DNA of 64,000 nt from Arenicola marina (Eukaryota > Annelida > Polychaeta > Arenicolidae), in contig OZ025249.1 in the NCBI GenBank assembly GCA_964019135.1, positions 1,798,001-1,862,000 of the forward strand. The letters run 5' to 3'. Positions 1-64,000 of this stretch are shown in pieces. The translations under genes were made by a program, and so were the position numbers. How positions within the stretch are numbered: the first letter of the stretch is position 1; every line of letters starts with the position of its first letter. The notes beneath the pieces were generated by a model. It was not told where the DNA came from. It saw only the letters and a program-made list of their open reading frames with translations, and ran no database searches.

Positions 1-3000
1 ACCCCATGATAGGTGAGAGCAGGCGGCGTACCACCCGCAGAACCCCATGATAGGTGAGAGCAGGCGGCGTACCACCCGCAGAACCCCATGATATGTGAGA
101 GCAGGCGGCGTACCACCCGGCAAACCCCATGATATGTGAGAGCAGGCGGCGTACCACCCGCCGAACCCCATTATAGGTGAGAGCAGGCGGCGTACCACCC
201 GGCAAACCCCATGATAGGTGAAAGCAGGCGGCGTACCATCCCCCAGAACCATGATAGGTGAGAGCAGGCGGCGTACCACCCGCCGAACCCCATGATAGGT
301 GAGAGCAGGCGGCGTACCACCCGTCGGAACCCTATGATAGGTGAGAGCAGGCGGCGTACCACCCGCCAGAACCCCATGATAGGTGAGAGCAGGCGGCGTA
401 CCACCCGCAGAACCCCATGATAGGTGAGAGCAGGCGGCGTACCACCCGCCAGAACCCCATGATATGTGAGAGCAGACGGCGTACCACCCGCCAAAACCCC
501 ATGATAGGTGAGAGCAGGCGGCGTACCACCCGCAGAACCCCATGATAGGTGAGAGCAGGCGGCGTACCACCCGCCAGAACCCCACGATAGGTGAGAGCAG
601 GCGGCGTACCACCCGCAGAACCCCATGATAGGTGAGAGCAGGCGGCGTACCATCCGCAGAACCCCATGATAGGTGAGAGCAGGCGGCGTACCACCCGCAG
701 AACCCCATGATAGGTGAGAGCAGGCGGCGTACCACCCGCCAGAACCCCATGGTAGGTGAGAGCAGGCGGCGTACCACCCGCAGAACCCCATGATAGGTGA
801 GAGCAGGCGGCGTACCACCCGCCAGAACCATGATAGGTGAGAGCAGGCGGCGTACCACCCGCAGAACCCCATGATAGGTGAGAGCAGGCGGCGTACCACC
901 CGTCGGAACCCCATGGTAGGTGAAAGCAGGCGGCGTACCACCCGCAGAACCCCATGATAGGTGAGAGCAGGCGGCGTACCACCCGCCAGAACCCCATGGT
1001 AGGTGAGAGCAGGCGGCGTACCACCCGCAGAACCCCATGATAGGTGAGAGCAGGCGGCGTACCACCCGTCGGAACCCCATGACAGGTGAGAGCAGGGGGC
1101 GTACCATCCGCCAGAACCCCATGATAGGTGAGAGCAGGCGGCGTACCACCCGTCGGAACCCCATGATAGGTGTGAGCAGGCGGCGTACCACCCGCCAGAA
1201 CCCCATGGTAGGTGAGAGCAGGCGGCGTACCACCCGTCGGAACCCCATGATAGGTGAGAGCAGGCGGCGTACCACCCGCCAGAACCCCATGGTAGGTGAG
1301 AGCAGGCGGCGTACCACCCGTCGGAACCCCATGATAGGTGAGAGCAGGCGGCGTACCACCCGCCAGAACCCCATGATAGGTGAGAGCAGGCGGCGTACCA
1401 CCCGCCAGAACCATGATAGGTGAGAGCAGGCGGCGTACCACCCGCCAGAACCCCATGATAGGTGAGAGCAGGCGGCGTACCACCCGCCAGAACCATTATA
1501 GGTGAAAGCAGGCGGCGTACCACCCGCAGAACCCCATGATAGGTGAGAGCAGGCGGCGTACCACCCGCCAGTACCCCATGATAGGTGAGAGCAGGCGGCG
1601 TACCACCCGCCAGTACCCCATGATAGGTGAGAGCAGGCGGCGTACCACCCGCCAGAACCATGATAGGTGAGAGCATGCGGCGTACCACCCGCCAGAACCC
1701 CATGGTAGGTGAGAGCAGGCGGCGTACCACCCGCCAGAACCCCATGATAGGTGAGAGCAGGCGGCGTACCACCCGCCAGAACCCCATGATAGGTGAGAGC
1801 AGGCGGCGTACCACCCGCCAGAACCCCATGGTAGGTGAGAGCAGGCGGCGTACCACCCGCAGAACCCCATGATAGGTGAGAGCAGGCGGCGTACCACCCG
1901 CCAGAACCCCATGGTAATTGAGAGCAGGCGGCGTACCACCCGTCGGAACCCCATGATAGGTGAGAGCAGGGGGCGTACCATCCGCCAGAACCCCATGATA
2001 GGTGAGAGCAGGCGGCGTACCACCCGCAGAACCCCATGATAGGTGAGAGCAGGCGGCGTACCACCCGCCAGAACCCCATGATAGGTGAGAGCAGGCGGCG
2101 TACCACCCGCCAGAACCATGATAGGTGAGAGCATGCGGCGTACCACGCGCCAGAACCCCATGGTAGGTGATAGCAGGCGGCGTACCACCCGCATAACCCC
2201 ATGATAGGTGAGAGCAGGCGGCGTACCACCCGCCAGAACCCTATGGTAGGTGAGAGCAGGCGGCGTACCACCCGTCGGAACCCCATGATAGGTGAGAGCA
2301 GGGGGCGTACCATCCGCCAGAACCCCATGATAGGTGAGAGCAGGCGGCGTACCACCCGCAGAACCCCATGATAGGTGAGAGCAGGCGGCGTACCACCCGC
2401 CAGAACCATGATATGTGAGAGCATGCGGCGTACCACCCGCCAGAACCATGATAGGTGAGAGCATGCGGCGTACCACCCGCCAGAACCCCATGGTAGGTGA
2501 GAGCAGGCGGCGTACCACCCGCCAGAACCCCATGATAGGTGAGAGCAGGCGGCGTACCACCCGCCAGAACCCCATGATAGGTGAGAGCAGGCGGCGTACC
2601 ACCCGCCAGAACCCCATGGTAGGTGAGAGCAGGCGGCGTACCACCCGCAGAACCCCATGATAGGTGAGAGCAGGCGGCGTACCACCCGCCAGAACCCCAT
2701 GGTAATTGAGAGCAGGCGGCGTACCACCCGTCGGAACCCCATGATAGGTGAGAGCAGGGGGCGTACCATCCGCCAGAACCCCATGATAGGTGAGAGCAGG
2801 CGGCGTACCACCCGCAGAACCCCATGATAGGTGAGAGCAGGCGGCGTACCACCCGCCAGAACCCCATGATAGGTGAGAGCAGGCGGCGTACCACCCGCCA
2901 GAACCATGATAGGTGAGAGCATGCGGCGTACCACGCGCCAGAACCCCATGGTAGGTGATAGCAGGCGGCGTACCACCCGCATAACCCCATGATAGGTGAG

Positions 3001-3290
3001 AGCAGGCGGCGTACCACCCGCCAGAACCCTATGGTAGGTGAGAGCAGGCGGCGTACCACCCGTCGGAACCCCATGATAGGTGAGAGCAGGGGGCGTACCA
3101 TCCGCCAGAACCCCATGATAGGTGAGAGCAGGCGGCGTACCACCCGCAGAACCCCATGATAGGTGAGAGCAGGCGGCGTACCACCCGCCAGAACCATGAT
3201 AGGTGAGAGCATGCGGCGTACCACCCGCCAGAACCATGATAGGTGAGAGCATGCGGCGTACCACCCGCCAGAACCATGATAGGTGAGATG
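1..3290 (+). repeat. Minisatellite, 39-43 bp unit, donor-containing intronic array
   Basis: About 80 head-to-tail copies of a unit running ACCCCATGATAGGTGAGAGC then AGGCGGCGTACCACCCGCCA. Length variants are CGCAGA (41), CCAGA (42), GTCGGA (43) and a 39-bp form lacking CCC. Every unit carries ATAG/GTGAGA, a good + strand 5' splice-site match. The array ends 46 bp before the acceptor of the exon at 3336, so it fills at least 3.3 kb of the preceding intron. Blocks are duplicated at a higher order: 1627-1872 and 2415-2660 are near identical, an offset of 788 bp. Long open frames on both strands (for example 171-1856 on the - strand) are repeat translation, not genes. The parent exon should lie left of the window (inference). 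Confidence 0.93.
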
Positions 3291-3335
3291 AGGTGTGTAT
3301 AATCGCTGTATGATATATGCTGCTCTGTCCGGCAG

Positions 3336-3651
3336 ACAAGGAGGTCCTGCACAACATCATGGAACAGGTGATGATCAACTGTAGCGGCCAGGACACAGAG
3401 TACAAGTGGATCAAGGCCGAGCCGCTGCAAGACCCGGGTGTCCCTCGGCCCCGCAAGAAGCGCCTCAAGTCGCTGCAGAGCGGCTTCGGCCGGAAGACGA
3501 CCATCAAGGTGTCCGCTAGGAGGCGCCGCTCGCGGTCGACGGGTACGCCGGGTGGTGGCCGCCAGGCGGCGCCAGGGGCGGCGGCCGGGGACCCGGTCAG
3601 ACCGAGTCCCGGGATGCCATGGCGAACGGCGCTGCGAGCCAACCGCGCCAG
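3336..3651 (+). CDS. Internal coding exon of unrecognised coiled-coil protein gene
   Basis: First visible exon of the + strand gene. The acceptor is CTGTCCGGCAG at 3325-3335 and the donor is GCCAG/GTGAGT at 3651/3652. Reading starts with the last two bases of a split codon (phase 1) and ends two bases into a codon that the next exon completes as Arg. The 105-residue product begins KEVLHNIMEQVMINCSGQD, then has a lysine/arginine block (RPRKKRLKSLQSGFGRK, then ARRRRSRS), then a Gly/Ala/Pro-rich, probably disordered tail. The basic block could be a nuclear or microtubule-binding tract (inference). Frame continuity into four later exons shows it is real coding sequence. No domain is recognised. 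The end of this exon is the template of the array that follows. Confidence 0.75.
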
Positions 3652-4032
3652 GTGAGTCCCTCCCGCTCCCCCGCACAACTATCTCATAAAGAGCCAACCG
3701 CGCCAGGTGAGTCTCCCACCTCCCCCGCACAACTATCTCATAAAGAGCCAACCGCGCCAGGTGAGTCCCCCACCTCCCCCGCACAACTATGTCATAAAGA
3801 GCCAACCGCGCCAGGTGAGTCCACCCCTCCCCCGCACAACTATCTCATAAAGAGCCAACGTCACCAGGTGGATCCCCCCTCCCCCGCACAACTATCTCAT
3901 AAAGAGCCAACATCACCAGGTGAGTCCCACCTTGCCCGCACAACCATCTCATAAAGAGCCAACATCACCAGGTGAGTTCCACTTTCCCCGCACAACTGTC
4001 TCATAAAGAGCCCACATCACCAGGTGAGCCCC
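3652..4032 (+). repeat. 54-55 bp tandem copies of exon end plus splice donor
   Basis: The final bases of the exon ending at 3651 (GAGCCAACCGCGCCAG) and its donor GTGAGTCCC recur at about 3693, 3747, 3801, 3854, 3905, 3957 and 4007. Each copy is followed by a CCCCGCACAACTATCTCATA spacer. Later copies diverge (AACATCACCAG/GTGAGT). This gives about eight tandem 5' splice sites including the authentic one. Direct sequence evidence of a junction-spanning tandem duplication. Confidence 0.92.
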
Positions 4033-4104
4033 CCCCCCATGTTTTAGTGGACTGTTTGCTTTGATTCGGTTCAAAGATATGTAAGATCTGGGTCACGTCA
4101 AATC

Positions 4105-5425
4105 TGATCAGGTTATGGTGACCTCGCTGTGGTGAGTGACCTCGCTGTGGAGAGTGACATCGCGGTGGTGAGTGAACTTGCTGTGTTTAGTCACTCGCTG
4201 TGGTGACCTCGATGTGGTGAGTGACATCGCTGTGGTGAGTGACATCGCCGTGGTGAGTGACCTCGCTGTGGTAAGTGACCTCGCTGTGGTGAGTGACCTT
4301 GCTGTGATGCGTGACCTCGCGGTGGTGAGGGACCTCGCTGTGGTAACCTCGCTGTGGTGAGTGACCTCGCTCTGGTGACCTCGCTGTGGTGAGTGACATT
4401 GCTGTGGTGAGTGACCTCGCTATGGTGACCTCGCTGTGGTGAGTGAGCTCGCTATGGTGACCTCGCTGTGGTGAATGAGCTCGCTGTGGTGAGTGACCTC
4501 GCGGTGGTGAGTGACCTTGCTGGGGTGAGTGACTTCGCTGTGGAGAGTGACATCGCTGTGGAGAGTTACGTCGCTGTGTTGAATGGCATTGCTGTGGTGA
4601 GTGACTGCTGTGGTGAGTGATCTCACTGGTGAGTGACCTTGCTGTGTTTAGTGACCTCGCTGTGGTGAGTGACCTCGCTGTGGTGAGGGACCTCGCTGTG
4701 GTGAGGGACCTCGCTATGGTGAGTGACCTCGCTGTGGTGAGTGACCTCGCTGTGGTGAGTGACCTCGCGGTGGTGAGTGACCTTGGTGTGGTGAGTGACC
4801 TCGCTGTGGAGAGTGACATCGCTGTGGAGAGTTATGTCGCTGTGTTGAGTGGCATTGCTGTGGTGAGTGACTGCTGTGGTGAGTGACCTCACTGGTGAAT
4901 GACCTTGCTATGTTTAGTGACCTCGCTGTGGTGAGTGACCTCGCTGTGGTGAGGGACCTCGCTGTGGTGAGGGACCTCGCTATGGTGAGTGACCTCGCTG
5001 TGGTGAGTGACCTCGCTGTGGTGAGTGACCTCGCTGTGGTGAGTGAGCTCGCTGTGGTGAGTGCCCTCGCGGTGGTGAGTGACCTTGGTGTGGTGAGTGA
5101 CCTCGCTGTGGAGAGTGACATCGCTGTGGAGAGTTACGTCGCTGTGTTGAGTGGCATTGCTGTGGTGAGTGACTGCTGTGGTGAGTGACCTCACTGGTGA
5201 GTGACCTTGCTGTGTTTAGTGACCTCGCTGTGGTGAGTGACCTCGCTGTGGTGAGGGACCTCGCTAAGGGGAGTGACCTCGCTGTGGTGAGTGACCTCAC
5301 TGTGGTGAGTGACCTCACTGGTGAGTGACCTCGCTGTGGTGAGTGACCTCGCTGTGGTAAGTGACCTCACTGTGGTGAGTGACCTCGCTGTGGTGACCTC
5401 GCTGAGTGACCTCGCTGTGACCTTG
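4105..5425 (+). repeat. 18-bp minisatellite GTGGTGAGTGACCTCGCT
   Basis: About 70 copies of an 18-bp unit with GAGAGTGACAT and GAGGGACCT variants, filling the rest of the intron up to the acceptor at 5431-5440. Each unit contains TGGTGAGTG, a donor-like core. A 266-bp block (4617-4882) is duplicated from 4883. The period is a multiple of three, so open frames exist on both strands (VVSDLA repeats); these are not genes. Confidence 0.92.
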
Positions 5426-5440
5426 TGGTGTGTCTTTCAG

Positions 5441-5678
5441 AGGCTACCCTCCCGACGACAGCCCCAGCAAGCTGAGCTATGAGGGTGCGGCCGACGCGTC
5501 CCGGGAGAACGGGGGGTCTCCCGGGGGGTCTCCCGGGGGGTCTCCCGGGCACGCCTCGCTCCATCTCGACTACACGTCTGGGGAGGACGAGACGACGGAC
5601 AGCGCGAGGGCCGCCCGCGGTGGCTCAGAGGGTCTCACGGACAGCCTGTGTGAGCTGTCCGCCAGCAAGGAAGTCAAG
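5441..5678 (+). CDS. Second visible exon of the + strand coiled-coil gene
   Basis: The acceptor is TGTGTCTTTCAG (5429-5440) and the donor is GTCAAG/GTAAAG (5678/5679). The first base completes the Arg codon begun in the previous exon, then GYPPDDSPSKLSYEG follows. There is a GGSPGGSPGGSPG stretch and an acidic/serine-rich segment ending CELSASKEVK, and the exon ends in phase 0. The composition suggests a disordered linker before the coiled coil encoded by the next exons. Frame continuity on both sides supports the call. Confidence 0.75.
5508..5550 (+). repeat. Coding 12-bp repeat (GGSP x3)
   Basis: Three copies of GGGGGGTCTCCC within the exon encode Gly-Gly-Ser-Pro repeats. Its 12-bp period preserves the frame, unlike several intronic arrays in the window. 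Confidence 0.8.
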
Positions 5679-5693
5679 GTAAAGAGCGCAGCC

Positions 5694-7860
5694 TGCCCAC
5701 CCTAGCGCCAGTCAACACTTAACCCGTCATAGCGCCAGTCAACACTTAGCCCATCATAGCGCCAGTCAACACTTAACCCACCCTAGCGCCAGTCAACACT
5801 TAGCCATCATAGCGCCAGTCAACACTTAACCCATCATAGCGCCAGTCAACACTTAGCCCACCCTAGCGCCAGTCAACACTTAGCCCACCCTAGCGCCAGT
5901 CAACACTTAGCCCACCCTAGCGCCAGTCAACACTTAGCCCACCCTAGCGCCAGTCAACACTTAGCCCACCCTAGCGCCAGTCAACACTTAGCCCATCATA
6001 GCGCCAGTCAACACTTAGCCCACCCTAGCGCCAGTCAACACTTAGCCCACCCTAGCGCCAGTCAACACTTAGCCCACCCTAGCGCCAGTCAACACTTAGC
6101 CATCATAGCGCCAGTCAACACTTAGCCATCATAGCGCCAGTCAACACTTAGCCCGTTCTAGCGCCAGTCAACACTTAGCCCACCCTAGCGCCAGTCATCA
6201 CTTAGCCCACCCTAGCGCCAGTCAACACTTAGCCCGTTCTAGCGCCAGTCAACACTTAGCCCACCCTAGCGCCAGTCAACACTTAGCCATCATAGCGCCA
6301 GTCAACACTTAACCCGTTCTAGCGCCAGTCAACACTTAGCCCACCCTAGCGCCAGTCATCACTTAGCCATCATAGCGCCAGTCAACACTTAACCCGTTCT
6401 AGCGCCAGTCAACACTTAGCCCACCCTAGCGCCAGTCATCACTTAGCCCACCCTAGCGCCAGTCAACACTTAGCCCGTTCTAGCGCCAGTCAACACTTAG
6501 CCCACCCTAGCGCCAGTCAACACTTAACCCGTTCTAGCGCCAGTCAACACTTAGCCCACCCTAGCGCCAGTCATCACTTAGCCCACCCTAGCGCCAGTCA
6601 ACACTTAGCCCGTCATAGCGCCAGTCAACACTTAGCCATCATAGCGCCAGTCAACACTTAGCCCACCCTAGCGCCAGTCATCACTTAGCCCACCCTAGCG
6701 CCAGTCAACACTTAGCCCGTCATAGCGCCAGTCAACACTTAGCCATCATAGCGCCAGTCAACACTTAGCCCATCATAGCGCCAGTCAACACTTAACCCGT
6801 CATAGCGCCAGTCAACACTTAACCCGTCATAGCGCCAGTCAACACTTAGCCCACCCTAGCGCCAGTCAACACTTAGCCATCATAGCGCCAGTCATCACTT
6901 AGCCCATCATAGCGCCAGTCAACACTTAACCCGTTCTAGCGCCAGTCAACACTTAGCCATCATAGCGCCAGTCATCACTTAGCCCATCATAGCGCCAGTC
7001 AACACTTAGCCCGTCATAGCGCCAGTCAACACTTAGCCCACCCTAGCGCCAGTCAACACTTAGCCCGTCATAGCGCCAGTCAACACTTAGCCCACCACAT
7101 CGCCAGTCAACACTTAGCCCATCATAGCGCCAGTCAACATTATCGCATCATAGCGCTAGTCAACACTTAGCCCATCGTAGCGCCAACCAATACTTAGCCC
7201 ATCATAGCGCGTCAACACTTAGCCTATCATAGCGCTAGTCAACACTTAGCCCTCCGTAGCGCCAGTCAACACTTAACCCGTTCTAGCGCCAGTCAACACT
7301 TAGCCATCATAGCGCCAGTCATCACTTAGCCCATCATAGCGCCAGTCAACACTTAGCCCGTCATAGCGCCAGTCAACACTTAGCCCACCCTAGCGCCAGT
7401 CAACACTTAGCCCGTCATAGCGCCAGTCAACACTTAGCCCACCACAGCGCCAGTCAACACTTAGCCCATCATAGCGCCAGTCAACATTATCGCATCATAG
7501 CGCTAGTCAACACTTAGCCCATCGTAGCGCCAACCAATACTTAGCCCATCATAGCGCGTCAACACTTAGCATATCATAGCGCTAGTCAACACTTAGCCCT
7601 CCGTAGCGCCAGTCAACACTTAACCCGTTCTAGCGCCAGTCAACACTTAGCCATCATAGCGCCAGTCATCACTTAGCCCATCATAGCGCTAGTCAACACT
7701 TAGCCCATCATAGCGCCAGTCAACACTTAGCCCATCATAGCGCTAGTCAACAATCAGCCCATCGTAGCGCCAGTCAACACTTAGCCAGTCGTAGCGCCAG
7801 TAAACACTTAGCCCATCAGAGCGCCAGTCAACACTTAGCCCATCGTAGCCCATCATACCG
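5694..7860 (+). repeat. 27-bp minisatellite (TAGCGCCAGTCAACACTTAG + CCCACCC)
   Basis: About 80 copies with CCC-ACCC, CCATCA and CCCGTTC end variants. The array starts only 15 bp after the donor of the exon at 5441-5678. Unlike several neighbours, this unit has no donor consensus. Blocks around 6890-7260 recur at about 7260-7620, a higher-order duplication. No gene is seen here. Confidence 0.92.
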
Positions 7861-8605
7861 CCCGCAGTGTGTCTCTAGAGTGTCGCCAGTCAACACTTAG
7901 CCCATCATACCGCCCACACTGTGTCTCCAGAGTGTCGCCAATCAACACTTAGCCCATCATACCGCCCCAGTGTATCTCCAGAGTGTCGCCAGTCAACACT
8001 TAGCCCATCATACCGCCCACAGTGTGTCCCCAGTGTCGCCAGTCCACACTTAGCCCATCATACCGCCCCCAGTGTGTCTCCAGCGTGTTGCCAGTCAACA
8101 CCTAGCCCATCATACCGCCCCAGTGTATCTCCAGAGTGTTGTCAGTCAACACTTAGCCCATCATACCGCCCCAGTGTGTCTCCAGAGTGTTACCAGTCAA
8201 CACTTAGCCCATCATACCGCCCACAGTGTATCTCCAGAGTGTCGCTAGTCAACACCTAGCCCATCATACCGCCCCAGTGTGTCTCCAGAGTGTTGCCAGT
8301 CAACACCTAGCCCATCATACCGCCCCAGTGTGTCTCCAGAGTGTTGCCAGTCAACACTTAGCCCATCATACCGCCCCAGTGTGTCTCCAGAGTGTTGCCA
8401 GTCAACAGTTAGCCCATCATACCGCCCCAGTGTGTCTCCAGAGTGTTGCCAGTCAACACTTAGCCCATCATACCGCCCCAGTGGGTCTCCAGAGTGTTGC
8501 CAGTCAACAGTTAGCCCATCATAACGCCCCCAGTGCGTCTCCAGCGTGTTGCCAGTCAACAGTTAGCCCATCATAACGCCCCCAGTGCGTCTCCAGCGTG
8601 TTGCC
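7861..8605 (+). repeat. 51-bp composite minisatellite
   Basis: About 14 copies. Each unit is the preceding 27-bp repeat core (GCCAGTCAACACTTAGCCCA) with an added CCGCCCCAGTGTGTCTCCAG AGTGT segment. It looks like a daughter family made by insertion into one 27-bp unit followed by amplification. The frame is open on both strands because the period is a multiple of three. Confidence 0.88.
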
Positions 8606-8653
8606 CCCGTTGAGCTGGCCGGCAGGTAACATGGACACATTGTTCGGTTTCAG

Positions 8654-8731
8654 GTGGAACTGGAGCAGTTGAGACGGCGACTTCGAGACGAGAGGGCGGC
8701 CAGAACCAGGGCTGAGGAACGCGTGCTGGAG
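8654..8731 (+). CDS. Coiled-coil exon of the + strand gene
   Basis: The acceptor is GTTCGGTTTCAG (8642-8653) and the donor is GGAG/GTGAGG (8731/8732). Exactly 26 codons, phase 0 at both ends. The peptide VELEQLRRRLRDERAARTRA then EERVLE is a strong heptad-type charged helix. It continues directly into the next exon (LTVESGRLRTDLEEF). The RxxAEERVxEL pattern resembles, from memory, a coiled-coil stretch of SPICE1. Coiled coils match easily by chance, so this is only a hint. Confidence 0.8.
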
Positions 8732-9110
8732 GTGAGGGGGTCGATGGGCGCTAGGGGTGGCTTCATGGAATGAGGATGAGGGCGATGGGGTGAGGGGGTG
8801 GTAGGGATCAGGAGGGGAGGGGGTGTGTTGATGGGGTGAGGGTGAGGGGGTGGGAGGGGGTGGGTCCACGGGGTGAGGGTAAGGGGTGGAAGAGGGGGGG
8901 GTTTAAGTCGTCAGGGTAAGAGTGGGGTGAGGGCTAGGGGGGTGGAGTGGGGTGGGGTGAGGGGGAGGGGATGGGTCCACGGGGTGAGGGTAAGGGGTGG
9001 AAGGGGGTGGGTATACGTCGTCAGGGTAAGAGTGGGGTGAGGGCGAGGGGGGTGGGGTGAGGGCGAGGGGCGGGGTGGGGTGAGGGCGAGGAGTGGTGTA
9101 GGCGCCATGA
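8732..9110 (+). repeat. G-rich intron filled with GGGGTGAGGG repeats
   Basis: Irregular repeats of GGGGTGAGGGTAAGGGGTGG and GGGTAAGAGTGGGGTGAGGG begin at the donor GTGAGGGGG itself, so the donor motif is again reiterated. There are many runs of three to eight G, giving potential G-quadruplex and intronic G-run splicing-enhancer character. A 110-bp block (8870-8900 versus 8990-9030) is duplicated. Confidence 0.75.
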
Positions 9111-9154
9111 GGATCCTGCAATGACGTGAGTTGATCCATTGTCCATGTTTCCAG

Positions 9155-9300
9155 CTGACGGTTGAGTCTGGCAGACTCCGGACTGACCTGGAGGAGTTCC
9201 GCGCCCGCCGCAGCCTTCTGGACGACGACCGCGTCCTGGAAAGCATCGAGGCGTCCTTCAAGCAGTTCCACGGCTTTCTTGATCTACTCAGGGATGCGGG
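9155..9300 (+). CDS. Coiled-coil exon of the + strand gene
   Basis: The acceptor is TCCATGTTTCCAG (9142-9154) and the donor is GCGGG/GTAAGT (9300/9301). It starts in phase 0 with LTVESGRLRTDLEEFRARRS and continues LLDDDRVLESIEASFKQFHG then FLDLLRDAG, whose Gly codon is completed by the next exon. It is a continuation of the helix from the exon at 8654, followed by an amphipathic, less charged segment. The last 32 bases are tandemly duplicated into the intron. Confidence 0.8.
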
Positions 9301-9385
9301 GTAAGTGGCCACGGCTTTCGGGATCCACTCAGGGATGCGGCGTAACTGTCCACGGCTTTCTGGATCTACTCTGGGCAAGTGTTCT
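9269..9385 (+). repeat. 41-bp triplication across exon end and donor
   Basis: CACGGCTTTC begins at 9269 (in the exon), 9310 and 9351. The second copy runs through GATCCACTCAGGGATGCGGC then GTAACT, and the third ends CTCTGG/GCAAGT. Exon end and 5' splice site are therefore copied twice into the intron. This is a young, short example of the process that seems to have built the long arrays elsewhere in the window. Confidence 0.9.
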
Positions 9386-9562
9386 ATTTCTGTTGCGCAG
9401 CTGTGTTTTCTGGGTTTTTGTAATGTTTACGGTGTTTTCTTTTTACAATGTTTACTGACAATGTTTATGGTTATAGTCTTTGCTTCACCATATTTTGGCT
9501 GATTACATACACTATTTGCTGCTATCTGAGTACTGATTACACTGTTTTCTTGTGGTCGCCAG

Positions 9563-10526
9563 CCTGGGTCAGCTGATCACCCTGGCGGGCGTGGACCAAT
9601 CCCAGCTCACCATCCCGCGACCGTCGCTCCCCCTGGATGACAGCCGGGCGCCCCGTGACGTCACCACCCTCCAGACTAGCGGGCAGCGCTCGGCCTTCCA
9701 ACCCACGCACCTCGGTCACGGCGGCCGTGCCGACGTCACTCACGGCAGTGGTGACGTCACCGGGGACCTCTCTGACGTCACTGGCGGTCTCATTAGAGAC
9801 GAACGCGCTGATATCAGCACCGGAACTGCTGTTGGTGACGTCAGTTCCGGGAGCGGCTATGGCTACGGCGACATGTCCTATTTGTCGACGGAGGCGTTGC
9901 AGCAGGCGGCCCTGGGGGTGGGGGGTGGGGAGCGGGCCCTGCTGACCCACCCCCTGCCGGGCAGCCAGGCCAGCGCAGGGGACCCTACCATGAGGCGGGC
10001 GGCTGGGGCCCCGCTGCGGCCCGTGGCCCTGGAGCAGAGAACGCTGTCCAGGTTTGACGAGCTCTACCAGAAGGTGCTGAAGGAGACGGAGGGAGCTTTG
10101 GCACAGGGTCACGGGGACTCCCCTCTGGCCGCCGGCCTGGGGGGGCCCCCCGCCCCCGGCAACCAGGTCGAGGCTCGCGCCCCAGCCGGCGACAGCGTAA
10201 CCATGGCGACTCGTCCCCCTGGAGATCGCTCTCTGGACGACACGGGTCTGCACTCTGACCAATCGGCTCACTCTAGCGGCTCCAAGGAGTCAGGCAAGGG
10301 ATCCCACAGGTCCGAGGGGTCCCGCCACTCCGGGGGGTCCCACAGGTCCGGGGGGTCCCACAGGTCCGGGGGGTCCCACCACTCCCGGGGCTCCCATCGC
10401 TCCCAGGGCCACAGCACGACCAGGTCACAGGCCACTGTGAAGGAGGCAGACCCACAGGGGCCGGAGCGTCGTCATGGCAACCCGGATCAGGTCTCTGAGG
10501 AGGAAATCGAGGAGTTCATCGAGTAA
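9563..10526 (+). CDS. Terminal coding exon of the + strand coiled-coil gene
   Basis: The acceptor is TTGTGGTCGCCAG (9550-9562). The first base completes Gly, then LGQLITLAGVDQSQLTIPRP follows. A long low-complexity region comes next, with repeated DVT/DVS motifs (RDVTTL, ADVTH, GDVTG, SDVTG, GDVSS). A short helix-like segment LSRFDELYQKVLKETEGAL follows, then Ser/His/Gly repeats (GGSHRSGGSHRSGG, SRGSHRSQGHS). The acidic C-terminus is EEEIEEFIE, with TAA at 10524-10526. The five exons visible join without a frame break into about 590 residues. The protein is probably cytoskeletal or centrosomal by composition (inference). SPICE1-like is possible but unproven. Confidence 0.8.
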
Positions 10527-10870
10527 ACCTCAAGGTCACCAGTAGACCTCCAGGTCACCAGTAGACCTCCATGTCACTAGGGAAACCTTGTGGAGGGCCA
10601 AGTGGAGCGGTCTGGGTCTGTAAAGTACTTTATTGATAACAGAACAAAATCCGATCTGATGGAACCGGTTTGAGCAGTATTGTTGTGATTGACCTGCAAG
10701 AGAAGGTCTAACACGATCGCAAAGTACATCAGTGTTACGTTTGTCTTAGAAAGTCTCTTTTATTAATACTGTTTCGTGTTTAAACAGGAGATTTCTCGTC
10801 CAGACTAAGAGTCACGGGCTGACGATCGCAACATTAAAGCAAATCTTTTATTTTAGCCATTAACAGATTA
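10527..10870 (+). other. 3' UTR of the + strand gene
   Basis: AT-richer unique sequence follows the TAA. Three short copies of AGACCTCCAGGTCACCAGT lie just after the stop, at 10527-10580. A probable poly(A) signal ATTAAA is at 10833-10838, and an alternative AATAAA lies at 11194-11199. The cleavage site is not determined. Confidence 0.5.
10833..10838 (+). terminator. Candidate polyadenylation signal ATTAAA
   Basis: ATTAAA about 310 bp downstream of the stop codon at 10524, in AT-rich context and followed by T-rich sequence (CTTTTATTTTAG). This is the commonest variant of AATAAA. An AATAAA at 11194-11199 is a rival. Confidence 0.4.
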
Positions 10871-11218
10871 TTTTTACTAATGGAGGTCAAGAGTGTATTA
10901 TGTGGATTGTATAATTCATTTTATTACAGACACTTTTATAGATATGTTAGTATTTCTAGAGTAGGAAGACACTCGACCCAACAAAAGAAGGGGAAGCATG
11001 GCCAACAGATGCGGGGAGGGGGGGTGCAAATTACCACGGCCCACAGAAGGGGGGATGAGGACAGCTAATCATGGCCCACGAGGGGAGGGGGTAACCACGG
11101 TCCACATGGGGGGTGGGTAAGTAAACGCGCAACGCGGGGGTGGGAGTGGGGGTTAAGAGAGGGTTACATAAGTGTAAGGGGAAACTATCAAATAATAAAT
11201 CAGTTTTTTTTTGGCGCT
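10871..11218. other. Unique intergenic sequence, no gene seen
   Basis: Mixed unique sequence with G-rich patches (GGGGAGGGGGGGTGCAAATT, GGGTGGGAGTGGGGG) leading into the 21-bp array. No open frame with gene-like character. Contains AATAAA at 11194-11199 on the + strand. Confidence 0.5.
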
Positions 11219-14200
11219 TTGCCCCAGCTGTAGCCTGGTTTGACCCAGCTGTAGCGTGGTCTGACCCAGCTGTAGCGTAGTCTGACCCAGCAGTAGCGTG
11301 GTCTGACCCAGCTGTAGCGTGGTCTGACCCAGCTGTAGCACGGTCTGACACAGCTGTAGGGCGTTCTGACCCAGATGTGGCGTGGTCTGACCCAGCTGTG
11401 GCGTGGTCTGACCCAGCTGTAACGTGATTTGACCCAGCTGTGGCATGTCTGATCCAGCTGTAGCGCGGTGTCTGACCCAGCTGTAGCGTGGTCTGACCCA
11501 GCTGTAGCGCGGTGTCTGACCCAGCTGTAGCGTGGTCTGACCCAGCTGTAGCGTGGTCTGACCCAGCTGTAGCGTGGTCTGACCCAGCTGTAGCGTGGTC
11601 TTACTCAGCTGTAGCGTTGTCTGACCCAGCTGTAGCGTGGTCTAACCCAGCTGTGGCGTGGTCTGACCCAGCTGTAGCGTGGTCTGACCGAGCTGTAGCG
11701 TGGTCTGACCCAGCTGTAGCGTGGTCTGACCCAGCTGTGGCGTGGTCTGACCCAGCTGTAGCGTGGTCTGACCCAGCTGTAGGGCGTTCTGACCCAGATG
11801 TGGTGTGGTCTGACCCAGCTGTGGCGTGGTCTGACCCAGCTGTAACGTGATTTGACCCAGCTGTAGCGCGGTGTCTGACCCAGCTGTAGCGTGGTCTGAC
11901 CCAGCTGTAGCGCGGTGTCTTCACCCAGCTGTAGCGTGGTCTGACCCAACTGTAGCGTTGTCTGACCCAGCTGTAGGGCGTTCTGACCCAGATGTGGTGT
12001 GGTCTGACCCAGCTGTGGCGTGGTCTGACCCAGCTGTAACGTGATTTGACCCAGCTGTGGCATGTCTGATCCAGCTGTAGCGCGGTGTCTGACCCAGCTG
12101 TAGCGTGGTCTGACCCAGCTGTAGCGCGGTGTCTGACCCAGCTGTAGCGTGGTCTGACCCGGCTGTAGCGCGGTGTCTGACCCAGCTGTAGCGTGGTCTG
12201 ACCCAGCTGTGGCGTGGTCTGACCCAGCTGTAGCGTGGTCTGACCCAGCTGTAGGGCGTTCTGACCCAGATGTGGCGTGGTCTGACCCAGCTGTAACGTG
12301 ATTTGACCCAGCTGTAGCGCGGTGTCTGACCCAGCTGTAGCGTGGTCTGACCCGGCTGTAGCGCGGTGTCTGACCCAGCTGTAGCGTGGTCTGACCCAGC
12401 TGTAGAGTGGTCTGACCCAGCTGTAGCGTGGTCTGACCCAGCTGTAGCGTGATTTGATCCAGCTGTAGCGCGGTGTCTTCACCCAGCTGTAGCGTGGTCT
12501 GACCCAACTGTAGCGTTGTCTGACCCAGCTGTAGGGCGTTCTGACCCAGATGTGGTGTGGTCTGACCCAGCTGTGGCGTGGTCTGACCCAGCTGTAACGT
12601 GATTTGACCCAGCTGTGGCATGTCTGATCCAGCTGTAGCGCGGTGTCTGACCCAGCTGTAGCGTGGTCTGACCCAGCTGTAGCGCGGTGTCTGACCCAGC
12701 TGTAGCGTGGTCTGACCCAGCTGTAGCGTGGTCTTACCCAGCTGTAGCGTTGTCTGACCCAGCTGTAGCGTGGTCTGACCGAGCTGTAGCGTGGTCTGAC
12801 CGAGCTGTAGCGTGGTCTGACCCAGCTGTAGCGTGGTCTTACCCAGCTGTAGCGTGGTCTGACCCAGCTGTAGCGTGGTCTGACCCAGCTGTAGCACGGT
12901 CTGACCCAGCTGTAGGGCGTTCTGACCCAGATGTGGCGTGGTCTGACCCAGCTGTAACGTGATTTGACCCAGCTGTAGCGCGGTGTCTGACCCAGCTGTA
13001 GCGTGGTCTGACCCGGCTGTAGCGCGGTGTCTGACCCAGCTGTAGAGTGGTCTGACCCAGCTGTAGCGTGGTCTGACCCAGCTGTAGCGTGATTTGATCC
13101 AGCTGTAGCGCGGTGTCTTGACCCAGCTGTAGCGTGGTCTGACCCAGCTGTAGCGTGGTCTGACCCAGCTGTAGGGCGTTCTGACCTAGATGTGGTGTGG
13201 TCTGGCCGAGCTGTAGCGTGGTCTTACCCAGCTGTAGCGTGGTCTGACCCAGCTGTAGCGTGGTCTGACCCAGCTGTAGCGTGAAGTCTCTTTGCAGATA
13301 TGTCTGCGTCCGAATGTCTAATTATGAAGGCTGTAGTTTGTAGCGTGGTCTGACCCAGCTGTAGCGTGGTCTGACCCAGCTGTAGCGTGGTCTGACCCAG
13401 CTGTAGCGCGGTGTCTTCACCCAGCTGTAGCGTGGTCTGACCCAACTGTAGCGTTGTCTGACCCAGCTGTAGGGCGTTCTGACCCAGATGTGGTGTGGTC
13501 TGACCCAGCTGTGGCGTGGTCTGACCCAGCTGTAACGTGATTTGACCCAGCTGTGGCATGTCTGATCCAGCTGTAGCGCGGTGTCTGACCCAGCTGTAGC
13601 GTGGTCTGACCCGGCTGTAGCGCGGTGTCTGACCCAGCTGTAGCGTGGTCTGACCCAGCTGTAGAGTGGTCTGACCCAGCTGTAGCGTGGTCTGACCCAG
13701 CTGTAGCGTGATTTGATCCAGCTGTAGCGCGGTGTCTTCACCCAGCTGTAGCGTGGTCTGACCCAACTGTAGCGTTGTCTGACCCAGCTGTAGGGCGTTC
13801 TGACCCAGATGTGGTGTGGTCTGACCCAGCTGTGGCGTGGTCTGACCCAGCTGTAACGTGATTTGACCCAGCTGTGGCATGTCTGATCCAGCTGTAGCGC
13901 GGTGTCTGACCCAGCTGTAGCGTGGTCTGACCCAGCTGTAGCGCGGTGTCTGACCCAGCTGTAGCGTGGTCTGACCCAGCTGTAGCGTGGTCTTACCCAG
14001 CTGTAGCGTTGTCTGACCCAGCTGTAGCGTGGTCTGACCGAGCTGTAGCGTGGTCTGACCGAGCTGTAGCGTGGTCTGACCCAGCTGTAGCGTGGTCTTA
14101 CCCAGCTGTAGCGTGGTCTGACCCAGCTGTAGCGTGGTCTGACCCAGCTGTAGCACGGTCTGACCCAGCTGTAGGGCGTTCTGACCCAGATGTGGCGTGG

Positions 14201-15345
14201 TCTGACCCAGCTGTAACGTGATTTGACCCAGCTGTAGCGCGGTGTCTGACCCAGCTGTAGCGTGGTCTGACCCGGCTGTAGCGCGGTGTCTGACCCAGCT
14301 GTAGAGTGGTCTGACCCAGCTGTAGCGTGGTCTGACCCAGCTGTAGCGTGATTTGATCCAGCTGTAGCGCGGTGTCTTGACCCAGCTGTAGCGTGGTCTG
14401 ACCCAGCTGTAGCGTGGTCTGACCCAGCTGTAGGGCGTTCTGACCTAGATGTGGTGTGGTCTGGCCGAGCTGTAGCGTGGTCTTACCCAGCTGTAGCGTG
14501 GTCTGACCCAGCTGTAGCGTGGTCTGACCCAGCTGTAGCGTGAAGTCTCTTTGCAGATATGTCTGCGTCCGAATGTCTAATTATGAAGGCTGTAGTTTGT
14601 AGCGTGGTCTGACCCAGCTGTAGCGTGGTCTGACCCAGCTGTAACGTGATTTGATCCAGATGTAGCGCGGTGTCTTGACCCAGCTGTAGCGTGGTCTGAC
14701 CGAGCTGTAGCGTGGTCTTACCCAGCTGTAGCGTGGTCTGACCCAGCTGTAGCGTGGTCTGACCGAGCTGTAGCGTGGTCTGACCCAGCTGTAGCGTGGT
14801 CTTACCCAGCTGTAGCGTGGTCTGACCCAGCTGTGGCGTGGTCTGACCGAGCTGTAGCGTGGTCTGACCCAGCTGTAGCGTGAAGTCTCTTTGCAGATAT
14901 GTCTGCGTCCGAATGTCTAATTATGAAGGCTGTAGTTTGTAGCGTGGTCTTACCCAGCTGTAGCGTGGTCTGACCTAGCTGTAGCGTGGTCTGACCCAGC
15001 TGTGGCGTGGTCTGACCGAGCTGTAGCGTGGTCTGACCCAGCTGTAGCGTGGTCTGACCCAGCTGTAGCGTGGTCTGACCCAGCTGTAGCGTGGTCTTAC
15101 CCAGCTGTAGCGTGGTCTTACCCAGCTGTAGCGTGGTCTGACCCAGCTGTGGCGTGGTCTGACCGAGCTGTAGCGTGGTCTGACCCAGCTGTAGCGTTGT
15201 CTTACCCAGCTGTAGCGTGGTCTGACCCAGCTGTGGCGTGGTCTGACTGAGCTGTAGCGATGTCTGACCGAGCTGTAGCGTGGTCTGACCCAGCTGTGGC
15301 GTGGTCTGACCGAGCTGTAGCGTGGTCTGACCCAGCTGTAGCGTG
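11219..15345. repeat. 21-bp intergenic minisatellite, about 190 copies
   Basis: The unit is GACCCAGCTGTAGCGTGGTC T, with variants GGCGTGG, GCGCGGTGT, GGGCGTTCT and AACGTGATTT. It lies between the 3' ends of the convergent genes. Nearly every unit has the palindrome CAGCTG. A higher-order period of 1259 bp is clear (12687-12962 repeats at 13946-14221). A 63-bp non-repeat insert (AAGTCTCTTTGCAGATATGT through GAAGGCTGTAGTTTGTAGCG) recurs at about 13284, 14542 and 14882. The same insert continues into unique sequence at 15346. The period is a multiple of three, so frames up to 430 aa on either strand are open by construction. Confidence 0.93.
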
Positions 15346-15556
15346 AAGTCTCGACTTGTTCTTGTCTCTCTGCAGATATGTCTGCGTCCGATTGTCTAAT
15401 TATGAAGGCTGTAGTTGTGCATAAATAAACGAAGACGATTTACAACCGCTGTATTTGCCAATGTTGTCTCGAGCGAAAACCCAAGAACGCTACTCTTAAT
15501 TCCTCCTCATACTCCACAAAGAACAATCACGTGATCATTGTAGGTCGAATGTGTCT
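15346..15556. other. Unique intergenic sequence between convergent 3' ends
   Basis: Starts with the sequence duplicated as inserts inside the 21-bp array (TCTCTGCAGATATGTCTGCG), then AT-rich unique DNA with AATAAA on the + strand at 15424-15429 and CACGTGATCATTG near 15529. No gene seen. It probably contains the SZT2 cleavage site near 15540 (inference). Confidence 0.5.
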
Positions 15557-15580
15557 TTTATTCTAGTTGCGGGCTTTATT
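15557..15580 (-). terminator. SZT2: SZT2 polyadenylation signals (two AATAAA)
   Basis: TTTATT on the + strand at 15557-15562 and 15575-15580 gives two AATAAA on the - strand, about 740-760 bp past the SZT2 stop codon at 16316. Position and orientation fit the 3' end of the SZT2 transcript. The intervening UTR holds the 47-bp repeat. Confidence 0.6.
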
Positions 15581-15675
15581 TCCATATATACACACTTTGT
15601 TAGCCTGGCGACCCGTGCATCATCACCACTAGACCGGTGTGACGTCACACTCACCAGTATCACATTGTAGGAGTA

Positions 15676-16340
15676 CCGTACGTGGTAGCAGAGTAGACGA
15701 CACATCAGCTGACGAGCGAGGACCACATGTGGTAGCAGAGTAGACGACACATCAGCTGACGAGCGAGGACCACATGTGGTAGCAGAGTAGACGACACATC
15801 AGCTGACGAGCGAGGACCACATGTGGTAGCAGAGTAGACGACACATCAGCTGACGAGCGACGACCACATGTGGTAGCAGAGTAGACGACACATCAGCTGA
15901 CGAGCGAGGACCACATGTGGTAGCAGAGTAGACGACACATCAGCTGACGAGCGAGGACTACATGTGGTAGCAGAGTAGACGACACATCAGCTGACGAGCG
16001 AGGACCACATGTGGTAGCAGAGTAGACGACACATCAGCTGACGAGCGACGACCACATGTGGTAGCAGAGTAGACGACACATCAGCTGACGAGCGACGACC
16101 ACATGTGGTAGCAGAGTAGACGACACATCAGCTGACGAGCGAGGACCACATGTGGTAGCAGAGTAGACGACACATCAGCTGACGAGCGACGACCACATGT
16201 GGTAGCAGAGTAGACGACACATCAGCTGACGAGCGAGGACCACATGTGGTAGCAGAGTAGACGACACATCAGCTGACGAGCGAGGACCACATGTGGTAGC
16301 AGAGTAGACGACACATCAGCTGACGAGCGAGGACCACATG
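15676..16340 (-). repeat. 47-bp tandem copies of SZT2 last codons and stop, in 3' UTR
   Basis: Fourteen copies of a 47-bp unit. On the - strand it reads CTGCTACCACATGTGGTCCT then CGCTCGTCAGCTGATGTG, then TCGTCTA. The first copy overlaps the real end of SZT2, coding YHMWSSLVS and TGA, and the others lie downstream as UTR. Copies are nearly identical (GAGGACC versus GACGACC variants), so the amplification is recent. The unit contains the 12-bp palindrome ACCACATGTGGT and CAGCTG. Because 47 is not a multiple of three and each unit has the stop, expansion does not lengthen the protein. Confidence 0.95.
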
Positions 16341-16462
16341 TGGTAGCAGCAGGTGTTGACGAAGCTCTCCAGATGGTTGTACACGCGCCACGTCTCGCCG
16401 CTGACTTCCGAGGGCGACGGGTCATCAGGCCTCATGGGCTTCCGGAACACGACACAGACCTC
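16316..16462 (-). CDS. SZT2: SZT2 terminal coding exon
   Basis: The acceptor on the - strand is CTCTGTCTTGCAG before 16462. There are 48 codons and TGA at 16316-16318. The peptide starts EVCVVFRKPMRPDDPSP and ends VYNHLESFVNTCCYHMWSSL then VS. From memory the vertebrate SZT2 C-terminus has the same layout: a VVFREP-type strand, then YHHLESVINTACF followed by a short Trp-containing tail. SZT2 is the largest KICSTOR subunit (with KPTN, ITFG2 and C12orf66/KICS2). It holds GATOR1 on the lysosome and is needed for mTORC1 to switch off in amino-acid shortage. The frame joins the previous exon in phase 0. Confidence 0.88.
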   Translation of the reverse strand, partial: EVCVVFRKPMRPDDPSPSEVSGETWRVYNHLESFVNTCCYHMWSSLVS

Positions 16463-16822
16463 CTGCAAGACAGAGTCAATGTGGCACACATCTGTAAGTC
16501 AATATGTCACACATCTGTAAGACAGTCAATATGTCACATCTGTAGTCAATGTCATTTCTGCAAGAGTCCCAATGACATTTAAGACATGCAATATGTCACA
16601 CATTTGCAACAGTCAATATATCACACATCTCTTGCAAGACACGTGGCACACATCTGTAAGGCAGTCAATATGTCACATGGCAATAAATGACATATATATA
16701 TACAAAAGATACATTGATACAAGACTGTGATGACCTTGACCTGATCAGTAAAGCAGTGTGATGACCTTGACCTGAGCAGTAAGATAGTGTAATGACCTTG
16801 GCCTGAGCAGTAACATACTCAC
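16463..16822 (-). repeat. Short SZT2 intron with two small repeat families
   Basis: Next to the acceptor, copies of CACATCTGTAAGACAGTCAA TATGT echo the acceptor region itself (CTGCAAGACAGAGTCAATGT), so acceptor-like TCTTACAG/TCTTGCAG strings recur on the - strand. Next to the donor, three copies of GATGACCTTGACCTGAGCAG TAA occur. The intron is about 360 bp. Confidence 0.7.
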
Positions 16823-16891
16823 GCTCTTGTTTCCCGTGAAGTCCAGCCCAAGCATGATGAACATGTCCAGGTAGTTCGGGTTCAGCACCAC
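16823..16891 (-). CDS. SZT2: SZT2 internal exon (23 codons)
   Basis: - strand acceptor TTGTTGCCGGCAG before 16891 and donor GAGC/GTGAGT at 16823/16822. Exactly 69 nt, phase 0 at both ends, encoding VVLNPNYLDMFIMLGLDFTG NKS. It matches the remembered vertebrate stretch VVLNQKFTDCFVLVFLD in spacing and hydrophobic pattern. It joins QQYH from the exon at 33971 and EVCVVF from the last exon. Confidence 0.88.
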
Positions 16892-16939
16892 CTGCCGGCA
16901 ACAATAGGAACATTTTCTGAATTATACGAGGTGTTAAGA

Positions 16940-17810
16940 TGACGGGGGGGGGGGGGGAGTGCACACCTGGTACTAGAGGGGGGAGCAGTACACACGTTGT
17001 ACTAGGGGGGGGGCAGTACACACGTGGCACTAGAGGGGGCAGTACACACTGGTACTAGAGGGGGGAGGGGCAAGTACTCACGTGGTACTAGAGGGGGAGC
17101 AGTACACACGTTGTACTAGGGGGGGGGGCAGTACACACGTGGCACTAGAGGGGGCAGTACACACTGGTACTAGAGGGGGGAGGGGCAAGTACTCACGTGG
17201 TACTAGAGGGGGGAGCAGTACACACGTGGTACTAGAGGGGGCAGTACACACGTGGTACTAGAAGGGGAGGGGCAAGTACTCACGTGGTACTAGAGGGGGG
17301 AGCAGTACACACGTGGTACTAGAGGGGGCAGTACACACGTGGTACTAGAGGGGGAGGGGCAAGTACTCACGTGGTACTAGAGGGGGGAGCAGTACACACG
17401 TGGTACTAGAGGGGGCAGTACACACGTGGTACTAGAGGGGGAGGGGCAAGTACTCACGTGGTACTAGAGGGGGGAGCAGTACACACGTGGTACTAGAGGG
17501 GGCAGTACACACGTGGTACTAGAGGGGGCAGTACACACGTGGTACTAGAGGGGGGAGCAGTACACACGTGGTACTAGAGGGGGGAGCAGTACACACGTGG
17601 TACTAGAGGGGGCAGTACACACGTGGTACTAGAGGGGGCAGTACACACGTGGTACTAGAGGGGGGGGGGGGCAGTACACACGTGGCACTAGAGGGGGCAG
17701 TACACACTGGTACTAGAGGGGGGAGGGGCAAGTACTCACGTGGTACTAGAGGGGGGAGCAGTACACACGTGGTACTAGAGCGGGGTAGTGCTTACATGGT
17801 CCTAGGGGGG
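16940..17810 (-). repeat. Acceptor-side block of the 17-kb intron array (donor-like subtype)
   Basis: Units of 24-35 bp of the type GGTACTAGAGGGGGCAGTAC ACACGT, some carrying AAGTACTCACGTGGTAC. On the - strand the latter is GTACCACGTGAGTACTT, a copy of the exon end and donor found at 33971. The block ends in degenerate units and passes into the core CGCATT subtype near 17870. Confidence 0.85.
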
Positions 17811-20800
17811 TAGTACAGACGTGGTACCAGAGGGAGGAGTAGTACACGTGGTACTAGGGGAGGGGGGGGGGCAGTACACGCATTGTACTAGAGGGGGGGG
17901 GACAGTACACGCATTGTACTAGAGGGGGGGCGCAGTACACGCATTGTACTAGAGGGGGGGGGGCAGTACATGCATTGTACTAGAGGGGGAGGGGGCAGTA
18001 CACGCATTGTACTAGAGGGGGGGGGGGGGACAGTACACGCATTGTACTAGAGGGGGAGGGGGCAGTACACGCATTGCACTAGAGGGGAGGGGCAGTACAC
18101 GCATTGTACTAGAGGGGGGGGGACAGTACACGCATTGTACTAGAGGGGGAGGGGGCAGTACACGCATTGCACTAGAGGGGAGGGGCAGTACACGCATTGT
18201 ACTAGAGGGGGGGGGGGCAGTACACGCATTGTACTAGAGGGGGGGGGGGGGGCAGTACACGCATTGTACTAGAGGGGGAGGGGGCAGTACACGCATTGCA
18301 CTAGAGGGGAGGGGCAGTACACGCATTGTACTAGAGGGGGGGGGCAGTACACGCATTGTACTAGAGGGGGGGGGTGCAGTACACGCATTGTACTAGAGGG
18401 GGAGGGGGCAGTACACGCATTGTACTAGAGGGGGAGGGGGCAGTACACGCATTGTACTAGAGGGGGGGGGGGGCAGTACACGCATTGCACTAGAGGGGGA
18501 GGGGGCAGTACACGCATTGTACTAGAGCGGGAGGGGGCAGTACACGCATTGCACTAGAGGGGAAGGGGGCAGTACACGCATTGTACTAGAGGGGGAGGGG
18601 GCAGTACACGCATTGTACTAGAGGGGGAGGGGACAGTACACGCATTGCACTAGAGGGGGAGGGGACAGTACACGCATTGTACTAGAGGGGGAGGGGGGCA
18701 GTACACGCATTGCACTAGAGGGGGAGGGGACAGTACACGCATTGCACTAGAGGGGGAGGGGACAGTACACGCATTGTACTAGAGGGGGGGGGGGCAGTAC
18801 ACGCATTGTACTAGAGGGGGGGGGGCAGTACACGCATTGTACTAGAGGGGGGGGCAGTACACGCATTGCACTAGAGGGGGAGGGGACAGTACACGCATTG
18901 TACTAGAGGGGGGGGGCAGTACATGCATTGTACTAGAGGGGGGGGGGGGCAGTACACGCATTGTACTAGAGGGGGAGGGGACAGTACACGCATTGTACTA
19001 GAGGGGGGGGGGGCAGTACACGCATTGTACTAGAGGGGGGGGGGCAGTACACGCATTGTACTAGAGGGGGAGGGGGCAGTACACGCATTGTACTAGAGGG
19101 GGAGGGGACAGTACACGCATTGTACTAGAGGGGGGGGGGGGCAGTACATGCATTGTACTAGAGGGGGAGGGGGCAGTACACGCATTGTACTAGAGGGGGA
19201 GGGGACAGTACACGCATTGTACTAGAGGGGGAGGGGACAGTACACGCATTGTACTAGAGGGGGAGGGGGCAGTACACGCATTGTACTAGAGGGGGAGGGG
19301 GCAGTACACGCATTGTACTAGAGGGAGGGGGGGGGGGCAGTACACGCATTGTACTAGAGGTGGAGGGGACAGTACACGCATTGTACTAGAGGGGGAGGGG
19401 GCAGTACACGCATTGTACTAGAGGGGGGGGGGGGCAGTACACGCATTGTACTAGGGGGGGAGGGGACAGTACACGCATTGTACTAGAGGGGGAGGGGGCA
19501 GTACACGCATTGTACTAGAGGGGGAGGGGACAGTACACGCATTGTACTAGAGGGGGAGGGGGCAGTACACGCATTGGACTAGAGGGGGGGGGGCAGTACA
19601 CGCATTGTACTAGAGGTGGAGGGGACAGTACACGCATTGTACTAGAGGGGGAGGGGGCAGTACACGCATTGCACTAGAGGGGAGGGGCAGTACACGCATT
19701 GTACTAGAGGGGGAGGGGGCAGTACACGCATTGTACTAGAGGGGGGGGCAGTACATGCATTGTACTAGAGGGGGAGGGGGCAGTACACGCATTGTACTAG
19801 AGGGGGAGGGGACAGTACACGCATTGTACTAGAGGGGGAGGGGGCAGTACACGCATTGTACTAGAGGGGGGGGGGCAGTACACGCATTGTACTAGAGGGA
19901 TGGGGGGGGCAGTACACGCATTGTACTAGAGGGGGAGGGGACAGTACACGCATTGTACTAGAGGGGAAGGGGACAGTACACGCATTGTACTAGAGGGGGA
20001 GGGGGCAGTACACGCATTGTACTAGAGGGGGGGCAGTACACGCATTGTACTAGAGGGGGGGGGGCAGTACACGCATTGTACTAGAGGGGGAGGGGGCAGT
20101 ACACGCATTGTACTAGAGGGGGAGGGGGCAGTACACGCATTGTACTAGAGGGGGGGGGGGGCAGTACACGAATTGTACAAGAGGGGGAGGGGACAGTACA
20201 CGCATTGTACTAGAGGGGGGGGGCAGTACACGCATTGTACTAGAGGGGGGGGGGGCAGTACACGCATTGTACTAGAGGGGGAGGGGACAGTACACGCATT
20301 GTACTAGAGGGGGAGGGGGCAGTACACGCATTGTACTAGAGGGGGGGGGGGCAGTACACGCATTGTACTAGAGGGGGAGGGGACAGTACACGCATTGTAC
20401 TAGAGGGGGGGGGGGGCAGTACACGCATTGTACTAGAGGGGGAGGGGGCAGTACACGCATTGTACTAGAGGGGGGGGGCAGTACACGCATTGTACTAGAG
20501 GGGGGGGGGGGCAGTACACGCATTGTACTAGAGGGGGGGGGGGACAGTACACGCATTGTACTAGAGGGGGGGGGGGCAGTACACGCATTGTACTAGAGGG
20601 GGGGGGGGCAGTACACGCATTGTACTAGAGGGGGGGGGGGCAGTACACGCATTGTACTAGACGGGGGGGGGGGGCAGTACACGCATTGTACTAGAGGGGG
20701 AGGGGGCAGTACACGCATTGTACTAGAGGGGGAGGGGACAGTACACGCATTGTACTAGAGGGGGAGGGGACAGTACACGCATTGTACTAGAGGGGGGGGG

Positions 20801-23800
20801 GGCAGTACACGCATTGGACTAGAGGGGGAGGGGGCAGTACACGCATTGTACTAGAGGGGGGGGGGACAGTACACGCATTGTACTAGAGGGAGGGGGGGGC
20901 AGTACACGCATTGGACTAGAGGGGGAGGGGGCAGTACACGCATTGTACTAGAGGGGAGGGGGCAGTACACGCATTGTACTAGAGGGGGGGGGGGGCAGCA
21001 CACGCATTGTACTAGAGGGGGGGGGGGCAGTACACGCATTGTACTAGAGGGGAGGGGGCAGTACACGCATTGTACTAGAGGGGGGAGGGGGCAGTACACG
21101 CATTGTACTAGACGGGGGGGTGGGGGGCAGTACACGCATTGTACTAGAGGGGGAGGGGGCAGTACACGCATTGTACTAGAGGGGGAGGGGACAGTACACG
21201 CATTGTACTAGAGGGGGGGGGGGCAGTACATGCATTGTACTAGAGGGGGAGGGGGCAGTACACGCATTGTACTAGAGGGGGAGGGGACAGTACACGCATT
21301 GTACTAGAGGGGGAGGGGGCAGTACACGCATTGTACTAGAGGGAGGGGGGGGCAGTACACGCATTGTACTAGAGGTGGAGGGGACAGTACACGCATTGTA
21401 CTAGAGGGGGAGGGGGCAGTACACGCATTGTACTAGAGGGGGGGGGGGGGCAGTACACGCATTGTACTAGAGGGGGAGGGGGCAGTACACGCATTGTACT
21501 AGAGGGATGGGGGGGGCAGTACACGCATTGTACTAGAGGGGGGGGGGGCAGTACACGCATTGTACTAGAGGGGGAGGGGGCAGTACACGCATTGTACTAG
21601 AGGGGGAGGGGACAGTACACGCATTGTACTAGAGGGGGAGGGGGCAGTACACGCATTGTACTAGAGGGGGGAGGGACAGTACACGCATTGTACTAGAGGG
21701 GGAGGGGGCAGTACACGCATTGTACTAGAGGGGGAGGGACAGTACACGCATTGTACTAGAGGGGGAGGGGGCAGTACACGCATTGTACTAGAGGGGGAGG
21801 GGGCAGTACACGCATTGTACTAGAGGGGGAGGGGACAGTACACGCATTGTACTAGAGGGGGGGGGGGCAGTACACGCATTGTACTAGAGGGGGGGGGGGG
21901 CAGTACACGCATTGTACTAGAGGGGGGGGAGGGCAGTACACGCATTGTACTAGAGGGGGGGGGGGGGCAGTACACGCATTGTACTAGAGGGGGAGGGGGC
22001 AGTACACGCATTGTACTAGAGGGGGAGGGGACAGTACACGCATTGTACTAGAGGGGGAGGGGGCAGTACACGCATTGTACTAGAGGGGGAGGGGGCAGTA
22101 CACACATTGCACTAGAGGGGGAGGGCAGTACACGCATTGTACTAGAGGGGGAGGGGGCAGTACACGCATTGTACTAGAGGGGGAGGGGACAGTACACGCA
22201 TTGTACTAGAGGGGGAGGGGACAGTACACGCATTGTACTAGAGGGGGGGGGGACAGTACACGCATTGTACTAGAGGGGGAGGGGGCAGTACACGCATTGT
22301 ACTAGAGGGGGAGGGGACAGTACACGCATTGTACTAGAGGGGGAGGGGACAGTACACGCATTGTACTAGAGGGGGGGGGGGGGCAGTACACGCATTGGAC
22401 TAGAGGGGGAGGGGGCAGTACACGCATTGTACTAGAGGGGGGGGGGACAGTACACGCATTGTACTAGAGGGAGGGGGGGCAGTACACGCATTGGACTAGA
22501 GGGGGAGGGGGCAGTACACGCATTGTACTAGAGGGGAGGGGGCAGTACACGCATTGTACTAGAGGGGGGGGGGCAGCACACGCATTGTACTAGAGGGGGG
22601 GGGCAGTACACGCATTGTACTAGAGGGGAGGGGGCAGTACACGCATTGTACTAGAGGGGGGAGGGGGCAGTACACGCATTGTACTAGAGGGGGAGGGGGC
22701 AGTACACGCATTGTACTAGAGGGGGGGGGGGCAGTACACGCATTGTACTAGAGGGGGAGGGGGGCAGTACACGCATTGTACTAGAGGGGGAGGGGGACAG
22801 TACACGCATTGTACTAGAGGGGGTGAGGGGACAGTACACGCATTGTACTAGAGGGGGGAGGGGACAGTACACGCATTGTACTAGAGGGGGGGGGGGCAGT
22901 ACACGCATTGTACTAGAGGGGGAGGGGACAGTACACGCATTGTACTAGAGGGGGGGGGCAGTACACGCATTGTACTAGAGGGGGAGGGGACAGTACACGC
23001 ATTGTACTAGAGGGGGGAGGGGGCAGTACACGCATTGTACTAGAGGGGGGGGGGGCAGTACACGCATTGTACTAGGGGGGGGGGCAGTACACGCATTGTA
23101 CTAGAGGGGGGGGGGGGGCAGTACACGCATTGGACTAGAGGGGGAGGGGGCAGTACACGCATTGTACTAGAGGGGAGGGGGCAGTACACGCATTGTACTA
23201 GAGGGGGGGGGGGCAGCACACGCATTGTACTAGAGGGGGGGGGCAGTACACGCATTGTACTAGAGGGGAGGGGGCAGTACACGCATTGTACTAGAGGGGG
23301 GAGGGGGCAGTACACGCATTGTACTAGAGGGGGAGGGGGCAGTACACGCATTGTACTAGAGGGGGGGGGGGGCAGTACACGCATTGTACTAGAGGGGGAG
23401 GGGGCAGTACACGCATTGTACTAGAGGGGGAGGGGACAGTACACGCATTGTACTAGAGGGGGAGGGGACAGTACACGCATTGTACTAGAGGGGGAGGGGA
23501 CAGTACACGCATTGTACTAGAGGGGGGGGGGGCAGTACACGCATTGTACTAGAGGGGGAGGGGACAGTACACGCATTGTACTAGAGGGGGGGGGCAGTAC
23601 ACGCATTGTACTAGAGGGGAGGGGACAGTACACGCATTGTACTAGAGGGGGGAGGGGGCAGTACACGCATTGTACTAGAGGGGGGGGGGGGCAGTACACG
23701 CATTGTACTAGGGGGGGGGGGCAGTACACGCATTGTACTAGAGGGGGGGGGGGCAGTACACGCATTGTACTAGAGGGGGGGGGCGGGACAGTACACGCAT

Positions 23801-26745
23801 TGTACTAGAGGGGGGGGGGGGACAGTACACGCATTGTACTAGAGGGGGAGGGGGCAGTACACGCATTGTACTAGAGGGGGAGGGGACAGTACACGCATTG
23901 TACTAGAGGGGGGGGGGGCAGTACACGCATTGTACTAGAGGGGGAGGGGGCAGTACACGCATTGTACTAGAGGGGGGGGGGGACAGTACACGCATTGTAC
24001 TAGAGGGGGAGGGGGCAGTACACGCATTGTACTAGAGGGGGAGGGGACAGTACACGCATTGTACTAGAGGGGGAGGGGACAGTACACGCATTGTACTAGA
24101 GGGGGGGGGGCAGTACACGCATTGTACTAGAGGGGGGGGGGGGCAGTACACGCATTGTACTAGAGGGGGAGGGGGCAGTACACGCATTGTACTAGAGGGG
24201 GGGGGGCAGTACACGCATTGTACTAGAGGGGGGGGACAGTACACGCATTGTACTAGAGGGGGAGGGGGCAGTACACGCATTGTACTAGAGGGGGAGGGGA
24301 CAGTACACGCATTGTACTAGAGGGGGGGGGGGGCAGTACACGCATTGTACTAGAGGGGGAGGGGGCAGTACACGCATTGTACTAGAGGGGGGGGGGACAG
24401 TACACGCATTGTACTAGAGGGGGAGGGGGCAGTACACGCATTGTACTAGAGGGGGAGGGGACAGTACACGCATTGTACTAGAGGGGGAGGGGACAGTACA
24501 CGCATTGTACTAGAGGGGGGGGGGGGCAGTACACGCATTGTACTAGAGGGGGGGGGGGGCAGTACACGCATTGTACTAGAGGGGGAGGGGGCAGTACACG
24601 CATTGTACTAGAGGGGGGGGTGGGGGGCAGTACACGCATTGTACTAGAGGGGGAGGGGGCAGTACACGCATTGTACTAGAGGGGGAGGGGACAGTACACG
24701 CATTGTACTAGAGGGGGGGGGGGCAGTACATGCATTGTACTAGAGGGGGAGGGGGCAGTACACGCATTGTACTAGAGGGGGAGGGGACAGTACACGCATT
24801 GTACTAGAGGGGGAGGGGGCAGTACACGCATTGTACTAGAGGGAGGGGGGGGGCAGTACACGCATTGTACTAGAGGTGGAGGGGACAGTACACGCATTGT
24901 ACTAGAGGGGGAGGGGGCAGTACACGCATTGTACTAGAGGGGGGGGGGGGCAGTACACGCATTGTACTAGAGGGGGAGGGGGCAGTACACGCATTGTACT
25001 AGAGGGATGGGGGGGGCAGTACACGCATTGTACTAGAGGGGGGGGGGCAGTACACGCATTGTACTAGAGGGGGAGGGGGCAGTACACGCATTGTACTAGA
25101 GGGGGAGGGGACAGTACACGCATTGTACTAGAGGGGGAGGGGGCAGTACACGCATTGTACTAGAGGGGGGAGGGACAGTACACGCATTGTACTAGAGGGG
25201 GAGGGGGCAGTACACGCATTGTACTAGAGGGGGAGGGACAGTACACGCATTGTACTAGAGGGGGAGGGGACAGTACACGCATTGTACTAGAGGGGGGGGG
25301 GGGCAGTACACGCATTGGACTAGAGGGGGAGGGGGCAGTACACGCATTGTACTAGAGGGGGAGGGGGCAGTACACGCATTGTACTAGAGGGGGAGGGGAC
25401 AGTACACGCATTGTACTAGAGGGGGGGGGGGCAGTACACGCATTGTACTAGAGGGGGGGGGGGGGGGCAGTACACGCATTGTAATAGAGGGGGGGGGGGC
25501 AGTACACGCATTGTACTAGAGGGGGGGGGGCAGTACACGCATTGTACTAGAGGGGGAGGGGGCAGTACACGCATTGTACTAGAGGGGGAGGGGACAGTAC
25601 ACGCATTGTACTAGAGGGGGAGGGGGGCAGTACACGCATTGTACTAGAGGGGGAGGGGGCAGTACACGCATTGCACTAGAGGGAGAGGGCAGTACACGCA
25701 TTGTAGTAGAGGGGGAGGGGGCAGTACACGCATTGTACTAGAGGGGGAGGGGGCAGTACACGCATTGTACTAGAGGGGGGAGGGGGCAGTACACGCATTG
25801 TACTAGAGGGGGGGGGCAGTACACGCATTGTACTAGAGGGGGAGGGGGCAGTACACGCATTGTACTAGAGGGGGAGGGGGCAGTACACGCATTGTACTAG
25901 AGGGGGGGGGGCAGTACACGCATTGTACTAGAGGGGGGGGGCAGTACACGCATTGTACTAGAGGGGGGGGGGGGGCAGTACACGCATTGTACTAGAGGGG
26001 GAGGGGGCAGTACACGCATTGTGCTAGAGGGGGGGCGCAGTACATGCATTGTACTAGAGGGGGAGGGGGCAGTACACGCATTGTACTAGAGGGGGGGGGG
26101 GCAGTACACGCATTGTACTAGAGGGGGGGGGCAGTACACGCATTGTACTAGAGGGGGAGGGGGCAGTACACGCATTGTACTAGAGGGGGAGGGGGCAGTA
26201 CACGCATTGTACTAGAGGGGGAGGGGACAGTACACGCATTGTACTAGAGGGGGGGGGGGGGAGTACACGCATTGTACTAGAGGGGGGGGGGGCAGTACAC
26301 GCATTGTACTAGAGGGGGGGGGCAGTACACGCATTGTACTAGAGGGGGAGGGGGCAGTACACGCATTGTGCTAGAGGGGGGGCGCAGTACATGCATTGTA
26401 CTAGAGGGGGAGGGGGCAGTACACGCATTGTACTAGAGGGGGGGGGGCAGTACACGCATTGTACTAGAGGGGGGGGGGCAGTACACGCATTGTACTAGAG
26501 GGGGAGGGGGCAGTACACGCATTGTACTAGAGGGGGGGGGCAGTACACGCATTGTACTAGAGGGGGGGGGGCAGTACACGCATTGTACTAGAGGGGGAGG
26601 GGGCAGTACACGCATTGTACTAGAGGGGGAGGGGGCAGTACACGCATTGTACTAGAGGGGGAGGGGGCAGTACATGCATTGTACTAGAGGGGGGGGGGCA
26701 GTACACGCATTGTACTAGAGGGGGGGGGGCAGTACACGCGTTGTA
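17811..26745 (-). repeat. Core minisatellite of the 17-kb SZT2 intron, 31-35 bp unit
   Basis: About 270 copies of GTACTAGAGGGGGAGGGGGC AGTACACGCATT. The G run varies (7 to 16) with GAGGGGG, GAGGGGAC and pure-G subtypes. In the - strand transcript each unit is a C/T tract ending CTAG followed by TACAATGCGTGTACTG, that is, a 3' splice-site look-alike plus a decayed donor (GTGTAC for GTGAGT). AGTAC-ACGCATT-GTACT can form a 5-bp-stem hairpin in every unit. On the + strand the G runs have G-quadruplex potential. Confidence 0.93.
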
Positions 26746-27603
26746 CTAGAGGGGGTAGTGCTCACGTGATACTAGGGGGCAGTTCCCACGTGGTCCGAGG
26801 GGGGGCAGTACACAAGTGTTACTAGAGGGGGGGGGGGGGTGGCAGTACTCATGTGGTACTAAAGTGGGGGCAGTACTCACGTGGTAGTGTGGGGTAGTAC
26901 TCACGTGGTACTAGAGGGGGGGGCAGTAAACAAATGGTAGTGCGGGGGGTAGTACTCACGTGGTACTATAGGGGGCGCAGTAAATACATGGTAGTGTGGG
27001 GTAGTACCCACGTGGTACTAGAGGGGGGGGGGGCAGTAAACAAATGGTAGTGTGGGGTAGTACTCACGTGGTAGTGGGGGTAGTACTCACGTGGTAGTGG
27101 GGGTAGTACTCACGTGGTAGTGGGGGTAGTACCCACGTGGTAGTGGGGGTAGTACTCACGTGGTAGTGTGGGGTAGTACTCACGTGGTACTAGAGGGGGG
27201 GGCAGTAAACAAATGGTAGTGTGGGGTAGTACTCACGTGGTACTAGAGGGGGGGGGCAGTAAACAAATGGTAGTGTGGGGTAGTACTCACGTGGTACTAG
27301 AGGGGGTGGCAGTAAACAAATGGTAGTGTGGGGTAGTACCCACGTGGTACTAGAGGGGGGGCAGTAAACAAATGGTAGTGTGGGGTAATACTCAGGTGGT
27401 AGTGGGGGTAGTACTCACGTGGTAGTGTGGGGTAGTACTCACGTGGTACTATAGGGGGGGGCAGTAAACAAATGGTAGTGCGGGGTAGTACTCACGTAGT
27501 ACTAGAGGGGAGGGGGGGCAGTAAACAAATGGCAGCGTGGGGTAGTAGTCACGTGGTAGTGGGGGTAGTACTCACGTGGTAGTGTGGGGTAGTACTCACG
27601 TGG
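26746..27603 (-). repeat. Donor-type units (CACGTGAGTACTACC) before the gap
   Basis: Units alternate GTAGTACTCACGTGGTAGTG with GTACTAGAGGGGGGGCAGTA AACAAATGGTAGTG. On the - strand they contain TACCAC/GTGAGTACT, the exact exon end and donor of the exon at 33971. Its first 700 bp match 31716 onward (same order of variant units), an offset of about 4970 bp including the gap. Confidence 0.9.
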
Positions 27604-27803
27604 NNNNNNNNNNNNNNNNNNNNNNNNNNNNNNNNNNNNNNNNNNNNNNNNNNNNNNNNNNNNNNNNNNNNNNNNNNNNNNNNNNNNNNNNNNNNNNNNN
27701 NNNNNNNNNNNNNNNNNNNNNNNNNNNNNNNNNNNNNNNNNNNNNNNNNNNNNNNNNNNNNNNNNNNNNNNNNNNNNNNNNNNNNNNNNNNNNNNNNNNN
27801 NNN
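27604..27803. other. Assembly gap, exactly 200 N
   Basis: Two hundred N, a placeholder length. The gap interrupts donor-type units on the left and restarts in core-type units on the right, at the break of a ~5-kb repeated block. The true length is unknown. Confidence 0.99.
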
Positions 27804-30800
27804 GAGGGGGAGGGGGCAGTACACGCATTGTACTAGAGGGGGAGGGGACAGTACACGCATTGTACTAGAGGGGGGGGGGCAGTACACGCATTGTACTAGA
27901 GGGGGAGGGGGCAGTACACGCATTGTACTAGAGGGGGGGGGGCAGTACACGCATTGTACTAGAGGGGGAGGGGGCAGTACACGCATTGTACTAGAGGGGG
28001 AGGGGACAGTACACGCATTGTACTAGAGGGGGAGGGGACAGTACACGCATTGTACTAGAGGGGGGGGGGGGCAGTACACGCATTGTACTAGAGGGGGGGG
28101 GCAGTACACGCATTGTACTAGAGGGGGAGGGGGCAGTACACGCATTGTACTAGACGGGGGGGTGGGGGGCAGTACACGCATTGTACTAGAGGGGGAGGGG
28201 GCAGTACACGCATTGTACTAGAGGGGGAGGGGACAGTACACGCATTGTACTAGAGGGGGGGGGCAGTACATGCATTGTACTAGAGGGGGAGGGGGCAGTA
28301 CACGCATTGTACTAGAGGGGGAGGGGACAGTACACGCATTGTACTAGAGGGGGAGGGGACAGTACACGCATTGTACTAGAGGGGGGGGGCAGTACACGCA
28401 TTGGACTAGAGGGGGAGGGGGCAGTACACGCATTGTACTAGAGGGGGGGGGACAGTACACGCATTGTACTAGAGGGAGGGGGGGCAGTACACGCATTGGA
28501 CTAGAGGGGGAGGGGGCAGTACACGCATTGTACTAGAGGGGAGGGGGCAGTACACGCATTGTACTAGAGGGGGGGGGGGCAGCACACGCATTGTACTAGA
28601 GGGGGGGGGCAGTACACGCATTGTATTAGAGGGGAGGGGGCAGTACACGCATTGTACTAGAGGGGGGAGGGGGCAGTACACGCATTGTACTAGAGGGGGA
28701 GGGGGCAGTACACGCATTGTACTAGAGGGGGGGGGGGCAGTACACGCATTGTACTAGAGGGGGAGGGGGCAGTACACGCATTGTACTAGAGGGGGAGGGG
28801 ACAGTACACGCATTGTACTAGAGGGGGAGGGGACAGTACACGCATTGTACTAGAGGGGGAGGGGACAGTACACGCATTGTACTAGAGGGGGGGGGGGGCA
28901 GTACACGCATTGTACTAGAGGGGGAGGGGACAGTACACGCATTGTACTAGAGGGGGGGGCAGTACACGCATTGTACTAGAGGGGGAGGGGACAGTACACG
29001 CATTGTACTAGAGGGGGGAGGGGGCAGTACACGCATTGTACTAGAGGGGGGGGGGGCAGTACACGCATTGTACTAGGGGGGGGGCAGTACACGCATTGTA
29101 CTAGGGGGGGGGGGGCAGTACACGCATTGTACTAGAGGGGGGGGGCAGTACACGCATTGTACTAGAGGGGGGGGGGGGACAGTACACGCATTGTACTAGA
29201 GGGGGGGGGGACAGTACACGCATTGTACTAGAGGGGGAGGGGGCAGTACACGCATTGTACTAGAGGGGGAGGGGACAGTACACGCATTGTACTAGAGGGG
29301 GGGGGGCAGTACACGCATTGTACTAGAGGGGGAGGGGGCAGTACACGCATTGTACTAGAGGGGGGGGGGACAGTACACGCATTGTACTAGAGGGGGAGGG
29401 GGCAGTACACGCATTGTACTAGAGGGGGAGGGGACAGTACACGCATTGTACTAGAGGGGGAGGGGACAGTACACGCATTGTACTAGAGGGGGGGGGGGCA
29501 GTACACGCATTGTACTAGAGGGGGGGGGGGCAGTACACGCATTGTACTAGAGGGGGAGGGGGCAGTACACGCATTGTACTAGAGGGGGGGGGGCAGTACA
29601 CGCATTGTACTAGAGGGGGGGGACAGTACACGCATTGTACTAGAGGGGGAGGGGGCAGTACACGCATTGTACTAGAGGGGGAGGGGACAGTACACGCATT
29701 GTACTAGAGGGGGGGGGGGCAGTACACGCATTGTACTAGAGGGGGAGGGGGCAGTACACGCATTGTACTAGAGGGGGGGGGGACAGTACACGCATTGTAC
29801 TAGAGGGGGAGGGGGCAGTACACGCATTGTACTAGAGGGGGAGGGGACAGTACACGCATTGTACTAGAGGGGGAGGGGACAGTACACGCATTGTACTAGA
29901 GGGGGGGGGGGCAGTACACGCATTGTACTAGAGGGGGGGGGGCAGTACACGCATTGTACTAGAGGGGGAGGGGGCAGTACACGCATTGTACTAGAGGGGG
30001 GGGTGGGGGGCAGTACACGCATTGTACTAGAGGGGGAGGGGGCAGTACACGCATTGTACTAGAGGGGGAGGGGACAGTACACGCATTGTACTAGAGGGGG
30101 GGGGCAGTACATGCATTGTACTAGAGGGGGAGGGGGCAGTACACGCATTGTACTAGAGGGGGAGGGGACAGTACACGCATTGTACTAGAGGGGGAGGGGG
30201 CAGTACACGCATTGTACTAGAGGGAGGGGGGGGGCAGTACACGCATTGTACTAGAGGTGGAGGGGACAGTACACGCATTGTACTAGAGGGGGAGGGGGCA
30301 GTACACGCATTGTACTAGAGGGGGGGGGGGGCAGTACACGCATTGTACTAGAGGGGGAGGGGGCAGTACACGCATTGTACTAGAGGGATGGGGGGGGCAG
30401 TACACGCATTGTACTAGAGGGGGGGGGCAGTACACGCATTGTACTAGAGGGGGAGGGGGCAGTACACGCATTGTACTAGAGGGGGAGGGGACAGTACACG
30501 CATTGTACTAGAGGGGGAGGGGGCAGTACACGCATTGTACTAGAGGGGGGAGGGACAGTACACGCATTGTACTAGAGGGGGAGGGGGCAGTACACGCATT
30601 GTACTAGAGGGGGAGGGACAGTACACGCATTGTACTAGAGGGGGAGGGGACAGTACACGCATTGTACTAGAGGGGGGGGGGGCAGTACACGCATTGGACT
30701 AGAGGGGGAGGGGGCAGTACACGCATTGTACTAGAGGGGGAGGGGGCAGTACACGCATTGTACTAGAGGGGGAGGGGACAGCACGCATTGTACTAGAGGG

Positions 30801-31715
30801 GGAGGGGGCAGTACCCGCATTGTACTAGAGGGGGAGGGGACAGTACACGCATTGTACTAGAGGGGGAGGGGGCAGTACACGCATTGTACTAGAGGGGGAG
30901 GGGGCAGTACACGCATTGCACTAGAGGGGGAGGGCAGTACACGCATTGTACTAGAGGGGGAGGGGGCAGTACACGCATTGTACTAGAGGGGGAGGGGGCA
31001 GTACACGCATTGTACTAGAGGGGGGAGGGGGCAGTACACGCATTGTACTAGAGGGGGGGGGGGGCAGTACACGCATTGTACTAGAGGGGGGGGGCAGTAC
31101 ACGCATTGTACTAGAGGGGGGGGGGGACAGTACACGCATTGTACTAGAGGGGGAGGGGGCAGTACACGCATTGTACTAGAGGGGGGAGGGGGCAGTACAC
31201 GCATTGTACTAGAGGGGGGGGGGGGCAGTACACGCATTGTACTAGAGGGGGGGGGGGCAGTACACGCATTGTACTAGAGGGGGGGGCAGCACACGCATTG
31301 TACTAGAGGGGGGGGGGGGCAGTACACGCATTGTACTAGTGGGGGGGGGGGCAGTACACGCATTGTACTAGAGGGGGGGGGGGACAGTACACGCATTGTA
31401 CTAGAGGGGGAGGGGGCAGTACACGCATTGTACTAGAGGGGGGGGGGGCAGTACACGCATTGTACTAGAGGGGGGGGGGGGCAGTACACGCATTGTACTA
31501 GAGGGGGGGGGGGCAGTACACGCATTGTACTAGAGGGGGGGGGGGCAGTACACGCATTGTACTAGAGGGGGAGGGGGCAGTACACGCATTGTACTAGAGG
31601 GGGAGGGGGCAGTACACGCATTGTACTAGAGGGGGAGGGGGCAGTACATGCATTGTACTAGAGGGGGGGGGGCAGTACACGCATTGTACTAGAGGGGGGG
31701 GCAGTACACGCGTTG
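27804..31715 (-). repeat. Second block of core minisatellite
   Basis: About 118 further core units, same 31-35 bp family. The order of rare variants (GCATTGGACTAGAG, GGGATGGGGGGGG, GGGGTGGGGGGCAG, GCAGCACACGC) follows that in about 22380-26745. The block is therefore a large duplicate of the first one, either a real tandem duplication or allelic sequence placed twice. Confidence 0.9.
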
Positions 31716-33970
31716 TACTAGAGGGGGTAGTGCTCACGTGATACTAGGGGGCAGTTCCCACGTGGTCCGAGGGGGGGCAGTACACAAGTGTTACTAGAGG
31801 GGGGGGGGGGTGGCAGTACTCATGTGGTACTAAAGTGGGGGCAGTACTCACGTGGTAGTGTGGGGTAGTACTCACGTGGTACTAGAGGGGGGGGCAGTAA
31901 ACAAATGGTAGTGCGGGGGGTAGTACTCACGTGGTACTATAGGGGGCGCAGTAAATACATGGTAGTGTGGGGTAGTACCCACGTGGTACTAGAGGGGGGG
32001 GGGGGGGCAGTAAACAAATGGTAGTGTGGGGTAGTACTCACGTGGTAGTGGGGGTAGTACTCACGTGGTAGTGGGGGTAGTACTCACGTGGTAGTGGGGG
32101 TAGTACCCACGTGGTAGTGGGGGTAGTACTCACGTGGTAGTGTGGGGTAGTACTCACGTGGTACTAGAGGGGGGGGGGCAGTAAACAAATGGTAGTGTGG
32201 GGTAGTGCTCACGTGGTACTAGAGGGGGGGCAGTAAACAAATGGTAGTGTGGGGTAGTACTCACGTGGTACTAGAGGGGGGGCAGTAAACAAATGGTAGT
32301 GTGGGGTAGTACTCACGTAGTACTAGAGGGGGGGGGGGGTAAACAAATGGTTGTGTGGGGTAATACTCACGTGGTAGTGGGGGTAGTACTCACGTGGTAG
32401 TGGGGGTAGTACCCACGTGGTAGTGGGGGTAGTACTCACGTGGTAGTGTGGGGTAGTACTCACGTGGTACTAGAGGGGGGTGCAGTAAACAAATGGTAGT
32501 GTGGGGTAGTACTCACGTGGTACTAGAGGGGGGGGGGCAGTAGACAAATGGTAGTGTGGGGTAGTACTCACGTGGTACTAGAGGGGGGGCAGTAAACAAA
32601 TGGTAGTGTGGGGTAGTACTCACGTGGTACTAGAGGGGGGGGCAGTAAACAAATGGTAGTGTGGGGTAGTACTCACGTGGTACTAGAGGAGGGGGGGCAG
32701 TAAACAAATGGTAGTGTGGGGTAGTACTCACGTGGTACTGGAGGGGGGGGGCAGTAAACAAATGGTAGTGTGGGGTAGTACTCACGTGGTAGTGGGGGTA
32801 GAACTCACGTGGTAGTGGGGGCAGAACTCACGTGGTAGTGGGGGTAGTACTCACGTGGTAGTGGGGGTAGTACTCACGTGGTAGTGTGGGTAGTACTCAC
32901 GTGGTAGTGTGGGGTAGTACTCACGTGGTACTAGAGGGGGGTGCAGTAAACAAATGGCAGTGTGGGGTAGTACTCACGTGGTACTAGAGGGGGGGGCAGT
33001 AAACAAATGGTAGTGTGGGGTAGTACTCACGTGGTACTAGAGGGGGGGGCAGTAAACAAATGGTAGTGTGGGGTAGTACTCACGTGGTACTAGAGGAGGG
33101 GGGGCAGTAAACAAATGGAATGGAATGTTGGTGTTTTAGGCCACTTTTGTGCACATACAGGCTAAATTGGGCCAAGGAACCTCCCGAGACGATGAAGGAT
33201 GAAGGAATGAAACATGCCCCAGATTAGGTGCCCGAGCCCGGATTCGAACCCAGGACCTATTGATCTGCGGTCTAGTGCGCTAACCACTACACCAGGGAGG
33301 CCCCGTAAACAAATGGTAGTGTGGGGTAGTACTCACGTGGTACTGGAGGGGGGGGGGGCAGTAAACAAATGGTAGTGTGGGGTAGTACTCACGTGGTAGT
33401 GGGGGTAGAACTCACGTGGTAGTGGGGGCAGAACTCACGTGGTAGTGGGGGTAGTACTCACGTGGTAGTGGGGGTAGTACTCACGTGGTAGTGGGGGTAG
33501 TACTCACGTGGTAGTGTGGGGTAGTACTCACGTGGTACTAGAGGGGGGGCAGTAAACAAATGGTAGTGTGGGGTAGTACTCACGTGGTACTAGAGGAGGG
33601 GGGGGGGCAGTAAACAAATGGTAGTGTGGGGTAGTACTCACGTGGTACTATAGGGGGGGGCAGTAAACAAATGGTAGTGTGGGGTAGTACTCACGTGGTA
33701 GTGGGAGTAGAACTCACGTGGTAGTGGGGGTAGAACTCACGTGGTAGTGAGGGTAGTACTCACGTGGTAGTGGGGGTAGTACTCACGTGGTAGTGGGGGT
33801 AGTACTCACGTGGTAGTGGGGGTAGAACTCACGTGGTAGTGGGGGTAGTACTCACGTGGTAGTGGGGGTAGTACTCACGTGGTAGTGGGGGTAGTACTCA
33901 CGTGGTAGTGGGGGTAGTACTCACGTGGTAGTGGGGGTAGTACTCACGTGGTAGTGGGGGTAGTACTCAC
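31716..33970 (-). repeat. Donor-type minisatellite abutting the SZT2 exon donor
   Basis: About 60 donor copies run right up to the authentic donor at 33970. Units are GTGGTAGTGGGGGTAGTACT CAC and the longer GTACTAGAGGGGGGGCAGTA AACAAATGGTAGTGTGGG. On the - strand many carry pyrimidine tract-CTAG/TACCAC/GTGAGTACT, that is, acceptor-like plus six bases plus donor. A SINE is inserted at 33119-33304. Confidence 0.93.
33119..33304 (-). mobile_element. tRNA-derived SINE with target-site duplication
   Basis: On the - strand the head reads GGGCCTCCCTGGTGTAGTGG TTAGCGCACTAG, a pol III A box (+ strand 33272-33294). It continues to GGTTCGAATCC, a B box (33240-33250). A tRNA-unrelated body follows (CCTTGGCCCAATTTAGCCTG TATGTGCAC) and a tail of CATTCC repeats. 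It is flanked by the 12-bp duplication GTAAACAAATGG at 33107-33118 and 33305-33316, so it is a retroposon that landed in one minisatellite unit. It is not a functional tRNA: the cloverleaf is not closed and the element has a body and a tail. Confidence 0.9.
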
Positions 33971-34174
33971 GTGGTACTGCTGCTTGTTGTCCTGGCTGGA
34001 GAAACATCGCAGAGACTCGGAGAAGCGATGAGAGAGGACTCTGGCCAGACTCTGACACCAGGTGACGCTCATGGTCTCCAGTGCGGCGAGCTGTCCGTCC
34101 ACGGCGCTTAGCCGCACACGACTCACTATACTCAGCAACTCGTCGAACTCACCGAAACTCAGCTTGGTCAGGAA
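33971..34174 (-). CDS. SZT2: SZT2 internal exon (68 codons)
   Basis: The - strand acceptor is GTTTGTCGCAG before 34174 and the donor is TACCAC/GTGAGT at 33971/33970. It is phase 0 at both ends and 204 nt long. It begins FLTKLSFGEFDELLSIVSRV and ends CFSSQDNKQQYH, with a central METS-like segment ALETMSVTWCQSLARVLSHR F. This fits the remembered vertebrate SZT2 pattern of MTVSWYQSLIKVLLSRF followed by QYLVVLNQ. The 3' edge and donor of this exon are the template for the large intronic array. Confidence 0.9.
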
Positions 34175-34269
34175 CTGCGACAAACCACACGACCGTTCAA
34201 CTCAAATATGTTCTTTTCAAATGTAAGGAATATCTAATGTCAACAAGCCCCTCACCCCCTCACCCCCCA

Positions 34270-34600
34270 CTGACCAGGTCACGACAGTCCTCATCCCCCG
34301 TCCGGTGACGCCGGCGGCGACCCTCCTCGGGGATGTGTCCCAGCAGACCCCCTCACCCCCTCACCCCCCACTGACCGGGTCACGACAGTCCTCGTCCCCC
34401 GTCCGGTGACGCCGGCGGCGACCCTCCTCGGGGATGTGTCCCAGCAGACCCCCTCACCCCCTCACCCCCCACTGACCGGGTCACGACAGTCCTCGTCCCC
34501 CGTCCGGTGACGCCGGCGGCGACCCTCCTCGGAGATGTGTCCCAGCAGACCCCCTCACCCCCTCACCCCCCACTGACCGGGTCACGACAGTCCTCGTCCC
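34270..34600 (-). repeat. 101-bp tandem copies of SZT2 exon end plus donor
   Basis: GGTCACGACA begins at 34277, 34378, 34479 and 34580, a period of 101 bp. Each copy holds about 75 bases of the 3' part of the exon at 34578-34719 (from CTGCTGGGACACATCCCC through GGACTGTCGTGACCCG) and its donor GTCAGT. A GGGGTGAGGG spacer follows. Use of any downstream copy would first read VSGG and then TGA, so only the exon-proximal donor gives an uninterrupted frame. Confidence 0.93.
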
Positions 34601-34719
34601 CCGTCCGGTGACGCCGGCGGCGACCCTCCTCGGGGATGTGTCCCAGCAGCATGCGATGCCAGAGAGTGTCGCGCCGACAGTGGGCGATGGCGCTGTGAAC
34701 CATGCGCTGGATCCGCTCC
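34578..34719 (-). CDS. SZT2: SZT2 internal exon
   Basis: The - strand acceptor is TGTTGTGTTTGCAG before 34719 and the donor is GACCCG/GTCAGT at 34578/34577. The first base completes the Lys codon of the previous exon (SAAAK). It then reads ERIQRMVHSAIAHCRRDTLW HRMLLGHIPEEGRRRRHRTG DEDCRDP. The HCRRDTLW motif is, from memory, identical in vertebrate SZT2 and is the best single identifier in the window. The donor GTCAGT is non-optimal and is repeated four times by the 101-bp array. Confidence 0.9.
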
Positions 34720-34721
34720 CT

Positions 34722-35535
34722 GCAAACACAACAGGGAACCAGGCATCACAAGTATTTTCCACAGGGAACCAGGCTTCACATGCATATCATACAGGGAACC
34801 AGGTATGACAAGCATATCACACAGGAAACCAGGCATCACAAGTATATCACACAAGGAACCAGGCATGACATGTATTTAACACAGGGAACCAGGCATCACA
34901 CGCATATCATACAGGGAACTAGGCATGTCAATCATACCACACAGGGAACCAGGCATCACAAGTATGTCACACATGGAACCAGGCATCACAAGTATATCAC
35001 ACAAGGAACCAGGCATCACATGTATTTAACACAGGGAACCAGGCGTCACACGCATATCACACAGGTAACCAGGCACAAGTATATGACACAGGGAACCAGG
35101 CATTACACGCATATCATACAGGAAACCAGGCATTACACGCATATTATACAGGGAACCAGGCATGACAATCATACCACACAGGGAACCAGGCATCACAAGT
35201 ATGTCACACAGGGAACCAGGCGTCACACGCATATCACACAGGTAACCAGGCACAAGTATATGACACAGGGAACCAGGCATTACACGCATACCATAGAGGG
35301 AACCAGGCATTACACGCATATTATACAGGGAACCAGGCATGACAATCATACCACACAGGGAACCAGGCATCACAAGTATGTCACACAGGGAACCAGGCGT
35401 CACACGCATATCACACAGGTAACCAGGCACAAGTATATGACACAGGGAACCAGGTATTACACGCATATCATACGGGGAACCAGGCATTACACGCATATTA
35501 TACAGGGAACCAGGCATCATATGCATATCAGAGGG
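34722..35535 (-). repeat. 30-bp minisatellite on the acceptor side
   Basis: About 27 copies of ACAGGGAACCAGGCATCACA AGTATATCAC beginning at the acceptor of the exon at 34719 (TGCAAACACAACAGGGAACC). A 180-bp block (about 35033-35210) is repeated twice more, at offsets near 180. Open frames are repeat artefacts. Confidence 0.9.
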
Positions 35536-35883
35536 AACCAAGGTGTGACCCCCCCACTCCCCTCTTATTTGGCGGCTGTTAGGGTGTGACCCCCTCACCT
35601 CCCTTTTACTTGGCGGCTGTTAGGGTATGACCCACCCCTCTATCTCCCCCTTAATTGGCGACTGTCAGGGTGTGACCCCCCCCCACTCCCCCTTTCTTGG
35701 CGACTGTTAGGGTGTGACCTCCCCACCCCGCTCTTAATTGGCGGCGGTCAGAGTGTGACCCCCCCCCCCCACCTCCCTCTTACTTGGCGACTGTTAGGGT
35801 GTGACCCCCCTTACTGGCCGTCAGGGTATGACCCCCCCTCCACCCTTACTGGCCGACAGGGTATGACCCCCCCCCCCCCTTAC
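35536..35883 (-). repeat. 43-46 bp tandem copies of exon end plus donor
   Basis: About seven copies of TTACTTGGCGGCTGTTAGGG TGTGACCCCCC with C-run variation. On the - strand each carries GCCGCCAA/GTAAG, the end and donor of the SZT2 exon at 35884. This is junction-derived repetition again, with most copies diverged (TTAATTGGCG, TTTCTTGGCG) so that the donor is often broken. Confidence 0.88.
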
Positions 35884-36082
35884 TTGGCGGCCGCTGACTG
35901 CTCCAGCAGCAGGCTGTAGATGGGCGCCTGGTGGCCGTTGGTGTGTCCCAAGTAGTTGACCATATCGTCCCCCGCGGCCCCCAGCACCTGGGTGAGGGGG
36001 CAGGCCACGGTGGAGGACTGGACCGGACCCCCGCCCCCCTCCTGGTCACCCAGGGTATCCAGGTTAGACCCGACAGAAGCGT
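35884..36082 (-). CDS. SZT2: SZT2 internal exon
   Basis: The - strand acceptor is ATGTTTCCTCCTCCAG before 36082 and the donor is GCCGCCAA/GTAAGG at 35884/35883. It starts with two bases completing a codon from the exon at 45583 (Asn) and reads ASVGSNLDTLGDQEGGGGPV. It ends GHQAPIYSLLLEQSAA plus AA of a Lys codon. The Gly-rich start corresponds to the variable linker that precedes the HCRRDTLW region in vertebrate SZT2. 199 nt, phase 1 to phase 2. Confidence 0.85.
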
Positions 36083-36613
36083 CTGGAGGAGGAAACATGC
36101 CGACATTGACACCTCTGTACAGCGCGCACAAACACACACATCTCACGTACTGAAGGTCGTGCTCGTCATATTAATGCACAATTGTCTTTCTAGATAATGA
36201 GCTACCAATAGTAACACTGATTGCATGATAAGTTGACGGTCTCCCTAGCACAGCAAGGTAGAGGCTGATGACTCTCTTTACCTTTAAGTTATACTTAATA
36301 CATAGTTTGTTCCCAGGGATAACAATCAAAATGTTGAAATATTATATTAATGGTATAAATTACGTTAAGTATAGTGTATAATACTGGCAAGGGCAAGCTA
36401 AGCCAAAGGGTGTCGTTGAAGAATAGGAGCAAAGCACAGGAGAGAATCCCCGCCTTGGTAGGTCTGTCCCAGGGTCTTCCTATGAATGTTTGACCAATGA
36501 GACATCACTGCCCACACGGTAGGATCATCCCGTATAAGGATTTTCCTTATTTACCACATTAGTCTGCTTCTATCACGTGACAGAAAGACATGCACTGATT
36601 GGCCAAAGATTTG
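36083..36613. other. Unique intron sequence; possible promoter of nested gene
   Basis: AT-rich unique DNA in the SZT2 intron. On the + strand, close to the candidate ATG at 36614, there are CACGTG at 36574-36579 and an inverted CCAAT box ATTGG at 36598-36602. An in-frame TGA lies at 36596-36598. No transcription start can be fixed. No other gene seen. Confidence 0.35.
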
Positions 36614-36721
36614 ATGACCTATAAGTTTGACCAAGCGAAAAGAGAATGTTCTATTCCACCAGACAAGACCTATGGGGGTCATAAAATAGCCTATGGGTTT
36701 GTGTTAGCGCCTGTTCCGACG
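36614..36721 (+). CDS. Candidate nested gene, exon 1 (ATG, 36 codons)
   Basis: An open frame from ATG at 36614 (in-frame TGA 18 bases upstream) to a consensus donor CCGACG/GTAAGT at 36721/36722. Exactly 36 codons ending in phase 0. The peptide begins MTYKFDQAKRECSIPPDKTY and ends GFVLAPVPT. It lies on the strand opposite SZT2 inside a 9.5-kb intron. The base before ATG at -3 is T, a weak initiation context. No family recognised. The support is structural: open frame, donor, and in-phase joining to the exons at 37113 and 40646. Confidence 0.4.
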
Positions 36722-36738
36722 GTAAGTTTCTCATATGC

Positions 36739-37085
36739 GTGACCTAATAGGTCTATAAGACAGGGGAATAACAGTCGTGACCTAATAGGTCTATAAGACA
36801 GGGGAATAACAGTCGTGACCTAATAGGTCTATAAGACAGGGGAATAACAGTCGTGACCTAATAGGTCTATAAGACAGGGGAATAACAGTCGTGACCTAAT
36901 AGGTCTATAAGACGGGAATAACAGTCGTGACTTAATAGGTCTATAAGACAGGGGAATAACAGTCGTGACCTAACAGGTCTATAAGACAGGGGAATAACAG
37001 TCGTGACCTAACAGGTCTATAAGACAGGGGAATAACAGTCGTGACCTAATAGGTCTATAAGACAGGGGAATAACAGTCGTGTCCG
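36739..37085 (+). repeat. 38-bp minisatellite
   Basis: Nine copies of GTGACCTAATAGGTCTATAA GACAGGGGAATAACAGTC, starting 17 bp after the donor at 36722. One copy is shortened (GACGGGAATAACAG). Copies are nearly identical, so the array is young. The unit contains CCTAATAGG, a near palindrome. Confidence 0.93.
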
Positions 37086-37112
37086 AGTCGGACTTCTACT
37101 TCTTTTTTTTAG

Positions 37113-37274
37113 ACGGCTACCCATCTACACACGATCTATAACAGTGAGCGAGGTGGACACGTGGACGCGCTGGCCGTCCAGGGGGTCACCCCGCGGGCGG
37201 TCTACAGTGGCTGGTCAGGAGTAAAGCCCAACAACACTCTCAACATCACAACAACGACACGTGCACAACAACAG
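37113..37274 (+). CDS. Candidate nested gene, exon 2 (54 codons)
   Basis: The acceptor has a strong pyrimidine tract (ACTTCTTTTTTTTAG, ending 37112). The donor is CAACAG/GTAATA at 37274/37275. Exactly 162 nt, open in phase 0, reading TATHLHTIYNSERGGHVDAL then AVQGVTPRAVYSGWSGVK and ending TTTTRAQQQ. The - strand has stops in all frames I checked, which favours + strand coding. The GGHVDALAV...VYSG pattern loosely recalls a WD40 blade, but I would not rely on it. The donor and its flank are reiterated in the array that follows, as after proven exons in this window. Confidence 0.5.
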
Positions 37275-40195
37275 GTAATAGAGGCTAACAGTGACACTAG
37301 CGTGACGTATGCAGGTGGGTAATAGGCTAACAGTGACACTAGCGTCACGTGTGCACTTGGTTAATAGGCTAACAGGGACACCAGCGTGACGTTTGCAGGT
37401 GGGTAATAGGCTAACAGGGACACTAGCGTGACGTATGCAGTTGGGGGTAATAGGCTAACAGTGACACTAGCGTCACGTGTGCACTTGGTAATAGGCTAAC
37501 AGGGACACTAGCGTGACGTTTGCACGTGGGTAATAGGCTAACAGTGAAACTAGCGTGACGTGTGCACAGCGCGGGACCAGGACCGCATTAGGTAGCCACG
37601 TGTTTATGTGGGTAATAGGGGCTAACAGTGACACTAGCGTGACGTGCGCACAGCGAGGGACCAGGACCGCGTTAGGTAGCCACGTGTTCATGTGGGTAAT
37701 AGGGGCTAACAGTGACACTAGCGTGACGTGTGCACAGCGAGGGACAAGGATCGCGTTAGGTAGCCACGTGTTCATGTGGGTAATAGGGGCTAACAGTGAC
37801 ACTAGCGTGACGTGCGCACAGCGAGGGACAAGGACCGCGTTAGGTAGCCACGTGTTCATGTGGGTAATAGGGGCTAACAGTGACACTAGCGTGACGTGCG
37901 CACAGCGAGGGACCAGGACCGCGTTAGGTAGCCACGTGTTCATGTGGGTAATAGGGGCTAACAGTGACACTAGCGTGACGTGTGCACAGCGAGGGACAAG
38001 GATCGCGTTAGGTAGCCACGTGTTCATGTGGGTAATAGGGGCTAACAGTGACACTAGCGTGACGTGCGCACAGCGAGGGACAAGGACCGCGTTAGGTAGC
38101 CACGTGTTCATGTGGGTAATAGGGGCTAACAGTGACACTAGCGTGACGTGCGCACAGCGAGGGACCAGGACCGCGTTAGGTAGCCACGTGTTCATGTGGG
38201 TAATAGGGGCTAACAGTGACACTAGCGTGACGTGTGCACAGCGAGGGATCAGGACCGCGTTAGGTAGCCACGTGTTCACGTGGGTAATAGGGGCTAACAG
38301 TGACACCAGCGTGACGTGTGCACAGCGAGGGACAAGGACCGCGTTAGGTAGCCACGTGTTCACGTGGGTAATAGGGGCTAACAGTGACACTAGCGTGACG
38401 TGCGCACAGCGAGGGACCAGGACCGCGTTAGGTAGCCACGTGTTCACCTGGGTAATAGGGGCTAACAGTGACACTAGCGTGACGTGCGCACAGCGAGGGA
38501 CAAGAACCACGTTAGGCAGCCACGTGTTCAGCTGGGTAATAGGGGCTAACAGTGACACTAGCGTGACGTGTGCACAGCGAGGGACAAGAACCACGTTAGG
38601 CAGCCACGTGTTCAGCTGGGTAATAGGGGCTAACAGTGACACTAGCGTGACGTGTGCACAGCGCGGGACAAGGACCGCGTTAGGTAGCCACCTGTTCATG
38701 TGGGTAATAGGGGCTAACAGTTACACTAGCGTGACGTGTGCACAGCGAGGGACAAGGACCGCGTTAGGTAGCCAAGTGTTCATGTGGGTAATAGGGGCTA
38801 ACAGTGACACTAGCGTGACGTGTGCACAGCGAGGGACAAGGACCGCGTTAAGTAGCCACGTGATCATGTGGGTAATAGGGGCTAACAGTGACACTAGCGT
38901 GACGTGCGCACAGCGAGGGACAAGGACCGCGTTAGGTAGCCACGTGTTCACCTGGGTAATAGGGGCTAACAGTGACACTAGCGTGACGTGTGCACAGCGA
39001 GGGACAAGGACCGCGTTAGGTAGCCACGTGTTCACCTGGGTAATAGGGGCTAACAGTGACACTAGCGTGACGTGCGCACAGCGAGGGACCAGGACCGCGT
39101 TAGGTAGCCACGTGTTCACGTGGGTAATAGGGGCTAACAGTAACACTAGCGTGACGTGTACACAGCGAGGGACAAGGACCGCGTTAGGTAGCCACGTGTT
39201 CATGTGGGTAATAGGGGCTAACAGTGACACTAGCGTGACGTGCGCACAGCGAGGGACAAGGACCGCGTTAGGTAGCCACGTGTTCACGTGGGTAATAGGG
39301 GCTAACAGTACTAGCGTGACGTGCGCACAGCGAGGGACAAGGACCGCGTTAGGTAGCCACGTGTTCACGTGGGTAATAGGGGCTAACAGTGACACTAGCG
39401 TGACGTGCGCACAGCGAGGGAGGACAAGGACCGCGTTAGGTAGCCACGTGTTCATGTGGGTAATAGGGGCTAACAGTGACACTAGCGTGACGTGCGCACA
39501 GCGAGGGACAAGGACCGCGTTAGGTAGCCACGTGTTCACGTGGGTAATAGGGGCTAACAGTACTAGCGTGACGTGCGCACAGCGAGGGACAAGGACCGCG
39601 TTAGGTAGCCACGTGTTCACGTGGGTAATAGGGGCTAACAGTGACACTAGCGTGACGTGCGCACAGCGAGGGACCAGGACCGCGTTAGGTAGCCACGTGT
39701 TCACGTGGGTAATAGGGGCTAACAGTAACACTAGCGTGACGTGTACACAGCGAGGGACAAGGACCGCGTTAGGTAACCACGTGTTCATGTGGGTAATAGG
39801 GGCTAACAGTGACACTAGCGTGACGTGCGCACAGCGAGGGACAAGGACCGCGTTAGGTAGCCACGTGTTCACGTGGGTAATAGGGGCTAACAGTACTAGC
39901 GTGACGTGCGCACAGCGAGGGACAAGGACCGCGTTAGGTAGCCACGTGTTCACGTGGGTAATAGGGGCTAACAGTGACACTAGCGTGATGTGCGCACAGC
40001 GAGGGACAAGGACCGCGTTAGGTAGCCACGTGTTCACCTGGGTAATAGGGGCTAACAGTGACACTAGCGTGACGTGTGCACAGCGAGGGACAAGGACCGC
40101 GTTAGGTAGCCACGTGTTCACGTGGGTAATAGGGGCTAACAGTGACACTAGCGTGACGTGCGCAGAGCGAGGGACAAGGACCGCGCTAATTTGCT
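37275..40195 (+). repeat. 84-bp minisatellite starting at a + strand donor
   Basis: About five short 44-60 bp units, then some 31 copies of an 84-bp unit (GGTAATAGGGGCTAACAGTG ACACTAGCGTGACGTGCGCA through CGCGTTAGGTAGCCACGTGT). The units begin with the donor-like GTAATAGGGGC and early ones carry GCAG/GTGGGTAATAGG. The period is 28 codons, so an 891-codon frame on the + strand and 408/475-codon frames on the - strand are open. The lack of an independent start, and identical repeats, argue against a gene. Each unit also has GTGACGTG and CACGTG elements. Confidence 0.93.
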
Positions 40196-40264
40196 ATAAC
40201 AGTACCTTTTTGAAGAGTAATATAGTTTAACCAATAGAATGACGTCTTAACAGTAGTTTAATTT

Positions 40265-40628
40265 GTAGAATACACGGTCCGCGAGAAGCACGCGGTTTGC
40301 CAGAAGCATCCAGCTTGCCAGAAGCACGCGGTTTGCCAGAAGCATCCAGTTTGCTAGAAACACGCGGTTTGCCAGAAGCATCCAGCTTGCCAGAAGCACG
40401 CGGTTTGCCAGAAGCATCCAGTTTGCTAGAAACACGCGGTTTGCCAGAAGCATCCAGCTTGCCAGAAGCACGCGGTTTTCCAAAAGCACGGGGTTTGCGC
40501 GACGCACGCGGTTTGCGAGAAGCACCCGGTTTGCTTGAAGCATCCGGTTTGCTATAAGCACCCGGTTTGCTTGAAGCATCCGGTTTGCTATAAGCACCCG
40601 GTTTGCTATAAGCACCCGGTTTCCTAGC
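40265..40628. repeat. 18-bp minisatellite (GCACGCGGTTTGCCAGAA)
   Basis: About 20 copies alternating GCACGCGGTTTGCCAGAA with GCATCCAGCTTGCCAGAA, and GCACCCGGTTTGCTATAA near the right end. Open frames in both directions are artefacts of the 18-bp period. Confidence 0.9.
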
Positions 40629-40645
40629 AGCACTCCACCTTTCAG

Positions 40646-40693
40646 CTGTATGTTTTTGCCCTAATTTCGGCCAAGAGGTATCACGGGGGCACT
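40646..40693 (+). CDS. Candidate nested gene, exon 3 (16 codons)
   Basis: The acceptor is CTCCACCTTTCAG (ending 40645) and the donor is GGCACT/GTAAGG at 40693/40694. 48 nt, phase 0 both ends, encoding LYVFALISAKRYHGGT. It is too short to be convincing alone. However, its last 15 bases and donor (GGTATCACGGGGGCACTGTA) are the evident template of the 20-bp array that follows, the same relation seen after the proven SZT2 exons. Joined to the exons at 36614 and 37113 it gives a 106-codon open frame. Confidence 0.4.
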
Positions 40694-43600
40694 GTAAGGC
40701 CTCACGGTGCAATGTGAGGTCTCACGGTGCAATGTGAGGTCTCACGGGACAATGTGAGGTCTCACAGGACAATGTGAGGTATCACGGGGCAATGTGAGGT
40801 CCTACGGGGCAATGTGAGGTTCTAGGGGGCAATGGGAGATCTCACGGGGCAATTTGATGTCTCAAGGGGCAATGTGAGGTTTTACGGGGCAATGTGAGGT
40901 TTTACGGGGCAATGTGAGGTTTCACGGGGCAATGTGAGGTATCACGGGGCAATGTGAGGTATCACGGGGCAATGTGAGGTTTCACGGAGCAATGTGAGTT
41001 CTCACGGGGCAATGTGAGGTATCACGGGGCAACGTGAGGTATCACGGGGCAATGTGAGGTTTCACGGGGCAATGTGAGGTATCACGGGGCAATGTGAGGT
41101 CTCACGGGGCAATGTGAGGTATCACGGGGCAATGTGAGGTCTCACGGGGCAATGTGAGGTTTCACGGGGCAATATGAGGTTTCACGGTGCAATGTGAGGT
41201 TTGACGGAGCAACGCGAGGTTTGACGGAGCAATGTGAGGTTTCACGGGGCAATGTGAGGTTTCACGGGGCAATGTCAGATTTCACGGAGCAACGCGAGGT
41301 ATCACGGGGCAATGTGAGGTCTCACGGAGCAATGTGAGGTTTTACGGGGCAACGTGAGGTATCACGGGGCAATGTGAGGTTTTACGGGGCAACGTGAGGT
41401 ATCACGGGGCAATGCGAGGTCTCACGGGGCAATGTGAAGTTTCACGGAGCAATGTGAGGTCTCACGGGGCAATGTGAGGTATCACGGGGCATTGTGAGGT
41501 TTCACGGGGCAATGTGAGGTCTCACGGGGCAATGTGAGGTATCACGGGGCAATGTGAGGTATCACGGGGCAATGTGAGGTACCACGGGGCAATGTGAGCG
41601 TTCACGGAGCAATGTGAGTTCTCACGGGGCAATGTGAGGTATCACGGGGCAATGTGAGGTTTCACGAAGCAATGTGAGGTATCACGGGGCACTTTGAGGT
41701 ATCACGGGGCAATGTGAGGTTTCATGGAGCAATGTGAGTTCTCACGGGGCAATGTGAGGCATCAAGGGGCAATGTGAGGTCTCACGGGGCAATGTGAGGT
41801 TTCACGGGGCAATGTGAGGTATCACGGGGCAATGTGAGGTCTCACGGGGCAATATGACGTTTCAAGGGGCAATATGAGGTTTCACGGTGCAATGTGAGGT
41901 TTCACGGAGCAACGCGAGGTTTCACGGAGCAATGTGAGGTTTCACGGAGCAATGTGAGGTTTCACGGAGCAACGAGAGGTATCACGGGGCAATGTGAGGT
42001 CTCACGGGGCAATGTGAGGTTTTACGGGGCAACGTTAGGTATCACGGGGCAATGTAAGGTATCACGGGGCAATGCGAGGTTTCACGGGGCAATGTGAGGT
42101 CTCACGGGGCAATGTGAGGTTTCACGAAGCAATGTGAGGTATCACGGGGCACTATGAGGTATCACGGGGCAATGTGAGGTATCACGGGGCAATGTGAGGT
42201 CCCACGGGGCAATGCGAGGTTTCAGGGGGCCACGTGAGGTTTCATGGAGCAATGTGAGTTCTCACGGGGCAATGTGAGGTTTCATGGAGCAATGTGAGTT
42301 CTCACGGGGCAATGTGAGGTATCACGGGGCAATGTGAGGTCCTACGGGGCAATGTGAAGTCTCACGGGGCAATGTGAGGTCTCACAGGGCAATGTGAGGT
42401 CTCATGGTGCAATGTGAGGTCTCACGGGGCAATGTGATGTCTCACGGGGCAATGCGAGGTTTCACGGGGCAATGTGAGGTTTCACGGAGCAACGCGAGGT
42501 ATCACGGGGCAATGTGAGGTCCCACGGGGCAATGTGAGGTCTCACGGGGCAATGTGAGGTTCCACGTGGCAATGTGAGGTATCACGGGGCAATGTGAGGT
42601 ATTACGGGGCAATGTGAGGTCCCACGGGGAAATGTGAGGTCTCACGGGGCAATGTGAGGTTTCACGGGGCAATGTGAGGTCTCACGGGGCAATGTGAGGT
42701 CTCACGGGGCAATGTGAGGTTTCACGGAGCAATGTGAGGTATCACGGGGCAATGTGAGGTCTCACGGGGCAATGTGAGGTGTCACGGGGCTATGTGAGGT
42801 CTCACGGGGCAATGTGAGGGGCAATGTGAGGTCTCACGGGGCAATGTGAGGTTTCACGTGGCAATGTGGGGTATCACGGGGCAATGTGAGGTCTCACGGG
42901 GCAATGTGAGGTGTCACGGGGCTATGTGAGGTCTCACGGGGCAATGTGAGGGGCAATGTGAGGTCTCACGGGGCAATGTGAGGTTTCACGTGGCAATGTG
43001 GGGTATCACGGGGCAATGTGAAATATCACGGGGCTATGTGAGGTTTCAAGGGGCAATACGAGGTTTCACGGGGCAATGCGAGGTATCACGGGGCAATGTG
43101 AGGTATCACGGGGCAATGTGAGGTTTCACGGGGCAATGTGAGGTCTCACGGGGCAATGTGAGGTATCACGGGGCATTGTGAGGTTTCACGGGGCAATGTG
43201 AGGTCTCACGGGGCAATGTGAGGTATTACGGGGCAATGTGAGGTATCACGGGGCAATGTGAGGTATCACGGGGCAATGTGAGGTACCACGGGGCAATGTG
43301 AGCTCTCACGGAGCAATGTGAGTTCTCACGGGGCAATGTGAGGTATCACGGGGCAATGTGAGGTTTCACGAAGCAATGTGAGGTATCACGGGGCACTGTG
43401 AGGTATCACGGGGCAATGTGAGGTTTCATGGAGCAATGTGAGTTCTCACGGGGCAATGTGAGGCATCAAGGGGCAATGTGAGGTCTCACGGGGCAATGTG
43501 AGGTTTCACGGGGCAATGTGAGGTATCACGGGGCAATGTGAGGTCTCACGGGGCAATATGACGTTTCAAGGGGCAATATGAGGTTTCACGGTGCAATGTG

Positions 43601-44832
43601 AGGTTTCACGGAGCAACGCGAGGTTTCACGGAGCAATGTGAGGTTTCACGGAGCAATGTGAGGTTTCACGGAGCAACGAGAGGTATCACGGGGCAATGTG
43701 AGGTCTCACGGGGCAATGTGAGGTCTCACGGGGCAACGTTAGGTATCACGGGGCAATGTAAGGTATCACGGGGCAATGCGAGGTCTCACGGGGCAATGTG
43801 AGGTTTCACGAAGCAATGTGAGGTATCACGGGGCACTATGAGGTATCACGGGGCAATGGGAGGTATCACGGGGCAATGTGAGGTATCACGGGGCAATGTG
43901 AGGTCCCACGGGGCAATGCGAGGTTTCAGGGGGCCACGTGAGGTTTCATGGAGCAATGTGAGTTCTCACGGGGCAATGTGAGGTTTCATGGAGCAATGTG
44001 AGTTCTCACGGGGCAATGTGAGGTATCACGGGGAAATGTGAGGTCCTACGGGGCAATGTGAGGTCTCACAGGGCAATGTGAGGTCTCATGGTGCAATGTG
44101 AGGTCTCACGGGGCAATGTGATGTCTCACGGGGCAATGCGAGGTTTCACGGGGCAATGTGAGGTTTCACGGAGCAACGCGAGGTATCACGGGGCAATGTG
44201 AGGTCCCACGGGGCAATGTGAGGTCTCACGGGGCAATGTGAGGTTCCACGTGGCAATGTGAGGTATCACGGGGCAATGTGAGGTATTACGGGGCAATGTG
44301 AGGTCCCACGGGGAAATGTGAGGTCTCACGGGGCAATGTGAGGTTTCACGGGGCAATGTGAGGTCTCACGGGGCAATGTGAGGTCTCACGGGGCAATGTG
44401 AGGTTTCACGGAGCAATGTGAGGTATCACGGGGCAATGTGAGGTCTCACGGGGCAATGTGAGGTGTCACGGGGCTATGTGAGGTCTCACGGGGCAATGTG
44501 AGGGGCAATGTGAGGTCTCACGGGGCAATGTGAGGTTTCACGTGGCAATGTGGGGTATCACGGGGCAATGTGAAATATCACGGGGCTATGTGAGGTTTCA
44601 AGGGGCAATACGAGGTTTCACGGGGCAATGCGAGGTTTCACGGAGCAATGCGAGGTCTCACGGGGCAATGTGAAGTTTCACGGAGCAATGTGAGGTCTCA
44701 CAGGGCAATGTGAGGTTTCACGGAGCAATGTGAGGTCTCATGGGGCAAGGTTTCACGGGGCAATGTGAGGACTCACGAGGCAATGTGAGGTCTCACGGGG
44801 CAATGTGAGGTATCACGGGGCAATGCAAGGTC
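40694..44832 (+). repeat. 20-bp minisatellite (AATGTGAGGTATCACGGGGC), about 205 copies
   Basis: A strict 20-bp period with ATC/CTC/TTC and GGGG/GGAG variants. Each unit contains AAT/GTGAGG, matching the exon-3 donor region at 40694. Most CTC units also contain the palindrome GTGAGGTCTCAC. Blocks recur with an offset of 1704 bp (41894-42097 again at 43598-43801). A partial unit GTGAGGGGCAATGTGAGG marks the joints near 42820, 42948 and 44502. Confidence 0.95.
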
Positions 44833-45190
44833 TTGGTATGATAAGTAAAAAAGGCGAATGCCTAGACAGTTAATAATGAACGAAAATGCCAGCACGGCGC
44901 GCTTATGCAAGGGTTAGGGTTAGGGACACAATCTGCGAAATGCAGAAACAAACTGCAAACTGCAGAAAACACAATGCAAACTGAAGCACACAAACTGCAA
45001 ACTGAAACACACAAACTGCAAAACACATCCACACTGATGTTGCTTCCCGCTCCAAGAATCGTATTAAGTCTATTCAGCGATTAAAATCGTGAGAGCGAAA
45101 AGAGATTTCGGATTCTTGGTCGTCCATAAAAGCCACGAATAGGCAGCGCCCCCCGCGGCGAGTGACTGCACCAACCTGTGGCGGGACTTA
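44833..45190. other. Unique intron sequence with small repeats and a TTAGGG pair
   Basis: Contains AAGGGTTAGGGTTAGGGACA at about 44909-44928 (two telomere-type units) and then irregular CACACAAACTGCAAACTGAA repeats to about 45028. No gene is firmly seen. A short + strand frame after CCCGCTCCAAG (45058) ends at TGA after 11 codons and could be a terminal exon of the nested candidate, but this is weak. Confidence 0.4.
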
Positions 45191-45191
45191 C

Positions 45192-45233
45192 CGCAGAGCT
45201 CCGTACCCACTGAGGCAGACATCAGCATACCGG
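45192..45233 (-). CDS. SZT2: Possible 42-nt SZT2 microexon
   Basis: The - strand acceptor is GTGTCTCTGTTTCTAG before 45233 and the donor is CTGCG/GTAAGT at 45192/45191, both good. The 42-nt length is a multiple of three and the frame fits between the exons at 45583 (phase 1 end) and 36082. It would insert TGMLMSASVGTELC before DASVGSN. An internal acceptor (GTCTGCCTCAG) would give an 18-nt version, also in frame. SZT2 also joins without it. It overlaps a rival + strand frame at 45197. Confidence 0.4.
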
Positions 45234-45334
45234 CTAGAAACAGAGACACACAGCTGAAGCGGCCACAACACTGCCCAGGGTGGGTGGGGGGTCGCTTTAT
45301 TTATCAATGTAGTGGACGCGTACTTTACCAGTAA
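45197..45334 (+). CDS. Alternative: terminal exon of the nested candidate
   Basis: After CTTACCGCAG a phase-0 frame of 45 codons (SSVPTEADISIPARNRDTQL... ending GRVLYQ) runs to TAA at 45332-45334. It would close the nested gene at about 151 residues. The acceptor pyrimidine tract is poor, and the same bases can be read as an SZT2 microexon on the other strand. Only one of the two calls need be right. Confidence 0.2.
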   Translation, partial: SSVPTEADISIPARNRDTQLKRPQHCPGWVGGRFIYQCSGRVLYQ

Positions 45335-45582
45335 TGGTTGACTGAAGTGACTGATTACCGCTGGGTTTAGGGGTTACCTGAGGGTGCCTAACGTCCACGG
45401 GCCACGACATATGATAGGCATAGCAAACTAAAACAACTTCCCCGTCACGCGAAAAGGCACTTATTCAGAATGTTTAGCACTGAATGATGTAGTACCTCGT
45501 GTAATCGCTGGAGGGCTTCAGGTACGGACAGGTGCCTTGAGGTCTGGTGGGGTGAAGGGTTAAGGGGGGGGGGGTTACTCAC
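45335..45582. other. Unique intron sequence beside SZT2 donor
   Basis: Unique sequence, with a C-rich tract on the - strand just after the donor GTGAGTAACCCCC at 45582. No array adjoins this donor directly, unlike most others here. No gene seen. Confidence 0.5.
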
Positions 45583-45841
45583 TGGCGGGGTACATGCGGT
45601 TGGCGCTGTTCTTCAGCATGCCCAGCTTCTGTTCCAGCTTGTCCTTGGGGAACACGTCCTTCCTGTTGGTCAGCAACACCCAGAACTTGAGGCGCAGGTG
45701 GTTGAGGCAGGCCTCGCCGGGGGCCGGGTCGTGGGCGATAATGAGGCCGATGTGGTAGTCTCTGTGGTCGGCAGCGGCCATCTCCCCGTCCTCAGGGTGG
45801 TCAGGGCAGTCCACCTGGGTCACCAGCGCGTTCTCCAGGTC
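45583..45841 (-). CDS. SZT2: SZT2 internal exon (86 codons)
   Basis: The - strand acceptor is CCGCCCCCCCTCAG before 45841 and the donor is CCCGCCA/GTGAGT at 45583/45582. It starts in phase 0 with DLENALVTQVDCPDHPEDGE. It continues through RDYHIGLIIAHDPAPGEACL and LRLKFWVLLTNRKDVFPKDK L, and ends NRMYPA plus one base. From memory the vertebrate counterpart has DFDVSLLVCHSAAP and VLRLQFYVVLTSQRELFPRL at the same spacing. No frame break and unusually little repeat sequence at its edges. Confidence 0.9.
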
Positions 45842-46290
45842 CTGAGGGGGGGCGGGTATAGATCAAGGGAGTTACCCGGGCCGCATGTAGGAAGGCGGGG
45901 GGGGGGGGCGTACACAGGGGAGGGGGGTGACGTGTCAGCTGACCCAGGATAGCCTAGCAGAGCATCATGTAACATACTTCTGTCAAAGAAATCGCGTTAT
46001 TTGAAAACATAGAACCTGTGGACTAAATAAATCAGTTGTCAAGGACCCGATATTTTGGTTATCTCGTGTTTGAACCTTGATAAACCGACAAAAGCTCTGT
46101 AACCTGAATATACCTCTCTACATGTTGCACTACACAACCCGGGAGCCAGGCGTGAAGGCGATCTCACTGCGCGGTCTATACTGTCTTTATGATCCGACAT
46201 GGTGCACAGTACTTTAACACAGACCTTCTGCAACATACAATTAAAATGCTGAAACGGTCCCTTTCGCTAAATATTACAGTATATGATTTG
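45842..46290. other. Unique intron sequence between SZT2 exon and 30-bp array
   Basis: AT-rich unique sequence after a G-rich stretch (GGGGGGGGGGGCGTACACAG). It contains AATAAA on the + strand near 46026. No coding signal seen on either strand. Confidence 0.5.
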
Positions 46291-49200
46291 AGATGGTAAC
46301 TTGCGTAAACTATTCTTTACAGTAGTATGCATTACGATTTGAGATGGTCCCAGCACCATTACTGTCACAGTAGATATACTTGAGATGGCCCCCACCACCA
46401 TTGTCACAGTAGTATGACTTGAGATGGTCCCCAGGACCACTGCTCTCACAGTATTAGGACTTGAGATGGTCCCCTGCACCACTGCTCTCACAGTAGTAGG
46501 ACTTGAGATGGCCCCCACCATTAATGTCACAGTAGTATGACTTGAGATGGTCCCCAGCACCACTGTCACGGTAGTATGGTTTGAGAGGGTCCCTATCACA
46601 GTAGTATGGTTTGAGATGGTCCCTGTCACAGTAGTATGGTTTGAGATGGTCCCCACCACTACAGTCACAGTAGTAGGACTTGAGATGGACCCCAGCACCA
46701 CTGCTGTCACAGTAGTATGGTTTGAGAGGGTCTCTATTACAGCAGCATGGTTTGAGATGGTACCTGTCACAGTAGTATGGTTTGAGAGGGTCCCTATTAC
46801 AGTAGTATGGTTTGAGATGGTCCCTGTCACAGTAGTATGGTTTGAGATGGTCCCTATCACAGTAGTATGGTTTGAGATGGTCCCTATCACAGTAGTATGG
46901 TTTGAGATGGTCCCCACCACTACAGTCACAGTAGTATGACTTGAGATGGACCCCAGCACCACTGCTGTCACAGTAGTATGGTTTGAGATGGTCCCCACCA
47001 CTACAGTCACAGTAGTATGACTTGAGATGGACCCCAGCACCACTGCTGTCACAGTAGTATGGTTTGAGAGGGTCCCTGTCACAGTAGTATGGTTTGAAAT
47101 GGTCCCCACCACTACAGTCACAGTAGTATGACTTGAGATGGACCCCAGCACCACTGCTGTCACAGTAGTATGGTTTGAGAGGGTCCCTGTCACAGTAGTA
47201 TGGTTTGAGATGGTCCCCACCACTACAATCACAATAGTATGACTTGAGATGGACCCCAGCACCACTGCTGTCACGGTAGTATGATTTGAGAGGGTCCCTA
47301 TTACAGTAGTATGGTTTGAGATGGTCCCTGTCACAGTAGTATGGTTTGAGATGGTTCCTATTACAGTAGTATGGTTTGAGATGGTCCCTGTCACAGTAGT
47401 ATGGTTTGAGATGGTTCCTATGGTTTGAGATGGTCCCTATCACAGTAGTATGGTTTGAGATGATCCCTGTCACAGTAGTATGCTTTGAGATGGTCCCCAC
47501 CACTACAGTCACAGTAGTATGACTTCAGATGGACCCCAGCACCACTGCTGTCACAGTAGTATGGTTTGAGAGGGTCCCTATCACAGTAGTATGGTTTGAG
47601 ATGGTCCCTATTACAGTAGTATGGTTTGAGATGGTCACTGTCACAGTAGTATGGTTTGAGATGGTTCCTATTACAGTAGTATGGTTTGAGATGGTCCCTA
47701 TCACAGTAGTATGGTTTGAGATGATCCCTATCACAGTAGTATGGTTTGAGATGGTCCCTATTACAGTAGTATGGTTTGAGATGGTCCCTGTCACAGTAGT
47801 ATGGTTTGAGATGGTTCCTATGGTTTGAGATGGTCCCTATCACAGTAGTATGGTTTGAGAAGGTCCCTGTCACAGTAGTATGGTTTGAGATGATCCCTGT
47901 CACAGTAGTATGGTTTGAGATGGTCACTGTCACAGTAGTATGGTTTGAGATGGTCCCTGTCACAGAAGTATGGTTTGAGATGGTCCCCACCACTACAGTC
48001 ACAGTAGTAGGACTTGAGATGGACCCCAGCACCACTGCTGTCACAGTAGTATGGTTTGAGAGGGTCCCTATCACAGTAGTATGGTTTGAGAGGGTCCCTG
48101 TCACAGTAGTATGACTTGAGATGGTCCCCACCACTACAGTCACAGTAGTATGACTTGAGATGGACCCCAGCACCACTGCTGTCACAGTAGTATGGTTTGA
48201 GAGGGTCCCTATCACAGTAGTATGGTTTGAGAGGGTCCCTGTCACAGTAGTATGACTTGAGATGGTCCCCACCACTACAGTCACAGTAGTATGACTTGAG
48301 ATGGACCCCAGCACCACTGCTGTCACAGTAGTATGGTTTGAGAGGGTCCCTGTCACAGTAGTATGACTTGAGATGGTCCCCACCACTAGTCACAGTAGTA
48401 TGACTTGAGATGGACCCCAGCACCACTGCTGTCACAGTAGTATGGTTTGAGATGGTCCCTGTCACAGTAGTATGACTTGAGATGGTCCCCACCACTACAG
48501 TCACAGTAGTAGGACTTGAGATGGACCCCAGCACCACTGCTGTCACAGTAGTATGGTTTGAGAGGGTCCCTATCACAGTAGTATGGTTTGAGAGGGTCCC
48601 TGTCACAGTAGTATGACTTGAGATGGTCCCCACCACTACAGTCACAGTAGTATGACTTGAGATGGACCCCAGCACCACTGCTGTCACAGTAGTATGGTTT
48701 GAGAGGGTCCCTATCACAGTAGTATGGTTTGAGAGGGTCCCTGTCACAGTAGTATGACTTGAGATGGTCCCCACCACTACAGTCACAGTAGTATGACTTG
48801 AGATGGACCCCAGCACCACTGCTGTCACAGTAGTATGGTTTGAGAGGGTCCCTGTCACAGTAGTATGACTTGAGATGGTCCCCACCACTAGTCACAGTAG
48901 TATGACTTGAGATGGACCCCAGCACCACTGCTGTCACAGTAGTATGGTTTGAGATGGTCCCTGTCACAGTAGTATGACTTGAGATGGTCCCCACCACTAC
49001 AGTCACAGTAGTATGACTTGAGATGGACCCCAGCACCACTGCTGTCACAGTAGTATGGTTTGAGAGGGTCCCTATTACAGTGGTATGGTTTGAGATGGTC
49101 CCTGTCACAGTAGTATGACTTGAGATGGACCCCAGCACCACTGCTGTCACAGTAGTATGGTTTGAGAGGGTCCCTATTACAGTGGTATGGTTTGAGAGGG

Positions 49201-51016
49201 TCCCTGTCACAGTAGTATGGTTTGAGATGGTCCCCACCACTACAATCACAGTAGTATGACTTGAGATGGACCCTATTACAGTAGTATGGTTTGAGATGGT
49301 CCCTGTCACAGTAGTATGGTTTGAGATGGTTCCTATTACAGTAGTATGGTTTGAGATGGTCCCTATCACAGTAGTATGGTTTAATATGGTCCCCACCACT
49401 ACAGTCACAGTAGTATGACTTGAGATGGACCCCAGCACCACTGCTGTCACAGTAGTATGGTTTGAGAGGGTCCCTATTACAGTAGTATGGTTTGAGATGG
49501 TCCCTGTCACAGTACTATGGTTTGAGATGGTCCCTGTCACAGTAGTATGGTTTGAGATGGTCCCTATCACAGTAGTATGGTTTAATATGGTCCCCACCAC
49601 TACAGTCACAGTAGTATGACTTGAGATGGACCCCAGCACCACTGCTGTCACAGTAGTATGGTTTGAGAGGGTCCCTATTACAGTAGTATGGTTTGAGATG
49701 GTCCCTGTCACAGTACTATGGTTTGAGATGGTCCCTGTCACAGTAGTATGGTTTGAGATGGTCCCAATCACAGTAGTATGGTTTGAGATGGTCCCAATCA
49801 CTAGTATGGTTTGAGATGGTCACTGTCACAGTAGTATGGTTTGAGATGGTCACTGTCACAGTAGTATGGTTTGAGATGGTCCCTGTCACAGTAGTATGGC
49901 TTGAGATGGTCCCTGTCACAGTAGTATGGTTTGAGATGGTCCCTGTCACGGTAGTATGGTTTGAGATGGTCCCTGTCACAGTAGTATGGTTTGAGATGGT
50001 CCCTGTCACAGTAGTATGGTTTGAGATGGTCCCTGTCACAGTAGTATGGTTTGAGATGGTCCCAATCACAGTAGTATGGTTTGAGATGGTCCCAATCACT
50101 AGTATGGTTTGAGATGGTCACTGTCACAGTAGTATGGTTTGAGATGGTCCCTGTCACAGTAGTATGGTTTGAGATGGTCCCTATCACAGTAGTATGGTTT
50201 GAGATGGTCCCTGTCACAGTAGTATGGTTTGAGATGGTCCCCACCACTACAGTCACAGTAGTATGACTTGAGATGGACCCCAGCACCACTGTCACAGTAG
50301 TATGGTTTGAGATGGTCCCTGTCACAGTAGTATGACTTGAGATGGACCCCAGCACCACTGCTATCACAGTAGTATGGTTTGAGATGGTCCCTGTCACAGT
50401 AGTATGACTTGAGATGGACCCCAGCACCACTGCTGTCACAGTAGTATGGTTTGAGATGGTCCCTGTCACAGTAGTATGACTTGAGATGGACCCCAGCACC
50501 ACTGCTATCACAGTAGAATGGTTTGAGAGGGTCCCTATTACAGTAGTATGGTTTGAGATGGTCCCTGTCACAGTACTATGGTTTGAGATGGTCCCTGTCA
50601 CAGTAGTATGGTTTGAGATGGTCCCAATCACAGTAGTATGGTTTGAGATGGTCCCTGTCACAGTAGTATGGTTTGAGATGGTCCCTGTCACAGTAGTATG
50701 GTTTGAGATGGTCCCTGTCACGGTAGTATGGTTTGAGATGGTCCCTGACACGGTAGTATGGTTTGAGATGGTCCCTGTCACTGTAGTATGGTTTGAGATG
50801 GTCCCTGTCACGGTAGTATGGTTTGAGATGGTCCCTGTCACATTAGTATGACTTGAGATGGACCCCAGCACCACTGCTGTCACAGTAGTATGGTTTGAGA
50901 TGGTCCCTGTCACAGTACTATTGTTTGAGATGGTCCCTGTTACAGTAGTATGGTTTGAGATGGTCCCTGTCACAGTAGTATGGTTTGAGATGGTCCCTGT
51001 CACAGTACTATGACTT

Positions 51017-51114
51017 GAAATGAAATGAAATGTTGGTGTTTTAGGCCACTTTTGTGCACATACAGGCTAAATTGGGCCAAGGAACCTCCCGGGACGATGG
51101 AGGATGAAGGAATG
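51017..51114 (-). mobile_element. SINE 3' fragment inside the 30-bp array
   Basis: AAATGAAATGTTGGTGTTTT AGGCCACTTTTGTGCACATA and onward to GAGGATGAAGGAATGG match the body and tail of the SINE at 33119-33304, without the tRNA-like head. 5'-truncated copy. Confidence 0.85.
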
Positions 51115-52255
51115 GTAGTATGACTTGAGATGGACCCCAGCACCACTGCTATCACAGTAGTATGGTTTGAGAGGGTCCCTATTACAGTAGTATGGTTTGA
51201 GATGGTCACTGTCACAGTAGTATGGTTTGAGATGGTCACTGTCACAGTAGTATGGTTTGAGATGGTCCCTGTCACAGTACTATGGTTTGAGATGGTCCCT
51301 GTCACAGTAGTATGGTTTGAGATGGTCCCTGTCACGGTAGTATGGTTTGAGATGGTCCCAATCACTAGTATGGTTTGAGATGGTCCCTGTCACAGTAGTA
51401 TGGTTTGAGATGGTCCCTATCACAGTAGTATGGTTTAATATGGTCCCCACCACTACAGTCACAGTAGTATGACTTGAGATGGACCCCAGCACCACTGCTG
51501 TCACAGTAGTATGGTTTGAGATGGTCCCTGTCACAGTAGTATGACTTGAGATGGACCCCAGCACCACTGCTATCACAGTAGTATGGTTTGAGATGGTCCC
51601 TGTCACAGTAGTATGACTTGAGATGGACCCCAGCACCACTGCTGTCACAGTAGTATGGTTTGAGATGGTCCCTGTCACAGTAGTATGACTTGAGATGGAC
51701 CCCAGCACCACTGCTATCACAGTAGTATGGTTTGAGAGGGTCCCTATTACAGTAGTATGGTTTGAGATGGTCCCTGTCACAGTACTATGGTTTGAGATGG
51801 TCCCTGTCACAGTAGTATGGTTTGAGATGGTCCCAATCACAGTAGTATGGTTTGAGATGGTCCCAATCACTAGTATGGTTTGAGATGGTCACTGTCACAG
51901 TAGTATGGTTTGAGATGGTCCCTGTCACAGTAGTATGGTTTGAGATGGTCCCTGTCACGGTAGTATGGTTTGAGATGGTCCCTGACACGGTAGTATGGTT
52001 TGAGATGGTCCCTGTCACTGTAGTATGGTTTGAGATGGTCCCTGTCACGGTAGTATGGTTTGAGATGGTCCCTGTCACAGTAGTATGACTTGAGATGGAC
52101 CCCAGCACCACTGCTGTCACAGTAGTATGGTTTGAGATGGTCCCTGTCACAGTACTATTGTTTGAGATGGTCCCTGTTACAGTAGTATGGTTTGAGATGG
52201 TCCCTGTCACAGTAGTATGGTTTGAGATGGTCCCTGTCACAGTACTATGACTTGA

Positions 52256-52351
52256 AATGAAATGAAATGTTGGTGTTTTAGGCCACTTTTGTGCACATAC
52301 AGGCTAAATTGGGCCAAGGAACCTCCCGGGACGATGAAGGATGAAGGAATG
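52256..52351 (-). mobile_element. SINE 3' fragment, copy 2
   Basis: Same fragment and same flanking repeat units as at 51017, differing at GATGAAGG versus GATGGAGG. It was amplified together with its flanks and is not an independent insertion. Confidence 0.85.
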
Positions 52352-53585
52352 GTAGTATGACTTGAGATGGACCCCAGCACCACTGCTATCACAGTAGTAT
52401 GGTTTGAGAGGGTCCCTATTACAGTAGTATGGTTTGAGATGGTCCCTGTCACAGTACTATGGTTTGAGATGGTCCCTGTCACAGTAGTATGGTTTGAGAT
52501 GGTCCCAATCACAGTAGTATGGTTTGAGATGGTCCCAATCACTAGTATGGTTTGAGATGGTCACTGTCACAGTAGTATGGTTTGAGATGGTCCCTGTCAC
52601 GGTAGAATGGTTTGAGATGGTCCCTGTCACAGTAGTATGGCTTGAGATGATCCCTGTCACACTAGTATGGTTTGAGATGGTCCCTGTCACAGTAGTATGG
52701 TTTGAGATGATCCCTGTCACACTAGTATGGTTTGAGATGGTCCCTGTCACAGTAGTCTGGTTTGAGATGGTCCCTGTCACAGTAGTATGGTTTGAGATGG
52801 TCCCTGTCACAGTAGTATGGTTTCAGATGGTCCCTGTCACAGTAGTATGGTTTGAGATGGTCCCTGTCACAGTAGTATGGTTTGAGATGGTCGCTGTCAC
52901 AGTAGTATGGTTTGAGATGGTCCCTGTCACAGTAGTATGGTTTGAGATGGTCCCTGTCACAGTAGTATGGTTTGAGATGGTCCCTGTCACAGTAGCATGG
53001 TTTGAGATGGTCCCTGTCACAGTAGTATGGCTTGAGATGATCCCTGTCACACTAGTATGGTTTGAGATGGTCACTGTCACACTAGTATGGTTTGAGATGG
53101 TCCCTGTCACAGTACTATGGTTTGAGATGGTCCCTGTCACAGTAGTATGGTTTGAGATGGTCCCAATCACAGTAGTATGGTTTGAGATGGTCCCAATCAC
53201 TAGTATGGTTTGAGATGGTCACTGTCACAGTAGTATGGTTTGAGATGGTCCCTGTCACAGTAGTATGGTTTGAGATGGTCCCTGTCACGGTAGTATGGTT
53301 TGAGATGGTCCCTGACACGGTAGTATGGTTTGAGATGGTCCCTGTCACTGTAGTATGGTTTGAGATGGTCCCTGTCACGGTAGTATGGTTTGAGATGGTC
53401 CCTGTCACAGTAGTATGACTTGAGATGGACCCCAGCACCACTGCTGTCACAGTAGTATGGTTTGAGATGGTCCCTGTCACAGTACTATTGTTTGAGATGG
53501 TCCCTGTTACAGTAGTATGGTTTGAGATGGTCCCTGTCACAGTAGTATGGTTTGAGATGGTCCCTGTCACAGTACTATGACTTGA

Positions 53586-53681
53586 AATGAAATGAAATGT
53601 TGGTGTTTTAGGCCACTTTTGTGCACATACAGGCTAAATTGGGCCAAGGAACCTCCCGGGACGATGAAGGATGAAGGAATG
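53586..53681 (-). mobile_element. SINE 3' fragment, copy 3
   Basis: Identical context to copy 2 at an offset of 1330 bp, so it was carried by the higher-order duplication of the 30-bp array. Confidence 0.85.
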
Positions 53682-55166
53682 GTAGTATGACTTGAGATGG
53701 ACCCCAGCACCACTGCTATCACAGTAGTATGGTTTGAGAGGGTCCCTATTACAGTAGTATGGTTTGAGATGGTCCCTGTCACAGTACTATGGTTTGAGAT
53801 GGTCCCTGTCACAGTAGTATGGTTTGAGATGGTCCCAATCACAGTAGTATGGTTTGAGATGGTCCCAATCACTAGTATGGTTTGAGATGGTCACTGTCAC
53901 AGTAGTATGGTTTGAGATGGTCCCTGTCACGGTAGAATGGTTTGAGATGGTCCCTGTCACAGTAGTATGGCTTGAGATGATCCCTGTCACACTAGTATGG
54001 TTTGAGATGGTCCCTGTCACAGTAGTATGGTTTGAGATGATCCCTGTCACACTAGTATGGTTTGAGATGGTCCCTGTCACAGTAGTCTGGTTTGAGATGG
54101 TCCCTGTCACAGTAGTATGGTTTGAGATGGTCCCTGTCACAGTAGTATGGTTTCAGATGGTCCCTGTCACAGTAGTATGGTTTGAGATGGTCCCTGTCAC
54201 AGTAGTATGGTTTGAGATGGTCGCTGTCACAGTAGTATGGTTTGAGATGGTCCCTGTCACAGTAGTATGGTTTGAGATGGTCCCTGTCACAGTAGTATGG
54301 TTTGAGATGGTCCCTGTCACAGTAGCATGGTTTGAGATGGTCCCTGTCACAGTAGTATGGCTTGAGATGATCCCTGTCACACTAGTATGGTTTGAGATGG
54401 TCACTGTCACACTAGTATGGTTTGAGATGGTCCCTGTCACAGTAGTATGGTTTGAGATGGTCACTGTCACAGTAGTATGGTTTGAGATGGTCCCTGTCAC
54501 AGTAGTATGGTTTGAGATGGTCCCTGTCACAGTAGTATGGTTTGAGATGGTCCCTGTCACAGTAGTATGGTTTGAGATGATCCCTGTCACACTAGTATGG
54601 TTTGAGATGGTCCCTGTCAAAGTAGTATGGTTTGAGATGGTCCCTGTCACAGTAGTATGGTTTAAGATGGTCCCTGTCACAGTAGTATGGTTTGAAATGG
54701 TCCCTGTCACAGTAGTACGGTTTGAGATGGTCCCTGTCACAGTAGTATGGTTTGAGATGGTCCCTGTCACAGTAGTATGGTTTGAGATGGTCCCTGTCAC
54801 AGTAGTATGGTTTGCGATGGTCCCTGTCACAGTAGTATGGTTTGAGATGGTCCCTGTCACAGTAGTATGGTTTGCGATGGTCCCTGTCACAGTAGTATGG
54901 TTTGAGATGGTCCCTGTCACAGTAGTATGGTTTGAGATGGTCCCTGTCAAAGTAGTATGGTTTGAGATGGTCCCTGTCACAGTAGTATGGTTTGAGATGG
55001 TCCCTGTCACAGTAGTATGGTTTGAGATGGTCCCTGTCACAGTAGTATGGTTTGAGATGGTCCCTGTCACAGTAGTATGGTTTGAGATGGTCCCTGTCAC
55101 AGTAGTATGGTTTGAGATGGTCCCTGTCACAGTAGTATGGTTTGAGATGGTCCCTCGGGCTCGCAC

Positions 55167-55294
55167 CAGGTCCAGGTCGTCCTCGAGTGGTGGCGCCATC
55201 TTCAGGAGCTGCATGCCGTATGCCTTATCGTGACTGCACATGTAGTCGAACAGCTGCTGCCCGGAACTGTTCGTGTCGTCAATGGTTACGGTGT
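55167..55294 (-). CDS. SZT2: SZT2 internal exon (about 42 codons)
   Basis: The - strand acceptor is ATGTTGTGTTGCAG before 55294. The first two bases complete Asp from the exon at 56665, then TVTIDDTNSSGQQLFDYMCS HDKAYGMQLLKMAPPLEDDL DL. The pattern QLFDYM...AYGMQLLKM fits the remembered vertebrate [20 protein letters not shown]. The only donor compatible with the next exon's phase that I see is GACCTG/GTGCGA at 55167/55166, which is weak. The frame stays open past it, through VRARGTISNHTTVTG, into the 30-bp array, so the true exon end is uncertain. Confidence 0.8.
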
Positions 55295-55384
55295 CTGCAA
55301 CACAACATCAAGGTGGCTAACGAGCAACAGACGTTATGGAAACGCAAGAGTTATAAGGCTTCACAGACAGGGATAGCACACTAA

Positions 55385-56565
55385 ATACATCAGATCAGAT
55401 ACACCGAACCAGATACAGCGGACCAGATAGATCGGACCAGATAGATCGGACCAGATAGATCGGACCAGATACATCAGACCAGATACATCAGACCAGATAC
55501 ATCAGACCAGATACATCAGATCAGATACATCAGACCAGATACATCGGACCAGATACAGCGGACCAGATAGATTGGACCAGATAGATCGGACCAGATAGAT
55601 CAGACCAGATATATCAGACCAGATACATCAGACCAGATGCATCAGACCAAATACATCAGACCAGACAGGTCAGACCAGATACATCGGACCAGAAACAGCG
55701 GACCAGATACAGCGGACCAGATAGATCGGACCAGATAGATCGGACCAGATAGATCGGACCAGATACATCAGACCAGATACATCAGACCAGATACATCAGA
55801 CCAGATACATCAGATCAGATACATCAGACCAGATACATCGGACCAGATACAGCGGACCAGATAGATTGGACCAGATAGATCGGACCAGATAGATCAGACC
55901 AGATATATCAGACCAGATACATCAGACCAGATGCATCAGACCAAATACATCAGACCAGACAGGTCAGACCAGATACATCGGACCAGAAACAGCGGACCAG
56001 ATACAGCGGACCAGATAGATCGGACCAGATAGATCGGATCAGATAGATCGGACCAGATAGATCGGACCAGATAGATCGGACCAGATACATCAGACCAGAT
56101 ACATCAGACCAGATACAGCGACCAGATACATCAGACCAGATAGGTCAGACCAGATACATCGGACCAGAAACATCGGACCAGATAGAGGCGGACCAGATAG
56201 ATCGGACCAGATAGATCGGACCAGATACATCAGACCAGATACATCAGACCAGATACAGCGACCAGATACATCAGACCAGATAGGTCAGACCAGATACATC
56301 GGACCAGAAACATCGGACCAGATAGAGGCGGACCAGATAGATCGGACTAGATAGATCGGACCAGATATATCAGACCAGATACATCAGACCAGATACATCA
56401 GACCAACTACATCAGACCAGATAGATCAAACCAGGTAGATCAGACCAGATAGACCAGACCAGATACATCAGACCAGATACATCGGACCAGATACAGCGGA
56501 CCAGACAGATCAGACCAGATAGATCAGACCAGATACATCAGACCCAATATCTCAGACCAAGAGAT
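55385..56565. repeat. 14-bp minisatellite (ATCAGACCAGATAC)
   Basis: About 84 copies of ATCAGACCAGATAC / ATCGGACCAGATAG, with a duplicated block of 264 bp (about 55404-55667 and 55705-55990). It starts about 100 bp after the donor of the exon at 56665 in - strand sense. No splice consensus in the unit. No gene seen. Confidence 0.92.
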
Positions 56566-56664
56566 ATCGGCTTATGTATGACCGGATACTTTATACATAT
56601 TATATTTTAGTAAATTATAAATAATGATAAGCAAACTGAAAAGCAAACAGAAGTCAGTTCTAAC

Positions 56665-56881
56665 CTTCGTATATATAATTCCTTGCAAAGCTGGGCGCGT
56701 AGGAATACTGTTTGACGAAGTCTGTGAGGAGGCCGGTGACGTGGTAGTTAGGCTTGAGTGAGTGGGGGGCCGACCCCAGAACGTAGGACAGGACGGTCCT
56801 CAGGTGGTAGTCGTGGGTGAAGGAGTGGACGTGGGTCAGGTCTTTGGAGCGGTCACACTCGTCCGTAAACATCACCGCCAG
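56665..56881 (-). CDS. SZT2: SZT2 internal exon (72 codons)
   Basis: The - strand acceptor is ACTTCCCCCCTCAG before 56881 and the donor is GAAG/GTTAGA at 56665/56664. It starts in phase 0 with LAVMFTDECDRSKDLTHVHS FTHDYHLRTVLSYVLG. It continues LKPNYHVTGLLTDFVKQY and ends FARNYIYE plus one base. The HSFTHDYHLR...YHVTGLLTDF...FARNYIYE series matches the remembered vertebrate LHSFSYDFHLR...FGRNHIYQ region of SZT2. The donor has T at +3, which is off consensus. Confidence 0.9.
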
Positions 56882-56929
56882 CTGAGGGGGGAAGTAGCAT
56901 GGTAACATGGAGCCCACTGGGGGCTATGG

Positions 56930-58720
56930 GTACTTAAGATTAGGTGCTAAGTAGACTGGGTACTTAAGGTGGGGTGTTAAGACTACGTACGTTAGGGTTG
57001 ATGGACTTGGCCTCGGGCATGCTGGGTACTTAATGTGGGGTTGTCAAGGTTACGTTCGCTGGGATTGACGGACTTGGCCTCGGGCATGCTGGGTACTTAA
57101 GGTGGTGTTTTTAAGGCTACGTACGTTAGGGTTGACGGACTTGGCCTCGGGCATGCTGGGTACTTAAGGTAGGGTTGTCAAGGTTACGTTCGCTGGGGTT
57201 GACAGACTTGGCCTCAGGCACACTGGGTACTTAAGGTGGAGTGTTAAGGCTACGTACGTTAGGGTTGACGGACTTGGCCTCGGGCATGCTGGGTACTTAA
57301 GGTGGGGTTGCCAAGGTTACGTTCGCTGGGGTTGACGGACTTGGCCTCGGGCAGACTGGGTACTTAAGGTGGTGTTTTTAAGGCTACGTACGTTAGGGTT
57401 GACGGACTTGGCCTCGGGCATGCTGGGTACTTTAGGTGGGGTGTTAAGGCTACGTACGTTATTGTTGACGTACTTGGCCTCGGGCAGACTGGGTACTTAA
57501 GGTAGGGTTGTCAAGGTTACGTTCGCTGGGGTTGACGGACTTGGCCTCATGCACACTGGGTACTTAAGGTGGAGTGTTAAGGCTACGTACGTTAGGGTTG
57601 ACGGACTTGGCCTCGGGCATGCTGGGTACTTAAGGTGGGGTTGCCAAGTTTACGTTCGCTGGGGTTGACGGACTTGGCCTCGGGCAGACTGGGTACTTTA
57701 GGTGGGGTGTTAAGGCTACGTACGTTAGGGTTGACGGACTTGGCCTCGGGCATGCTGGGTACTTAAGGTGGGGTTGTCAAGGTTACGTTCGCTGGGGTTG
57801 ACGGACTTGGCCTCGGGCAGACTGGGTACTTAAGGTGGTGTTTTTAAGGCTACGTACGTTAGGGTTGACGGACTTGGCCTCGGGCATGCTGGGTACTTTA
57901 GGTGGGGTGTTAAGGCTACGTACGTTATTGTTGACGTACTTGGCCTCGGGCAGACTGGGTACTTAAGGTAGGGTTGTCAAGGTTACGTTCGCTGGGGTTG
58001 ACGGACTTGGCCTCATGCACACTGGGTACTTAAGGTGGAGTGTTAAGGCTACGTACGTTAGGGTTGACGGACTTGGCCTCGGGCATGCTGGGTACTTAAG
58101 GTGGGGTTGCCAAGTTTACGTTCGCTGGGGTTGACGGACTTGGCCTCGGGCAGACTGGGTACTTTAGGTGGGGTGTTAAGGCTACGTACGTTAGGGTTGA
58201 CGGACTTGGCCTCGGGCATGCTGGGTACTTAAGGTGGGGTTGTCAAGGTTACGTTCGCTGGGGTTGACGGACTTGGCCTCGGGCAGACTGGGTACTTAAG
58301 ATGGGGTTTTAAGGCTACGTACGTTAGGGTTGACGGACTTGGCCTCAGGCATGCTGGGTACTTTAGGTGGGGTTGTCAAGGTTACGTTCGCTGGGGTTGA
58401 CGGACTTGGCCTCGGGCAGACTGGGTACTTAAGATGGGGTTTTAAGGCTACGTACGTTAGGGTTGACGGACTTGGCCTCAGGCATGCTGGGTACTTTAGG
58501 TGGGGTTGTCAAGGTTACGTACGTTAGGGTTGACGGACTTGGCCTCGGGCAGACTGGGTACTTAAGATGAGGTTTTAAGGCTACGTACGTTATTGTTGAC
58601 GGACTTGGCCTCAGGCATGCTGGGTACTTAAGATGGGGTGATAAGGTTACGTACGTTAGGGTTGACGGACTTGCCCTCGGGCAGACTGGGTACTTAAGAT
58701 GGGGTTTTAAGGCTACGTAC
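56930..58720 (-). repeat. 60-65 bp tandem copies of exon end plus donor
   Basis: About 28 copies of GTTGACGGACTTGGCCTCGG GCATGCTGGGTACTTAAGGT then GGGGTGTTAAGGCTACGTAC. On the - strand each carries about 30 bases of the end of the exon at 58721 (CTGCCCGAGGCCAAGTCCGT CAAC) and then AACGTACGTAGCC, the donor. Two alternating subtypes end AAC/GTACGT or AAC/GTAACC. Blocks recur at an offset of about 476 bp (57359 and 57835). Confidence 0.95.
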
Positions 58721-58943
58721 GTTATTGTTGACGGACTTGGCCTCGGGCAGACTGGAGGCAGACTCGAAGGCGTAGACGTGGACGCAGAAGTAGACGTCCG
58801 TGAAGCCCACTTCGATGAGGATGATTCCTCCCGGGAGCGTCTTCTGCAGGTAGGTGAAGTCCCCCCTAAGGCCCACCACCGGCTGACTCCGCACGTCCTC
58901 AGACTTCCGCCGGTCGCCGCTCCCCCGCGACCCCGACCGTGCC
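58721..58943 (-). CDS. SZT2: SZT2 internal exon (74 codons), first in window
   Basis: The - strand acceptor is GCTATTGGTTACAG before 58943 and the donor is AATAAC/GTACGT at 58721/58720. The first base completes a codon from an exon beyond the window. It then reads ARSGSRGSGDRRKSEDVRSQ and later GDFTYLQKTLPGGIILIEVG then FTDVYFCVHVYAFES, ending KSVNNN in phase 0. The GGIILIEVGF...YFCVHVYA strand pair resembles the vertebrate SZT2 segment preceding the HSF motif. The exon end is the template of the 60-65-bp array. Confidence 0.87.
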
Positions 58944-58989
58944 CTGTAACCAATAGCAACCACATCATTCCACACATCACAATTATTCA

Positions 58990-61900
58990 CTTGTTATCAG
59001 GCTCACAAGATAAGGGGGTGAGGGGTCAAGCTGATGTACTCACAACTTGCGGGAGGTGGCAGGGTGGGTCAGGCTGATGTACTCACAACTTGCGGGAGGT
59101 GGCAGGGTGGGTCAGGCTGATGTACTCACACATTGCGGGAGGTGGCGGGGTGGGTCAGGCTGATGTACTCACACCTTGCGGGAGGTGGCAGGGTGGGTCA
59201 GGCTGATGTACTCACAACTTGCGTGAGGTGGCGGGGTGGGTCAGGCTGATGTACTAACAACTTGCGCGAGGTGGCAGGGTGGGTCAGGCTGATGTACTCA
59301 CACCTTGCGGGAAGTGGCGGGGTGGGTCTGGGTGATGTACTCACACCTTGCGGGAGGTGGCGGGGTGGGTCAGGCTGATGTACTCACATATAGCGGGAGG
59401 TGGCGGGGTGGGTCAGGTTGATGTACTCACACCTTACGCGAGGTGGCGGGGTGGGTCAGGCTGAGGTACTCACACCTTGCGCGAGGTGGCGGGGTGGGTC
59501 AGGCTGAGGTACTCACACCTTGCGGGAGGTGGCGGGGTGGGTCAGGCTGATGTACTCACACCTTGCGGGAGGTGGCGGGGTGGTGGGTCTGGGTGATGTA
59601 CTCACACCTTGCGGGAGGTGGCGGGGTAGGTCAAGCTGATGTACTCACACCTTGCGGGAGGTGGCGGGGTGGTGGGTCTGGGTGATGTACTCACACCTTG
59701 CGGGAGGTGGCGGGGTGGGTCTGGGTGATGCAATCACATCTTGCGGGAGATGACAGGGTGGGTCTGGGTGATGCAATCACATCTTGCGGAGATGGCAGGG
59801 TGGGTCTGGGTGATGTACTCACACCTTGCGGGAGATGACAGGGTGGGTCTGGGTGATGCAATCACATCTTGCGGAGATGGCAGGGTGGGTCTGGGTGATG
59901 TACTCACACCTTGCGGGAGGTGGCGGGGTGGTGGGTCTTGGTGATGTACTCAAACCTTGCGCGAGGTGGCGGGGTGGGTCAGGCTGAGGTACTCACACCT
60001 TGCGGGAGGTGGCGGGGTGGTGGGTCAGGCTGATGTACTCACACCTTGCGGGAGGTGGCGGGGTGGTGGGTCTGGGTGATGTACTCACACCTTGCGGGAG
60101 GTGGCGGGGTGGTGGGTCTGGGTGATGTACTCACACATTGCGGGAGGTGGCGGGGTGGGTCAGGCTGATGCACTCACACCTTGCGGGAGGTGGCGGGGTG
60201 GTGGGTCAGGCTGATGTACTCACACATTGCGGGAGGTGGCGGGGTGGGTCAGGCTGAGGTACTCACACCTTGCGGGAGGTGGCGGGGTGGTGGGTCTGGG
60301 TGATGTACTCACACCTTGCGGGAGGTGGCGGGGTGGGTCTGGGTGATGCAATCACATCTTGCGGGAGATGACAGGGTGGGTCTGGGTGATGCAATCACAT
60401 CTTGCGGAGATGGCAGGGTGGGTCTGGGTGATGTACTCACACCTTGCGGGAGATGACAGGGTGGGTCTGGGTGATGCAATCACATCTTGCGGAGATGGCA
60501 GGGTGGGTCTGGGTGATGTACTCACACCTTGCGGGAGGTGGCGGGGTGGTGGGTCTTGGTGATGTACTCAAACCTTGCGCGAGGTGGCGGGGTGGGTCAG
60601 GCTGAGGTACTCACACCTTGCGGGAGGTGGCGGGGTGGTGGGTCAGGCTGATGTACTCACACCTTGCGGGAGGTGGCGGGGTGGTGGGTCTGGGTGATGT
60701 ACTCACACCTTGCGGGAGGTGGCGGGGTGGTGGGTCTGGGTGATGTACTCACACATTGCGGGAGGTGGCGGGGTGGGTCAGGCTGATGCACTCACACCTT
60801 GCGGGAGGTGGCGGGGTGGTGGGTCAGGCTGATGTACTCACACATTGCGGGAGGTGGCGGGGTGGGTCAGGCTGAGGTACTCACACCTTGCGGGAGGTGG
60901 CAGGGTGGGTCATGCTGATGTACTCACACCTTTCGGGAGGTGTCGGGGTGGTGGGTCAGGCTCATGTACTCACAACTTGCGGGAGGTGGCGGGGTGGTGG
61001 GTCTGGGTAATGTACTCACACCTTGCGGGAGGTGGCGGGGTGGATCAGGCTGATGTACTCACACCTTGCGGGAGGTGGCGGGGTGGGTCAGGCTGATGTA
61101 CTCACACCTTGCGGGAGGTGGCGGGGTGGTGGGTCAGGCTGATGTACTCACAACGTGCGGGAGATGGCGGGGTGGTGGGTCTGGGTGATGTACTCACATT
61201 GCGGGAGGTGGTAGGGTGGCTCAGGCTGATGTACTCACACCTTGCGGGAGGTGGCGGGGTGGTGGGTCAGGCTGATGTACTCACACCTTGCGGGAGGTGG
61301 CGGGGTGGTGGGTCAGGCTGATGTACTCACAACGTGCGGGAGATGGCGGGGTGGTGGGTCTGGGTGATGTACTCACACATTGCGGGAGGTGGTAGGGTGG
61401 CTCAGGCTGATGTACTCACACCTTGCGGGAGGTGGCGGGGTGGTGGGTCTGGGTGATGTACTCACACCTTGCGGGAGGTGGCGGGGTGGGTCAGGCTGAT
61501 GTACTCACACCTTGCGGGAGGTGGCAGGGTGGCTCAGGCTGATGTACTCACACCTTGCGGGAGGTGGCGGGGTGGCTCAGGCTGATGTACTCACAACTTG
61601 CGCCAGGTGGCGGGGTAGGTCAGGCTGATGTACTCACACCTTGCGGGAGGTGGCGGGGTGGGTCAGGCTGATGTACTCACACCTTGCGGGAGGTGGCGGG
61701 GTGGTGGGTCAGGCTGATGTACTCACAACGTGCGGGAGATGGCGGGGTGGTGGGTCTGGGTGATGTACTCACACCTTGCGGGAGGTGGCGGGGTGGGTCA
61801 GGCTGATGTACTCACACCTTGCGGGAGGTGGCGGGGTGGTGGGTCAGGCTGATGTACTCACAACGTGCGGGAGATGGCGGGGTGGTGGGTCTGGGTGATG

Positions 61901-64000
61901 TACTCACACCTTGCGGGAGGTGGTAGGGTGGCTCAGGCTGATGTACTCACACCTTGCGGGAGGTGGCGGGGTGGTGGGTCTGGGTGATGTACTCACACCT
62001 TGCGGGAGGTGGCGGGGTGGGTCAGGCTGATGTACTCACACCTTGCGGGAGGTGGCAGGGTGGCTCAGGCTGATGTACTCACACCTTGCGGGAGGTGGCG
62101 GGGTGGCTCAGGCTGATGTACTCACAACTTGCGCCAGGTGGCGGGGTAGGTCAGGCTGATGTACTCACACCTTGCGGGAGGTGGCGGGGTGGGTCAGGCT
62201 GATGTACTCACACCTTGCGGGAGGTGGCGGGGTGGTGGGTCAGGCTGATGTACTCACAACGTGCGGGAGATGGCGGGGTGGTGGGTCTGGGTGATGTACT
62301 CACACCTTGCGGGAGGTGGCGGGGTGGGTCAGGCTGATGTACTCACACCTTGCGGGAGGTGGCGGGGTGGTGGGTCAGGCTGATGTACTCACAACGTGCG
62401 GGAGATGGCGGGGTGGTGGGTCTGGGTGATGTACTCACACCTTGCGGGAGGTGGCAGGGTGGCTCAGGCTGATGTACTCACACCTTGCGGGAGATGGCGG
62501 GGTGGTGGGTCTGGATGATGTACTCACACATTGCGGGAGGTGGCGGGGTGGGTCAGGTTGATGTACTCACACCTTGCGGGAGGTGGCGGGGTGGGTCAGG
62601 TTGATGTACTCACACCTTGCGGGAGGTGGTAGGGTGGCTCAGGCTGATGTACTCACACATTGCGGGAGGTGGTAGGGTGGCTCCGGCTGATGTACTCACA
62701 CATTGCGGGAGGTGGCGGGGTGGGTCAGGCTGATGTACTCACACCTTGCGGGAGGTGGCGGGGTGGTGGGTCAGGCTGATGTACTCACAACTTGCGGGAG
62801 ATGGCGGGGTGGTGGGTCTGGGTGATGTACTCACACCTTGCGGGAGGTGGCGGGGTGGGTCAGGCTGATGTACTCACACCTTGCGGGAGGTGGCAGGGTG
62901 GCTCAGGCTGATGTACTCACATCTTGCGGGAGGTGGCGGGGTGGGTCTAGGTGATGTACTCACATTGCGGGAGGTGGTAGGGTGGCTCAGGCTGATGTAC
63001 TCACACCTTGCGGGAGGTGGCGGGGTGGTGGGTCTGGGTGATGTACTCACACATTGCGGGAGGTGGCGGGGTGGGTCAGGTTGATGTACTCACACCTTGC
63101 GGGAGGTGGTAGGGTGGCTCAGGCTGATGTACTCACACATTGCGGGAGGTGGTAGGGTGGCTCAGGCTGATGTACTCACACATTGCGGGAGGTGGCGGGG
63201 TGGGTCAGGCTGATGTACTCACACCTTGCGGGAGGTGGCGGGGTGGCTCAAGCTGATGTACTCACACATTGCGGAAGGTGGCGGGGTGGGTCAGGTTGAT
63301 GTACTCACACCTTGCGGGAGGTGACAGGGTGGTTCAGGCTGATGTACTCACACATTGCGGGAGGTGGCGGGGTGGGTCAGGTTGATGTACTCACTCCGTG
63401 TGGGAGGTGGCGGGGTGGGTCAGGCTGATGTACTCACACCTTGCGGGAGGTGGCGGGGTGGGTCTGGGTGATGTACTCACACCTTGCGGGAGATGACAGG
63501 GTGGGTCTGGGTGATGCAATCACATCTTGCGGAGATGGCAGGGTGGGTCTGGGTGATGTACTCACACCTTGCGGGAGGTGGCGGGGTGGTGGGTCTTGGT
63601 GATGTACTCAAACCTTGCGCGAGGTGGCGGGGTGGGTCAGGCTGAGGTACTCACACCTTGCGGGAGGTGGCGGGGTGGTGGGTCAGGCTGATGTACTCAC
63701 ACCTTGCGGGAGGTGGCGGGGTGGTGGGTCTGGGTGATGTACTCACACCTTGCGGGAGGTGGCGGGGTGGTGGGTCTGGGTGATGTACTCACACATTGCG
63801 GGAGGTGGCGGGGTGGGTCAGGCTGATGCACTCACACCTTGCGGGAGGTGGCGGGGTGGTGGGTCAGGCTGATGTACTCACACATTGCGGGAGGTGGCGG
63901 GGTGGGTCAGGCTGAGGTACTCACACCTTGCGGGAGGTGGTAGGGTGGGTCATGCTGATGTACTCACACCTTTCGGGAGGTGTCGGGGTGGTGGGTCAGG
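58990..64000 (-). repeat. 43-46 bp minisatellite upstream in the SZT2 intron
   Basis: About 115 copies of CTCACACCTTGCGGGAGGTG GCGGGGTGGGTCAGGCTGAT GTA, with TGG-insertion and CTGGGTGAT variants. On the - strand each unit has CCTCCCGCAAG/GTGTGAGTAC, a donor-like junction. The parent exon would lie beyond 64000 (inference). Higher-order copies: 59741-59944 equals 60359-60562 (offset 618). The array runs off the window edge. Confidence 0.93.

Follow-up and report, generated by a model that had tools for sequence, protein, structure and literature searches.

Across the stretch of Arenicola marina DNA analysed here (64,000 nucleotides, hereafter the window), the repeat unit of intronic tandem arrays often spans the edge of an exon, and such an array repeats that edge in series within the intron. 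Judged by sequence, the arrays are of a kind already known as amphioxus 'mirages'; the animal group, the scale (in one intron the own donor recurs in 304 more exact copies) and a case involving a stop codon are new. The explanation that probably fits best is that exon edges underwent ordinary tandem duplication and that splicing tolerance acted as a filter.

The window contains the 3' parts of two genes on opposite strands, CEP78 (+) and SZT2 (-), identified by a Capitella match (E=9.1e-80) and a human SZT2 match (E=3.5e-74), respectively. The donors in use were inferred from open, phase-consistent gene models, as follows.

3336 to 10526, plus strand: 3' part of CEP78, a single open frame with all introns GT-AG and with homologs.
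CEP78 exons, plus strand: A1 3336-3651, A2 5441-5678, A3 8654-8731, A4 9155-9300, A5 9563-10526 (stop).
16316 to 58943, minus strand: C-terminal part of SZT2, a single open frame with all introns GT-AG and the human SZT2 match.
SZT2 exons B1-B5, minus strand, high to low: 58943-58721, 56881-56665, 55294-55167, 45841-45583, 45233-45192.
SZT2 exons B6-B10, minus strand, high to low: 36082-35884, 34719-34578, 34174-33971, 16891-16823, 16462-16316 (stop).

In a CEP78 tree, built without a cephalochordate row, the window row (32% filled) falls within a clade of 17 rows (96/94) in which every named member is a lophotrochozoan, with Capitella as its neighbour (86/89, not starred); outside this clade lie hemichordates and fishes. 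Amphioxus as the host was rejected on the basis of the CEP78 homologs and of this lophotrochozoan placement. An Rfam scan of the window at gathering scores gave no matches, and the best hit of a PDB search with a piece of CEP78 (E 0.11) was at chance level.

Tandem repeats account for 92% of the introns of the window and for 91% of the further SZT2 introns. The arrays are listed below.

1 to 3288, plus strand: array with a 42-bp unit copied from the end of the CEP78 exon before it (RQNPMI) and the donor, starting about 440 bases left of the window.
3636 to 4028, plus strand: array with a 52-54 bp unit that includes the final 16-20 nt of exon A1 and the donor.
9268 to 9375, plus strand: array with a 41-bp unit that includes the exon A4 end and the donor.
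10522 to 10577, plus strand: 19-bp repeat, 2.9 copies, touching the CEP78 stop codon; marginal, with an own score of 17 (threshold 20) and 8 coding nt in the mask.
15682 to 16349, minus strand: 47-bp array, 14 copies, last coding bases of SZT2 plus stop codon and 3'UTR; score 50.
16950 to 33984, minus strand: array of about 17 kb, TRF period 23, TACCAC of the exon ending at 33971 plus donor (GTGAGTACT); 70 more exact copies of the donor 9-mer, and an N gap inside at 27604-27803.
34248 to 34652, minus strand: 101-bp array, last 75 nt of the exon ending at 34578 plus donor.
35542 to 35891, minus strand: degenerate 41-43 bp array, last 8 nt of the exon ending at 35884 plus donor.
46331 to 55155, minus strand: array without a recognisable exon copy, starting about 12 nt or less from the donor at 55167; score 9.
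56953 to 58759, minus strand: 66-67 bp array, last 30-39 nt of the exon ending at 58721 plus donor; 16 more exact copies of the donor 9-mer.
59023 to 63991, minus strand: 43-46 bp array, part of a 23,316-nt SZT2 intron; end of the parent exon (PATSRKV) at window coordinate 82260.

The sequence-only reading had proposed that the introns following the exon ends at 3651, 9300, 33971, 34578, 35884 and 58721 begin with repeats of the exon's own end and its donor. All six ends proved to be GT donors in open, phase-consistent models, and the unit has this composition, where it had been placed, at these 6 of the 13 window donors. The arrays include 20, 37, 14, 75, 8 and 39 exon bases, respectively; the exon share thus varies from 8 to 75 nt, which indicates that there is no fixed breakpoint. 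The periods differ, as had also been claimed: TRF gives 52, 41, 23, 101 and 41 for the first five ends and lists a dimer of 133 for 58721, where copies are 66-67 apart. For the edge arrays (1-3288 and 59023-63991), whose parent exons had been presumed to lie outside the window, these exons were retrieved and confirmed. Both parent exon endings had been read from the unit before retrieval; the CEP78 reading was correct, as was one of two advance readings for SZT2.

Further exact copies of the donor 9-mer were found in 7 of the 16 introns at the locus (304, 75, 70, 16, 16, 5 and 2 copies), and no antisense copy was present in the own intron for any of the 13 window donors. The array lies nearer the donor in 10 of the 12 array-bearing window introns, none of the 15 exon starts in the window is overlapped by an array, and two acceptor gaps are just 7 and 9 nt long. 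The age gradient away from the exon was mixed, being absent at B10, positive at B6 (p 0.03), significantly negative at B8 (p 9e-7) and negative without significance at both A1 and B1.

Each boundary was scored with a query of 30 exon and 20 intron nt against its own intron, with a threshold of 20. The scores were 29 (3651), 31 (9300), 27 (33971), 50 (34578), 20 (35884) and 46 (58721), and the other seven window donors stayed below threshold (A2 11, A3 15, B2 9, B3 9, B4 9, B5 10, B9 13). The proposed pairing of array and parent exon was borne out among the sampled exons, with 17 of 55 own donors scoring at least 20 as compared to none of 956 foreign pairings of exon end and intron (342 with a maximum of 19, 308 with 16 and 306 with 16); a non-own maximum of 50 at n3 is an artefact, one intron having been entered twice. 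When the query consisted of 40 exon bases only, 9300 (26), 34578 (40) and 58721 (33) stood out, 3651 gave 16, the same as its best shuffle, and 33971 and 35884 gave 9, few exon bases being shared.

Taking all samples together, at least 20 was scored by 17 of 55 donors (n4 and L040 share just 3-4 exon bases, and d6 is degenerate) vs. 5 of 56 acceptors (at e2 the copy is 603 nt distant and not a short-period array), with p=0.0043. The counts for donors and acceptors were 6/13 and 0/15 in the window, 6/14 and 4/12 (testable acceptors) in the flanking exons (p=0.70), 2/10 and 1/11 in systematic samples of other genes, the same contig included, and 3/18 and 0/18 in myosin exons, a sample not picked by arrays; the other genes pooled gave 5/28 and 1/29 (p=0.10). 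Left out of the counts were the e8 acceptor (boundary unknown), the e1 acceptor and the n3 donor (not set), and acceptor A0, which at 17 is below threshold; for e12 the start is set with less certainty than elsewhere. The myosin sample comprised 18 loci with flanks of 450 nt and automatically set boundaries; a first automatic count of 4/18 exon ends was inspected, L035 was removed and L037 and L040 were reset, the other boundaries remaining automatic. An acceptor copy noticed incidentally in L035 (score 32) is outside the counts.

Outside the window the donor bias was not significant (11/42 donors vs. 5/41 acceptors, p=0.16); it is clear solely when the window is counted, and the window was selected because of its arrays. 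Strict donor exclusivity was rejected: the window has no acceptor copy at 15 acceptors, yet the flanking exons hold such copies. Nor are intronic minisatellites in general donor copies, as had been suggested: by a donor matrix, a donor-like 9-mer of at least 6 bits was present in 8/24 units in sense and 4/24 in antisense, and the sense score was the better one in 15/24 consensus units (p=0.31).

Introners are one family present at many sites. As with introners, many introns are affected here, but each has its own unit, and introner-like sharing among introns was not seen (0/342 non-own comparisons reached 20, maximum 19). The amphioxus parallel that had been drawn is correct: mirage minisatellites are reported there in the globin genes Gb6 and Gb9, in Adh3 and in TnC, with similar repeats in PGBD5 (PMC3087553, PMC3902484). 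In these accounts, as here, tandem copies lie across the exon-intron boundary, 5' or 3'; many carry AG/GT signals, and unit size is gene-specific (PMC3087553, PMC3902484). In our material the unit spans the boundary at 17/55 donors and 5/56 acceptors, and copies carry splice signals (exact donor 9-mers in 7/16 introns). A cephalochordate host, common to all mirage cases that the literature searches gave and outside the structural definition, is not present here; the phylum is another one, sampling covers many exons and a stop codon is included. As for size, 3 and 6 units are described in two BflGb6 haplotypes, as compared to an array of about 23 kb with hundreds of copies here. In the AGGT model, as presented in the work cited, introns are gained by tandem genomic duplication that copies splice signals (PMC3087553, PMC4974935), whereas here existing introns are enlarged and no new intron is shown. 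Earthworm metallothionein genes have a 10-19 kb repetitive intron region, classed as minisatellite, with a mean unit of about 180 bp; this too is a large intronic minisatellite of an annelid, but the description given draws no link between its unit and the edge of an exon (PMC12783039).

In the preferred explanation, founders would come from ordinary tandem duplication, through slippage or unequal repair, at sites of no particular kind, exon edges among them. The exon-adjacent copy would be kept under selection, the remaining copies would expand and drift, and splicing would decide which founders survive. A duplicated donor would leave exon and first donor intact, its spares lying downstream; in the six window cases, splicing at a spare would lead to a stop codon (the earliest in-frame stop is at nt 2-25 of the intron in 6/6). 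Spares of a duplicated acceptor would lie upstream, in the branch-point/pyrimidine/AG zone, and should be tolerated less often; duplication of a stop codon would be as harmless as that of a donor, and the SZT2 stop-codon array has the same structure without any donor. From about 170 nt, a few expanding founders would have brought these introns to a median length of 1.8 kb; with arrays collapsed, the 16 introns go from 75.7 kb to 4.3 kb, with a median of 168 nt. A founder null, a rough model that takes hand-entered limits of the arrays and the intron lengths after collapse as input, predicts 2.6 of 16 donors, as compared to 9 seen (P 0.0001), or 5.2-6.2 with an acceptor footprint of 40-60 nt (P 0.02-0.07). 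The donor excess is thus not wholly absorbed, and a residual donor preference may exist. Since the donor bias is not significant outside the window, the splicing filter is a tentative proposal.

This excess, together with the overall difference between donors and acceptors, is also what speaks for a process in which tandem duplication is triggered by some event at the donors of transcribed genes (an R-loop, U1/co-transcriptional splicing or a conflict between replication and transcription). We consider such a process rather improbable, as acceptor copies and the stop-codon array show that copying is not confined to donors, the bias outside the window is not significant and many repeat units have no donor. 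Moreover, the GC skew of seven donor-derived arrays runs from -0.48 to +0.39 without a common sign, and the array at 59023, likewise donor-derived, gives -0.39, so that the G-rich non-template strand expected of an R-loop was not seen. It is similarly doubtful that, beyond selection, a transcription- or splicing-coupled mutational process seeds arrays at 5' splice sites, in this genome, with donor-proximal duplication as a main engine of intron growth. Of the interpretation first offered, junction copying stands and a donor-bound process can be dispensed with; the alternative named there, that arrays are selected against elsewhere, agrees better with the data.

Selection might instead keep the arrays as clusters of decoy or back-up donors that aid or regulate splicing. 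The sense-only 9-mers agree with this, as does the GT retained in all copies at 3651 (6/6), 9300 (1/1) and 34578 (3/3); the idea is nevertheless very unlikely, given that GT is retained in just 16/26 copies at 58721, 4/8 at 35884 and 107/520 at 33971 (ungapped windows), that the stop codon has the same structure and that read-through runs into stops. Multiplication of exon ends through repeat errors in assembly is hardly credible: a 200-N gap does lie within the 17 kb array and an N run (about 84077-84277) in another SZT2 intron, but copies bear private substitutions, each intron has a different unit, the 23 kb array occurs in N-free stretches (window N only at 27604-27803) and other genes and contigs show the same structure.

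With tandem duplication filtered by splicing as the probable origin, mirage arrays are now found in a second, distant animal group, frequent enough for statistics. For the choice of one 5' splice site, such introns are a natural experiment, their own donor and exon end recurring identically up to hundreds of times, and the arrays show how introns may have grown from about 170 nt to 23 kb.

The window holds the 3' parts of two convergent genes, each modelled as one open frame with GT-AG introns only:

3' end at 10526, plus strand: CEP78
3' end at 16316, minus strand: SZT2

Protein comparison matched the models to Capitella CEP78 (E=9.1e-80) and human SZT2 (E=3.5e-74). In a CEP78 tree without a cephalochordate row, the window sequence stands next to Capitella (86/89) in a clade (support 96/94) with only lophotrochozoans among its named members. 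This makes an annelid the likely source and speaks against amphioxus. Short coding repeats, GGSP and GGSHRS, were observed within CEP78 exons (5510-5549 and 10298-10409).

The six exon ends named in the sequence-only reading as sources of intronic repeat units (3651 and 9300 in CEP78; 33971, 34578, 35884 and 58721 in SZT2) proved to be donors of the gene models, and the unit of the next array contains the exon end, with 8 to 75 exon bases. The own score, obtained by comparing 30 exon and 20 intron nt with the donor's own intron, was 20 to 50 at these donors and 9-15 at the other seven in the window. When the flanking exons were included, 9 of 16 donors scored at least 20, a threshold reached by none of the 342 comparisons of exon ends with introns not their own (maximum 19). 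With 40 exon bases alone as query, only donors 9300, 34578 and 58721 and the SZT2 stop codon were clear, because the other donors share too few exon bases. Exact further copies of the intron's own donor 9-mer numbered 304 in one intron and 75, 70, 16, 16, 5 and 2 in six others, the remaining 9 of 16 introns containing none. Exon B3 of SZT2, before an array at 46331-55155 (minus strand; units of 30, 39 and 42 bp), has a weak donor, GTGCGA, and its frame remains open over roughly the first 1,000 nt of the intron. Antisense to SZT2, an open frame of 897 codons (37537-40230, plus strand) crosses an 84-bp array, and shortly before this frame comes an exon-like stretch with AG and GT edges (37113-37274).

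The two arrays at the window edges had been presumed to have parents outside it, and these parents were read from the units before the flanking sequence was fetched. The unit of array 1-3288, in the phase set by CEP78 exon A1, codes R-Q-N-P-M-I and a split D, where Capitella has RQNPMID and molluscs mostly RRNPLID; the fetched exon ends VRQNPMI, with the array directly after it. For array 59023-63991 the phase permitted PATSRKV or PPPAR, between which protein homologs gave no choice; the SZT2 exon ends THPATSRKV, again directly followed by the array. The next CEP78 exon upstream has the same structure (85-bp unit, 73 exon bases). Before CEP78 exon A0, a 20-bp array (L003, 9031-9411) resembles the A0 acceptor, with a score of 17 and only 2 exon bases.

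Arrays overlap none of the 15 exon starts in the window, which, taken alone, would suggest strict dependence on the donor. Copies also exist, however, at acceptors and at a stop codon. Eleven further SZT2 introns were examined, in models matching human SZT2 (E=1.9e-40 and 6.1e-33). Arrays were found at 3 of 11 donors and copies at 4 of 9 testable acceptors (flanking exons e2, e6, e9 and e12; scores 43, 46, 24 and 49). The e2 copy lies 603 nt off, outside any short-period array, while for e6, e9 and e12 the tandem-repeat mask places exon bases within the array, the start of e12 being less certain. The stop codon of SZT2 is part of an array in which a 47-bp unit occurs 14 times (score 50); the case of the CEP78 stop codon is marginal (score 17).

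Other genes were reached through three systematic samples with recognised exons, which we take to be DOCK-like, NOL10-like and annexin, and through 77 myosin-head exon matches, of which every fourth was taken (20) and 18 were fetched, exon edges being set automatically at most loci. In the samples, copies were found at 2 of 10 donors, one of which shares just 3 exon bases, and at 1 of 11 acceptors. In the myosin exons they were found at 3 of 18 donors (contigs C12, C11 and C4, the C4 case sharing just 4 exon bases) and at 0 of 18 acceptors. Over window, flanks and other genes, the totals were 17/55 donors vs. 5/56 acceptors (p=0.0043); its arrays were the reason for selecting the window, and when it is left out the totals become 11/42 vs. 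5/41 (p=0.16). Two fetched loci, L035 and L037, have GC donors by inspection, that of L037 being copied in an array, and at L035 the acceptor of the next exon is closely preceded by a copy of that exon's first bases (score 32). The intron upstream of the presumably NOL10-like exon n1 (L009, minus strand) carries a copy of bases 34-62 from the interior of the exon (score 26).

By a self-similarity measure, the tandem-repeat share is 87.6% for the window as a whole, 92% for its introns and 12% for its exons, as compared to 0% for a shuffled window. On its contig (61.5 Mb; assembly, 867 Mb) the window occupies 1.80-1.86 Mb, and twenty systematic 10-kb samples of this contig had a mean share of 30% and a median of 16%. 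Three samples exceeded 0.55 (at 3, 54 and 57 Mb), whereas the 6 Mb sample had only 0.04. GC and tandem content tend to climb together in these samples; the three most repetitive lie at most 7.5 Mb from a contig end, and some end samples are not repetitive. In this one assembly a gap falls within a 17 kb array and another in one further SZT2 intron. Across the 200-N gap of the 17 kb array (27604-27803), an alignment of about 5 kb with 90% identity was obtained (22499-32835), and many other shifts align too, as would be expected of an array interior. Collapsing each array to one unit reduces the 75.7 kb of 16 introns to 4.3 kb, which suggests that the introns grew through the amplification of few founders, that is, initial tandem duplications.

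Tandem duplications of exon-intron boundaries are known in amphioxus as "mirages", and the parallel drawn in the earlier reading agrees with the published descriptions: the duplication can involve either boundary, AG/GT signals are present in many units, and splicing is reported unharmed (PMC3087553, PMC3902484). The boundary-spanning tandem unit is common to both systems, and the arrays described here, as read from sequence, fit the mirage definition in structure. No mirage outside cephalochordates appeared among the matches listed, in a literature covered without most subscription journals. Large intronic minisatellites are described in the earthworm, with no tie to exon edges in the accessible part of that report (PMC12783039).

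Across the donor arrays there is no fixed breakpoint, the exon share varying from unit to unit, and no common sign of GC skew. Founders may fall at random, with an acceptor zone of 40-60 nt kept free by the needs of splicing. When founders were placed at random in the collapsed introns, 2.6 of the 16 donors at the locus were expected to be hit, as compared to 9 observed (P 0.0001); with 40-60 bases kept free at acceptors, the expectation rose to 5.2-6.2 (P 0.02-0.07). A splicing filter can therefore explain most of the local asymmetry between donors and acceptors, and a residual donor preference at the locus is possible; neither is established outside the window. In each of the six cases in the window, the frame continued beyond the true donor runs into a stop codon no later than intron nt 25, so that transcripts spliced at a spare donor would stand out as faulty and might be degraded.
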